64,000 bases of DNA from Buxus sempervirens (Eukaryota; Streptophyta; Magnoliopsida; Buxales; Buxaceae). The translations under genes and the position numbers were made by a program. The DNA lies in NCBI GenBank assembly GCA_947561395.2, contig OX387193.1, positions 3,844,001-3,908,000 of the forward strand. Reading direction: 5' to 3'. Under the pieces are notes generated by a model. It saw only the letters and a list, made by a program, of their open reading frames with translations. It was not told where the DNA came from and did not search any database. This document shows positions 1 to 64,000 of this stretch, piece after piece. Numbering within the stretch: the stretch's first letter is position 1; every line of letters begins with the position of its first letter.

Positions 1-266
1 AAACTAGAGGAAGTTGAAGACTGAGGAAGACGATGGGAGTCAGGGAGAACTCGAATAAAAATACCACAAAATTGCCACCATCAAAAACGAAAAAACGGTT
101 CTGCATTTTTAAAAACCCAAATTTTCAGTTTCTAAAAATTGTTAACAATTTTTAAACCCTTTGAGAAAACAATTTGAAAACAGTCAATTCAAACACGTTT
201 CTTTATGGTTTTCCGTTTTAAAAAAATTGAAAAACCATGTTTAGAAATGTTACCAAACACCCTCTT
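1..266. mobile_element. Right end of a PIF/Harbinger-like element
   Basis: The sequence ends with ACCAAACACCCTC followed by TTA (267-269). This is the mirror image of the GAGGGTGTTTGG terminus at 2247. TTA target duplications and this type of terminal inverted repeat are typical of PIF/Harbinger/Tourist elements. The rest is rich in short A and T runs and in AAAAAC/GTTTTT motifs like the subterminal part of the 2247-4628 element. The left end lies outside the window and no transposase is visible. Confidence 0.5.
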
Positions 267-590
267 AGTGTTTCGGGCCTACTCATCACTAGCTACACTT
301 GCATATCACTGATGGAAACCAGACAAAATAAATAAATCTATTACTATTATAAAGCCAACACTATTTGATACCCAAATCGTCCCACGCATATTATTATTGT
401 GAGACATGGGAAAAAATCAATCTAATGATTTCCTCAATCATCACACGGGATTATATTAAACAAAGAGTCGCCACCATTCAATTTAGGTGTGAATGGACAC
501 CAAAATATCAAATAAGCACAAAAGGCAATTTTAGGGCAAAATATCCCTCCTAAAAAAAAAACAACCAGAGATGGGTAAGGGGATTAAGTT

Positions 591-625
591 ATGAACAGGG
601 GAAGGTGTTAGGCACCCCTATTCAT
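591..625 (-). other. Conserved U5 stem-loop of LTR copy 1
   Basis: In LTR sense the arms are ATGAATAGGGG and CCCCTGTTCAT around the loop tgcctaacacctt. The arms pair fully, with one U-G wobble. The same loop and position recur in the other Tat LTRs, where the arm bases change in pairs. Confidence 0.75.
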
Positions 626-1795
626 CCACACAAGGTGGTTGCCAGGCATTGTTCATGTTTAAAATAAAGGAAAAAAGCTTGCTATAAAAATCACAAAAAT
701 CACAAAAAAGAAGATGAAATTGTATGGTTTTTTCATAAGAATAGTCTGATTGATCCAGAACTTTCAAATATGATCATACTATTCCTAGGGTTTCATGATC
801 AAAACAAAATTGAGATGAAATCAAATAAAATCAATTTAAAGTGAAAAATCCAAAATCTGGCTTCAAGTCAAAATTCTAGAAATCTAGAAAAATATGATTT
901 TTATAAAATATTTCAAAATTGAACTTGAATAGTCCAGGACATAGATAAAGCCCAAATTTCACATTAAATCAAAAAATAAAAACCAAAAATACCCACGTTG
1001 ATGAAAAACACCAAAAATGGAGAATTTAGACCGTAGGGTCTTCTCTCAATAATGAAAAACAATTTAAAAACCATATCATGAAACCCTAGAAGTTATTTTC
1101 AGGCTTCTAGATTCAGATCTATCATATTGATCATGATAAATCCAAGATCTTAGCCTAAACCCACAAAAATCACGAAAACAGTGCTGTAGGTGCAAAAGTG
1201 GCAAAAATCCAAATTTTGGCAAAAATAGGGGATCTCATGCTATAAACATCATAGATTCATGTTATTCATTCAGATATATCATAAAAAGCATTAAAACATG
1301 ATCAGGATATTCAAAATAGCCACATCTCACAAATTAGAGCACATGGGGGTCTACCCTACGGATCCACCTGTTCCCCTTTCCCCTAGTTCTCTCTTCACGT
1401 TTTACGGCTAGAGAGACTCTTGAGGTACTTAGAGATAGGTTTGGTTACACAAACACAATCAAAGGCCTTATTCTATGAAAAAAAAGAAAAAAACAGATAT
1501 GGGGTTCTATTCTAGGGATCCACCTGTTCCCCTTTCCCCTAGTTCTCTCTTCACGTTTTACGGCTAGAGAGACCCTTGAGGTACTTAGAGACAAGTTTAG
1601 GGATACAAAAACAGATATGGCCTTATTCTACAGCAATAGAGATGATCCTATTACTTCTAGAATTGAAGACAGAAAATAAAAAAGGATAGGGGACTTACCT
1701 GGATTGAGCAGGCAAAGCAGCAGGGATTCCATTCCTTCTCTTGGAGCTTTTGATTCTTCAAAATTTCGTGGCCTTTAGCTAGAGGAAAGAGCCTC

Positions 1796-1803
1796 TATTT
1801 ATA
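1796..1803 (-). promoter_or_regulatory. TATA box of LTR copy 1
   Basis: TATAAATA on the minus strand, in the context GTCTATAAATAGAGGCTC. The same TATAAATA followed by a short G/A-rich stretch occurs in all Tat LTRs in the window, downstream of the dyad cluster, so this is the likely LTR promoter. Confidence 0.7.
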
Positions 1804-2004
1804 GACACACCCAGGGGCATGGCTGGTCCAGAAGGATATAGCCTGGTCTTTAAGATAGAGTAAAATACAGAGATAATGCCCATCCATAGCCAACCAAGGT
1901 AGCTTCAGCGAATAAAACACTTAATTCGCTCGTTTAAAGATATATTGGACTTCCAATAAAGCTCGGAAATCGAGAAAAGGACAAAACTCGCACGTGTCTT
2001 TAAT

Positions 2005-2108
2005 GCCCGTAAATGTACTACGGTCCAATGGGGACCGTATAGTTACTACGGGCGCGCCTGTCCGTAGATTAATTTCGGGCGCGATGGGCCCGTGAAGGAA
2101 ATACGGGC
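2005..2108 (-). promoter_or_regulatory. Cluster of four 21-bp GCCCGT-N9-ACGGGC-type dyads
   Basis: Four successive 21-bp dyads start at 2005, 2033, 2060 and 2088. Half-sites are GCCCGT or its variants GACCGT and GTCCGT, facing ACGGGC, ACGGTC or TCGGGC across exactly 9 bp. They lie about 100-205 bp inside the LTR 5' end and about 200 bp upstream of the TATA box. The role is unknown; fixed length and family conservation suggest a protein-binding site. Confidence 0.8.
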
Positions 2109-2246
2109 AAAGCCTGTTTATTCAATTTTTATGTTTTTTTGACCTGTTTTAAGCTCTAATTACATGTTTTTATTATTTTCTCATTTGGCAGTGCAATTTG
2201 GGGTGTCTACAATTATATTCCCTTTCATCTCCCCTTAACTAATTTA

Positions 2247-4628
2247 GAGGGTGTTTGGTAACGTGTTGAGAAACCGTTTTTTGGTTTTTAAACACAGAAA
2301 ACCAAAAACATGATTGGTATTCTTCGTTTTCAAACTGTTTAAAAAAAATGGTTCAAAATCATCCCCGTTTTTAAAAACTGAAAATGTGGGTTTTTAAAAA
2401 CACAAAACCGTTTTTTGTTGTTGTTGTTGATGGCAATTTTGTAATATTTTTATTTGAATTCTCCCCGACTCGCATAGTCTTCCTCCACCTGGGAGATTTC
2501 GTCTTTCACCATCGCGTGGTCAGCTGCGTTCTTTCTATGTTCATCAGCTTTTTTCTCAGATCTTCATCGAACGTTCTTGCAAGCGATTTGTGCTTTGGGA
2601 AGATTTTTCTCTCCAATCTCATAATCTCTTTTATTGTGCTCGTCCACTTGGTCGGATCTCGTCAGAGCTCCAAGATAACGCCGTCCCTATGCCTCGCTCC
2701 TTCCGATTCCCGGCATCGAGTTTGTCATCTCCATCTCCGACGGTCGTCGGAATCACTGCTCGCAACTGAAGCTATAAACTGAAATCATCATAGCTCTTCT
2801 TTTGCATCTTGGTTTCTGTAAGTAATCAATTAGCGAACGGAAGGGATTAAAAGGTTCTCGTGATCAGTGTTTTTGGGGATTCGGTAGCATGTTTCCTGCA
2901 GTTTTTCTCCGATTTTGATTTTGATGAAGAGAAAACTCTCTTTTTGTGTCAAATTTAATCACGCCTGTTCCTGCTGGTCAGCAAATTTCGATCCCTGCTG
3001 GTCAGCAAATTTCGATCTTTCACATCTCACTAAGCTCCTTTTGGTCTCTCCTCTTAAATTAGCCCGTGCTTTGTGCGGTTACTCCATGACTTTTTGTTCG
3101 AGATTTCGTCGTTTTTCTCTAAAGTTATTACGGTGAAATCGAATCACCTTGGTGCTTGAAGGCGTCTGGAACCATGTGGTTGATTTGATGCGTCAACGCT
3201 CGCAGACAGGAGTTAGAAGATGCCCATTGTCTTTGTTGTCTTGTCACATATCAAAAATTTCTTCATGACTGACAAGAATTCCGTTGATCGGAAGTAGACG
3301 CGCCGGACAAAGGTCCGGTTCTGACGAGCATCTTTGGGGGATTTTGATGGGATTTAATGGTTTCAATAGGCGAGGAGTTGGTTTTTTCCGGTCATTGGAT
3401 GGGGTTGGATTTGGGGTCTGGATTTACGGCCAGTTTCCGGGATTCGCCGCCGGAGATCTCGTTCCGGCATAGAACAGAGGTTGCAAAGGAGGGTCTTTGG
3501 GAACGCAGAGAGGTGGAAGAAAGGGACGAAATCGTCTTCAAGTCTTTTGTCGAAGAAGCTGACGACGAACGACGTTGTTAGTTTTCATCGACGAACGACG
3601 CTAACGAAATCGTTTTCGAGTCTTTAATCTCGACGAACGACGCTAACGACAGAACGGCGTCGTTAATTTTCGTCGTTCGCCGTTTCATTAGCGTTATTTG
3701 GATTTTTAAGCCATTAGGACGCGTGTCGCGTCGTCGAGATTCATTGTACCATTCGTTATACCATCAGCGACAAAAGAAAAGGGCTCCTCCAACATCACCT
3801 TAGAATAAGCTTTTGATTGGCTCGTGATAGTTAAAAATTTCATCAAAACATATGGGATGGGACCCACCATTTTCATTTTTAATCACAATTTGCGACTCTC
3901 CTGCATTGAGATGTACAGCTCAAAATCAGAATTTTCAATGTTCGCTATATATGCTAACGACAGAACGGCGTCGTTAATTTTCGTCGTTCGCCGTTTCATT
4001 AGCGTTATTTGGATTTTTAAGCCATTAGGACGCGTGTCGCGTCGTCGAGATTCATTGTACCATTCGTTATACCATCAGCGACAAAAGAAAAGGGCTCCTC
4101 CAACATCACCTTAGAATAAGCTTTTGATTGGCTCGTGATAGTTAAAAATTTCATCAAAACATATGGGATGGGACCCACCATTTTCATTTTTAATCACAAT
4201 TTGCGACTCTCCTGCATTGAGATGTACAGCTCAAAATCAGAATTTTCAATGTTCGCTATATATCGGGATGTACGCCTAAGATTTGGCCATGTGGCGCAGA
4301 CTTAGTAACCATGTATGTCGTTACTCTGACTTGGTACAACTCGCTCGTCTTTAATTTTAAGGCAGCGTGTGGTGCGTAATTTTGTTAGAGTTTAATAGGT
4401 TTGTAGGTTGTATAACAATGCATATTTATTGATTTTGAAAACTTGAATCATTTTTTTTTTTTTAACAATTGTTATCAAACGAGTTTTTCGTCACCTGTTT
4501 TTAAAAACCCAAAAAACAGTGATAACTACCAAACGGGTTTCTTGTCATGTGTTTTCAAAAACCCAAAAACAGTCGTAACTGTTTTTAGTTTTCAAACTGT
4601 TTTAAAAAAAACGTTACGAAACGGCCTC
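2247..4628. mobile_element. PIF/Harbinger-like non-autonomous element
   Basis: The left end GAGGGTGTTTGGTAACG and the right end, whose reverse complement is GAGGCCGTTTCGTAACG, form imperfect terminal inverted repeats. These continue into A/T-run-rich subterminal arms of about 150-180 bp. TTA stands on both sides (2244-2246 and 4629-4631), the usual target duplication of this superfamily. The interior (about 2450-4260) is less AT-rich and contains an exact 311-bp tandem duplication. I see no transposase (DDE) gene and none of the small open frames resembles a known protein. The less AT-rich interior could be captured host sequence. Confidence 0.55.
3642..4263. repeat. Exact 311-bp tandem duplication, two units
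   Basis: Unit 1 is 3642-3952 and unit 2 is 3953-4263, each starting gctaacgacagaacggcg. I see no differences between them when read side by side, so the duplication is recent. It lies inside the Harbinger-like element. Confidence 0.9.
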
Positions 4629-4892
4629 TTAGTTATCCTTGTATAACTACTTCATATTATTCAAAATGTTCTTTAGTTTTAATTTTATTTACTTTTACAT
4701 CCCTATTATATACATATAACTACTTCGATTGATTTATTTATAAATTTTAAAATTACAGATTATAATTAAAATTCCAATATGGCATATTAAAATTTTAAAG
4801 AATTTTGATTGCTGGATCCAATAGCACTATTTGTTTGAGATGAGCTTTTATGGTTTGAGCCTAAACCCATAAAGGATTAACGAGTCTAAATG
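4629..4892. other. AT-rich spacer
   Basis: AT-rich sequence between the Harbinger-like element and the next MITE. I see no gene or repeat structure. Confidence 0.5.
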
Positions 4893-4901
4893 GTTTAATT
4901 T

Positions 4902-5272
4902 AAGGGAAAATTAATTTGTAGTGATACTTTTTTAACATAATTACAATTCAGTCAGCAAAGTCTCCTAAACTTAAAGAAAATTTTATCAGAATAATTAAAT
5001 TTTAGTGATATTTTACTATTACAAACCCTATTCTTCCAAAAATACCCCTATATCAATCGATCAAATGTCTTTTAAAAATCAACCAAATCACTTGTATAAA
5101 GCAATAAAAATGACTTTTGATTGACTTGTACATATGGGCATTCCTCATTAATAGTGAAATATAAATAAAATTTAATTATGTTCATAAAGGTTTCCTATAA
5201 GTTGAAATCTAGAACTTTGGTGACTCAATTTTAATTATTTTTAAAAAATCACTAAAACTTAATTTTCCCATC
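4902..5272. mobile_element. MITE with GGGAAAATTAA inverted ends and 9-bp target duplication
   Basis: The left end (GGGAAAATTAATTTGTAGTGA at 4904) and the reverse complement of the right end match at about 18 of 21 positions. The direct repeat gtttaattt flanks it (4893-4901 and 5273-5281), a 9-bp duplication as in Mutator-type elements. The interior is AT-rich and non-coding. Related copies lie at 58638-59282. Confidence 0.65.
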
Positions 5273-5619
5273 GTTTAATTTGGACAATATTTGCTCAAGG
5301 TTTATAGTTTTCTTTTTTGGCCCTTTTTAGTTTCAACTAAAAACTAGCATTTTGTTTTTTTCCTTTTTTTGTTTGTTTAGTAATTAAAAACGTTAAAAAT
5401 TCAACTAAGTGTTTTTTTTTAAATAAAAAAACATTAGGGTACAATCTATTTAGTAGAAAAACGTTCCCTTCTTTAAGGCTTGGAAATCGTCTAGTGTCAA
5501 CAGAGGTCAAGGCCTAGGTTAAGGTCTTCCACCCAACATGAATCACCACTCTAGTTCCTAACTTATAAAATTCATATTTACTAAACTCTAAGAAGCACTG
5601 AATTATCCATCGGTGATCG

Positions 5620-5815
5620 ATCTCCGTTCTCACTTCACTTCTATAAGAAAAAAAAAAAAGGAGGCTCTCCTTAGTTCCGTTTTGCATAGGCAACCGAAAA
5701 CAAGCCATCAATCACGGGCATCCAGTCACTGTCTCCATCTTTTCTGCTCTCCTTCTTCGTCCTCGTGCTTGCCTCCATCAACAAGTCTTCGCAGAGAGGG
5801 CACTTTAATTAGCCG
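5620..5815 (+). pseudogene. Remnant of a class III chitinase: promoter and signal peptide only
   Basis: The stretch from the cacttct-ataagaaaa-ggaggctctcctta leader through the signal-peptide region closely matches the 5' part of the chitinase pseudogene at 57504. The expected start codon reads ACG instead of ATG (near 5717). The hydrophobic leader is recognisable up to the Ser-Ser/Ala end, then the sequence jumps to the region encoding the Arg-Glu-Gly-Thr-Leu segment. The first part of the mature protein is thus missing and nothing of the catalytic barrel follows. It shows that the chitinase cluster once extended upstream of the intact gene. Confidence 0.75.
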
Positions 5816-6012
5816 ACGGAATTAAAATCCTCCATATGTGTGGGGTTGTGATTGGCCAGTTGCATCATCTTTGTAGTATATGTGCTTAAAAAATCTCCAT
5901 CAACAAGTCTTCGCAGAGAGGGCACTTTAGCCGACGGAATCAAAATCCTCCATGTGTGTGGGGTTGTGATTGGCCAGTTGCATCATCTTTGTAGTATATG
6001 TGCTTAAAAAAT
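5773..6012. repeat. About 120-bp tandem duplication over the chitinase remnant
   Basis: Units start with ctccatcaacaagtcttcgc at 5773 and 5895 and both run to cttaaaaaat. They differ by a few substitutions and a 4-bp indel (aattag against ag). Confidence 0.85.
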
Positions 6013-6650
6013 CTAAGTAACTGCCAATCTCCTTTGTTATTATATGTATAATAGAATAAAATAAAGATGGTTGGACTTTGGGATTTTCTGGTTCTTGGCT
6101 TTAGTTTGTTCATTACTTCCTTTTCCTTGTTCTCTCTCTTTCTTTTACTCAATTTTTAAAACCTTATAAAATCAATTAGGAGTTTGTGGCATTTGATGTT
6201 AGAGCTTATACTATATGATTTTGTTGTTTGCAGTATGTTATTTCTATTACTTATACTCTATGATATCAATACTTCTACGTACACTATCATTTTAGTGTTT
6301 GTGTAATCATAAAATTTTGATGCTTCTACCCTGGATTGCTTTGCTTGTGTATTCTGTGACTTTAATGCATGTAACACTTATATCCTATAATTTAGTGTCT
6401 GTACCTAACTCCAATGAAATTAATTTCAATTAAATCGAAGATACCTTCAATTTAATTAATATAACTGCAGTTTTTTTTCCTTTTTTTTTTTTAAGTTATA
6501 AAATGGAACTTAGTGAGACCAGCCAAATAACATAAGTTGCTGCTAAATTACGTCTCAAATATTCTTTTTTTTTTTTCGGTAAAAATTATGTAATTTTTTA
6601 ATAAGATTTTAAGAATTTATAGTCTTGGAATGATCACAACTGAAGCCAGA
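6013..6650. other. AT-rich intergenic sequence
   Basis: Contains T runs (6470-6490 and 6565-6580) and no convincing open frame or repeat. Confidence 0.5.
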
Positions 6651-6790
6651 TCAGCTGGTCCCTCACGTTGGAAGATCTATTGGTCCAACGGTGGAAAGTG
6701 TGTACACATAGACTTCATGCACCTATGTGGACACATATATCACCGTTAGACCAGAAAATCTTCCAGCCAAAGGCTCCAACAGATTTGAAG
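6651..6790. repeat. Fold-back element upstream of the intact chitinase gene
   Basis: Imperfect inverted repeat. The left arm TTGGAAGATCTATTGGTCC continues into AACGGTG; the right arm CACCGTTAGACCAGAAAATC continues into TTCCAG. It corresponds, with its flanks, to 59776-59915 upstream of the chitinase pseudogene at 60755, so both probably descend from one ancestral promoter region. Confidence 0.6.
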
Positions 6791-7259
6791 TCATCACAAC
6801 CCAAAAGTGCAAAAAAGCTAAGCAAGCTGTGTGCCCAAAAACATGAGTGGTTATCTAGTGCGAAATTTGCAAGACTATTTGGAAAAGTGATCGAAAATGG
6901 CATGCATCTGGTATTTCATTGGACGAAGCCGAGGCTATATATTGCTTTAACCACTTCTAGAATCTTTTATAATTTTCTTGTATCCTGGCAAAGTAATTAC
7001 AAAAGTCGTTTATTGGCTGGTACATTGGACTTTCCATGGTGGAGGCGGCTATGAATTAACTTCTAGTCGCTTCGGATTGCAATATAACCCTACATCCACT
7101 CACATATATTTGTTATGATATAATATAAGATGCTTCACATAGCAGCATTTCTTGCCAACTGCAAAGTCCAATGCAGTAAAAAAATTATAAGGAATATATT
7201 TTCAAGTTCACATGGTATGCAATGTGAGTCTACAATGTCTTCAAAAGCCACTCACATCG

Positions 7260-7418
7260 CGGATGAGATCCTGTACAACCTTTATCTACAACCTTATATG
7301 CAGCTTTTCACAAGATTGTTTAAAAATTTACAAATATTCCATTCACAATACACATGGCATGATTCTGTGAAAAGCTGCATATAAGGTTGTAGATAAAGGT
7401 TGTACAGGATCTCATCTG
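7260..7418. mobile_element. 159-bp Mutator-like MITE with a perfect 51-bp stem
   Basis: Arms 7262-7312 and 7366-7416 are exact reverse complements (51 bp) around a 53-bp loop. The 9-bp direct repeat ctcacatcg flanks the element (7251-7259 and 7419-7427), the target duplication size of Mutator-type transposons. It lies about 460 bp upstream of the chitinase start codon. A transcript would form a long hairpin that could feed small-RNA pathways; this is inference. Confidence 0.88.
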
Positions 7419-7834
7419 CTCACATCGTCCCAAGGATGTACGGATAACTAATTACCAGGAAATGGTGATTGGTAACTGGTTAATTCCATTGCTTCGCGTG
7501 GGTACAAGCGGCATTAATCTATTAGAGTAAAAGGAGAATTTTGAAACCAAACATTTTTTTTCCATGGTGTATACAAATATCCTAAAATGTTGGGGCTGAA
7601 CTTGAAGTTATCGATATGCTCAAGGATATTCCCTTATCAAGTCGTCGACGACTCGACGGAGCCCACTACAAGGTCAAGGTCTTGCCATCGACATTTTATT
7701 TTTTTTTGGTAGCAGCCATCGACATTTACCACCCTATCTTCTAGTGATCTTCACATTTAAAATATGTATTGATTTGACTTTTTAAGAAGCGCCCAATTAT
7801 ACATTCGTGAACACTTTCTTTCCTTTCACACCTC

Positions 7835-8778
<944 letters not shown>

Positions 8779-10680
8779 ATGAGTCTGAGCTGCTCCTGAA
8801 ATAAAAAATATAAATAAGTTCCAATCTTTGTAGTTTAATGCGATTCAATGAAATGGTTGGACTTGGACATTCTGTTTTTTGTTGACTTCGTTATTTACTT
8901 TTCTTGTCTTCTGTCCTTTTCAGACACAGTACACACCATAACTTTTTTTTTTTTTTTGGTAGGATTTTACAGTACACACCATAATTTTCCTACCTAGATA
9001 TGGAGGAGGTTATTAATGGGATTGGTTTTGGCCATATTGTCAGCTCGTTACAGGCTTTCAGTTATGAATGGATAATAAACAGGTTGAACAAATTTGGGGT
9101 ATTTGCTTGATCACGATGGGGGACTTTTTTTTGTTTTTTTTGGTAGTCCGATGGGGGACTTCTTCGGGGAAACTTTTGTAAGTGATGTTCATGTTGCTGA
9201 GTAAACTTGTTTGTGGTCGTTTTCCTACTCAAAAAAAAAAAAGATCATGATGAATAAGCTTCAACTCTCGGTCTGGATCCATGAGATTACAGCTTATTCT
9301 TGTGCTGCAATAGATCCAGTCCAATGGCCCAAAAAGTAGACTACAGCGACTAAGCTAGCCAAGTTTATTAACCTATATCGGTATTGATCCAGCCCAATAG
9401 GTTTAAGTATGATCTAATTGGATGGATGGCACGGTTGGCACCAACTCTCGTCATCCATTTATTTCGGACCTAGTCCCGGCCGTTGCATTCTAACATATAG
9501 GGGTGCATCTTGATTCAGTTAAAACCAAGAACCAACCGACCCAAACTGTTTCAAACCAAGAACCAACCGACCCAAACTGACTTGAATCAGTTTGTGTTGA
9601 GTTTCAAAGCATGTGTGACGCCAGACAGAATAGAGATTATTCTGCCAGCTAGTTTGAATAGATAATTAACAGGGAAGAACACAAGCAGTTTGCCCAAAAA
9701 CACAGAGAAATCGTCTCTGAAATTCAACTAATTCTTATTTAATCAAGTCTTCCTAAATCAGTCCACAAGCCGAACTTCATAGCCAAAAATCGTCTATATT
9801 GGAAAGTTACTAAAAACGGCCAAATCCCCTAAAGAATGCCTAAATGAAATATAGAATAAAATAAGCAACCTGTGAAAAATTTGGCTCCAAATCCAGTTTA
9901 AAATCACTTCCTAATTGACAAATGAGATATTACCAGAAATAGTAAAAATAACTAAGAATAGTGATTCGGAGGGGAAGCGAAATTCAAGGTCGAAAAAGAT
10001 GCACACCGACTTCTGCCAGTGTCCCACAACGTGCGCATCGGAAATAGCTTTCCGAATTGGGGTCATATGTAGGATTCTGATGACCGTAGCCAAAGTTATG
10101 GGCAAAATACTAAAACGCACTCAAAACTGCCCCAATTAGAAAGATAACACCATCACTTCCTGCCTTTGCGATGATTAGCCAACTCATGGTATTCCAGTGC
10201 ATCAATGTGCAATCTAACAACTCAGCATCTTCTGTCTCGGATCCCCCTGGATCACTGTGGTTCTATTTTGTTTAAATCAAATGGAACCGAACAAACCCAA
10301 CTTGAAATATGTTTTAATAAACCGAATCAAATCAAACCGATCGAACCGAACCTGTATATCAACTTGGTTCAGTTTTCCGGTTGGAGTAATCTGTTTTCAA
10401 ATGGGTTCGGTTCGATTTTGGGGTTAACAGTTATGCAATCAGCCCTCTCCCTTCATTAGATGGTTGTGTTCTCATAGTAGAACTCACATGGTATTGGCCT
10501 TGAGTGAAGAAACACTTCATTTGAGTCTTAGTTTGATGGTAGACCATTAACCAACCATTACTTAGAAATACTAAGGATTAATGATTACAAATGCTGGATT
10601 GTGGATTAATTTGGAAAGCATGGCCTACCATGCACCTAACACATTTGCTTTCAGTTAACTAAAACACTTTTCTTGATAAT
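8779..10680. other. Intergenic sequence with degraded repeats
   Basis: No gene is recognisable. It contains T runs (8943-8958, 9126-9140), a local direct duplication of ccaagaaccaaccgacccaa (about 9523-9580), and a related aaccgaacc/ggttcggtt-rich stretch at 10280-10420. The repeat-like material is probably an old insertion, but I cannot assign it to a family. Confidence 0.4.
8801..8816 (+). terminator. Putative polyadenylation signal of the chitinase gene
   Basis: Overlapping aataaa and aataag-like hexamers lie 20-40 bp after the stop codon. Confidence 0.4.
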
Positions 10681-10902
10681 CACTTTCCATCCCTTTCTCT
10701 ACATGATCCTCGTGATCCAACACTTCACTCTTCTGGCTTACCTTTCAACAAACAGATCATTTGTTAGTTAGCCTCGTGGAGTCTTAAAACTCACTTTCCA
10801 TCCCTTTCTGTTCATGATCCTTGTGATCCAACACTTCACTCTTCCAGCCTACCTTTCAACAAACAGATCATTTGTTAGTTAGCCTCGTAGAGTCTTAAAA
10901 CT
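10681..10902. repeat. 111-bp tandem duplication, two units
   Basis: Units start cactttccatccctttct at 10681 and 10792 and differ at only a few positions. No coding function is apparent. Confidence 0.88.
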
Positions 10903-11996
10903 AGATTCATCTTTTAATTTGCACATTAATTAGAGAAAATTAATTCAAATTTTCCATATCCATAAAGCTCGCCATCATTCATGTAAATGTGAAATTAAAA
11001 ACAAAAAATATCCCTTCTTTAACAATGGCTGCAACGATTCTGAGCTTTTAAGCCTCACACTCTAGTTCTGAAGGCAGCCTCTTCCATGGTTTCATTGATT
11101 CGTTAATATCTTAGAGTCAAATCACTTGTCGGTGCTCAACCACCACTTGACTCACCGAGTCGATTCACGACACTAACTGCTCTCTCCGGCAAACTTGATG
11201 ACTTCTCGCGTTTTGCTTTCACGCCTTTCACGTATGCTCTGCACTTTTCTTTCATCTGCAATGATTCTAGTTCACTTTTTAGACTTTTTTTAGAACGACT
11301 TTGTTGAGAGATGCCTTTTGCCTTTTCTTGCTTTCTTGGTCAATTTAGCTCCTACTTGTTGGGTATTGTAAAGTTTTCTAGTTCCATTTGTGAAACTTCT
11401 CGCCATCTCCGTTAGTAAACTCTTTAATCAGAACCACGTAAAATCTATATTTCTGTGCTTTGCTTGTTCTATTCTTAATTTCTTTATTATTTTTATTTAT
11501 TTCTCTGCATTTCAAGCCATATTAATTAATTGTTTGAGTTAAGTTTTCTATTCTCCATGAGTTGTGAATATCTCCATTTGACAAATGGGACTTTTTTTTT
11601 TTTTTTTTTTTTGGGTAGAAAGACAAATGGGACTTCGGTCCTTACTTTCAACAACAAAATGAAATGATGGAAGTCCATGTACTTGCTAAGAGCCTAAGAT
11701 ATTGCAATTGCGTGTGCCGATTCACCTGCCCGGAATCACGACAGACTGTTGGTGGTTGGCAGGGAAGTGACTCTACCATGGCCAAAGATAGAAACAAAGG
11801 ACAACCTTTCAATCATTCAATTTCACTGATCATCTTTTGTACCAATACTAATATCAACATCACACACCTACTTTCACCATATCTCTACCAATAATGTAGA
11901 AAATTAACAAAGCAGGTAGCTAGAGACACAAAAATTGGGCCAACTAGAGGGATTAGGGAATCTGTATGTCCAATTGTTACTTTACATGAGCTAGTT
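10903..11996. other. Intergenic sequence
   Basis: AT-rich, with a T run at about 11590-11612. I see no supported gene. Confidence 0.4.
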
Positions 11997-12004
11997 AGTT
12001 AATA

Positions 12005-12218
12005 GGATTTAAATCATCTATGGACTTGCCCCGTAAATATGCTCGTTCATAGCCTCCCGGTGATTGCCACATAGACAATAAACCTACAATATATATATAA
12101 TTTGACTCACTCTTTTATTGCATGTTTCTAAGTGATTGTCGGTATTTGCCGTATAACAATCACCTATAAACTACAAATGAGCACCTTTTACGAGCTCGTT
12201 GTAAATGATTTAAAGCCC
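12005..12218. mobile_element. MITE with GGATTTAAATCAT inverted ends
   Basis: The left end GGATTTAAATCATCTATGG is matched by the reverse complement of the right end (GGGCTTTAAATCATTTAC). Flanking 8-mers agttaata and agttagta agree at 7 of 8 positions, suggesting a hAT-like duplication. It is related to the MITE at 14276-14469. Confidence 0.55.
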
Positions 12219-12302
12219 AGTTAGTATTACATATCCATATCTTGAAATATTATTGAAACAAAATGTTTAAATTACGTTATCCCAATTTAAACATTTTCGC
12301 TA

Positions 12303-12506
12303 TCAGTGGTTGAAAGGACTTTTCAATTTTGGCCAGTTTGTACTGTGGTACCACCGGGTGGGGGCCTGGGGCTGTGTAATTTGCTATGTAGGTCCGTCAT
12401 TTTTGCCATGGTAACATGGGAGTTGGTACCATGGGTGGTACCAACTTCGACACTTTCACAATCGAAGTCGGTGCAGTGGAGACCACTTGAAAAGTCTTTA
12501 TAATTT
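12303..12506. repeat. Partly palindromic repeat, shared with the window end
   Basis: The ends contain aggacttttcaa and, inverted, ttgaaaagtct. The middle holds several GGTACC palindromes. Positions 12354-12426 match 63928-64000 at about 72 of 73 bases, so this is a dispersed repeat. The element type is not identified. Confidence 0.5.
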
Positions 12507-12539
12507 TGGTAAATTTAAGTGGTTAATTTAGAGCTAGAA

Positions 12540-12880
12540 ACGGGTCGTGTCGGGTTATAATCGGGTTGGACTAAATTAAGGCGGGTTGGAAAACCCCCAA
12601 CCCATCAATAAACGGGTTCAACCCATCAACCCGTTTATTATTTTTTATTTTTCAAAAAATATTTTGTAAAATAGGGTTGGGGGTTAATTGGATCGGATTA
12701 TACCATGTTCGGGTCAGATTTTGGGGTTAATCGGGTCAGAACATGACACTTTTGCCGTCTTTTTTTAAATCGGGTTAGCAGGTGGGGTTTGAGAAACCCC
12801 AACCCAATTAATAAACGGATCAACCCAACCCGCTTATAATCGGATTGATCCGTCGGATCGGGTGGCATTTTGTCGGCTCT
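12540..12880. repeat. GGGTT/AACCC-rich inverted repeat region
   Basis: Repeated cgggttgg, cgggttataatcgg and aacccatcaacccg motifs lie on both strands. This is a dispersed, degraded plant repeat and no coding sequence is seen. Confidence 0.45.
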
Positions 12881-13062
12881 AATTAATTAATTAGAACGTT
12901 GTCTGTAGTGATTTCAAGATCTTTATGAAGCAGGAAGCATGCAAACTCAAAAGTGGTGAACGCAGGAATTACCTTCTGCTTTTTCTTTTTCTCCTTTTTT
13001 TGTTGTAAATTTTCCAACACAATTATTGCGGTCCACATCCTGTAGTCTGCCTGCAAGATACT

Positions 13063-13070
13063 TTATATAA
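13063..13070 (+). promoter_or_regulatory. TATA box of the dirigent gene
   Basis: ttatataa in the context actttatataagg, 111 bp upstream of the ATG at 13181. Confidence 0.7.
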
Positions 13071-13180
13071 GGTGAGATTGAAGGGAACATTGAAAAACTA
13101 AGCAGGACTTGTCTTCTCTTATTTGGTTTATAAATTCTTTTGCTTTAATCGAAGAAAGAGACGTCGACGATCGGGAGAAG

Positions 13181-13744
13181 ATGGAAGCAAGAAGCTTCAC
13201 TCTGGTTCTGCTTCTCTTCATCATCTGCTTCTCTGCGTCTGCCGCCATGCCTGCAAAGAGGAGAAAGCAACACCAGCCATGCAAGAACTTGGTTTTGTAC
13301 TTCCACGACGTTATTTACAACGGCAAGAATGCGGCGAACGCAACTTCTGCCATTGTGGCTGCACCAGAAGGGGCGAACCTCACCATCTTAGCAGGAAAAA
13401 ACCACTTCGGTAATGTGGTTGCGTTCGACGACCCCATTACTCTGGACAACAATCTGCACTCGAAACCAGTTGGTCGAGCTCAAGGGCTCTACCTCTACGA
13501 CATGAAGAACACCTTCTCGGCATGGCTGGGCTTCACGTTTGTTCTCAACAGCACAGACTGCCATGGCACGATTAACTTCATGGGCGCTGATCCTATCTTG
13601 GCGAAGACGAGAGATATTTCAGTGGTGGGTGGCACCGGCGACTTCTTCATGGCCAGAGGGATTGCCACCATAATGACTGACGCATTCGAAGGAGAGGTGT
13701 ATTTCCGGCTTCGCGTCGACATTAAGCTGTACGAGTGTTGGTAA
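13181..13744 (+). CDS. Dirigent protein (DIR-a-like)
   Basis: A 187-residue secreted protein of the dirigent family. These proteins steer stereoselective coupling of coniferyl alcohol radicals in the cell wall (lignans, e.g. pinoresinol) without oxidising activity of their own. Residues 1-22 form a signal peptide. The family signature follows: [16 protein letters not shown] (33-48), [10 protein letters not shown] (98-107), and the [16 protein letters not shown] segment (145-160) with conserved Gly and Asp. The end is [10 protein letters not shown]34 and C186 are placed to form the conserved disulfide. N53, N66 and N123 are N-glycosylation sequons. The gene is intronless, as is usual for the family. 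The frame is open upstream of the ATG but has no other ATG, so 13181 is the start. Subfamily assignment is by similarity of the C-terminal half. Confidence 0.95.
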
Positions 13745-13843
13745 TGGAAGCCTGAATCCTGTCGCAACTTCATGCTTGCCATGATCGAATCTACCAACAA
13801 AGCAAGTGCTCGATTAGTGAGAGAATTAAAGCATGTATGGATC

Positions 13844-13849
13844 AAATAA
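13844..13849 (+). terminator. Putative polyadenylation signal of the dirigent gene
   Basis: aataaa 100 bp after the stop codon. Confidence 0.5.
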
Positions 13850-14268
13850 AAGGGATTGAAGTACTCATATCCATGTGCGTTCTCAAGCTGTGTTTTTCCA
13901 CTTTTTCTATCAGTGTTTTTTTCTTTCAAGAAAGAGTAGCAGTTCACTTGTTCTTCTTTAAGTGGGCTCTATGATTATTTAAACAGCCTCTAGCTAGATT
14001 TAATATAATTAATCAGAATTCAAAGAAATAATTATATTCTTACTTTAATCGACAGATACGTGATTTGATCTATATTCAATAATTTTGTCGTTGGAATATA
14101 AATTGAATCCAATGAGAAAGACATATAATAATTGGGTATGTTAAATGGACAATCAGTCCTATCCTGCCCTTCGAGTAAGTTAATTAAACAGCCTCGTGTG
14201 TTATAGATAAACTATTGAGTGCACGTGGGTAGAAATTACTAATAGAAAATTATCAAGTGAGGGGTACC
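13850..14268. other. Intergenic sequence downstream of the dirigent gene
   Basis: AT-rich, without supported gene or repeat structure. Confidence 0.4.
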
Positions 14269-14275
14269 CTTTTAT

Positions 14276-14469
14276 GGATTCAAATCATCTACGGTTTAAC
14301 CCATAAATTAGTTTAACCGTATCCAATGATTGCTTGTCAAGTAGGCAAGCAACACTATCTCTCCTTTCTCTTTCTGTATGGAAAACGAAAAAGTGAAAAT
14401 CACTTTTTCAAAGAACAATTTGGTACGGTTGAGCCAATTTACGGGCTCAACCGTAAATGATCTGAATCC
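14276..14469. mobile_element. 194-bp MITE with GGATTCAAATCAT inverted ends
   Basis: The left end GGATTCAAATCATCTACGGTT matches the reverse complement of the right end at about 18 of 21 positions. The direct repeat cttttat flanks it (14269-14275 and 14470-14476). A truncated relative lies in the chitinase pseudogene near 58290-58397. Confidence 0.8.
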
Positions 14470-14902
14470 CTTTTATCGTGTATTAGTATTTAAAAACCAT
14501 GAAAAGTCTTCTTTGCAAAAGAGGAAACTTTTCAAAAACTTTGTCCCTCCATTACCTGAAATATATATATCAATCAGTCTTTATTTTTTTTATTTTTTTT
14601 ACCAAATTATATTTTAAGTATCGCACATTTAGAAAAATTCAAGTATCGTTTGATTCGTTTTCTACCAAATGATATTTGAATCATCCCACAATTGGAAAAC
14701 CCAGACATCATATAATCTTTCTTCGACCAAATAATATTTCAAGCATCTCACGTTTCTCCAACCCATTTCTTGCAATCGGATCTAGTCATGGACGTACGGA
14801 GTTGAGCTAAAAATAATAAGGGTTTCTAATCATAATTGTGCATGCATTGGTTAGTAGTGGTCCAGCCCAATAGTGCTCTGTGTACCACATATGAATGGTT
14901 AA

Positions 14903-15247
14903 ATGACATCTACAAGATTCTTATCAAGAATTTCTGGTGGTGGAGGAGTAATTCGAAACAATTCAGGTTTATTTCTTGTTGCTTTTTCTGCTAATTATGG
15001 GTTTCAATCTAATCTCATGGCTGAGTTACTTGCCTTAAGGGATGGTCTCAGATTGGCTGATAGATTTGGTTTACAAGAGCTGGTTATTGAGACAGATTCA
15101 AAAATTCTCGTTGACATGGTTAACGGTAAGGCTTCCATCCCATGGAAGTTTAAGCTCTGGGGCAAGAAATTAAAGGAAGACTTAGTATCCAAAATCGGAT
15201 AGTGCACCACATTTATAGAGAAGCTAACACTGTTGCGGATGCGTTTG
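14903..15247 (+). pseudogene. LINE-type RNase H fragment (5' part)
   Basis: The translation GGGGVIRNNSGLFLVAF...AELLALRDGLRLA...VIETDSKILVDMVNG is an RNase H-like domain of the RVT_3 type. These are found at the C-terminus of plant non-LTR retrotransposon reverse transcriptases and in derived host proteins. A frameshift near 15195 separates it from the last conserved block HIYREANTVADA. The block is then cut at 15247 by the outer LTR. The sequence resumes at 57040 after the nest. Confidence 0.75.
15186..15247 (+). repeat. 62-bp repeat, left copy flanking the nest
   Basis: Matches 57040-57101 at 60 of 62 positions. It encodes the end of the RNase H domain. It sits directly left of the outer LTR, while the other copy sits 4 bp beyond its right end. 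Confidence 0.9.
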
Positions 15248-15565
15248 TTGTGTTTTGGTTGTTTTTAGAGGACTCAAAATTCCTTTGTTTCTTGTGTGGG
15301 AAGAATAGTCCCACATTGGAAATTTACTGAAACCTCATTGTGTTAATATAGGATGGTGAGAACTAAAGGGGTGCAACCCCTAAAGTGAGACATTGTTCCT
15401 TTGTAGACACCCCAAATTGCACTACCAAATGAGAAAATAATAAAAACATGTTGTAGACACCCCCAAATTGCACCCCAATATAAGAGATTAACTAAGAAGG
15501 GCTCCAAAGGTCTCATTTGAGCCTTGACATATGTCAAACTTTCAAAAACTTTCAAAAACAGTGCC

Positions 15566-15831
15566 AACCGCACTGTGTATGCGGTTTTTATAATTTCGGT
15601 GTAAACCGCTCTGTATGTGCGGTTGCAACCGCACAGACAGCACGGTTCAGGTCCTTGCTTGTCGCGCTGGCGGCCACGTGGCTTCAAGAAGCTTCGGCCG
15701 TTAGGCCGCGTGTCCAGCACTCGATTAAAGCATAACTGAATTGAACCGTTCTGTATATGCGGTTTAGTCAATTTTGTATTAAACCGCACTTTGAGTGGCG
15801 GTTCTGTGGAAACCGCACTGAGTATACGGTT
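15566..15831 (+). promoter_or_regulatory. Six AACCG-N11-CGGTT dyads in U3 (5' LTR)
   Basis: Sites 15566-15586, 15604-15624, 15627-15647, 15744-15764, 15782-15803 and 15811-15831. Five are exactly 21 bp and one is 22 bp. The central 11 bp follow the directional pattern NNCTGNRTRTG. The cluster ends about 200 bp upstream of the TATA box. A binding site for a dimeric protein is inferred. Confidence 0.85.
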
Positions 15832-16031
15832 TTGGCTGTTTCAAGGCTTTGCGAAATGGCTCGATCTCTGAGCCTTATTTACGCATATTACCTCTCTCTC
15901 AGGGACTTGAACTCCCTATTTCACCCTCCGAAACTTGCTGAATTACACCAATTCATGCCTTGGAGGAGAATTGGAATAATCTAGAAGGCCTTTTTGGCCT
16001 ACCCTTGGGACTCTTCTACCCTTGACTTGGC

Positions 16032-16039
16032 CTATAAAT
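16032..16039 (+). promoter_or_regulatory. TATA box of the 5' LTR
   Basis: ctataaatagaga about 580 bp into the LTR; the same motif is in the 3' LTR near 37130. This is the probable start region of the genomic RNA. Confidence 0.75.
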
Positions 16040-17641
16040 AGAGAGGCCCTCCTCTTGCAAATGGCTGACAATCTGAAGCTTAGAAGCTCTGCAAGAAGAA
16101 GGAGAACCTCTGCTGGATTGGCTACTCAACTGCTCAAGCTACTAAGGTAAGGCCTATTTGAGATACTGCTTCCCTTTTACATTCTAGCAAAATCTCTCAT
16201 CTTCTACCTTTCTGTAGTGTAAGGCCTGTGTGTATTCTTGCAACCCCAAACCCCTTCTAAAGTACCTGGGAATCCTCTCTAGCCGTAAAACGTGAAGAGA
16301 GAGCCTGGGGAAAAAGAAGGTGGAATGGATCCTCTAGGCTTAGAACCCTCAAATGATGAAAAGCATACTATATGGTTATTTTGAGCCCTTGAATGCTTCT
16401 CTGATTATTTTTATATTTGGAGAAGATGTGAATCCATGCTCTCTACAGCTATGGATTCTAACTTTCTCATAGAAATATGATTTTCCACATCTTTGCACCC
16501 ACTTTTCACTACTTTCATCAAATAGGCTAGATCTTGGATTTCCATATAACATATGAAAAATCTGAGATCATTGGCCTTAGAATGAGTTTTTAGAAGTTCA
16601 TGAGTTGTTTTTCATGATTTTAAATGGTTTTGGTCGAATCCACTTGCACACATACACTGATTTTGGCTTCTTATTCAAAGTTCTTCAAAAACAGGACAGA
16701 TCTGTATCCTGTCTTGGAATGCTCATAACTTCATCCTCCGGATGAATTTTTGAGTGATTCCAAAGACATGTGATAGATTGGGAGGTCTATTTAATATCTG
16801 GAAATTTTCGTCCATTTCCATGTAGCCAATTTTTGACACCATCTCTTCAAAGTTTGTAGGACAGTTCAGCCCAGATTGCTGAACTTGTCGCTTTGATAGT
16901 GCACTATTTGCTCGGTTTTAATCCGTTTCCTATGATTCCAATTTCTGAGTTTTCTTTAAGAAGTCTATTTTCATTTCCAACAAGTTTCAGCTGATTTCAA
17001 TCTGATTTGTGCCTTGGGTGCTCAGTTGACTCAGAGGTGCTCGCTGGCATGGTCCAGAGCTAATCTGTGGTCTTCTAGGCCTGTTCAAGAGAGCACACAA
17101 GTCACATCCGGATAGAGATTGATGTGAGGTTTTTTTCTTTGGAAAGATGTCACTACATACTTCCTCCATACCAATTTTCAGGGATTTTTATTGAGCCAAA
17201 CTCCATGAATAGAGCTTTGAAAATGCCTACTTAACACTTTTTCTGAGTTATAACAGCAAATTTCATATGTGGATTTCTCTCTCGTGTTGAATCGGATTGA
17301 GCTGAATTTTTTACTGTATACTCTACTATATACCAGTTTTCAAATGGCTTTGGTTTCATTTGATTTAGATTTAAACTGAATGAGTTATGGTTTATCAAAG
17401 CTTTCAAGCTCTTTTGACCGAATTTCTCCAGATTTGCCTTGGCTTGATTTTCTTCATTTTTACTTCGATTTCACTTCACTCATGAAGTTTTAGAAGTGAT
17501 GAATCCACAAAGAGAGTCTAAACTCATTAGACTTCTCATGTGGAATGGTCACACACATTGTGCTTGTTAAGCACCTTTTTGTTAATTTTACTAGCAAACA
17601 ATTTATAGCATAAGCAAGCATGTGGTAACCGTCTTAGACGG

Positions 17642-17676
17642 ATGAGTGGGGGTGCCTAACACCTTCCCCCGCTCAT
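17642..17676 (+). other. U5 stem-loop of the 5' LTR
   Basis: Arms ATGAGTGGGGG and CCCCCGCTCAT (11 bp including one U-G) around loop tgcctaacacctt. The arms covary between LTR families while the loop is nearly constant. The 3' LTR copy is 38740-38774. Confidence 0.8.
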
Positions 17677-17864
17677 AAATAATTCCCCGTACCCAATCTC
17701 TGGATTTTTCCATATATTAGAGCTACTTTGGCTTTATTTGGCTTTTATGAACCCGTTGGTGTCCATTCACACCCTTAAGATGGATGGTGGCGACTCTTAT
17801 TCTTATCGATCCCCGCGTGACGATATAGGAGGTCATCATAGATGACATTTCCATGTCTCACAAC

Positions 17865-17882
17865 TGGCGACTCTGCTGGGGA
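17865..17882 (+). other. Primer binding site, tRNA-Arg type
   Basis: TGGCGACTCTGCTGGGGA begins 2 bp after the LTR end. It is complementary to the 3' end of a tRNA ending TCCCCAGCAGAGTCGCCA, which from memory fits plant tRNA-Arg. The gag-only element uses the same 18 bases. Confidence 0.8.
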
Positions 17883-19471
17883 GTTTTGTGGAATTGAGCC
17901 ATTGTTGTGTGCTTAGCATGTTGGATTGCTTTTATTTGATTGTTTGCTGTTTGGCTTGTTTAAGAAGCATGCTGATCTGAATGCCTTTGTTTTAGAGAGA
18001 ATGCAAGACCCATGGAAATATGGCATGTGATGTGTGTATGCCTTAATTATGTTTAGAACCATGCTTAGGAAGGCCTAACTAGTCTTAGCATGCTAGGTTG
18101 CCATATTTTCATGATAAGCATGCTTTGATTAGAGCTTTGATGTCATGAGCATGAGATCTGAATTTTTTGAGAGATGTTTTGACTATGTTAAGCATGCTCA
18201 CCATAATTAAATGTTATTTTTGTATAACATGATAACATGCTTTCATGTTTGTATGATTGGGTGAATGCATGTTTAGATTGAGCATGCTAGGTTTTTTATT
18301 ACCTTGATATTTTCATGTTTATCTATCACAAATGATCTCTATATCATGCCTTGGTTGTTTTTGGATTGTGCTTGCATGGCTACGAAAAAAAGAGTGGCAA
18401 GGGTGGGACGTTGTGTTGAATGTGACCCATCTTGTTCAAATGCACTTGTGCACCTTTTTATTTTTTTACACAGCCTACCTATCACCTATAGGAAGTTGAA
18501 CAAGAATGTGTGTAGCTTGGCGCACCGAGGTCGTTACTTCGGAAAGCGAAAGTGAAAACATTCACCTTAGAAGCTTTGAGCCAATGATGTGATGACATGG
18601 TGGATCTAGAATTCTGGTCATACACTAGGCTTGAGCTCTAAGTTGCCAATAAGCCAAAACCCAAAACCCCCACGCTTGAAGGTGGAGAAACACGTTTTTG
18701 GCCAAAGTAAACCAAATACGATGGGAAAAGGGTTTGTATTGAGGGAAGGCCGTCTTGCATGGCTCAGGTGGTCCAAGGCATGATATGGACACCATTTGGA
18801 AGGTAAACATGAGGTAACAAGGTAATGTAAGCCTATTATTTGTGGTAACATCTTTACTTTGTAAATATCAAGCTCATGTTGGCCATTTGTGGGGATCTTG
18901 TTATTCCCAGAAATTTGTTGTTATCCTAGGATTGGTGTAGCCCTTAGAGAGAGTTTTTACTCTTCTTATGTGTCGTTCTACCCCAAATGTCCATAGGAGG
19001 CACCTAAAAGTCCCGAAATCCATGCATTGGGTGTCCATTTTGGGGAGGGAACCTAGGCCCTCCTATGTATGAATATTACTAATCCTTTGTTTTGCAGGAA
19101 ATTGGTGTGGAGAACACCCTGGAGCTGCTGGTACAAAGGGATTTTTCCTTTTTAGTTTAAAAATTCTCATTCTCAAGCCCAAAGAGGCTAAAATTGTAAT
19201 TTTATTTTGATTCATGCCCTTGAAGGCCAATTTGTATTGTAACATGTTTCTTTTATCATAAGAAGTCTGTTTGTGCATATTTTTGGTATCCCCATGCAAT
19301 CTCATGAAATTCAAGGGTTAAACGGGCCTTTAATGCCATTTGATATGTCAAGTGTCCAATTTGGGGCAGTCCAGAAGCCACCCAGTGGTGAACAGTGTGT
19401 TTGGGCAAGTAACCAAGCTAATAAAACCAATTGGAAGAGGAAACAATTCGAAAATCTGTTTTTCGGCTGAA

Positions 19472-19558
19472 AACCGTCCTGAGTATGCGGTTGTCTGCAT
19501 TTTCGCCGCAACCGCATGTATCATACGGTTTGAGCCAAACCGTCCTGAGTGTGCGGTT
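19472..19558 (+). promoter_or_regulatory. Three AACCG-N11-CGGTT dyads in the leader
   Basis: Sites 19472-19492, 19510-19530 and 19538-19558, all exactly 21 bp. They lie about 1.9 kb upstream of gag. Confidence 0.85.
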
Positions 19559-20309
19559 TTAAGCCGAAATCCATTTCTGGCCCTGCTAATTAAACATTTC
19601 GGGGTCCTTTTATCCCTAAGCCATATAAGCAAGTGGGCAGGTGGGCTAAATGAGATAAATGGCATATAAACTATCCCAAATCCACCCAAATCAAGAGATT
19701 AAGGTCATTTTTAACATTTTCACCCAAATTGAACAAATCAACTCAACTCAAAGGTGGAAATGATAAAATAAAGGTTGGCTCAAACCAAAAAACAGGTCAA
19801 ACACCTCAACTTGGGGGTTAAGTCCACATTGGGCCCTTTTTGTCCAATTTGACCGCTTAACCCATCTTAAGTGAAGTAAATGATTAAGAGAAAATTGGTT
19901 CAAATAACCAACCTAATCATACTTCAACCTCAAGAATTGAACTTGGAAATCACAATAAGCTTCCAAAGCATGTTTTAAGCCTAAAGTGGGATCTAAACCA
20001 AGAGTAAAAAGAAAAGAAGCTCAACTCTTTTGAAATAGAACAAATTCCAACCAAAAAAAAAAAAAGAAATATTTAAGCATAAAGTATTCAAACTTCTAAT
20101 ATTTCTTCCAAAGAGCAATTTATGGGTCACTTGGAAACCTTTGAATTCCAAGCAAATAATCATTGCCAAAATCAAGTGAAAGAAAATTTTGAATAAATCA
20201 TCTCCTTTAAGGGCAATTTGAGTCTCTTTTTAACTCAAAAACGCCTAAGGGGAAATCAAAAATATTTTAGGCATCTGAAAGCCTTGGAATTTCAGAAAAT
20301 CAAATCATA

Positions 20310-20775
20310 GGACCCTGGAAGCCTGAAATTCCAGACTTTTTCAAAAACCTCATAGGCCTTCTAAAGCCTGAATTTAGAAACTCATAGGACTCCTGGAAGC
20401 CTGAAATTCCAGACTTTTTCAAAATCTTCATAGGCCTTCTAAAGCCTGAATTTAGAAACTCATAGGACTCCTGGAAGCCTGAAATTCCAGACTTTTTCAA
20501 AACCTCATAGGCCTTCTAAAGCCTGAATTTAGAAACTCATAGGACTCCTGGAAGCCTGAAATTCCAGACTTTTTCAAAATCTTCATAGGCCTTCTAAAGC
20601 CTGAATTTAGAAACTCATAGGACTCCTGGAAGCCTGAAATTCCAGACTTTTTCAAAATCTTCATAGGCCTTCTAAAGCCTGAATTTAGAAACTCATAGGA
20701 CTCCTGGAAGCCTGAAATTCCAGACTTTTTCAAAATCTTCATAGGCCTTCTAAAGCCTGAATGTAATTTCAGGAG
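20310..20775 (+). repeat. Six-unit 78-bp tandem array in the leader
   Basis: ctggaagcctgaaattcc starts at about 20315, 20393, 20471, 20548, 20626 and 20704. Units are nearly identical (78 bp, one of 77). Because 78 is divisible by 3, the minus strand shows repetitive open frames; these are not taken as genes. Tandem arrays in untranslated regions are known for Tat elements. Confidence 0.92.
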
Positions 20776-21405
20776 GTTGTGGAAGCCTCAATTCCAACTT
20801 TGGTCGGTCTTTTTCGTACCAACCAACTCATAGGCCCTTGAAAGCCTGCGTAATTTCAAGAGGTTGTGGAAGCCTTAATTCCAAAGCATAAGCCCTTGGA
20901 AGCTTGCGTAATTCCAATTCTTGATTTGTCTATAGGCTTTTACTATAGGCACATCATCTTTTGTGGGATATGTTGGAAGCCCTAGAATTTTCCAATATTG
21001 GTGGGTCTTTTTCGCACCAACCAATTCATAAGCCCTTGGAAGCTTGCGTGATTCCAAGTCTTGATTTGTCTACAGGCTTTTACTGTAGGCACATCATCTT
21101 TTGTGGGACATGTGGGAGGCCCTAGAATACTCCTACAAAATTTCTAAGATTTGATCTTTTTCGTATCAATCACCTCATCTTAATAAGGTTATGTTAACCA
21201 TAAATACAAAAATCAAAAAATATGAATGCAAAAAAACCCCCAAACTCATGTTCACCAAGCCTACATGCACGCATGCATAGGTGTGTAAAGTTGATTGGAT
21301 GGGACACTAACATTTTTTCTTTTTTCTTCTTCTTTTTTACTAAGGCACTAAGTTCCTACTGCAACCATTGCTCCCCGACGTTCTCAAAGATTAAAAGCTG
21401 CTACC

Positions 21406-24400
21406 ATGAACCCTGCTGAAGAACAATCTACTGTTTCGGCTGAGGCCTTTGCTCAACTGCAAGAACAAGTGGCAGGGATGACCAAACTACTGGAGAATTT
21501 GCTGGCCAACCAAGCCGCTCAGGCTCAGGTGCAGGCGCAACAGGCGCAGGCTCAGGTTCACCAAGCTTCATCATCCCACAATGCACCACCACAGGCTCCA
21601 CCCCAGACTGAACTTCCACCACAAATCCAACCTATCCCACCTCAACCTGAACCCTCTCATCCAAACCCCGAGCCTATCCTGATCCGGGAGGAGGAATCTG
21701 AATGTGAGAAGGAAAAGGGAAAAGAAAAAGAGAGACTGAGGGTAGAAGTAGAGAGAAAATTTTTGGACAAACTGGAGTCCATTCAGGAGGAATTGAAAGA
21801 AGTCAGGGGGATCAACACGTTGGGTGGTACCAACTTCCAAGATCTCTGCCTGTACCCCGATGCATGCTTACCGGCCAAATTTAAGTGCCCGGACTTTGAA
21901 AAATATGACGGCACCGGATGCCCAATGAGCCATCTGAAGCTCTACTGTGGGGCGTTATGCCAATTTGGCCGGGATGATGGCATCCTGATCCAGCTATTCC
22001 AGAGAAGCCTAACTGGGGCAGCCTTGAGATGGTTCGCAACTGTGGACCATGGCAGAATCAGAAGGTGGAAGGACCTAGCTGATGCTTTCCTTGCTCAGTA
22101 CCGTTTCAATGCTGACATCGTGCCAGATAGGTACGATATGATGAAAATGAGTAAGGGAAGAGATGAGACAGTTAGGCAGTATGCCAAAAGGTGGAGAGAA
22201 GCCGCCTCTCAAGTCAGGCCTCCCATGATGGAGCCAGAGATGGTTACCACCTTCATTGGCACATTGGGGCATCCATTTTACAATCATTTGGTGGGTCAGG
22301 TTACCACCAGTTTCGCTGCCCTAGTACTGGTCGCGGACCGGATTGAAGATGGAATCAGATCCGGACGAATTCACGACCATTCTGCCACAGCTCGTCAGCA
22401 GGAGCCCACTTTTGATCCTTCTGCCCAGAAGCAGAAAAATGGGGCAAGAAGGAATGGAGGAAAGAAAGAAGGGGAGGTAAACATGGTACAACCCCAACCA
22501 CCACAAAAACCCATCCAAATCAATATTGCTGCACCTCCACCCAGTCCGGTGCAGCCACAATCGACCTATCAAAACCCTCTCAACATTAATGTTCCTCAGG
22601 CAGCAATGCCCAACCAAAAAAGGGTATTCTCAAAAGAGGAGAGAGACGCTTGGATGGCGTCCAGAAGAAGCAGGGTCCTTTCCCCTCTTCCTGTGACACC
22701 ATCCCAACTTTTGCCATCTTTGTTAAACGCAGGGTATGTCACCCTGAAAGAACCAAATCCGAATGCTTCAAAGGGAAAGAATTTCGATCCCTCCACCACC
22801 TGTGAATACCATATGGGTGCACCAGGACACCCTACAGACAGGTGCTGGCCATTAAAACACGCCATTCAAGATTTGATCGATCAGGGAACCCTGTTGTTTA
22901 ACACAGCTGCACCCTCTCCCACCAGGACTGACATTGGTCAGAATCCTCTGCCCCAGCATAATGGGGCTGGTCATTCCAATTTCGTAGGGACCATCTCTTC
23001 TAGACCTAGGACGTTCGATCCCTCGCAGTTAATTGCGCCAATAGGGACGTCCGTTAAGGTCTATTTTGACCAGGAAGGGATAGAGGAACAAATCAACGTT
23101 ATTTCTGGAAATAATGGAAATGGCAAGACTGCAGAGGACATTAATGCCTCTCTAAACCGGGCCGCCTCTCTCATGGCCCAGCTTAATGTAGCCAAACCCC
23201 CTCTCATTATTAATTGCAACCAGGCTGTTGCTTCCCCCACTACTCCATCACCCAAACCATCTTTGGTCATTAATTATGACCCCACCACTGCTTCAATTAC
23301 GTCTGTTTCTTCTCAGACCTTAAGATCCTCTCAACCTAAGGCACCAAGGCAATCTTCGCCTCTGGTTATTGAGGTGCCTTCTTCTAACCTTATTCCTACA
23401 TCAGCTCCTGCACCTAGGTCCCACCTCCAACCCTTGGTATTTAACGTGCCTAAACCCTCTTATTCAGAAACCGCTGTACCTTGGAACTACAGCGAGGGTT
23501 ATACGACCACTATCCCAGTGGCCGGGAATCAAGGTCAGGAGGAGGTAAACCTCATGACAAGATCAGGGAGGTGTGTAGAAGGAAAAGAACAAGAAATGAA
23601 AGAGGCAGAGCAAGTCCAGAAGGGGAAGGCCAAAATAGGGGAAGACACCCCTCAGGTCGACAATAAGGAGGCAGAGGATCTCCTAAAAATACTGAAAAAG
23701 AGTGAATTCAATATTGTTGACCAACTAACCAGGGTCCCTGCCCAGATATCAATACTGGGATTATTGCTTAATTCAGAAAAGCATAGGGACTCATTAATGA
23801 AGGTACTCCAGAGCGCCCATGTGCCCAAAACAATTGAGCCAGACCAGCTCGGCACGATGATCGGCCAGATCCTATCTCACAATGTAATAAGCTTTTCAGA
23901 AAGCGAGATAAGCCCTGTTGGAGGCTATCACATGGACCCTTTGCACATCACTGTGCTCTGTAAGGGTAGCATGATAGCCAGGGTCCTAATCGACAATGGG
24001 TCGGCCTTAAACGTCTGCCCCCTTGTAACATGTGTGAGACTTGGTTTGGACCAATCCAAGATAAAGCAAAACGGGAGGGTGGTAAGAGCTTTCGATAGCT
24101 CCAAAACACACTCCCTGGGAGAGATTGAATTACCGATTACCATCGGACCGAATATCTTTAATATTACATTCGAAGTGATAGATATTCCGGCTGCCTTCAA
24201 TCTACTTCTGGGAAGGCCGTGGATCCACTCAGCTAGGGCTATACCCTCTACTCTTCATCAAAGAGTAAAATTTATAAGAGGCCAAAGGGTAATAACGGTC
24301 CTAGCAGAGAACCTAGTCCCTCCTGTCATACCACCTGACGTACCTTTCATTAATGTAGAATTAACGGCGGACAAAATTGCTTTTCACTCTTTTCAGTTCG

Positions 24401-25179
24401 AAACAGTCAACTTCATACCTGGGGGGTGTCAAAAGAAAGAGAGGTTGACCTGCGCCAATAAGATGGTGGAGAAAGTTTTAAAGGATTGCAATTTCCACCC
24501 AGGAAAGGGGTTGGGCATTAACCTGCAAGGAAGGGTGAAGCCCATAGAGGCACAGAGGCTGGTCCCACAGGTGGGACTGGGGATGAAAATGAGAAGATGG
24601 AAGAGGGGATCACGGAAAGAAAATGAGAGGGGAAAGAATCAAGAAAAGTTCCCTCATTTAAGGGAAACTTTCCCGAGGCCCTCTCATACCATTCAATTGG
24701 CTCCTCCTACAGATTCCTCCAAGCCTCCGTATTTCAATGACAACCCTTTTAGAAAGCCTTATACCTCAACCCTTCAACCTTTTATCCCCCTCTCATCCAC
24801 TTTGACGCCTGAAGCCACGGGTGAGCCTGAGCCACTGCCACAAGAGCAGCAGGATTTCACAGAAGAGACAGGGGCATTCTTTGCAATGACAGAGAATGAA
24901 GGAAGAGATAAAGCAGAAGAAGAAGTTCCTTTTATCGACTGGGCCTCAATCAAGATTCCTGATGAGGTCACCTCGGAACTCAGCCCCGAAGCAGAAAAGG
25001 GCAGTTTTTCAAATCCGGTAATGATGGTATCGGATCGAGAGTTTGAGGAGGAACGGGTTTGCACTATACCACCTGTTCCAGAGGGCTTTGTATTGAAAAA
25101 TTGGGAAGAGACCCCCTTGACATTTGAGGCTGCATATGGTTGGCAATCAGCTGCGGCCTCCAAAAAAAAACTCCATTAG
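21406..25179 (+). CDS. Gag-protease polyprotein of the 23.5-kb Tat element
   Basis: 1257 residues starting MNPAEEQ, the first ATG after the leader. A Gln/Pro-rich coiled N-terminus precedes the Retrotrans_gag domain (about 157-330: LIQLFQRSLTGAALRWF, YAKRWREAA). A zinc-knuckle-like CX2HX5HX4C motif (CEYHMGAPGHPTDRC) lies near 465. The aspartic protease has active site DNGS near 861 (LIDNGSALNVCP), in place of the usual DTG/DSG. A G-patch-like segment (HPGKGLGINLQG) follows at about 1018-1068. The ORF ends 10 bp after an A9 run that leads into the -1 pol frame. Gag forms the particle and protease processes the polyprotein. The closest relative in the window is the gag at 48861-50441. Confidence 0.95.
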   Translation: MNPAEEQSTVSAEAFAQLQEQVAGMTKLLENLLANQAAQAQVQAQQAQAQVHQASSSHNAPPQAPPQTELPPQIQPIPPQPEPSHPNPEPILIREEESECEKEKGKEKERLRVEVERKFLDKLESIQEELKEVRGINTLGGTNFQDLCLYPDACLPAKFKCPDFEKYDGTGCPMSHLKLYCGALCQFGRDDGILIQLFQRSLTGAALRWFATVDHGRIRRWKDLADAFLAQYRFNADIVPDRYDMMKMSKGRDETVRQYAKRWREAASQVRPPMMEPEMVTTFIGTLGHPFYNHLVGQVTTSFAALVLVADRIEDGIRSGRIHDHSATARQQEPTFDPSAQKQKNGARRNGGKKEGEVNMVQPQPPQKPIQINIAAPPPSPVQPQSTYQNPLNINVPQAAMPNQKRVFSKEERDAWMASRRSRVLSPLPVTPSQLLPSLLNAGYVTLKEPNPNASKGKNFDPSTTCEYHMGAPGHPTDRCWPLKHAIQDLIDQGTLLFNTAAPSPTRTDIGQNPLPQHNGAGHSNFVGTISSRPRTFDPSQLIAPIGTSVKVYFDQEGIEEQINVISGNNGNGKTAEDINASLNRAASLMAQLNVAKPPLIINCNQAVASPTTPSPKPSLVINYDPTTASITSVSSQTLRSSQPKAPRQSSPLVIEVPSSNLIPTSAPAPRSHLQPLVFNVPKPSYSETAVPWNYSEGYTTTIPVAGNQGQEEVNLMTRSGRCVEGKEQEMKEAEQVQKGKAKIGEDTPQVDNKEAEDLLKILKKSEFNIVDQLTRVPAQISILGLLLNSEKHRDSLMKVLQSAHVPKTIEPDQLGTMIGQILSHNVISFSESEISPVGGYHMDPLHITVLCKGSMIARVLIDNGSALNVCPLVTCVRLGLDQSKIKQNGRVVRAFDSSKTHSLGEIELPITIGPNIFNITFEVIDIPAAFNLLLGRPWIHSARAIPSTLHQRVKFIRGQRVITVLAENLVPPVIPPDVPFINVELTADKIAFHSFQFETVNFIPGGCQKKERLTCANKMVEKVLKDCNFHPGKGLGINLQGRVKPIEAQRLVPQVGLGMKMRRWKRGSRKENERGKNQEKFPHLRETFPRPSHTIQLAPPTDSSKPPYFNDNPFRKPYTSTLQPFIPLSSTLTPEATGEPEPLPQEQQDFTEETGAFFAMTENEGRDKAEEEVPFIDWASIKIPDEVTSELSPEAEKGSFSNPVMMVSDREFEEERVCTIPPVPEGFVLKNWEETPLTFEAAYGWQSAAASKKKLH

Positions 25180-28100
25180 TGGATTGCCCTTTTCCTGAAG
25201 GTTTTAATGAACCTTCATCTTCAGGAAAAGCCTTTTTAGAAGGTTCTCAAAAAACTCAAAAAGATTTTTCAATTTTTTCTAGAAAATCTAAAGCTTTCAA
25301 AATGGTCCAGACTGCTTATGAGCCATATATACAGACTGAATTAGAGCAAGTTGAATACGACTTCGACCTCGAGCTCGACTTCGACCTAATGGGGATTGAA
25401 GAGGAGATCGAGGCCGAAGACGATGACCTTCCAAGAGAAATATCATATCAATTGGAACGTCACGAAAAAGGTATTCAACCTAATATTGAAGAAACCATTT
25501 CTATAAACCTGGGAACTGAAGAGGACCCAAAAATTGTAAAGATTGGTGCATGCTTGTCTGAAATACAGCAGAAAGAAATGTCCCAATTCTTGGCCGATTA
25601 CAAGGACGTGTTCGCATGGTCTTATCGGGATATGCCAGGGTTGGATACAGACATGGTTGTACACAGGCTGCCCATCCTGCCAGGAGTAAAACCTATTAAG
25701 CAGAAATTGAGAAGGTTGAAACCGGAATGGACTTTGAAAGTCAAAGATGAAGTAGTGAAGCAGTTTCAAGCCGGGTTTTTGGCGGTGTCCACATACCCTG
25801 ATTGGCTAGCCAATATAGTCCCAGTTCCAAAGAAGGATGGAAAAGTCAGGATGTGTGTGGATTACAGAGATTTGAACAAAGCGAGCCCGAAGGATGACTT
25901 CCCATTGCCACACATCGACATCTTGGTTGATAATACGGCAGTGCACAGCCTGTTCTCTTTTATGGATGGCTTCTCCGGATACAACCAAATTAAAATGGCA
26001 AAGGAGGATCAAGAGAAAACCGCTTTTATTACTCCTTGGGGAACCTTCCACTACACAGTCATGCCTTTTGGATTAAAGAATGCCGGGGCGACGTATCAGC
26101 GAGCCATGACAGCCCTTTTCCATGATATGATCCACAAAGAGATGGAAGTATATGTGGATGATATGATTGCCAAATCATGTGAAGAGGAAGACCACTTAAT
26201 CAATCTAAAGAGGGTATTTGACCGTCTAAGGAAGTACAGCCTAAGGCTTAATCCAGCAAAGTGTGTCTTTGGAGCCACATCCGGGAAATTATTGGGATTC
26301 ATTGTAAGCAGAAGAGGGATTGAGATAGACCCGTCTAAAGCCAAGGCAATCATTGAGATGCCAGCTCCTAAGACTGAAAAAGAAGTTAGGGGCTTTCTGG
26401 GAAGAATTCAGTATATCAGCCGGTTCATAGCACAACTTACTGCTATTTGCGAGCCGATCTTTAAACTTCTAAGGAAGAATAACCCTACTATCTGGAATGG
26501 GGATTGCCAACAAGCATTCGACAAAATAAAGGATTATCTGTCAAATCCTCCTGTTCTAGTACCGCCAATTCCAGGAAAACCACTGATTCTGTATCTATCA
26601 GTTCTAGAAACATCAATGGGATGTGTATTGGGGCAGCATGATGAAACAGGCAGAAAAGAAAAGGTTATCTACTATTTGAGCAAGAAGTTTACAGATTATG
26701 AGACAAGATATTCGCCATTGGAAAAGACTTGTTGCGCTTTGGTCTGGGCGACTCAAAGGCTTAGGCACTATTTTTTAAGCTATTCAACTTTGCTGATCTC
26801 AAGGATGGATCCGCTAAAATATCTGTTTGAGAAGCCGGCTTTAACTGGTAGAACAGCAAAGTGGCAGCTTTTGCTTTCAGAATTCGACCTGACATATGTC
26901 ACTCAGAAAGCAATCAAAGGTCAGGCAATTGCTGACCACCTAGCTGAGCATCCATTACCAGATTATCAAACTCTTAAGACGAATTTCCCGGATGAGGCCA
27001 TCTTATTCGCTGAAGAAGAAAGTGAAGACTCCTGGCAGATGTTCTTTGATGGGGCTGCAAATATGAATGGAAATGGGATCGGCGCAGTATTAGTAAAGCC
27101 AGATGGTTCACATATCCCAATCGCAGTGAAATTGAGATTTCAGTGCACGAACAACATAGCAGAGTATGAGGCATGTATAATCGGATTACAAGCTGCTCTG
27201 GACCATGATGTTCAAGAACTTGACGTATATGGAGATTCGAGTCTTATCATCTTCCAAACAACTGGGGAATGGAAAACCAAAGATCGTAAATTGATCCCAT
27301 ATCACCAATATTTGGAAGAAATAAGTACCAAATTTACTCGAATTTCTTTTAGCTATATGCCAAGGGCTAAGAATCAATTTGCGGATGCCTTGGCGACATT
27401 GGCCTCAATGGTTAGTATTCCAGAAGGGGTAGACATACAACCACTAGAAATTGAAGTCAGAGACGAGCCAGCTTACTGTCTTGTTTTGGAAGGAGCGCAA
27501 GAAACAGAAATACCATGGTTCCAAGATATTAAGAATTTCTTGGATAATCGAAATTTACCAGAAAGCGCTAGTCCCACTGAAAAAAGAACAATACAGAAGC
27601 TAGCAGGACAGTTTCTTCTAAGTGGTGGGCAGTTGTATAAGAGATCCTACAATAATGTTCTACTCAGATGCGTCACCAAGGTTGAAGCAGAAAGGTTGAT
27701 TGAAACAGTGCACGGGGGAGTATGTGGGCCGCACATGAATGGACACATGCTCGCAAGGAAAATATTGCGATTGGGATATTATTGGTCTACAATGGAGTAC
27801 GATTGCTGCCTACATGTTAAGAGATGCCATTTGTGCCAAATATATGCTGATAATAAGCATGCACCACCAAGTGAGCTGCACAGCATGACCTCTCCATGGC
27901 CATTCTCTATGTGGGGTATTGATGTCATTGGGATGATTTCTCCAAAAGCATCTAATGGACACCGGTTCATTCTGGTGGCAATCGATTATTTCACAAAATG
28001 GGTTGAGGCTGCTTCATATGCAAATATCACAGGAAACCATGTTCTTAAGTTTCTAAAGCACAACATAATTTGTCGCTATGGGTTGCCAAAAGCCATAGTT

Positions 28101-28763
28101 TCAGACAATGCTTCGAATATTAAGAACAAGGATATGAAGGAGATGTGTGAGCAGTTTCAAATAACTCATCACAAGTCAGCCCCTTACAGGCCAAAAACGA
28201 ATGGAGCAGTAGAAGCGGCAAATAAGAATATAAAGAAAATAATCCAGAAGATGGTGGTAAGCTACAGAGATTGGCACGAGATGTTACCATTTGCTCTCCA
28301 TGCTTACAGAACCTCGATCCGAACTTCTACGGGGGCAACGCCGTATTCCTTGGTTTATGGAACAGAGGCAGTCTTACCTGTTGAGGTAGAAATCCCTTCA
28401 TTAAGAGTGCTTATGGAAACAGAGCCGGAAGAGGCTGAATGGGTTCAGTCTAGATATGAGCAACTTAATCTGATAGAAGAAAAGCGGTTGAATGCGCTTT
28501 GCCATGGTCAACTGTATCAGAGGAGAATGGCCAGGGCCTACAACAAGAAAGTGAAGCCCAGAGCTTTCCAAGTGGGTAATCTAGTCTTAAAGAAGATATT
28601 ACCATTTCTGGAAGACCCTCGTGGAAAGTTTAAGCCGAATTGGGAAGGACCTTATGTAGTAAAGAAGGTCTTGTCAGGAGGAGCTCTTATCCTGACAGAA
28701 ATGGATGGAGCAGATTTTCCTGAGCCAATCAACTCCGATGCGGTCAAGCAATATTTCCCTTGA
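25140..28763 (+). CDS. Pol: reverse transcriptase, RNase H, archaeal-type RNase H, integrase
   Basis: 1207 codons, open without interruption. The upstream limit is only the ORF limit, since there is no ATG; translation probably enters near 25162-25170 by -1 frameshift or from a spliced RNA. Domains: RT about 170-410 with YVDD at 338-341; classical RNase H about 477-590; a second RNase H at about 630-755 (MFFDGAANMNGNGIGAV...NIAEYEACIIGL); integrase HHCC zinc domain about 857-900; catalytic core D928, D989, E1025 (D-D-35-E). There is no chromodomain. The tandem RNase H places it in the Tat clade. All catalytic residues I can check are present, so the enzyme may be functional. Confidence 0.95.
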   Translation: MAISCGLQKKTPLVDCPFPEGFNEPSSSGKAFLEGSQKTQKDFSIFSRKSKAFKMVQTAYEPYIQTELEQVEYDFDLELDFDLMGIEEEIEAEDDDLPREISYQLERHEKGIQPNIEETISINLGTEEDPKIVKIGACLSEIQQKEMSQFLADYKDVFAWSYRDMPGLDTDMVVHRLPILPGVKPIKQKLRRLKPEWTLKVKDEVVKQFQAGFLAVSTYPDWLANIVPVPKKDGKVRMCVDYRDLNKASPKDDFPLPHIDILVDNTAVHSLFSFMDGFSGYNQIKMAKEDQEKTAFITPWGTFHYTVMPFGLKNAGATYQRAMTALFHDMIHKEMEVYVDDMIAKSCEEEDHLINLKRVFDRLRKYSLRLNPAKCVFGATSGKLLGFIVSRRGIEIDPSKAKAIIEMPAPKTEKEVRGFLGRIQYISRFIAQLTAICEPIFKLLRKNNPTIWNGDCQQAFDKIKDYLSNPPVLVPPIPGKPLILYLSVLETSMGCVLGQHDETGRKEKVIYYLSKKFTDYETRYSPLEKTCCALVWATQRLRHYFLSYSTLLISRMDPLKYLFEKPALTGRTAKWQLLLSEFDLTYVTQKAIKGQAIADHLAEHPLPDYQTLKTNFPDEAILFAEEESEDSWQMFFDGAANMNGNGIGAVLVKPDGSHIPIAVKLRFQCTNNIAEYEACIIGLQAALDHDVQELDVYGDSSLIIFQTTGEWKTKDRKLIPYHQYLEEISTKFTRISFSYMPRAKNQFADALATLASMVSIPEGVDIQPLEIEVRDEPAYCLVLEGAQETEIPWFQDIKNFLDNRNLPESASPTEKRTIQKLAGQFLLSGGQLYKRSYNNVLLRCVTKVEAERLIETVHGGVCGPHMNGHMLARKILRLGYYWSTMEYDCCLHVKRCHLCQIYADNKHAPPSELHSMTSPWPFSMWGIDVIGMISPKASNGHRFILVAIDYFTKWVEAASYANITGNHVLKFLKHNIICRYGLPKAIVSDNASNIKNKDMKEMCEQFQITHHKSAPYRPKTNGAVEAANKNIKKIIQKMVVSYRDWHEMLPFALHAYRTSIRTSTGATPYSLVYGTEAVLPVEVEIPSLRVLMETEPEEAEWVQSRYEQLNLIEEKRLNALCHGQLYQRRMARAYNKKVKPRAFQVGNLVLKKILPFLEDPRGKFKPNWEGPYVVKKVLSGGALILTEMDGADFPEPINSDAVKQYFP
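25162..25170 (+). other. A9 run at the gag-pro/pol junction (possible -1 frameshift site)
   Basis: TCC AAA AAA AAA in the gag frame is followed four codons later by TAG, while the -1 frame is open into pol. A AAA AAA is a valid slippery heptamer. Alternatives are splicing, as in the related Ogre elements, or a one-base mutation in the run. Confidence 0.5.
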
Positions 28764-29810
28764 AGGAATATCACAAGGAAATGATCCGAGGCCATTTTTC
28801 TTCCTCCCTCACAAATTCTAATATCCCTAGTTTAAACCAAGTTGAGCCTGTTCGTGTTTTAAAGAACCCAAACTGGAGCTTACAGTCGCGAATGAAGCAG
28901 GGTTAATAGAAAAACAAAAAGGGAAATAGAAAAGAAAGGCCAAAAGAAAAAAAAACAGAAGGCCAATATTGGGAATGGGGGGTCGCATCCATTATGACTG
29001 TAAGCCCAGTTGTCCCATTTTCAAGATGTTAAAATATTGAGCCTATAATAACTTTTTTTCATAAACCCAGCCCAGCCTTCATTTCGTCCTATCGATCAAG
29101 TCCTCGGTGATCTGGGTGTATTCCTTCAGGCTCGGGATGTTGAAAGGGCAATGACGGAATAAAACAGGCCGGTCCTAGTGAAAACCGTAACAGGCACTAG
29201 GGGCAATATTGGCAGAAAGAAGGCGAAAGAAAAAAGAGAATAAAAGAAAAGGAAGAAACAGGAAAAAGGTCACCAACCGTACTTGGGATACAGATTGAAC
29301 CAAACCGCCCTTTTTCTACGGTTTTGGCAGAAGGGCTATGCAACCGCATACTAAAGACGGTTTTGGCTAAACCGTTCTGAATACGCGGTTTTGCGCAGCA
29401 GAAGTGAATTGAGCAGATTTTCTGCACAGGACTGAACCAGAAGGCTGGGGCAAGCCCCTGAAAGTGGGAAGGAAACTTGGGGATGAGTCTAAGGGTTCCA
29501 AGGGGGATGGATTGGCTTCCTCCTCATTAACTGAAATACCCTTTTTGCCCAACTTACTTCAATTCGTCCAACTATATGGGATTAAAGCATTATGGACCAA
29601 TTTACAATAAAAACACACAAAAATAAAAACTATATTTTGGCCAATGATGAGAAATCAGTGACTTTTCATTAAAACTGTCAGTTTTTACAAGCATATGAGA
29701 GTTCTGAGGCCAATAGTATAAAAACCTACTTTGTATTCTCTATCTTTCCACTAGTGGAGTTTCTCTTTGTACAGAAGTGTAAAAAAGGAAAAAAAATACA
29801 ATGAAAGGGG
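28764..29810 (+). other. Spacer between pol and the antisense genes
   Basis: No gene is seen. It contains purine-rich AAAAGAAAGG stretches and the dyad cluster 29303-29390. Confidence 0.6.
29303..29390 (+). promoter_or_regulatory. Three AACCG-N11-CGGTT dyads after pol
   Basis: Sites 29303-29323, 29342-29362 and 29370-29390, all 21 bp. They lie 540 bp after the pol stop and 420 bp beyond the 3' end of antisense gene A. Confidence 0.85.
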
Positions 29811-30020
29811 CTAATCTCTATCCCCTAGCCTCTCCTCAAGCTCTCTGATCCGAGCCGCCTGAACCGCCACAAGCCTTTCAGCCCCCTCTGCATCTGGGTC
29901 ACTGAGGAATGAGATGACGTCATCGGAGAGAGTCTGCCTGGTCCTCAAATCTCTGAGCCTGGCCATGGTCTCGTCATGCCTGCGCCATGCAGCTCTCACC
30001 TCGAAGCGACGGGCCTGTAT
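29811..30020 (-). pseudogene. In-frame continuation of antisense gene A after the TAG stop
   Basis: 69 codons in the same frame as exon 2, rich in Arg, Glu and Leu in heptad-like spacing and ending at a natural stop. Its open frame and composition match the preceding coiled coil, supporting a recent nonsense mutation of gene A. Confidence 0.6.
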
Positions 30021-31465
30021 CTACTCTGATAATCGCCGCTCCAGGTCTTCTTTCTCCAACCTCAAAGTGCGGGCCTCCTCCACCCATATGAGCTGAAGCC
30101 GCCTATGAGAAGCCCGCTCGGTCTCCAAGAGGTCCTCATAAGTAGGACACGGGATAGCGGGAGGATCAGCCGGTACAGAGGCACAGCTTTGCACCTGCTC
30201 CCTAATCCAAAGGAGATAGTCCTTCTCATGTAATTTGGAGAAGACGGGACCTCTCAAAAGGCAGGCCTGCGACCATTCCTTCAATAGGCGGAAGCAGAGG
30301 CCCATGGTGGCTGGTGTGAGCGGACCTATGAGCTCTTCATATCCCTGAGGTACTAGGATCCCCTGCACCTCCTCTCCAAACTGCCGGATGACCCTCAAAG
30401 GCAAATAGAGCAAGGCAGACCTCAAGCCCATGAGCACAGCGAAGTTTCGGTCAGAGAAGCTGATCACTGTCTCAACGGAGGGCTGGTAAGCACCGGGCCA
30501 TCTCACCTGGTCATCCTGAAGAGTCCCCAAGAAAGCAAACCATCCCTGTTTGCCGCCATGTATATTGGGACACCCCCTGTTGCTCATCAAAACAGGAACG
30601 TCCAATCTGGGGAAGAAGCGCCGGGTTATCTCTTCAACTTGACTCAGGTGGTCAAGTAACCAGAGCTGCACAAAACAGGGAAGCATTTCCAACCTTAGAA
30701 AATTTCAACATGGCAATAATAATTACAATTCAAGGAAAGAGATTCAAATTTTACCTGAAGTATAGGGGCGCAGGCAAGGAAACTTTTCTGCTTCCTGTGA
30801 TAGCAGTCAGTCAAGGCCTGGTATATTTCAGCCAGGATCATAGGGGCAAGCCTTTCGCGCTCCCTAACTTGGCAAATGACTGAAATGAGGGATAAATCAA
30901 CCTCGCTATCACCTCGGGGGAATAAAAGTTGATTGACCACTATCAAGGTCAAAGCATTGAACCGGGCCGACCGGTTTAGGCTATTCAACAGCTTTTCAGT
31001 CAAAAATGACTTTGATAGGGTCAATAAAGCGTCGGCTTCCCCTAACTCTTTCTTGTTAATCCCCAAAAAGGTGGAGGCTTCCTTTTTGAAGCTCGGTTTG
31101 AGAGGTGGGTTAACTACTTTCTTAGAAAAACTAAGGTTGAGGATGGTTTCAACCTCCTCGACTGTAGGGGTCATCTCTTTTTCCCCAAACCTGAAGAGGT
31201 TCAATTGAGGCTCCCAATGCCCAATTAGTGCCTCTATGATTTCCCATTTTAGAGGAATCTTTGGGATTGAAAGGAGGTGGCCTAGATTGGCGGAGGCCCA
31301 ATCCATCTCATCTTGAGGGGTCATTGAAGAGACCCACCTCTCATAGAATGTATCTACTATGGCATACCTAGTCAAATTAGGAGGTTTGGACCTAATTTTT
31401 GGTCTAGGTGCTGATATTTCAGGTACAGAAGATGAAGAAGGCACAGAAGCTGAACCAGAAGCCAT
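30021..31465 (-). CDS. Antisense gene A: DUF7745-like protein with coiled-coil tail
   Basis: Two exons on the minus strand: 31465-30755 (237 codons) and 30665-30021, joined in phase 0 by GT (CTTCAG|GTAAAA) and AG (GTGCAG|CTCTGG). The product is 451 residues, starting MASGSASVPSSSS. Residues about 30-230 resemble the plant DUF7745 family often found near Tat-type elements (HWEPQLNLF, FGEKEMTPTVEEVETIL). The C-terminus is a charged coiled coil. After the TAG at 30023-30021 the same frame runs on to 29811 with more coiled coil (RIRELEERLG), so the stop looks like a nonsense change; the original product was probably about 520 residues. Function is unknown. The family name is from memory of the motif, not a search. 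Confidence 0.72.
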
Positions 31466-31540
31466 TAATGGGCAAAAGTGGATTAAAGGCAGCTAGGAGA
31501 GAGAAAATCGCCGAAACAGGGGGTTTCTGACCTAAGCAAT

Positions 31541-31555
31541 ACGTCAAAATGACGT
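31541..31555. promoter_or_regulatory. Inverted TGACGT pair upstream of antisense gene A
   Basis: ACGTCA-AAA-TGACGT is a perfect palindrome 76 bp upstream of the gene A start codon. TGACG is the core of plant as-1/bZIP (TGA factor) sites, so this may be a promoter element. Binding is inferred. Confidence 0.45.
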
Positions 31556-31596
31556 CCTGCCCGCAATTCGCGGTTTTAAAATAACCTAAGGGCAAA

Positions 31597-31714
31597 AACC
31601 GCATACACAGAACGGTTGTGTCTAAACCGCACTTAATATGCGGTTGCATTCCCGCAAAGTTTAAAAACCGCGGGTTAGGTACGGTTCTTGCACAACCGCC
31701 CTGAATGTACGGTT
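31597..31714 (-). promoter_or_regulatory. Four AACCG-N11-CGGTT dyads upstream of antisense gene A
   Basis: Sites 31597-31617, 31625-31645, 31666-31686 and 31694-31714, all 21 bp. They lie 130-250 bp upstream of the gene A start and 225-340 bp downstream of the gene B stop. Confidence 0.85.
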
Positions 31715-31939
31715 TTTGCACAAAAAAGGGGTTTTCTTCTTTCTTTTAATAAGTCATGTTCCCAGCACACCTGTTACCTGTATAAACACTTGTAACATGA
31801 CAAATATACAAAAATAAACAAAAATATACAAAAAAGGAAACAAAACCAAAAAAATCTTCTCTTTTCATATAAACTGTCAATGGATACATCAAGTTTATAT
31901 ACAAATATCTGATAAATCCTAAATCCTATCTCTAACAGG

Positions 31940-34744
31940 TCAATCCCTATCGCCTCTACCTCGCCGTCGCTGCCGGATGAAAAAGTGATCTGAGAAGCGC
32001 TGACTAGCAGGAGATGAAGGCTCACCAAGCGAGGATGGACCAGCAGGAGCCACCGGGTCTGCAGGAGGCGCAGGATAGGTAGAAGAGGCTGAAGCTGGAG
32101 CGGGATCACCCCGGGTCAGGTCCATGAAGCATGAAACTGAAGAGTCTGTCGCCAAGGGAACCAGCTCCAGAACCCGAGATTCCTCGACCGGAGGAGATGG
32201 ATCTGCTATGCCGGGAACATCATCCTCTCTCATAGGCTCGGCCACCTCTGGATCTGCTACGCCGGGAACATCCTCTGCTCTCGTAGGTCCGACCGCCTCA
32301 TAAACCACAGGAATCTCCGATCCACCCTCCGCTGGCTCAAGAGCAGTCTCCGGCTCAGATGAAGGAGCAGTCTCAGATATAGGCGCGGCCTCGGGCATCT
32401 CGGCCGACTCAGGAACTACACCAGCAGAAGTAGCCTCGGCCGCCACCTCGCTCTCTCTCTCCGGGATCTCTATATCTCCTAAAGAGAAGGACAAAGTGCG
32501 GGAACTGGATGGTGAAGCCGCCACATCCTCCTGAAAGGCAAAAACAGATTGATCAGAAGCAGAAAAGATAAAATAAAATACAGAAACTGGAAAAGACAGA
32601 CCTGAGCTCCTGAAGGTCCCGCCTGACCCTGGGCACTGGCCAACTGAGCCCGCAAGTCAGCAATGAGAGCGGCCTGCCCAGTAATGATGACATCGCTCTC
32701 AGCAATGGCGGCGTCCCTCTCAGCCAGCTGGCGCTCCAGATCCGCGTATCGAGCCCGGACCTCCTCCAGCTGTGCCTCCTGAAATGAGATAAGAAAAGAA
32801 AAGATATCAGTAAATAAGAAAGGAAGACTAAAAGACTGCATAAGGAAAGGAGGTTCATACCGTGGTGTCATAGAGGCGGATCACTACCCCCCCTATCTCA
32901 GTAACTCCACCTCGAACGGGCATGGGCTGCATCAGACAACCCACTGAGACCTGCCCGAACCAGGTATCATAGTCACCATCAACTAGAAGGCCATCTCCTG
33001 CCTCCCACTCGCCGAAATGGGCAGGGTCGAATGGACCAGGAAGGATGAAAGGGGCTGTAGCTGGAGGAGCCACTGGGATCCGGAGCTCGCCAGTATGCTG
33101 GAAGAAAAATCGCTCGCCGAGGTACCATATACTACCCAACTGCCCAATGAAGAATGGGTACCTCTGGCGCCGCTGATCCAGGGCGAAAGCGTCATCCACG
33201 AAGGGCTGAAAAGCCAGCTCGTCATGCAAGCCGTCAAGACGGGGGACAGATAGCTGAGAGTGAACAAAGAAGAATATCAGAATCTGATAAAAAGGAGAAA
33301 AGGAAATGAAGAAAAGAGAGACGGGAAAAATGCTTACCTCTCTCCTGAAGGTCCTGTCCAGGTGAGCCCTGGCCGACCTAGGGCGACTCTTCTCTGAGTC
33401 ACGCCTAATCTGATTCCACCGGCGGGCCAAGGGAAATGTCCCCTCAGACAAAGTGGAGGTAGGGCGAAAGTGGGCCACATAGACCCGAGCAAAGAACTGA
33501 AAAGAAAAAAAAAGAAGAGAAAAAAAAAAAAGAAAAAAAGAGGTTAAGCAGAAAAAAGAAGAGAAAAAAAAAAGAAAAAAAGAGAAAAGAAAGGAAAGGA
33601 AGAAGAAAAGAATTCATACCTGCAGAAAGGGCCAGAAAAATCTGCAACCTACCCCGGCTCCCCTGGGAGAAGACAAGCCGGAGACCACTCGTCGAAGGCC
33701 AGCTAGCAAGGTGCCATAGACAAGCTGGCCCCAAGCGTAGTCCCTCGCTCGGTGCAAATCCCGGAGAAGACTCAGGAAATGGGGGCTGACTGAAGTAGTA
33801 TCCTCCAAGCAGAAGCAGGAGCCCATCATCAGAAGAAAGAGAAACCGGAAAGCTATCGGGAAGCTGGGATGATCCGCTGCTAGGGTACTGAATCCCCTCT
33901 CTATAAAAGCCTTCCTCAACCAGGTCCGGGAAATACGAGTGATCCTGCTCCGATCCCACGCCTCCACGGGCATCTCATCATATCCTAACAGCTCGGCAAT
34001 CTCCAAGTCCGCCGGCCGATCCATCTCAGTGATGACATCTCCAGTCATCCTGACCCCGGTAATGAGAGCAAAGTCGGAGGGTCGAATGCCTATCTCCACA
34101 TCAGGCAGGTGAAAGCTCAGGGTCTCCGGGAAAAAGCGCTCCAATAAAGCCAAGATCAAAGGCCAATCCTGACGAACGCCGGTGATAGTGATAAAAGGGC
34201 CAAATCCAAAACGGCCCATCTCTCGGCGCAGAGAAGACGAGCAAGCCCCTACAACATCAGCAAAAAGGGCCCAGCTCCCTCGGAAATGAGAAGAAGGATA
34301 TCTAAGGGGGATGTCTGCCCTGACGCCTGCCGAAGGATGCGTCGTCAAACTACTAAGAAGAGAGGTATCCCGGATCTGATCTGCTATCTCTGCAGGAATG
34401 GCGACGCGAGTCGCCCGGGCTCCTGCCCTACCTCTACGACGGGCTCCCCTACGCTCACGGACCTCACCAGCAGGCTAGAAAGGCGAATAATAAGGGTTTA
34501 AAGTTGAATGCGATAAAAGAAAGGCCGGATGTTAAAAAGGAAAAGGGAATACCTCTGGAATCGACTCCAGCGAATCCCCAGACGCCCCAGAGTCTGAATC
34601 TGAAAGCTCCAGACCACTGGGAGAAGAAGGCTCAGGGTCTGGCTCGGCCCTAGAGGAAGAAGCCACATCGGCCGGATCCCTCCGAACCCTCGAAGATGAA
34701 GGCTCATCTGCGGGACCCCGAGAAGCGCGACGTGTACGGGCCAT
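31940..34744 (-). CDS. Antisense gene B: plant mobile domain (PMD) protein
   Basis: Six exons on the minus strand, all GT-AG and all phase 0: 34744-34553, 34474-33620, 33496-33338, 33253-32861, 32778-32602, 32530-31940; 788 residues in total. The N-terminus is Arg/Ser/Pro-rich. A PMD-like region spans about 155-480: FHLPDVEIGIRPSDFALITG (185-204), then the FLSLLRDL...YAWGQLVYGTLL block, then FFARVYVAHFRP. Exon 5 encodes a coiled coil (EVRARYADLERQLAERDA). The tail is acidic, Pro/Ser-rich and ends basic (RQRRRGRGDRD). PMD proteins such as MAIN/MAIL1 act in gene and transposon silencing and genome stability, and PMDs occur in several transposon families. All reading frames are intact, suggesting selection for function. 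A nuclear regulatory role is inferred. Confidence 0.78.
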
Positions 34745-36109
34745 CTACAAGACCAATTGCAGGGAGAAATTTATAATGTTTTATTGGAAATCATTTTATT
34801 CACTTTCAGTTAATTTTTCTTTAGACTAATCAATTCTACTTGATTTCCTTTTCTTTACTTCCTTATTATTATATATCCTTCTTATAAAAAAAAAAAAAAA
34901 GGGAAAGAGAAATTTTTTTTTGTTTTAGCAAGCTATTCAGGATTTTCAATTCATTTTCAAATTTAGAATTCTGATAAGTTTAATGACCGCCTAAAATCCC
35001 TAAAATATCAAATTTGTTCTACTTTCAGGCGTACTCAGGGCAAAGCAGCATTAAGGATGGTCAAGGCAGGAGCTGCCTATGCCTATATATGCTAGAGATG
35101 TTGGATGAAGCTTTTAAAAGTACAAGAACACATGCTCAAATTTAGTACAGTTGAACACAACGATTCGACATTACTAAGGCAAGCCTACAGGTTTTCAATC
35201 CAAGTAAAAATCAGGCATTGAGTTGCATTGGCTACAAATTGGAATAAGCCTGGAAGCATGAATAAGAGCAAACTGCATGCTACTTGAGATCGAGTAAGCC
35301 AAGAGTCATTTCAAGCATACAAAAGCATGTTCTTTGTAATGGGGTGAGCACGTCAAGTGTTGCATTGCCGCAGAAAAGAAATCCTCGGGTTGATGAAAAG
35401 CAAGTATTCAACAAAAAAATAATAATCAAATTGAACAAACAGGAGTATAGCAATCAAGAAAAAAAAACAAGCATGGTGAAATAAGGTTTCAGTTAAAGGT
35501 AAAACAATACAGGCCAAGGTCCAGTACAAACTGATTCAAGAAATGGGCAAGTACAAGGTTTGGGGATTTTATTCGGTTAGGAGCAAATTTGAAATCAAGA
35601 GTTCAGTTCAATCAATAATCAGAATTAAAATCATGCTAGGAACAAGCTCATTCAAGCAACAAACACATGCACAGATTTTCGGATCGCATATTTGCAAGAA
35701 AGAAATGTGTTCGGCCACCTACTTGTTCTGGTCGAAAAGAGAAGACCTTGCAATGTTTGTTTCGCCGGAGATTCAAGAGCAAACGATCACCAGCACCGAG
35801 GATGGGAGATGACTCAATATTGGTGGGCGCCCGTAAGTGAGAAACCACAAGCAGAATGGAGTGAGCTCTAGATGGAAGAGAGTCGCTACAACAGTCCACC
35901 GGAAGAGAGTGAAGAACCACCAGAAAAAGAAGACGTCGCCAGAAAGGATGAGCTCGCCGGAGGAAGAGTGATCTCACCGGAGGAGAAGAAGAGAAGACCG
36001 GAGCGAAACCACGGTCGCCAGAGGAAAAAGATGAGTTCGGGAGTTCGAGAGTTTTGCGAAGGCAGAGTGAGGAACCGCGGTCGCGGTCTCGGTTATATGA
36101 AACCTAGAA
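34745..36109 (-). other. Probable 5' region of antisense gene B
   Basis: No assignable gene. On the minus strand, 35800-36060 has the pyrimidine-rich look (CTCTTCCTCCGG) of a plant 5' UTR. The transcript of gene B may therefore start near 36.05 kb, with an intron before 34744. A small plus-strand frame at 35872-36135 (87 codons, highly charged) is probably the shadow of this. Confidence 0.35.
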
Positions 36110-36208
36110 AACCGCACACACAGAGCGGTTGGTAATAATATTGGTAAAAACCGCACATACAGCACGGTTGAAATTGAAAATGCTAAAAACCGCATGTTCA
36201 GTACGGTT
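36110..36208 (-). promoter_or_regulatory. Three AACCG-N11-CGGTT dyads upstream of antisense gene B
   Basis: Sites 36110-36130, 36149-36169 and 36188-36208, all 21 bp, with a 22-bp variant at 36073-36094. The asymmetric centre (NNCTGNRTRTG) reads on the minus strand in all three, in the direction of gene B. Confidence 0.85.
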
Positions 36209-36537
36209 GGCACCCAAAAATGAATTTTCAAAACTTTTTCAATCTCTCTCAAAGGATCTATGTCCAAGGCAGTTGTGAATTGCAAGAAACACCATCCTAC
36301 CAACTTTTGCTTTTAAAATTTGCTCAAATCTCACTTCATAGCCACGAGTGCTCCGTGAGAGGCGAGGAGAGGATTTGACCCTTAAGGTTAGGGACTTTTC
36401 ATCAAATCCTTGAAACAAATTCTTTTTCAAAAACCATATTGGAGTTCTTGCAGCTCATAATCAAATGGACATGATCCTGAGAGGTGCAATTTGCGGGTCT
36501 TTTGCTCTCCGCTGCCAATTGATTCCAATCACAGCGA

Positions 36538-36549
36538 AGAGGGGGCAGT
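36538..36549 (+). other. Polypurine tract of the 23.5-kb element
   Basis: gaagagggggcagt directly precedes the TG of the 3' LTR. It is the expected primer site for plus-strand DNA synthesis. Confidence 0.8.
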
Positions 36550-38960
36550 TGTAAACACCCCCAAATTGCACCCCAATATAAGAGATTAACTAAGAAGGGC
36601 TCCAAAGGTCTCATTTGAGCCTTGACATATGTCAAACTTTCAAAAACTTTCAAAAACAGTGCCAACCGCACTGTGTATGCGGTTTTTATAATTTCGGTGT
36701 AAACCGCTCTGTATGTGCGGTTGCAACCGCACAGACAGCACGGTTCAGGTCCTTGCTTGTCGCGCTGGCGACCACGTGGCTTCAAGAAGCTTCGGCCGTT
36801 AGGCCGCGTGTCCAGCACTCGATTAAAGCATAACTGAATTGAACCGTTCTGTATATGCGGTTTAGTCAATTTTGTATTAAACCGCACTTTGAGTGGCGGT
36901 TCTGTGGAAACCGCACTGAGTATACGGTTTTGGCTGTTTCAAGGCTTTGCGAAATGGCTCGATCTCTGAGCCTTATTTACGCATATTACCTCTCTCTCAG
37001 GGACTTGAACTCCCTATTTCACCCTCCGAAACTTGCTGAATTACACCAATTCATGCCTTGGAGGAGAATTGGAATAATCTAGAAGGCCTTTTTGGCCTAC
37101 CCTTGGGACTCTTCTACCCTTGACTTGGCCTATAAATAGAGAGGCCCTCCTCTTGCAAATGGCTGACAATCTGAAGCTTAGAAGCTCTGCAAGAAGAAGG
37201 AGAACCTCTGCTGGATTGGCTACTCAACTGCTCAAGCTACTAAGGTAAGGCCTATTTGAGATACTGCTTCCCTTTTACATTCTAGCAAAATCTCTCATCT
37301 TCTACCTTTCTGTAGTGTAAGGCCTGTGTGTATTCTTGCAACCCCAAACCCCTTCTAAAGTACCTGGGAATCCTCTCTAGCCGTAAAACGTGAAGAGAGA
37401 GCCTGGGGAAAAAGAAGGTGGAATGGATCCTCTAGGCTTAGAACCCTCAAATGATGAAAAGCATACTATATGGTTATTTTGAGCCCTTGAATGCTTCTCT
37501 GATTATTTTTATATTTGGAGAAGATGTGAATCCATGCTCTCTACAGCTATGGATTCTAACTTTCTCATAGAAATATGATTTTCCACATCTTTGCACCCAC
37601 TTTTCACTACTTTCATCAAATAGGCTAGATCTTGGATTTCCATATAAAATATGAAAAATCTGAGATCATTGGCCTTAGAATGAGTTTTTAGAAGTTCATG
37701 AGTTGTTTTTCATGATTTTAAATGGTTTTGGTCGAATCCACTTGCACACATACACTGATTTTGGCTTCTTATTCAAAGTTCTTCAAAAACAGGACAGATC
37801 TGTATCCTGTCTTGGAATGCTCATAACTTCATCCTCCGGATGAATTTTTGAGTGATTCCAAAGACATGTGATAGATTGGGAGGTCTATTTAATATCTGGA
37901 AATTTTCGTTCATTTCCATGTAGCCAATTTTTGACACCATCTCTTCAAAGTTTGTAGGACAGTTCAGCCCAGATTGCTGAACTTGTCGCTTTGATAGTGC
38001 ACTATTTGCTCGGTTTTAATCCGTTTCCTATGATTCCAATTTCTGAGTTTTCTTTAAGAAGTCTATTTTCATTTCCAACAAGTTTCAGCTGATTTCAATC
38101 TGATTTGTGCCTTGGGTGCTCAGTTGACTCAGAGGTGCTCGCTGGCATGGTCCAGAGCTAATCTGTGGTCTTCTAGGCCTGTTCAAGAGAGCACACAAGT
38201 CACATCCGGATAGAGATTGATGTGAGGTTTTTTTCTTTGGAAAGATGTCACTACATACTTCCTCCATACCAACTTTCAGGGATTTTTATTGAGCCAAACT
38301 CCATGAATAGAGCTTTGAAAATGCCTACTTAACACTTTTTCTGAGTTATAACAGCAAATTTCATATGTGGATTTCTCTCTCGTGTTGAATCGGATTGAGC
38401 TGAATTTTTTACTGTATACTCTACTATATACCAGTTTTCAAATGGCTTTGGTTTCATTTGATTTAGATTTAAACTGAATGAGTTATGGTTTATCAAAGCT
38501 TTCAAGCTCTTTTGACCGAATTTCTCCAGATTTGCCTTGGCTTGATTTTCTTCATTTTTACTTCGATTTCACTTCACTCATGAAGTTTTAGAAGTGATGA
38601 ATCCACAAAGAGAGTCTAAACTCATTAGACTTCTCATGTGGAATGGTCACACACATTGTGCTTGTTAAGCACCTTTTTGTTAATTTTACTAGCAAACAAT
38701 TTATAGCATAAGCAAGCATGTGGTAACCGTCTTAGACGGATGAGTGGGGGTGCCTAACACCTTCCCCCGCTCATAAATAATTCCCCGTACCCAATCTCTG
38801 GATTTTTCCATATATTAGAGCTACTTTGGCTCTATTTGGCTTTTATGAACCCGTTGGTGTCCATTCACACCCTTAAGATGGATGGTGGCGACTCTTATTC
38901 TTATCGATCCCCGCGTGACGATATAGGAGGTCATCATAGATGACATTTCCATGTCTCACA
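36550..38960 (+). repeat. 3' LTR of the 23.5-kb element
   Basis: 2411 bp, colinear with the 5' LTR with about six substitutions (for example GTAGAC/GTAAAC at the start and GGCTTTA/GGCTCTA near the end). Dyads recur at 36664-36929, the TATA box near 37130 and the U5 stem-loop at 38740-38774. Confidence 0.95.
36664..36929 (+). promoter_or_regulatory. Six AACCG-N11-CGGTT dyads in the 3' LTR
   Basis: Same six sites as in the 5' LTR, shifted by 21098 bp, with all half-sites conserved. Confidence 0.85.
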
Positions 38961-39018
38961 CATGTAATTAGAGCTTAAAACAAGTCAAAAATGCATAAAA
39001 ATTGACAAAACAGGCTTT

Positions 39019-39122
39019 GCCCGTATTTCCTTCACGGGCCCGTCACGCCCGAAAATTCTCTACGGTCAAGCGCGCCCGTGGAAACTATACGGTCACCGTT
39101 GGACTGTAGTGTATTTACGGTC
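39019..39122 (+). promoter_or_regulatory. Four 21-bp GCCCGT-N9-ACGGGC-type dyads in LTR copy 2
   Basis: Sites 39019-39039, 39047-39067, 39074-39094 and 39102-39122, each 21 bp. Half-sites vary (GCCCGA, GACTGT; ACGGTC) but the length is kept. They correspond to the cluster at 2005-2108 in copy 1. Confidence 0.8.
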
Positions 39123-40939
39123 ACTAAAGACACGTGCGAGTTTTGTCCTTCTATCGATTTCTGAGCTTTATCTTTAGTCCAATATATCTTTAAATGAGCG
39201 AATTAAGTATTTTATTCGCTGAAGCCACCTTGGTTGGCTATGGATGGGCATTATCTCTGTATTTCACTCTATCTTAAAGACCATGCCATATCCTTCTGGA
39301 CCAGCCTTGCCCCTGGGTGTGTCTATAAATAGAGGCTCTCTCCTCTAGCTAAGGGCCACAAAATTTTGAGTCCAAGGAATTCTAAGATGCTCCAAGAGAA
39401 GAGAAAGAACTCCTGCTGCATGCCTGCTCAATCCAGGTAAGTCCCCTATCCCTTTTTATTTTCTGTCTTCAATTCTAGAGGTAATAGAATCATCTCTATT
39501 GCTGTAGAATAAGGCCATATCTGTTTTCGTATTCCTAAACTTGTCTCTAAGTACCTCAAGAGTCTCTCTAGCCATAAAACGTGAAGAGAGAACTAGGGGA
39601 AAGGGGAACAGGTGGATCCCTAGAATAGAACTCCATATCTGTTTTTATTTTTTTCATAGAATAAGGCCTGTGATTGTGTTTGTATACCCAAACCTATCTC
39701 TAAGTACCTCAAGAGTCTCTCTAACCGTAAAACGTGAAGAAAGAACTAAGGGAAAGGGGAACAGGTGGATCCGTAGGGTAGACCCCCATATGCTCTAATT
39801 TGTGAGATGTGGCTATTTTGAATATCCTGATCATGTTTTAATGCTTTTTATGATATATCTAAATGAATAACATGAATCTATGATGTTTATAGCATGAGAT
39901 CCCTATTTTTCTAAAAATTGGATTTTTGCCACTTTTGCACCTACAGCACTGTTTTTGCGATTTTTGTGATTTTAGGCTATGATCTTGGATTTATCATGAT
40001 CAATATGATAGATCTGAATCCAAAAGCCTAAAAATAAATTCTAGGGTTTCATGATATGGTTTTTAAATTGTTTTTCACTTTTGAGATAAGACCCTACGGT
40101 CTAAATTCTCCCTTTTTGGTGTTTTTCATCAATGTGGATATTTTTGGTTTTGATTTTCAAATTTAATGTGAAATTTGGGCTTTATCTATGTCCTGGACTG
40201 TTCAAGTTAAATTTTGAAATATTTTATAAAAATCCTATTTTCTAGACTTCTAGAATTTAGCTTGAAGCCAGATTTTTGGATTTTTCACTTTAAATTGATT
40301 TTATTTGATTTTATCTCAATTTTGTTTTGATCATGAAACCCTAGGAATGGTATGATCATGTTTAATAGTTCTGGATCAATCAGACTATTCATATGAAAAA
40401 AACCATATATTTTTGCCTTTTTTGTGATTTTGTGTGATTTTTATAGCAAGCTTTTTCCTTTATTTTAAACATGAACAATACCTGGCAACTACCTTGTGTG
40501 GATGAATAGGGGTGCCTAACACCTTCCCCTGTTCATAACTTAATCCCCTTACCCATCTCTGGTTGTTTTTTTTAGGAGGGATATTTTGCCCTAAAATTTG
40601 CCTTTTGTGCTTATTTAATATTTTGGCGTCCATTCACACCTAAATTGAATGGTGGCGACTCTTTGTTTTATATAATCCCGTGTGATGATTGAGGAAATCA
40701 TTAAATTGATTTTTTCCCATGTCTCTGTGAGACATGGGAAAAAATCACCGGAGTGATCATCCCTCCGTCAACACACGGGCTCAACGCAAACATTGGGAGA
40801 GTCGCCACCATTCATGATTTTGGGGTGAGAATGGACACCAAAGAGTTCAAAATAAGCAAAAAGTGAAAAAAGAAGCATTCTAGGATAAAAATAATCGTAC
40901 TTGAAAATCAAATCCAGAGATGGGTAAGGGGATTAGATT

Positions 40940-40974
40940 ATGAATGGGGGAAGGTGTTAGGTACCCCCATTCAT
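40940..40974 (-). other. U5 stem-loop of LTR copy 3
   Basis: In LTR sense the arms are ATGAATGGGGG and CCCCCATTCAT, 11 of 11 Watson-Crick pairs, around loop tacctaacacctt. Confidence 0.8.
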
Positions 40975-42772
40975 CCACACGAAGTGGTTGCCAAGTGTAT
41001 GTTCATGCGAAAACAAAGTAAGAAAGCTTGCTAAAAATCATGAGAAACCTTGAAAAAGGTCAAATGTATGATATCTTCACCTGAGAATCCAAATGAATTT
41101 TGGGTTCTCCTTTTATGTCAATATCATTTCTGGAACATTAAAGAGGTGGAAATCAAAGCACAAGTTGCTCAAAACCCAGTTAAATCAAATCCGGGAAGTT
41201 TGGTAAAAAGTATGCCATTTGTCTTGCAATCATTCAAATACAATTTTAAATCAAATCAAACCAAATCCATTTGAAAGATTAGGGTAAATAAGAGTCTCAT
41301 GCAAAATTTTACTTCATTCCGATGAAAAATCTAGGAGTTATGCTCCTTTGAAGTTGCTGTAGGGGATTTTTAAAAGTAGTTAGTGGGCAACTTTGGAAAA
41401 TTGTCTAGAAAAATCCACTACACAAAAGTCCACGAAATTTGGTGTGATTGAAGTTTGTATGGCCATATTTCCATAGAAACTAGCCTCATACAAAAATCCC
41501 TTCGGATGTGCCTTCGGTGGTCTCCCGAACAGGCCCCGAAGATCACAGATTTACCCAGAAAAGTACAAATGAACAGTTCTGAGTAAATCGGCTACCAATA
41601 ATTCAAATGGGATCCAAAAATTATGAAACCAACTGGATTTGAAAATAGACTCAAAAAGGAGTACTCAGAAATAAAAACCACTCGAATCGGACTTAAAACG
41701 AACACATGGCGGTCCGTCGAAGTGACAAGTTCTGTATTTGAACCTGAACTGTCCACTTAACTTCGATAGAGAGGTGTCAAAAATCCGCTAGATGGAAATT
41801 CATGAAATTTCGTGGACATAAACTAGACAGCCTCACCTTTCCCATGGTTCTGGAATCGCCCCAAAATTCATCCGGATGATGAAGTTACGGGCGTCCGAAG
41901 TAAGGGTACAGGTGCTGTCAAGCTAAGCCACTTTTGAAGAAATCCAAATCCGAAAATTGACAAAAAGTGTGTGATTCGTGTGAGATGAATCCAAAACCTT
42001 TGAAAAACATTTTAAAACACTCCAGAATTTGATTGAGGCCATTTATTTGAGTTTTATCACAATAAATGCAATAAACCCCAAATATGAGCCTATCCCGCCA
42101 AAATAGTGATATGTATGTGCAAGTGTAAAAAACCAAACAAGATCAATACAACATGCATATAGATTCAACAAAATAGGTTCTAGCATAGCCTAGGGTTCCG
42201 TTCCATTATCGTTTCCCTCTGTTCTCTTTAAGATAATCAAGGGTACTTTGAATATGGAACGGTTTACAATCAATCAAAAAGGCCTTATGCTACATAGGTT
42301 CTAACACTAGGGTCAATCCCCAGTCTCGTTTCTCCTAGATCCGCCTTCACGTTTTACGGCTAGGGGAGTCTTGAGATACTTTGAGCCGGGGAAGGATTTC
42401 CACACATACAAACAAGGCTTTACACTACAGAAAGGTAGAAGAAGAGATCTAGATCTATGAATGTAAAGACAGAAAATAAAAAGAAAAGTTGAGGCTTACC
42501 TGAGTTCTGGAGGCGATTCCACAGCGGTTTTCTTCTTCTCTTGGAGTTCTTCTTTGCGAGAATTCAAAACAAGAGTTCAGTGCCCTTTGCTCAAGGAGGA
42601 GGCTCCTATTTATAGGCAAAGGTTAAGGTCATTGGTAGACACAACTTAATGTCTAGAACCCCTCCAACCTTAACCCTAAGGTCATTTCCGAGATTTCCCC
42701 TCATTTAATGAGGGACATGATGGTAAAAGTGAAAAGCTCTCGGAAAACCCTAATTTTGAGCAAACTTAAGGT

Positions 42773-42910
42773 ATCCGGTATGTCAGACCGGATAACAAAG
42801 GGCCTTAAGGTATCCGGTACATGGTACCGGATACACTAAGGCTCACATGTATCCGGTATGAGTATCCGGATACAGGAAGGAGTACTTGTATCCGGATTGA
42901 GTATCCGGAT
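42773..42910 (-). promoter_or_regulatory. Four ATCCGG-N9-CCGGAT dyads in LTR copy 3
   Basis: Sites 42773-42793, 42812-42832, 42851-42871 and 42890-42910. All are 21 bp and their starts are spaced exactly 39 bp apart. Confidence 0.88.
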
Positions 42911-43033
42911 ACAGGTAAAAGTTTATTTTCTTCAAATTCTGTGCTGGCTTTCCAGAAGATAATGATTTTTGATGATTGTTTGTGCAATTTGGGGTGTCTA
43001 CAGTCTCACATCCTTGTTGTCGGGGTTTCTTTG

Positions 43034-43082
43034 AATCACGCGCGCGCCGCCGCCGCCGTCCGTCCGGTCGGTCGTGGTGTGT
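43034..43082. repeat. GC-rich simple repeat
   Basis: cgcgcgcgccgccgccgccg followed by tccgtccggtcggtcg, inside the outer LTR. Confidence 0.7.
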
Positions 43083-44565
43083 GATATGCTACCTTTTTAT
43101 ACGATTAAATATTTTTAACTAAATGAAAATTGGTTTTATTTTTTATCTAATCGTTGGATTATTTTATTACCGTTTTATTAACGTTGAGTTTATTATTACC
43201 GTTGGGTTATTAACGTTCTAATTAACGTTAATAACGTTTTTGTGGGATGGTCTATTTAAAGGGTTAGTGTGAGACATGGGAAAAAATCAATTTAACTGAC
43301 TTCCTCAATCATCACACGGGATTAAATAGATCAAAGAGTCGCCACCATTCAATTTAGGTGTGAATGGACACCAAAATATTAAATAAGCACAAAAGGCAAA
43401 TTTTAGGGCAAAATATCCCTCCTAAAAAAACAACCAGAGATGGGTAAGGGGATTAAGTTATGAACATGGGAAGGTGTTAGGCACCCCTATTCATCCACAC
43501 AAGGTGGTTGCCAGGTATTTGTTCATGTTAAAATAAAGAAAAAGCTTGCTATAAAAATCACAAAAAAGGGAAAAATATATGGTTTTTTTTCATATGAATA
43601 GTCTGATTGATCCAGAACTATCAAATATGATCATACCATTCTTAGGGTTTCATGATCAAAATAAAATTGAGATAAAATCAAATAAAATCAATTTAAAGTG
43701 AAAAATCCAAAAATCTGGCTTCAAGCTAAATTCTAGAAATCTAGAAAAATATGATTTTTGTAAAATATTTCAAAATTGAACTTGAATAATCCAGGTGTGC
43801 GCACCCCCTATTTCGGTTTCGGGCCGCACGACGAGGTACATGCAAAGAGTGATGCTCGCCTCGGGACTGATTTGGAGTTTAGAGTCGCCACTGCCTGAGA
43901 GGTGCAGGCAGACACAAAGGGGCACCTATTCGGGCCTAATTTTCTGGTCTGCGGCTTTATTAGAGATCTGAGCAAGTTCTCGATTACGTCTAGGGAAGCC
44001 CGAAGACACCCTAGCCCGCCCCGTCGATTGACAGGTCCCGTGGGTCTCCTTGGTCTTGAGTCAACTTAGTTTTCACCCAATTCCTAAGCCAGCATGCACA
44101 CTTATTTGGTCTGGTGGGACCCTCTGAAGGTGTGGGTCCCTTTTATTTTAATTTTATCTTTTTTATTTATCTAAGTGAAGTGGGTCGGACCCGGGTCCCG
44201 TTGGAAGACCCGTGGACTACCATGGTTGGGTCTTGAGCCCAGTTGGGTTATTGGGTAACCCATTTGGTTATTTTATTATTTTATTTATTTGCACTTTAGG
44301 TTTGGGCTTAGTGGGCTTGGAATGGGCCCATTAGCCAAAGTCAAGTGGCCTTGGGCCCGTTTATTGAAAACGGGCCCGGTTTGGGCCGGTCAAAAGTGGG
44401 CCCCACAAGTGGGCCAAAGGGATCTTAATGGGCCTATATAGGCCCAAAGTCCAAAAATGGGCTTAAGATAGCCCAAGTGGTTTAAGGGAATGGTTCAAGC
44501 CGGTTTAGGCCGGATTAGGTCCAACCGAACCAAGAAATTACACTTTTTACATCATTTTTACAAGT

Positions 44566-44640
44566 GTCCGTATTTTCTTTACGGTCCGGCTTGCCCGTGA
44601 ATGAATTACGGTCTTCCTCGCCCGTGAATAAAATACGGTC
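44566..44640 (-). promoter_or_regulatory. Three GYCCGT-N9-ACGGTC dyads, inner cluster (3' LTR)
   Basis: Three 21-bp sites downstream of the LTR TATA box, equivalent to 53931-54005 in the other LTR. Confidence 0.7.
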
Positions 44641-45486
44641 CCACCCGGACCGGCCTGAGTTTACGGGCGCGGCTTGTTTTGCATTTTTGGTGCCGGCTTT
44701 TCTTGGGATCACTCCGGTGGGACTCCTGGCTGTTCCGGCAGCTTCAGTGGTGCTTCTAGGCCCTTCCAATTCCTTTGTTGCCTTCAATTGGCCTAAAAGG
44801 CCTTATTTTTCTTCTTCTTTCTCCTTGGGTTATTTGCTGAAAGATCAACCCCTTGCTAGTTGTTCATAGCCGCTTCTTAAAAGGGGAAATGGATGCTTTA
44901 CAGGGGATACCAAAGGCTTCAAAAGAATCTCACATTCTCTTTTCCAAAATGGTAATTAAATGGAATTAAACACTCCTTTTAAGATCCTTTTTTGGTGACT
45001 TTTTGTCACTATTTCATTTCTTTTCCATGATGATGATCTTTCCTAGATTAAAAACTGTCATCTCACACAATACTCCAAGATAGGTTAGTGACATATAAAA
45101 AAGATTAGTGAAAAAGAAAGAAAAGTGGAATTAATTTAAGGAAAAGAACATGCTTACAATGCAATTGCTTACTTTTACTGATTTGGTGATCCTCCAGAAG
45201 TTTGAGCAGCGCTTCCACGTCCTCCTTATTTTGCGGGGAAGAATTGGGAAGAGTTTGGTTAAGGTGGATGGGTTCAAGACCAAGTTGAAGGAGATTTGGG
45301 CATGGTTTTGGGGTAGTTTAGGAGTATAGGGGTAATTTAGGGATAAAAAGAGTTTAGGTTTTGGGATGGTGGTGGTTGGGCAGGGTTTGGCCGTGGAAAG
45401 CTCCAAGAGGGAGAGGGGGTAGGCCAGGGGAGAAGGCTTGCTCAAATGAGGGGGGTGGCCTCTCTATTTATAGGCAAAATTTTCGT

Positions 45487-45691
45487 GCCCGTAATTGAAC
45501 TACGGGCATGCCTTGCCCGTACTTTAAGTACGGGCGTGCCTTGCCCGTAATTCAATTACGGGCGAAAAACGAATATTTGCAATTATCGCAGATTCTTCCG
45601 TACGGGACGCGTGTCCCGCCACGCGTCCCCTTCTAGAAGCTTGCCCGTAATTGAAGTACGGGCATGCCTCGCCCGTACTTCAAATACGGTC
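45487..45691 (-). promoter_or_regulatory. Five GCCCGT-N9-ACGGGC dyads upstream of the TATA box (3' LTR)
   Basis: Sites start at 45487, 45515, 45543, 45643 and 45671, each 21 bp. They are equivalent to 54852-55056 in the 5' LTR. Confidence 0.85.
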
Positions 45692-46264
45692 CCGCACGTT
45701 TTTAAAATGTTTGGATTTCAAACCTTTATTCAATTTGGTTTATTTAAAGATTTTTATCCGATTTTTTGATTATTTTATTATAAAAACGAGATTCTTTTAT
45801 TAAAATAGTATTAAAAAATAAAGATATGATTATTTTTACTTATTTAATTCATCTATTCTGCTTTTTGCTGCTATTTTGCCACATGGGCAGCTTTCTTTGA
45901 AACTTCAACTGCCCATAACTTCTCCGTTTGATGTCCGATTTTAGCAAATTTGATGTCGTTGGAATCAGCTCGGAACATACTGTCCACTGGGATTAAATTG
46001 GGCAGTTGAATTGAGGTCGAGCAAAAAGTCAACTTTCGCTCCCCCAAAAGTTTGACCGGCTCATAACTTCCTCATCCGGACTCCGATTCTGGCAAACTCA
46101 GTTGCGTTAGAACCGTGTCGAAATGCTCTTTTCAATGAGAGGAAGTTTGATGGCCAATTTTCTTTGGATCAAAAAGTCAATTTTCAGGCCCCTCAGGGTT
46201 TGACTTTTTAATTGAAATTTCCATTTTCTTCATTTTTTTGGGGTGCAAAAATCAGGTGTCTACA

Positions 46265-46280
46265 GCTGCCCCTCTTTGCC
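46265..46280 (-). other. Polypurine tract of the gag-only element
   Basis: On the minus strand ggcaaagaggggcagc runs directly into the TG of the 3' LTR, the usual place for the plus-strand primer. Confidence 0.75.
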
Positions 46281-48860
46281 AGAGTCACCTTGGGGATGAA
46301 TGGCAAAGAAGAAAAAAGAACCTTATTTTTGCACTTTGCATTTCTGTCGACATGATCAATAAGTTTAAGTCCTCTTGATTTTCGAAGCAGCGGAAATTGG
46401 TTTCCACTCAGTTTTTTGGAGCTTGCTCACCCACACTTCGCGGGCTTCCTGGAGCAACCCCTAGATCTCGAAGCTTGCTCACCCACACTTCGCAGGTTTC
46501 TTGGAGCAATTTCTTGATTTTAATTTAGATTAAAAGGGAGGGGATTGGACTTAAGCTCACCAACCTATTTCGGCATCGATGCAAGATGCTCAACAATGTT
46601 CTTTTCTTCTTGTTTGTTCCATTAAAGCTTTTAGGTGATTTCCAATTTGTGGCTTTCTTTTATCTTTCAGCAGATTTAGAGTTTTTTTTTTTTTAAGTTT
46701 AGAGGCTAGATGAGGGTTGATGATGGTGGTTCAGGAATGAAGGAGGCAGGAGGAGGCTGCCTTGCTGCTGTTTGTCATCCGGAGGACCTCACACACCTAA
46801 CTTATTCTATTTACAAAAGTGGTAAATCAAAAATTACAAAAGGACTTCTTCATTCTGTTCTCTTCTTCAAGTCTTGAGAATTTCACTGCTCCTTTTTTCA
46901 CGGCATGGCCTTCTCAGCTTGGGGAAGAGCTCCTCTGGCAGCTCCTCTCGTGATAAGGTAGAGGTTTCCTGGTTTGGAATGACTCTACTGGGGATTGGTG
47001 GGAACCTCTACCGCATTTTGCTTCTTTCACTTGGTTAGGAACTCCTACTGAGTATGGGCACTCTGTGGGGATTAAAGGAGCTTTGTTGGGAAATAGAATC
47101 CGCTGGGGACGAGAGATCTTTTTGCAATTCCCCTTGCCTCTGCTTGGCTTTTTTCCGGCTCGTTCTTTTTCCTGGCTTCAAGGCGTTTCTTGATGGCCTG
47201 CAAAGAGCTCGCAAAGCGGTGAGGCATCTGAAATTAAGAAGATAAGCAGAATAGGTCCTTTTTTTTTTTTTTTTTTTGGGCAAGTGATCTTAAAAGAAAA
47301 GGCAAGACCAGCGATCACGATGATTTGCCTTGTTAGCTCGAAGTATTTTGGGACAGTGTGCTGGACACGTATTCCCATGAAATTCTTGACTTAGGCCAGC
47401 AAAGGTTTAAAAGCTGAGAGGCATTTCAAGGAATGTCCCCCTTTCCCAGGTTTCGGTTTCTCTCATTTTCTCTCTTTTTGAGGGAAGTTTCAGGATTTGG
47501 CAATTGAGGATTCTTTCCTGGGTTAGTGACTATCCCAACTTGAGGGTTCTTGGCCAACTTTTTGCATATCATGCCCTTTAGATCAGAGAAGTCTTGAAAT
47601 TAGGACGAAATGTCAGCTTGGTTTTAAGTCTGAGAAATGAAAGGAGACAAGGCTCAAAGTTTTTCATTCTCAGGTTTTATTTTGTGTCATGCCAAAGCTC
47701 ATTGTTCCTCTTTAGATTCCTTTATCATAAATTTGCACAAATCTGATCGTCACTTCTTCTGTAATCAGAAAGGACTTTCTAATAGGACGAAACAAAGGCC
47801 ATGGTTTTAGTTTATGAAAGAAAGGGAATACGGCTCAAAGTTATTTTGTAAATGGGTTGAGTCATGTACTACCCTTTTCTGGATTGCTTGGACTTTGACA
47901 CTGTCCGTTTCACTTTCTTTTCTTTTCTTTTTGAGGCCTTTTGCTTTTTCCTTTATTTTTCTTTTGCCTGGGGGCCGATTCTTGCTTTTGATTTGCTTGG
48001 CCTGCCCCAGTGTGCTTTTTCTTTTCTTTTTCTTTCTTAGCTTTTGCATACTTGCCTCATTTCTTCTTTGTCAAGCACCATATTGGGGTATCTGACTTAG
48101 TGGGTCAAGAAAGAAAATTGTTAGGCTCAAAGGGTTTGACTAAGGATATGACTTTGGAAATTTTGGGATACAAAGCAAAGATGGCCTTTCATCCTTTTAC
48201 AGAAGTTGTGACAACTTGATTGGATTGTTTCATGCAAATTCATTCAGGAATCAATTCCTCCTTTTTATTTCTTTTTCAGCTTTTCCCCAGTGTGGGGTGG
48301 CTAGACACAACACAGGTATTCGAGTAATACGATCAGGCTCAAAGTGTTTGACTAGCGATTCTTAAAATTCAGATGGATGAAAGATGGCCTCTCATCCTTT
48401 CTCAAAGACATAATTGCTCAAGTCGGCCTCGGCCCTTAGTTGGTTTGGACACTTTCTCTCTTTTCTTTTCTTTTCTAGGGTTGTTCTGCCCCAGTGCATG
48501 GATGGGTTTGGGAGAAAAATCAAAGCATAGATCAGGAAAGGACTGCCTTTGGCTCAGTCAAGGTTCTCATGGGACAGTATCCTGCACCCAGCTGAAAACA
48601 CCTTTGAGCTACTCGACATTTTTCCATGATCATGGTCCTGCCAAAAGGGTATGGTCTCAGAACAATGTCATCACTGACCAAACACTTGCATTTTTTCTTT
48701 TTCTTTTTCTCATTTTTATGTATACATATTTTTTCAAAAAGTTTGCATGGAAGTAAAAAGTATTTACAGAATTACTAATTACCAGGAGAGATTAAAAAGG
48801 TAAATTTCAAACTTATCCTGGTTATAGTGGATGTTGCATCTTGCAGCCCTGCCTAACCTC
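46281..48860 (-). other. Non-coding 3' region of the gag-only element
   Basis: No pol-like frame. There is a two-unit repeat gcttgctcacccacacttcg (46420-46510), and degenerate repeats around ggctcaaag occur near 47650, 47830, 48122 and 48334. T/C-rich runs near 47915-48040 explain the odd low-complexity open frames. Confidence 0.6.
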
Positions 48861-50441
48861 TTACTTTGTCCCGCTAGAAGATGCCTGATGGTCTGGAAGA
48901 GGATTAGTCTGGACCCCTACTGGAGGAGTTGTTGCTGGGGGATCGACAGAAATTTGCTTATTGTCGATCAAATCTTGTATATCATGCCTCAAATCCCAGC
49001 AATAGTTAGTATGATGACCAGGAGCTCCCATGTGATATTCGCAGCGCACATTAGGATTGTAATTGCGACTATTAGTCGGCTGGTGGGTTGGATCCTTTTT
49101 CTGCAAATATCCCTTTTTCAACAAGGTTGGCAGCAATTCTGCAACTGAGTAAGGGAGGGGAGTGAACACTCTAGTCATTCTTGCTTGGTGTTCCTCTCTG
49201 GTCAACCTAGGCCTTCTTGCAGCCTGTGTCTCCTGTCCAGGGTTCTGGTTATTAGGTGCTGAAAAGTGGTAAGGTCTGCTTTGCTGGACGTAGTTAACAT
49301 TCTCGTCCTCTTTCTTCTTTTCCGGACCTCTCCCACTAGCAGGACCTCTTCTCTGCTCAGGAAATCCTGTAATTCTACCAGACTTAACTCCGTCTTCTAT
49401 TCTGTCAGCCACAACCACCAGGTCTGCGAAACTCGCAGCAAACTGCCCCAGCAGCAGTGTATAATATGGTTGCCCCAATGTTGAGATGAACAAGGTTACC
49501 ATCTCTTTTTCCAGCATGGGTGGCTGAACCATCGCAGCCATCTCTCGCCATCTCTTAGCATACTCACGAATGGACTCCGTGCTTTTCTTGACCATCTTTT
49601 GTAGCTCCATTCGAGTGGGCAAGACCTCAGTATTAAACTTGAAATGCTCAAGGAAAGTACTTGCCAAGTCATCCCATGTCCTGATTCGGCTCCTGTCTAG
49701 ACTGGAGAACCATTTCTGTGCTGATCCCGTCAGTGAGCGTTGGAAGAATTGGATCATGATCCTCTCATCATGCGCATACTGGCACATGTCTCCATAGTAC
49801 GCTCTGAGGTGTAACAGTGGATCACCACTTCCATCAAATTTTACGAGATCTGGACATTTAAACTTTGGCGGAAGCTGTAAATCAGGGAAGAACCCTAGCC
49901 TATCCAGTGAGGCTTCCTTTGGCACAGAAATTCGGTTCGCATTCCGTACATGTTCTTTCAAGGCCTGCACATCGGCTTGCATCGATTCTTGTGCCCGATA
50001 CCAATCTTCTACTTCATGCCCCATTCCCATCATTTGTTGTTGTGGAATAACAGGGGGTGCCGGAATCCCTAATTGTTCCGGCTGGACAGGTAGTGGTTGA
50101 GGAACTGGCTGCTCTGGCTGTTGCAAGTTCATCTGTGGAATAGCAGGCGGTGGCTGCTCTGGCATGACTGGTAAAGGCTGAGGTGCCCATGGCTGTGGTG
50201 GTGGTACTGGCGGCTCCTGAGGAGGTACCGGCTGTTGTGGAGGTATCGGCAACTGCTGCTGTGGTTGCACAAACTGGGGAGGTACTTGCAGCCTTTCCAT
50301 TCGCTGCATCATGTTTGCCATCATGGCCGTGATGTTGGCCATCTGCTGGTTGAGTCCTGAGATTACTGGATGGTCTTCCAGTTTTTCTTGCTCCTAAGGT
50401 GGTGGTGGGAGTGCTTGTTCAAGTCCTTCAGCAGGATCCAT
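48861..50441 (-). CDS. Gag protein of the non-autonomous Tat element
   Basis: The frame opens at an ATG (50441, MDPAEG...) aligned with the MNPAEE start of the 23.5-kb element's gag. Codon 16 is TAG (50396-50394). From the next ATG (50342) 493 residues are open: a Gln/Pro-rich N-terminus, a Retrotrans_gag domain (FQRSLTGSAQKWF, EYAKRWREMAA), and a CX2HX5HX4C zinc-knuckle-like motif (CEYHMGAPGHHTNYC). It stops shortly after, with no protease. Gag would form particles that package this element's own RNA. Either translation starts at 50342 or the amber codon is a recent lesion; the rest shows no damage. Confidence 0.88.
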
Positions 50442-50699
50442 TTGGAGTTTTCTTCTTGAACGTAGGAGGTACGGGCTGCGATACGCAATTTTGGTACCTG
50501 TTGAACAAAAAAGACAAAAATTAGTATAAAGAATTCATATTTCATCAAAATATAATGCATGTTGATGCATGCCAATGACTTTTTGATTTGATTTGATTTC
50601 CACTTAATTGATTTTTTCTTTGCTTTGAAACTTTTATTCAACAACCAAGGAGGATGATTTGATCTCTTTTTAGCCGCCATTCGGAGACAAGGGGAGAGT

Positions 50700-51300
50700 C
50701 CCTGAGACTAATCTCCTTTTCACCGCCACTTCGGAGGTAAGGAAAGAAGATTCCTGAAAACGATTTCCCTCAACCGCCACTTCGGAGGTTGACCGCCACT
50801 TCGGAGGTAAGGAAAGAAGATTTCTGAAAACGATTTCCTTCAACCGCCACTTCGGAGGTTGACCGCCACTTCGGAGGTAAGGAAAGAAGATTTTTGAAAA
50901 CGATTTCCTTCAACTGCCACTTCGGAGGTTGACCGCCACTTCGGAGGTAAGGAAAAAGACTGCCACTTCGGAGGTTAGCCTCCACTTCGGAGGAAAGATC
51001 CCTTTTAACCACCACTTCGGAGGTAAAGGGGGAGAAGATCCTTGGAAATTATTTCCTTCAACCGCCACTTCGGAGGTTGACCGCCACTTCGGAGGTAAGG
51101 AAATAATCCTTGGAAAAGGTTTCCTTCAACCGCCACTTCGGAGGTTGACCGCCACTTCGGAGGTAAGGAAAGGAGATTTCTGATAATGATTTCCTTCAAC
51201 CGCCACTTCGGAAGTAAGGAAGGAAGATTTCTGAAGATGATTTCCCTCAACCGCCACTTCGGAGGTTGACCGCCACTTCGGAGGTAAGGAAATAATCTCT
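50700..51300 (-). repeat. Tandem array of ACCGCCACTTCGGAGGT units in the gag-only leader
   Basis: About 17 near-identical copies, mostly in pairs separated by tg, spaced by ggaaagaagatttctgaaaacga-type linkers; composite period about 66 bp. The unit is itself a near-palindrome (CCNCC...GGNGG). It lies between PBS and gag, as the 78-bp array does in the 23.5-kb element. Confidence 0.9.
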
Positions 51301-51477
51301 GGGTTTGGAAACCACAGGAGCCAATTTTGATTTTGGAAATGCGGAGCGTTGATTTCGAAAGGATCAGTTTGGAGAATTCCAAGGAATGATAAGGGATTTG
51401 GGATGGTAGGAACACAGAGTATTAATTTCTATCAGGATCTGGGAAACTACAAGAGTTGATTTCCCAATTGGTTGACT

Positions 51478-51732
51478 CTTTTTTTTTTTCACTTCCTTAT
51501 TTTGGGCTGTTTTATAGCCAATTGAAACTTGGCTTAAGCACAAGGGATTGAAACCATTTTTTGCCCTAAGGTAAATTTAATGTACACTTAGAGGCAATTC
51601 AAATTTTTGAAAATTTTCTTTTGTTTTTTTTTTGTTTTTTTTTTTTTTTTGTTTTGTTTTTTTTTTTTTTTGTTTGTTTTTTTGTTTGTTTTTTTTTGTT
51701 TTTTTTTTTGTTTTTTTTTTGTTTTTTGAAAT
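51478..51732. repeat. Long T/G low-complexity tract
   Basis: Runs of T broken by single G (51600-51730). In the sense of the element this is A/C-rich leader. It is not a gene. Confidence 0.8.
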
Positions 51733-53139
51733 GAGTTAATCAGACATGCTTATGCAGATGATCTTGAAGTGTGTGCACTTGATGCATGAAGATGCGTACA
51801 CAAAATTTAAACCAACATTACCATCCTGCATTAAAAAGTGTGTGCATAGTCCTAAAAAGGTTTGTGCCCCTCGAGGCACGACTTCTAGACATGGAAGCAC
51901 ATCTGAGTCCAGATCAGCCTTCTTTTGTCTGTTCTTTCGTCTGTCTTTGCTTTCAGGTGTCAGACCAAAAGAATTAATAATTTGCCGAAAAGGGCTAAAA
52001 TTACATGATATTCAAAATCTGCAAAATTTCATCTTAAGGGATTTTGGGAACCCAAAAGAAGGATACAAATTTGCTTCAAGGTAGGCTAGAATCCTTGATC
52101 TAGGGTTTTATGCCCCTGTTCTGATCTTGCCTATTTCTGCCGGATTTTCTGATCTTGTCGGCTTTCATCTGCTCAAAAGGTCGACCTGGACTCAGAGTGC
52201 TCCCTGCGGACTCAATGGGTCAAGGCCCATGGTTCACAGGACTTAATGCATGGATCTGGGGTGGCTCCCCTGATCAAAATTTGGTTGGCTTCCTAAATTA
52301 GGGCTGAGGCAGCCCAAGATCTAGGGTTCACTCAATTTAATGCAAAAGAGCGGGGGTACTGCCCCTGATGGACTCTTGGATTTTAAATTGATTTTATTTT
52401 CCATGTTCACATCCACATCCATATCCATGCTGCATTCACAAAGCTGTGGTTTATCAGAAACAATAGGTGGGGAAAGGATACCCAGCCCGAGACATTTGTC
52501 TACAAGGGTCTGAGCCAAGTACTAGACCCTCACGTACCACAGCATGAAGCCAGTGGCGCTAAGGAATCCAGAAACCTGGGGAGATGGGTTTACCCTGCTT
52601 TCCCCGGCAAGCCATGGGAGCGTAGAGCTAATACCATCCCAAAAGTAAGTTCATCGTTTGAGAAGGGTGGCTGCTAGAAAGATCTAGGTTTTGGTGGAGA
52701 AGAGCAGCATTTCATCAAATCATTCAAAGCGGATCATTCATGCAGACCCCCTCGTGCATGTCACCCCATGCAGTTAAAAGATCATTCACGATGTGGTGAA
52801 GTGCTCGTGTGCAGTGGGGCAAAGTGCTGTGTCTATCTGGGTGATTCTCGGATAATGAGCTGATAAAAGGTTCCTTAATGTCACTTTTATAGTGAGAGTA
52901 GAGAACAACATGCAATACGATGTCTGGGTGGATCCCCAGGTAAGTGGAGGGTCACAGGGAACCGCTTAAATTCCACTTTCCTTAGGCAATTATCTCGTCC
53001 TTGTGACAGGATCCCCCAATATCACTTAATTGCAAGAGTTCCACACCTCACTAAGGTTGGACAAAAAGTACTTCCTAAATCTGCTCATATCCCCCTATGT
53101 TGACTCATTTCTTGACCAAGGTCCAATTGGGCTGAGTAA
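51733..53139 (-). other. 5' leader of the gag-only element
   Basis: 1.4 kb between PBS and the T/G tract with no supported gene. Confidence 0.55.
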
Positions 53140-53157
53140 TCCCCAGCAGAGTCGCCA
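53140..53157 (-). other. Primer binding site of the gag-only element
   Basis: Minus strand TGGCGACTCTGCTGGGGA, 3 bp inside from the 5' LTR; identical to the PBS of the 23.5-kb element (tRNA-Arg type). Confidence 0.82.
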
Positions 53158-53930
53158 AGCTGTGCGCACCCCCTATTTCGGTTTCGGGCCGCACGACGAG
53201 GTGCATGCAAAGAGTGATGCTCGCCTCGGGACTGATTTGGAGTTTAGAGTCGCCACTGCCTGAGAGGTGCAGGCAGACACAAAGGGGCACCTATTCGGGC
53301 CTAATTTTCTGGTCTGCGGCTTTATTAGAGATCTGAGCAAGTTCTCGATTACGTCTAGGGAAGCCCGAAGACACCCTAGCCCGCCCCGTCGATTGACAGG
53401 TCCCGTGGGTCTCCTTGGTCTTGAGTCAACTTAGTTTTCACCCAATTCCTAAGCCAGCATGCACACTTATTTGGTCTGGTGGGACCCTCTGAAGGTGTGG
53501 GTCCCTTTTATTTTAATTTTATCTTTTTTATTTATCTAAGTGAAGTGGGTCGGACCCGGGTCCCGTTGGAAGACCCGTGGACTACCATGGTTGGGCCTTG
53601 AGCCCAGTTGGGTTATTGGGTAACCCATTTGGTTATTTTATTATTTTATTTATTTGCACTTTAGGTTTGGGCTTAGTGGGCTTGGAATGGGCCCATTAGC
53701 CAAAGTCAAGTGGCCTTGGGCCCGTTTATTGAAAACGGGCCCGGTTTGGGCCGGTCAAAAGTGGGCCCCACAAGTGGGCCAAAGGGATCTTAATGGGCCT
53801 ATATAGGCCCAAAGTCCAAAAATGGGCTTAAGATAGCCCAAGTGGTTTAAGGGAATGGTTCAAGCCGGTTTAGGCCGGATTAGGTCCAACCGAACCAAGA
53901 AATTACACTTTTTACATCATTTTTACAAGT

Positions 53931-54005
53931 GTCCGTATTTTCTTTACGGTCCGGCTTGCCCGTGAATGAATTACGGTCTTCCTCGCCCGTGAATAAAATA
54001 CGGTC
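53931..54005 (-). promoter_or_regulatory. Three GYCCGT-N9-ACGGTC dyads, inner cluster (5' LTR)
   Basis: Sites 53931-53951, 53958-53978 and 53985-54005, each 21 bp and exactly 27 bp apart. Confidence 0.72.
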
Positions 54006-54851
54006 CCACCCGGACCGGCCTGAGTTTACGGGCGCGGCTTGTTTTGCATTTTTGGTGCCGGCTTTTCTTGGGATCACTCCGGTGGGACTCCTGGCTGTTC
54101 CGGCAGCTTCAGTGGTGCTTCTAGGCCCTTCCAATTCCTTTGTTGCCTTCAATTGGCCTAAAAGGCCTTATTTTTCTTCTTCTTTCTCCTTGGGTTATTT
54201 GCTGAAAGATCAACCCCTTGCTAGTTGTTCATAGCCGCTTCTTAAAAGGGGAAATGGATGCTTTACAGGGGATACCAAAGGCTTCAAAAGAATCTCACAT
54301 TCTCTTTTCCAAAATGGTAATTAAATGGAATTAAACACTCCTTTTAAGATCCTTTTTTGGTGACTTTTTGTCACTATTTCATTTCTTTTCCATGATGATG
54401 ATCTTTCCTAGATTAAAAACTGTCATCTCACACAATACTCCAAGATAGGTTAGTGACATATAAAAAAGATTAGTGAAAAAGAAAGAAAAGTGGAATTAAT
54501 TTAAGGAAAAGAACATGCTTACAATGCAATTGCTTACTTTTACTGATTTGGTGATCCTCCAGAAGTTTGAGCAGCGCTTCCGCGTCCTCCTTATTTTGCG
54601 GGGAAGAATTGGGAAGAGTTTGGTTAAGGTGGATGGGTTCAAGACCAAGTTGAAGGAGATTTGGGCATGGTTTTGGGGTAGTTTAGGAGTATAGGGGTAA
54701 TTTAGGGATAAAAAGAGTTTAGGTTTTGGGATGGTGGTGGTTGGGCAGGGTTTGGCCGTGGAAAGCTCCAAGAGGGAGAGGGGGTAGGCCAGGGGAGAAG
54801 GCTTGCTCAAATGAGGGGGGTGGCCTCTCTATTTATAGGCAAAATTTTCGT

Positions 54852-55056
54852 GCCCGTAATTGAACTACGGGCATGCCTTGCCCGTACTTTAAGTACGGGC
54901 GTGCCTTGCCCGTAATTCAATTACGGGCGAAAAACGAATATTTGCAATTATCGCAGATTCTTCTGTACGGGACGCGTGTCCCGCCACGCATCCCCTTCTA
55001 GAAGCTTGCCCGTAATTGAAGTACGGGCATGCCTCGCCCGTACTTCAAATACGGTC
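54852..55056 (-). promoter_or_regulatory. Five GCCCGT-N9-ACGGGC dyads upstream of the TATA box (5' LTR)
   Basis: Sites 54852-54872, 54880-54900, 54908-54928, 55008-55028 and 55036-55056, all 21 bp; neighbours are 28 bp apart. Confidence 0.87.
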
Positions 55057-56706
55057 CCGCACGTTTTTAAAATGTTTGGATTTCAAACCTTTATTCAATT
55101 TGGTTTATTTAAAGATTTTTATCCGATTTTTTGATTATTTTATTATAAAAACGAGATTCTTTTATTAAAATAGTATTAAAAAATAAAGATATGATTATTT
55201 TTACTTATTTAATTCATCTATTCTGCTTTTTGCTGCTATTTTGCCACATGGGCAGCTTTCTTTGAAACTTCAACTGCCCATAACTTCTCCGTTTGATGTC
55301 CGATTTTAGCAAATTTGATGTCGTTGGAATCAGCTCGGAACATACTGTCCACTGGGATTAAATTGGGCAGTTGAATTGAGGTCGAGCAAAAAGTCAACTT
55401 TCGCTCCCCCAAAAGTTTGACCGGCTCATAACTTCCTCATCCGGACTCCGATTCTGGCAAACTCAGTTGCGTTAGAACCGTGTCGAAATGCTCTTTTCAA
55501 TGAGAGGAAGTTTGATGGCCAATTTTCTTTGGATCAAAAAGTCAATTTTCAGGCCCCTCAAGGTTTGACTTTTTAATTGAAATTTCCATTTTCTTCATTT
55601 TTTTGGGGTGCAAAAATCAGGTGTCTACACCAGGATATAGGTAAAGCTCATATTTCACATTAAATCTGAAAATCAAAACCAAAAATACCCACGTTGATGA
55701 AGAACACCAAAAGGGGAGAACTGAGACCGTAGGGTCTGATCTCAATAATGAAAAACGATTCAAAAACAACATCATGAAACCCTAGAAGTTATTTTCAGGC
55801 TTTTGGATTCAGATCTATCATATTGATCATGATAGATCCAAGATCCTGGCCTAAAACCACAAAAATCACGAAAACAGTGCTGTAGGTGCAAAAGTGGCAA
55901 AAATCCAAATTTTGGCAAAAATAGGGGATCTCATGCTATAAACATCATGGATTCATGTTATTCATTCAGATATATCATAAAAAGCATTAAAACATGATCA
56001 GGATATTCAAAATAGCCACATCTCACAAATTAGAGCACATGGGGGTCTACCCTACGGATCCACCTGTTCCCTTTTCCCCTAGTTCTCTCTTCACGTTTTA
56101 CGGCTAGAGAGACTCTTGAGGTACTTGGAGATAGGTTTGGTTACACAAACACAATCAAAGGCTTTATTCTAGAAAAAAAAGAAAAAAAACAGATATGGGG
56201 TTCTATTCTAGGGATCCACCTGTTCCCCTTTCCCCTAGTTCTCTCTTCACGTTTTACGGCTAGAGAGACCCTTGAGGTACTTGGAGACAAGTTTAGGAAT
56301 ACAAAATAGATATGGCCTTATTCTACAGCAATAGAGATGATCCTATTACTTCTAGAATTGAAGACAAAAAATAAAAAAGGATAGGGGACTTACCTGGATT
56401 GAGCAGGCAGAGCAGCAGGGATTCCTTTCCTTCTCTTGGAGCTTTTGATTCTTCAAAATTTCGTGGCCCTTAAGCTAGAGGAAAGGCCCTCTATTTATAG
56501 GCAAACACAGGGGTATGGTTGGTCCAAGGTTTGGCAAGATAGAGTTTCAGTTTGAGTTAAACACAAGATCATGCCAATCCTTTATCCACAAGGATAAATG
56601 AGATAATTCGAATAGATAAATAAGAGAATTCGCTTATCCAAGAGAGATATTTGGGTGCAGATAAGGCTCAAAAATCAAAAAGGTAAAATTCGCACAAAGA
56701 CCCCGT

Positions 56707-56811
56707 GCCCGTATATATATTACGGTCGCGCCCTGCCCATATTATTAATACGGGCACGCCGTGACCGTATATCAACTGCAGGTATGACCAGTCCGTAAAC
56801 AAAATACGGTC
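56707..56811 (-). promoter_or_regulatory. GCCCGT-N9-ACGGGC-type dyads in LTR copy 4
   Basis: Sites 56707-56727, 56735-56755 and 56791-56811 are 21 bp; a degenerate one starts at 56763. Spacing is 28 bp throughout. Confidence 0.8.
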
Positions 56812-57039
56812 ATGACCAGTTTGGCCAAATTTTACACTTTTTTGACCTGTTTCAAATCCCAATTAATATTTTCAATTTTTTTCTCATTTTTAGTGCAATT
56901 TGGGGTGTCTACAGTTAGGGTTTCGGTTCTAAACACCACAAAATAAGAATCTCTTCTCTGAAAAAAAACGAACGGAGAAAACCCTACCTTCTTCTTCTTC
57001 TATTTTCGTCTGGTTTAAGAAGAGTGCTGCTGCCATTGA

Positions 57040-57239
57040 TATCCAAAATCGGATAGTGTACCACATTTATAGAGAAGCTAACACTGTTGCGGATGCGCTT
57101 GCAAATGAAGGCTGTGAAAATACTTTCAAATACATTTTTGAGTCACAAGAAATCCTTTCTTCTAAAGTTAAAGAATGGGAGGGGGCCCACCATTCATTTG
57201 GAGGTCCCGTCATTCATTTGGGGGGCCCCACAAAATGAA
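57040..57239 (+). pseudogene. LINE-type RNase H fragment (3' part)
   Basis: Begins with the second copy of the 62-bp repeat, in a frame giving HIYREANTVADALANEGC, the C-terminal end of an RNase H (RVT_3) domain. It continues the fragment at 14903-15247, which shows that the two sides were once adjacent. Confidence 0.75.
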
Positions 57240-57326
57240 TGTGAGAGATTGTCTACGGCGTACGCGGTAGACGATGCCCATTCTTAGGGCATCACTGAAC
57301 CACTATATTTTTTGATTGATGGTTGA

Positions 57327-58288
<962 letters not shown>

Positions 58289-58289
58289 T

Positions 58290-58397
58290 ACCTTCCTTTC
58301 TCTCTCCTGCAGTGGAAAATGAAAACGTGAATTTTCACTTTTTGAAAGATTGCTGCTTGCCTATTTGAGGGGCTCAACTGTAAATGAATTGAATCCC
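58290..58397. mobile_element. Truncated MITE related to 14276-14469
   Basis: Shares ggaaaatgaaaa-gtga-ttttcactttttgaaag and the right end taaatgaattgaatccc with the intact MITE. The left end is missing along with the chitinase 3' end, so insertion was followed by deletion. Confidence 0.6.
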
Positions 58398-58488
58398 AGA
58401 TACCAAACCACCAGGCCAACCCGCTGGGTTACATCTCCGCACTCTAATGTAGTAGAATAGTTTTCTTTCCGAAGATGGGCTTCAAAAA

Positions 58489-59477
58489 TGTCGGCAAAGA
58501 GGACACGTTAACTCAGACTTGTGCCACCGGCAAGTATGCGTACGTGAACATAGTTTTCCTTCGCAGTTTCGATGACGACCTGATGTTGATAAAGCTTATT
58601 TCAAGATAAGCTAGGCATCCTATTGTTTATTGTTTAGGGGGAAATTGGGTTTTAGTAAAACTTTTTCAAAACAATTCAAATTCAATCGTCCAATTCTCGG
58701 TAATTGAGATTTAATGGTACTTTTTTTAAATAATTGAGAATCAGTGTCGTTAAAAATTTCTTCCGAAAATACCCTAAAAAGACTTTGAAATTTTTTTCAA
58801 AAGAAATTATTTATGAATAGTAAAATTGCATTGATTTTCAATTATTTAAAAACATATCACTAATTCTCAATTACCTAAAATTGAGCTACTGAATTTGAAT
58901 TATGTTGAAATATATCATTAAAGCCCAATTTTCCCATTGGGTGGTTTTTAGTCATATTTTCTTAAATAATTTAGCTTCAGTCAACCAATTCTTTAAAATT
59001 AAAAATTAGTAATACCTTTTAAAATAATTATTTAGTGTCATTTTACTATTCATGCAAACTTTTTTCCTGAAAATACCTTAAAAAGACTTGCAAACTTCAC
59101 TTATAGAGTGAAAAGATTTTCAAAGTCTTTTTTAGGATTTTTTTGGAAGAAAATCTTGATGAATAGTAAAATGACACTAAATCCCAATTATATGAAAAAA
59201 GCATCACTAATTCTCAACTTTCAAAATTTTGTCGACTGAATCTGGATTATTTTGAAAAAATATCACTAAAAACCAATTCCCCGTTTTCACTCAAAACAAA
59301 AGGGGTCTACGATTGCGTCTGCTCCTGTACTTCTTCGCATCAATAGAAAAAGAATTTTTTGTGTACGCGAATTTTGTTGAACCACATAAAATAGCTGAAG
59401 CGGTCGAAATCCATAGCTCAATCTGGGAGGCCACTGCGACCCTTTTTGTGACAACTGCAAAGACATGACCAACGATA
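58489..59477 (+). pseudogene. Class III chitinase fragment split by MITEs
   Basis: 58489-58582 encodes a degraded [21 protein letters not shown] segment (mature N-terminus). 59401-59477 resumes with the equivalent of GGHCDP...DMSNDI as in the copy at 60755. The 0.8 kb between them is mostly two MITEs. The remainder of the gene is absent. Confidence 0.8.
58638..59282. mobile_element. Two adjacent MITEs with GGGGAAATTGGGTTTTAGT-type ends
   Basis: The first (58638-58935) has ends GGGGAAATTGGGTTTTAGT and, inverted, GGGAAAATTGGGCTTTAAT. The second (about 58933-59282) has CATTGGGTGGTTTTTAGTC and, inverted, GGGGAATTGGTTTTTAGTG. They are related to the MITE at 4902-5272 and share internal tactattcat motifs. 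Confidence 0.65.
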
Positions 59478-59775
59478 ATGTGTTTAAAATTATGGATTTT
59501 AGGAGAAAAGAAAAGAAAATGCTAAAATTTTCTTTTATCTCATTTGGTTAGAATAAAGGAAAATAAAATTTTCTTTACAATCCATTGTAGCAACCAACAA
59601 GAAGTTAATATGATTTGTAGATTTTGGGTTCTGCTTAATAAAATAATATTATATCTACATTAAATTAGTAGTGTGGGTTTTCCTTAGAATATGTCATTTT
59701 CATATACGCCCTTATGGCTTGTATTTTTAATTTTTAATTTTTTTTATTCCGTTTACTATATTTTGTGGGGCCATA
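59478..59775. other. AT-rich intergenic sequence
   Basis: No supported gene or repeat. Confidence 0.4.
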
Positions 59776-59915
59776 TCAGCTGGTGGAATATCTGCTGGTC
59801 CAACGGTGGGCAAGGTGTACACGTCAGCATCATTCACACACGTGTATATTCCCTCACCGTTGGACCAGCAGATGTTCCAGCAATGGGGCTCCAGCCGATT
59901 TCAAGTCATATTTTG
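59776..59915. repeat. Fold-back element upstream of the last chitinase copy
   Basis: Near-perfect inverted repeat: TGGAATATCTGCTGGTCC + AACGGTG pairs with CACCGTTGGACCAGCAGATG + TTCCA. It is equivalent to 6651-6790, including flanks (gctcca-c-gatttcaagtcat). Confidence 0.7.
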
Positions 59916-61301
<1,386 letters not shown>

Positions 61302-62919
61302 CACTACAAAAAAGGTGGTTTACAGTGGCGTTTGATGGTGGCACTTCAGTAAAAAAACGCCTGTATAGGGTTTAAAAATTGTGCGGGTCAAAAGCGCCAG
61401 TGCAAATAGGGTATTCACGGCATTAGAGCCGAAGGTGTCGTGAATGAGCTATTTTTGCAGCATTTTCAACATGAACGCTACTAAAGTTTACATGAAAAAA
61501 CCCGGAAATCACTGCGAATGTATTTCCACAATCTTCCCGCGTGTTCACGTCTTCTGCGCACGAATCTTTCTGGTGAGAAAATCTTGGAGCCTCAATCGAT
61601 TACTGATTATCTTCCAAACGTTGGCGTCGACTGAGATTTTCATCGAGATTGGAAGTTTTCATCTCTAACCTCTGACCTCCGGCAGTGACGTCTCATAACT
61701 GCCGAGCACGAGAACCACACAGGTAATTAACCTACTCGATCTCTGTTTCTCTTATACGCTCAATCACACACAAGTACGAAATTTTTTTACCTCAATTTCT
61801 AGGGTTCCAAGATGAACTTCGTTTTTGCCACACAGGTAATCTGCTCAATCTCTGCTCAAGTACGAAAGTTTTTGCCCCATTTGCCACACAGGTAACCTCC
61901 TCGATCTCTGCTCAAGTACGAAATTTTCTGCCCCAATTTTTTGCTCGATCTCTGTTTCTCTTATAACCTGTATCTCTACCATTCTTCTCTTGCTGTTCAT
62001 AACTATTAATGTTCTTTCGTTTTCTCCATGAAATTATTCACTGTACATCTACATTATATTCGATTTCTTTTTTCTTCGCTATACATGTACGTTCTATTTG
62101 ATTTCTTTTTTGAATTTTTTGACCGATCCTTCTGCTAATTTTTCCGAAAAATGGTAGTCAGTTATTGGATCATGGTTTTAGTAATCAAGAAGGAAATGTA
62201 TGCCACTTTTAGTAACAGGGAATCGGAACGGGAGGGAGACTAGGTTTGTTCCCTTTCACTATCGCTTTAATTTTGCTTGCGAATAGTTGTATCTGTTGCT
62301 CGGAGAGTTATATTTCTTCTTTGCAACTCCTCGAGTTATTGGAGTGTGTTTAGAAAAAACCTGCAAACCTGCAAAACCATGGACTTCGTTTAAAATTTAA
62401 GGAAAAAAAAACCTTGCTGGGCTACTGGCATTCGAAATTGAAAATGCAAGAAACACTCTCCGGCATTCTTCCACTTTCATTCATGTAAAAAATTCATTAT
62501 ACCAGAAAGAAAATGAATTTTTTTTAAATGATTAGACCAATCAATTTTAAGGGGAAAAAAAATAACTTGTATTGCATATATGAGTTGTGGCTTTTGGTGG
62601 GGTGGGGTGAGATTCAATGACTGACACCTTCTTATTGAGATTTATTAAGGATTTAACCCTTTCTAAAGCAAGCATAATCTATATTGATAGAATTGGTTTC
62701 ATACTGGGGCTTTTGCAAGGTTTCAGATGGAGTTTTCAATGAGCCATTTGATCTGGAATTTTTTACACACCGGGTTAATGTGAAACTAAATCACTTAGTT
62801 TTGTCAAGAGTGCGTATGAAACTAAGTTCCTAGTGATATAATGCATGTGAGATATATCAGATTTTGTTGTATGTATAAATGTTCTGATTTTTTTTTCTCA
62901 CTGGTGGCCTTGTTTTAAG

Positions 62920-63071
62920 TGGGGGACTTGTTGGATTTCTTTTCTCAAGAAATCCCACAACACTTAGAATTGGTCTGCTTTATGGAGTTGCTTTGCTTGC
63001 TTTGAGCACATTTAGCTTAAAGATCTGGAGGCAAGGGAAATCCAGCTTACCATTCATATTGGGACAAGCAG
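62920..63071 (+). pseudogene. Captured exon of a FATTY ACID EXPORT/TMEM14-like gene
   Basis: An open stretch of 50 codons is bounded by a splice acceptor (ttttaag|T) and donor (CAG|gtattt). It encodes GGLVGFLFSR...LALSTFSLKIWRQGK...PFILGQA. This resembles the Tmemb_14 region of plastid FAX proteins, which export fatty acids across the plastid envelope. No neighbouring exons are recognisable, and it sits between a CACTA end and an LTR, so it is most simply a gene fragment carried by the CACTA element. Family assignment is from motif memory. Confidence 0.55.
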
Positions 63072-63568
63072 GTATTTGAAATACTGTGGCTTTTTAAGAA
63101 AACTTCAGGGCATTTAATTTATAATGTTCAAGCTATGCCTAGTGATAGTGCTGTCAGGCTAGGTATCAATCATCACCTACGTTTGCTTGGGAAGTCACTT
63201 TTTAACTAAAATTAATGAATTATACAACTCAAAATTTTCACATGTTGCAAATAAAGAATGAAACACAAGTTCAGAGAATTTGCTTCTCAAGAGATAATGA
63301 CCATGATCTACTAATGGTCTACTGTGAATTGAAGCAATCATAGGAAACCATAAAATGATTTAACAAAACAAATTTCAAATTCTCTCTCTTTTATTGAACT
63401 GAGTTATAGTCTTTTTGGCATATCTGGTGTATGTCTCAACTCTCAAGGCACATGTTGTGGCATGGTGCTGGAAAGATGTATCAACTTGTCTCCAAAAAGT
63501 ATGGGGGTGCTTTTGTAGCACAAAGATTTATTAATGAAGTGTTGTAAATAGGGTATACTTTCTGCTAT

Positions 63569-64000
63569 TGTGAGACATGGAAAAATGTGTCATCTAGGAT
63601 GATTTCCGATATCGTCACGCGGGCATCAATAGATGTCATGAGTCGCCACCATCCAAGTTAAGGTGTGAATGGACACCAAAGGGTTCATAAAAGCCAAATA
63701 GAGCCCAAATAGCTCTAATATAAGGAAAAAATCCAGAGATCAGGTAAGGGGAATTATTTATGAGCGGGGGAAGGTATTAGGCACCCCCACTCATCCGTCT
63801 AAGACGGTTGCCACATGTTTGCTTATGCTAAGGATTGTTTGTTAATAATAAAAAAAAAACAAGAGATGCTTAAAATAAGCAAAATGTATGTGATTATTCC
63901 ATATGAGCAATCCAACGAACTTGAACTCCGGGTGGGGGCCTGGGGCTGTGTAATTTGCTGTGTAGGTCCGTCATTTTTGCCATGGTAACATGGGAGTTGG
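63569..64000 (-). mobile_element. Start of another Tat-type LTR, minus orientation
   Basis: tgtgagacatgg at 63569 is the inverted 3' end of a Tat LTR. Then come the PBS-like agtcgccacc near 63640, the ggtgtgaatggacacc block and the U5 stem-loop 63760-63794. It is closest to the LTR of the 23.5-kb element but diverged. It is interrupted near 63928 and runs out of the window. Confidence 0.85.
63928..64000. repeat. Repeat shared with 12354-12426
   Basis: 73 bp match 12354-12426 with one difference. It is apparently inserted in the Tat LTR and continues beyond the window. Confidence 0.75.

Follow-up and report, generated by a model that had tools for sequence, protein, structure and literature searches.

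The 64,000-nucleotide stretch of Buxus sempervirens DNA analyzed here (the window) carries many copies of a dyad of nearly invariant length, AACCG-N11-CGGTT, and raises the question of what might read these sites. The initial annotation had placed 25 of them in six clusters of 6, 3, 3, 4, 3, and 6 sites, and our recount agrees with these sizes and with the cluster positions. The lengths had been slightly misjudged, as 23 copies rather than 24 are exactly 21 bp and two rather than one, at 15782 and at its LTR counterpart 36880, are 22 bp; a 26th match, again of 22 bp, lies at 36073. When all spacings from 0 to 20 between AACCG and CGGTT were scanned in the window, matches appeared at three of them: 11 (23 matches), 12 (three), and 7 (one). 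No dyad in the window deviates at just one of the ten half-site letters, and 14 deviate at two, 12 of these outside the retrotransposon E1 described below. One hundred dinucleotide shuffles gave a mean of 0.03 dyads and a maximum of 1, in line with the earlier claim that the sites exceed chance. An origin by chance or composition is ruled out by these shuffles, the spacing counts, and the genome-wide excess of N11 over N10. The centres are directional as had been proposed, with 17 of 18 distinct window sites scoring higher in one orientation and one tying, on a pattern derived from these same sites and by margins of one or two letters only in some cases; they occur in both orientations. The proposal that a 21-bp length sets both half-sites on one face of the helix fails on arithmetic, because the half-site centres are 16 bp apart, or about 1.5 turns. 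Neighbouring dyads mostly follow each other at steps of 28 or 39 bp.

The six arrays lie in E1, a complete element with LTRs of 2411 bp each (Table 1). These differ at 6 of 2411 sites, which indicates a young insertion. A primer binding site, TGGCGACTCTGCTGGGGA, could be read from the sequence at the end of the 5' LTR. We label E1 as Tat/Ogre-type based on an additional RNase H (RVT_3 at pol 640-758, between RT_RNaseH at 482-586 and rve at 925-1022) and on extra open reading frames of the plant mobile domain (PMD) type, which match PF10536 with 45 and 56.1 bits at a cut-off of 34.9. A scan of E1 pol against viral contigs returned no relative. As had been noted, the TATA box of the LTR and each of the two antisense genes have arrays upstream; those at 19472-19558 and 29303-29390, however, have no obvious promoter beside them.

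Table 1 Features of the window (positions relative to its first nucleotide)
Feature	Position	Strand	Details
E1, complete Tat/Ogre-type Ty3/gypsy LTR retrotransposon	15452..38960	+	LTRs, TG..CA ends, target-site duplication, domains
E1 target-site duplication CATGT	15447-15451 and 38961-38965		
E1 5' LTR	15452..17862	+	TATAAATA at 16033
E1 3' LTR	36550..38960	+	
gag ORF	21352..25179	+	Retrotrans_gag, G-patch
pol ORF	25128..28763	+	RT, RNase H, additional RNase H RVT_3, integrase
aORF1, antisense DUF7745/PMD protein	30021..31465	-	two inferred exons: 31465-30755, 30665-30021
aORF2, antisense PMD protein	31940..34744	-	six inferred exons; Pfam, exon translations, dN/dS
Dyad array 1	15566..15831	.	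5' LTR; six sites: 15566, 15604, 15627, 15744, 15782 (22 bp), 15811; footprint
Dyad array 2	19472..19558	.	leader between PBS and gag; three sites; footprint
Dyad array 3	29303..29390	.	between pol and aORF1 3' end; three sites; footprint
Dyad array 4	31597..31714	.	directly upstream of aORF1; four sites; footprint
Dyad array 5	36110..36208	.	upstream of aORF2; three sites, 39-bp steps; 22-bp match at 36073 nearby; footprint
Dyad array 6	36664..36929	.	3' LTR; twin of array 1; footprint
ATCCG-N11-CGGAT array	42773..42910	.	four sites, exact 39-bp steps; second-family LTR fragment
Element E2, third family	43793..55629	-	gag present

Both antisense genes encode candidate readers of the dyads. 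aORF1, with exon limits judged by eye, matches PF24924 (78.7 bits) and PF10536 (45 bits). aORF2 combines an acidic N-terminus, a PMD (exon 2, PF10536, 56.1 bits), an exon 5 that looks coiled-coil-like by eye, and an acidic proline-rich C-terminus. dN/dS was 0.10-0.16 for aORF1, compared with a sister element (g) and with a further copy (L023), and 0.12 for aORF2 exon 2, compared with L023. The argument from these ratios is weakened because dS between E1 and g is saturated or nearly so and because the L023 copies of both genes contain stop codons. Values for aORF2 exons 3-6 against L023 (0.23, 1.24, 0.11, and 0.34) rest on approximate frames and were set aside, as was the comparison with g, in which exon 3 alone aligned (51% identity, approximate frames). 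L023 also gave a short gag match in the dN/dS comparison, which was likewise set aside. AlphaFold models of single exons from two-row alignments were poor (mean pLDDT 47.2 and 36.3). Of two sequence searches of the PDB, one returned two matches at E values of 0.43 and 0.76 and the other none.

The dyad is not confined to one retrotransposon, as had been thought. The whole genome holds 19,195 AACCG-N11-CGGTT sites versus 184 with N10, a spacing control that covers this code only. The sites are not private to the E1 family and occur in other families too. The genome also holds 48,312 ATCCG-N11-CGGAT and 17,547 GCCCG-N11-CGGGC sites, which brings the three codes to 85,054 sites in 676.5 Mb. Letters-reversed controls numbered 1691 for AACCG-N11 and 1289 for GCCCG-N11, an enrichment of only 11-fold and 14-fold, respectively. 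Dyads survive reversal of the sequence, which is thus unusable as a control for all dyads, and spacing controls were used instead. Within 298 kb of sampled sequence, CCG-N11-CGG with fully paired outer letters occurred 151 times, compared to 12 times at N12 and 0-5 times at N5-N10 and N13-N17. The outer letters were AA, AT, GC, or GA in 149 of the 151 sites, with an AA share inflated by collection of the sample around AA sites. The AACCG dyad is one case of a wider CCG-N11-CGG scheme, 21 bp long including the outer pair, whose outer letters differ between families.

Sister element g illustrates such a change of letters. It is 89% identical to E1 in pol, 66-71% in aORF1, and 53% in aORF2 exon 2, and its arrays correspond in place to five of the six E1 arrays: in the LTRs, in the leader, and ahead of each antisense gene. 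All 23 N11 sites of E1 carry AA, while g has 17 ATCCG-N11-CGGAT sites and one AACCG site. In E2, GCCCG-N11-CGGGC sites are present in both LTRs (45487-45663 and 54852-55028; also at 44355 and 53720). No pol or PMD match was found within 43793..55629, and E2, with sites but without such a match, would need a helper.

Comparison between copies, chosen by gene, supports strong selection on half-sites and spacing. Half-site letters had changed at 16 of 1870 positions, versus 1581 of 17,896 in flanks and 192 of 2064 in centres, and CpGs at 7 of 508 inside half-sites versus 68 of 750 elsewhere. In families 2 and 3, the corresponding half-site changes were 1/150, 0/60, and 10/215, with 92/1538, 39/471, and 613/3733 in flanks. 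We see hardly any room for the view that the arrays are a mutational artefact, born by tandem duplication and merely persisting. VANC target motifs of VANDAL transposons do spread via tandem repeats (PMC5735166), but sites within one element, whose half-sites are identical by the way they were found, are on average only 46-64% alike in their centres and 33-54% in their linkers, and half-sites, with their CpGs, are about ten times more resistant to change than flanks. Only slightly less improbable is that the dyads work as RNA hairpins in element transcripts, for packaging, splicing, or small-RNA recognition. Each dyad could form a five-base-pair stem, and leader and U3 arrays occupy regions that would be transcribed. 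Among 72 distinct sites, however, 25 have C opposite A at positions 6 and 16, where pairing is dispensable, and positions 7 and 15 are nearly free; base-exact spacing and steps one helical turn apart between neighbours also suit DNA.

Different letters in one nucleus favor a dimeric reader encoded by the element. We consider it somewhat better than an even bet that the arrays are operator sites for such a sequence-specific regulator, most likely a family's own PMD-type protein. Tat/Ogre-type elements would share the CCG-N11-CGG geometry, with the code AA in the E1 family, AT in the sister, and GC in the third, an association of PMD allele and letters that covers three families only. The foremost candidate reader is aORF2, with its PMD, coiled-coil-like exon, and acidic regions, perhaps together with aORF1. 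Its PMD protein might bind each site as a dimer, with neighbouring dimers aligned at 28- or 39-bp steps, and might activate, or keep unsilenced, both the LTR promoter in sense direction and the promoters that drive its own genes in antisense. The outcome would be a switch that sustains itself and is tailored to its own family. Motif, spacing, phasing, conservation, the change of letters between families, and the low dN/dS of both antisense genes are direct observations; binding by a protein, the PMD as the binder, and an activating or anti-silencing outcome we infer. An element-encoded dimeric reader had been suggested already in the initial annotation, and the different letters of related families in the same geometry speak for it. 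A motif private to one family was not supported.

The picture of one family with one code is not clean. Relatives of family 3 (L007, L015) have a GCCCG array and, within the same LTR, another one that mixes GACCG and AACCG, and the lone AACCGG..CCGGTT site of the sister family keeps the 39-bp register of the ATCCG array there. Chance sites multiplied by copy number were set aside as a source of AACCG in family-3 relatives, as AACCG/RACCG dyads of this distant relative recur at 28-bp steps in L007, L011, and L015 and at 56-bp steps in L014 and L018, the five loci that the check covered (L005, L008, and L013 were left out). Some stretches with AACCG-type dyads yielded no E1-type PMD gene, and of the 20 loci surveyed, L006 and L012 were left unassigned to such an element. 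Mixed codes within one LTR weaken the element-encoded reader and strengthen the proposal of a hijacked dimeric host factor, for instance a DUO1-type R2R3-MYB, that the sites attract for tissue-specific drive, with families using different paralogues. AACCG, GACCG, and GCCCG side by side in family-3 LTRs would be expected if one host factor family served several elements, and at six of seven positions, by eye, the arm TRCGGTT agrees with RRCSGTT, the DUO1 consensus given in PMC6290024. We nevertheless regard this proposal as rather unlikely. RRCSGTT is matched by neither ATCCG nor GCCCG, although both codes have the same N11 spacing, CCG core, and array steps as AACCG, and in the same nucleus E1 has AA at 23/23 sites versus AT at 17/18 in the sister. 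Even if a host factor reads the sites, they would be an unusually strict regulatory operator on retrotransposons genome-wide.

That Ogre/Tat elements carry PMD genes is long established; PMDs are reported in 57% of Ogre elements, and PMD-A clades only in Gypsy elements (PMC6317226, PMC5418596). The elements described there resemble E1 in PMD-type extra genes and the additional RNase H, and the available parts of these papers give neither function nor cis sites for the PMD ORFs. E1 differs from the cases described there in the link of its genes with conserved dyad arrays and with a change of letters between families. If these genes read dyads, their function becomes directly testable. The host PMD proteins MAIN, MAIL1, and PP7L are likewise linked to a short promoter motif (DOWN), similar to one dyad arm (PMC7156037, PMC9899485). 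In contrast to E1, these are host genes with a single motif and putative PMD recognition, and no dyad is mentioned in the available parts of the two papers; whether MAIN and MAIL1 touch chromatin is described as not known (PMC9899485). Conceivably, MAIN/MAIL1/PP7L-like proteins or a partner factor read the half-sites, with the PMD proteins of the elements as their competitors or mimics. ATGCAGTT is indeed one base away from the dyad arm ATGCGGTT, but the likeness to DOWN is weak, with 1085 of 40,000 random 10-mers (2.7%, p about 0.027) matching the dyad equally well, and ATCCG and GCCCG codes stay unexplained, which makes this improbable. It is tempting, if still speculative, to extend the element-encoded reader to the PMD at large. 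The domain would be a sequence-specific DNA-reading module, of which retrotransposon dimers read CCG-N11-CGG, with outer letters that serve as a family code and are exchanged at almost every site of an element once the protein has changed; non-autonomous relatives would survive by carrying the code of a helper family, and domesticated MAIN and MAIL1 would still read a half-site, the DOWN motif. This would provide a molecular lead for such host proteins.

The closest known parallel is sequence-specific anti-silencing by VANC of VANDAL transposons (Hosaka et al. 2017, PMC5735166), which the initial annotation had invoked. VANDALs and E1-type elements alike are densely set, outside their coding regions, with a short motif that changes from one related family to the next, and both encode candidate reader proteins. 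E1 and its relatives have dense, family-differing motifs (AA, AT, and GC codes) in LTR, leader, and spacers, although AA-type sites occur outside the E1 family. VANDALs, however, are MULE DNA transposons with motifs of 8-9 bp in one orientation and in tandem repeats, whereas E1 is a Ty3/gypsy LTR element with gag-pol and a rigid 21-bp dyad in mixed orientation, arrayed at steps of mostly 28 or 39 bp with unlike linkers. VANDALs encode VANC, while the E1 candidates match PMD/DUF7745 in Pfam, with putative binding. By this comparison, the E1 system appears VANC-like in its working and is not a VANC/VANDAL member. If the element-encoded reader is true, self-recognition by coevolving protein and target letters, so far described for MULE transposons, would extend to large LTR retrotransposons. 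In animal retroviruses, HTLV Tax is a transactivator that works on LTR repeats through host CREB, and it resembles the proposed E1 reader as an element-encoded regulator on repeated LTR sites.

Here, we find that the AACCG-N11-CGGTT dyads of the window belong to E1, a young Tat/Ogre-type Ty3/gypsy element, and that related families carry dyads of the same geometry with other letters. A pattern scan recovered 23 copies, all inside 15566-36929, and three AACCG-N12-CGGTT copies at 15782, 36880 and 36073; dinucleotide shuffles of the window gave a mean of 0.03 dyads and a maximum of 1. The 25 sites of the initial annotation stand as a total, but 23 are 21 bp long and two are 22 bp long (15782 and 36880, which are LTR twins), rather than 24 and one. 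Dyads with exactly one mismatch in the half-sites (the outer five letters on either side) were absent from the window in a mismatch scan, and those with two numbered 2 within E1 and 12 elsewhere. As had been claimed, the centre (N11) is directional: the 18 distinct sites can be oriented by it and, at the majority of positions, follow AACCG-Y-N-C-T-G-W-R-T-R-T-R-CGGTT, with C or T at position 6 and G or A at position 16 in every case.

The LTRs of E1 show 6 differences over 2411 bp, and CATGT flanks the element on both sides. Its gag and pol lie on the + strand, and pol includes a second RNase H (RVT_3), given in passages of PMC6317226 as a mark of the Tat clade. Two antisense genes, aORF1 (DUF7745, 78.7 bits; plant mobile domain, PMD, 45 bits) and aORF2 (PMD, 56.1 bits), are located between pol and the 3' LTR; aORF2 has six inferred exons and, by eye, a coiled-coil-like exon and acidic ends. 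The clusters had been placed upstream of the LTR TATA box and of both antisense genes, which is true of the array 202-467 bp upstream of the TATA box at 16033, of the one directly upstream of aORF1 and of that upstream of aORF2, while others lie in the leader and in the spacer between pol and the aORF1 end. At 31541-31556, where array 4 gives way to the start of aORF1, lies a GACGTCATTTTGACGT stretch, a bZIP-type core. The leader also contains a tandem array of 78-bp units (20236-20816), with repeats at the corresponding place in the sister element.

Coordinates of the elements and LTRs compared
Feature	Coordinates	LTR length	LTR identity	Remark
E1, 5' LTR	window 15452-17862	2411 bp		
E1, 3' LTR	window 36550-38960	2411 bp		
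Sister element (second family)	C1:3441494-3464309	2271 bp	100%	
E2 (third family)	window 43793-55629		99.7%	gag ORF present

The sister element is 89% identical to E1 in pol, 68% in gag, 66-71% in aORF1 and 53% in aORF2 exon 2. Its ATCCG-N11-CGGAT dyads number 17, with four per LTR, three in the leader, and four and two upstream of aORF1 and aORF2, respectively. Within-array steps are 39 bp in 11 of 12 cases and 38 bp in one, and a single AACCGG..CCGGTT dyad stands 39 bp before the leader array; no counterpart of the E1 array at 29303-29390 was found in this element. Two further ATCCG-N11-CGGAT arrays with mostly 39-bp steps and a differing centre (L018:6511-7754) perhaps represent a further family.

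E2, in which searches for matches to E1 pol and to PMD found none, appears to be a young, non-autonomous Tat element with its own dyad code retained. E2 and its relatives have GCCCG-N11-CGGGC, with inner letters most often TA..TA and a commonest step of 28 bp (7 of 13 neighbour distances). In two relatives (L007, L015) the GCCCG LTR also holds a 28-bp-step array mixing GACCG and AACCG sites, and one aligned LTR position reads GCCCG..CGGGC in E2 relatives versus AACCG..CGGTC in L014. At a related locus (L005+L047), a distant DUF7745 gene that shares 26-33% identity with aORF1 has GCCCG sites 2.3-3.2 kb upstream. A family-3 element at C1:4947000-4973999 (L015+L045+L046) has gag far from pol, an LTR apparently common to neighbouring elements and, by eye, a nested hAT-like transposase gene.

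Across the 298 kb examined, CCG-N-CGG with paired outer letters occurred 151 times with N11, 12 times with N12 and 0-5 times with each of N5-N10 and N13-N17. With one mismatch permitted in the outer letters, 129 neighbour distances were at most 130 bp, of which 45 were 27-28, 46 were 38-39 and 6 were 23 bp. In the 676.5-Mb assembly, AACCG-N11-CGGTT has 19,195 sites (letters-reversed control, 1691) versus 184 for N10 (control, 1467), in agreement with the fixed length originally proposed; ATCCG-N11-CGGAT has 48,312 (292) and GCCCG-N11-CGGGC 17,547 (1289). Genomic hits coincide with the E1 family only in part. Among 20 stretches of 10 kb surrounding AACCG dyads within the initial 7 Mb of contig 1, eight contain E1-family LTRs (two of nine copies only 70% identical), two a sister-family leader and eight an E2-related LTR; L006 and L012 have no element assignment. 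Both show AACCGTTTCC..TTT-type dyads (L006:4630-4931, L012:4522-4542) outside any assigned Tat element.

Conservation was assessed against E1 in copies selected by gene, not motif. From 5566 candidate aORF1 matches 148 were scored, of which 20 supplied promoters; the other arrays came from a set that overlapped these in part. Comparisons covered 19 of 20 aORF1 promoters (L033 lacks a homologous one), 7 of 10 aORF2 promoters (8 homologous, one partial left out), 10 of 10 3' spacers, 6 of 8 leaders and 7 of 8 3' LTRs. Changed letters numbered 16/1870 in half-sites, 192/2064 in centres and 1581/17,896 in flanks, in copies that share ancestry, so that events are not independent. Changed CpGs were 7/508 in half-sites versus 68/750 elsewhere, with little difference in the aORF1 promoter alone (5/304 versus 8/378). 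Nine LTR copies of greater divergence, retrieved through the motif itself, had changes in 5.2% of half-site, 28.0% of centre and 32.1% of between-site letters and in 24.0% of the remainder of the 520 bp compared. The 22-bp dyad is still 22 bp in seven of these nine (21 bp in the two outliers) and in 7/7 gene-picked 3' LTRs, indicating that the additional base is tolerated.

The strictness of the half-sites, their exact spacing and their phasing are the constraints expected from a DNA-binding protein that acts as a dimer. Because related families differ in letters, not geometry, within one nucleus, the codes would be most simply explained if each family supplied its own reader of its own letters; this picture is blurred by the mixed arrays of family 3. 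The natural candidates for putative readers are aORF1 and aORF2, whose effect could be activation, anti-silencing or both, and elements without their own PMD match, such as E2, would need a helper. Measured against L023, whose copies contain stop codons, aORF1 has a dN/dS of 0.11-0.15 and exon 2 of aORF2 one of 0.12. aORF2 is the most divergent between E1 and the sister, a comparison in which dS is saturated, and relaxed constraint may still be the source of this divergence.

PMD extra ORFs in Ogre elements are already described in passages of PMC6317226 and PMC5418596. VANC systems, as portrayed in passages of PMC5735166 and the abstract of PMC10398659, are the nearest parallel to E1-type dyad arrays; the DOWN motif is given as CATGCAGTTT in a figure legend. 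No dyads of this kind appear in passages of a 2026 review or of two sunflower papers, one on aORFs and one on methylation, and full-text literature searches, with most subscription papers and all preprints outside their reach, showed no report of them among the papers listed.

E1 itself sits inside an older element (window 15401-15451 and 38960-40725), and an inverted related copy of this host at 401-2212 shows the sequence without interruption. Each host copy has a single GCCCG-N11-CGGGC site, at 2088 and 39019.
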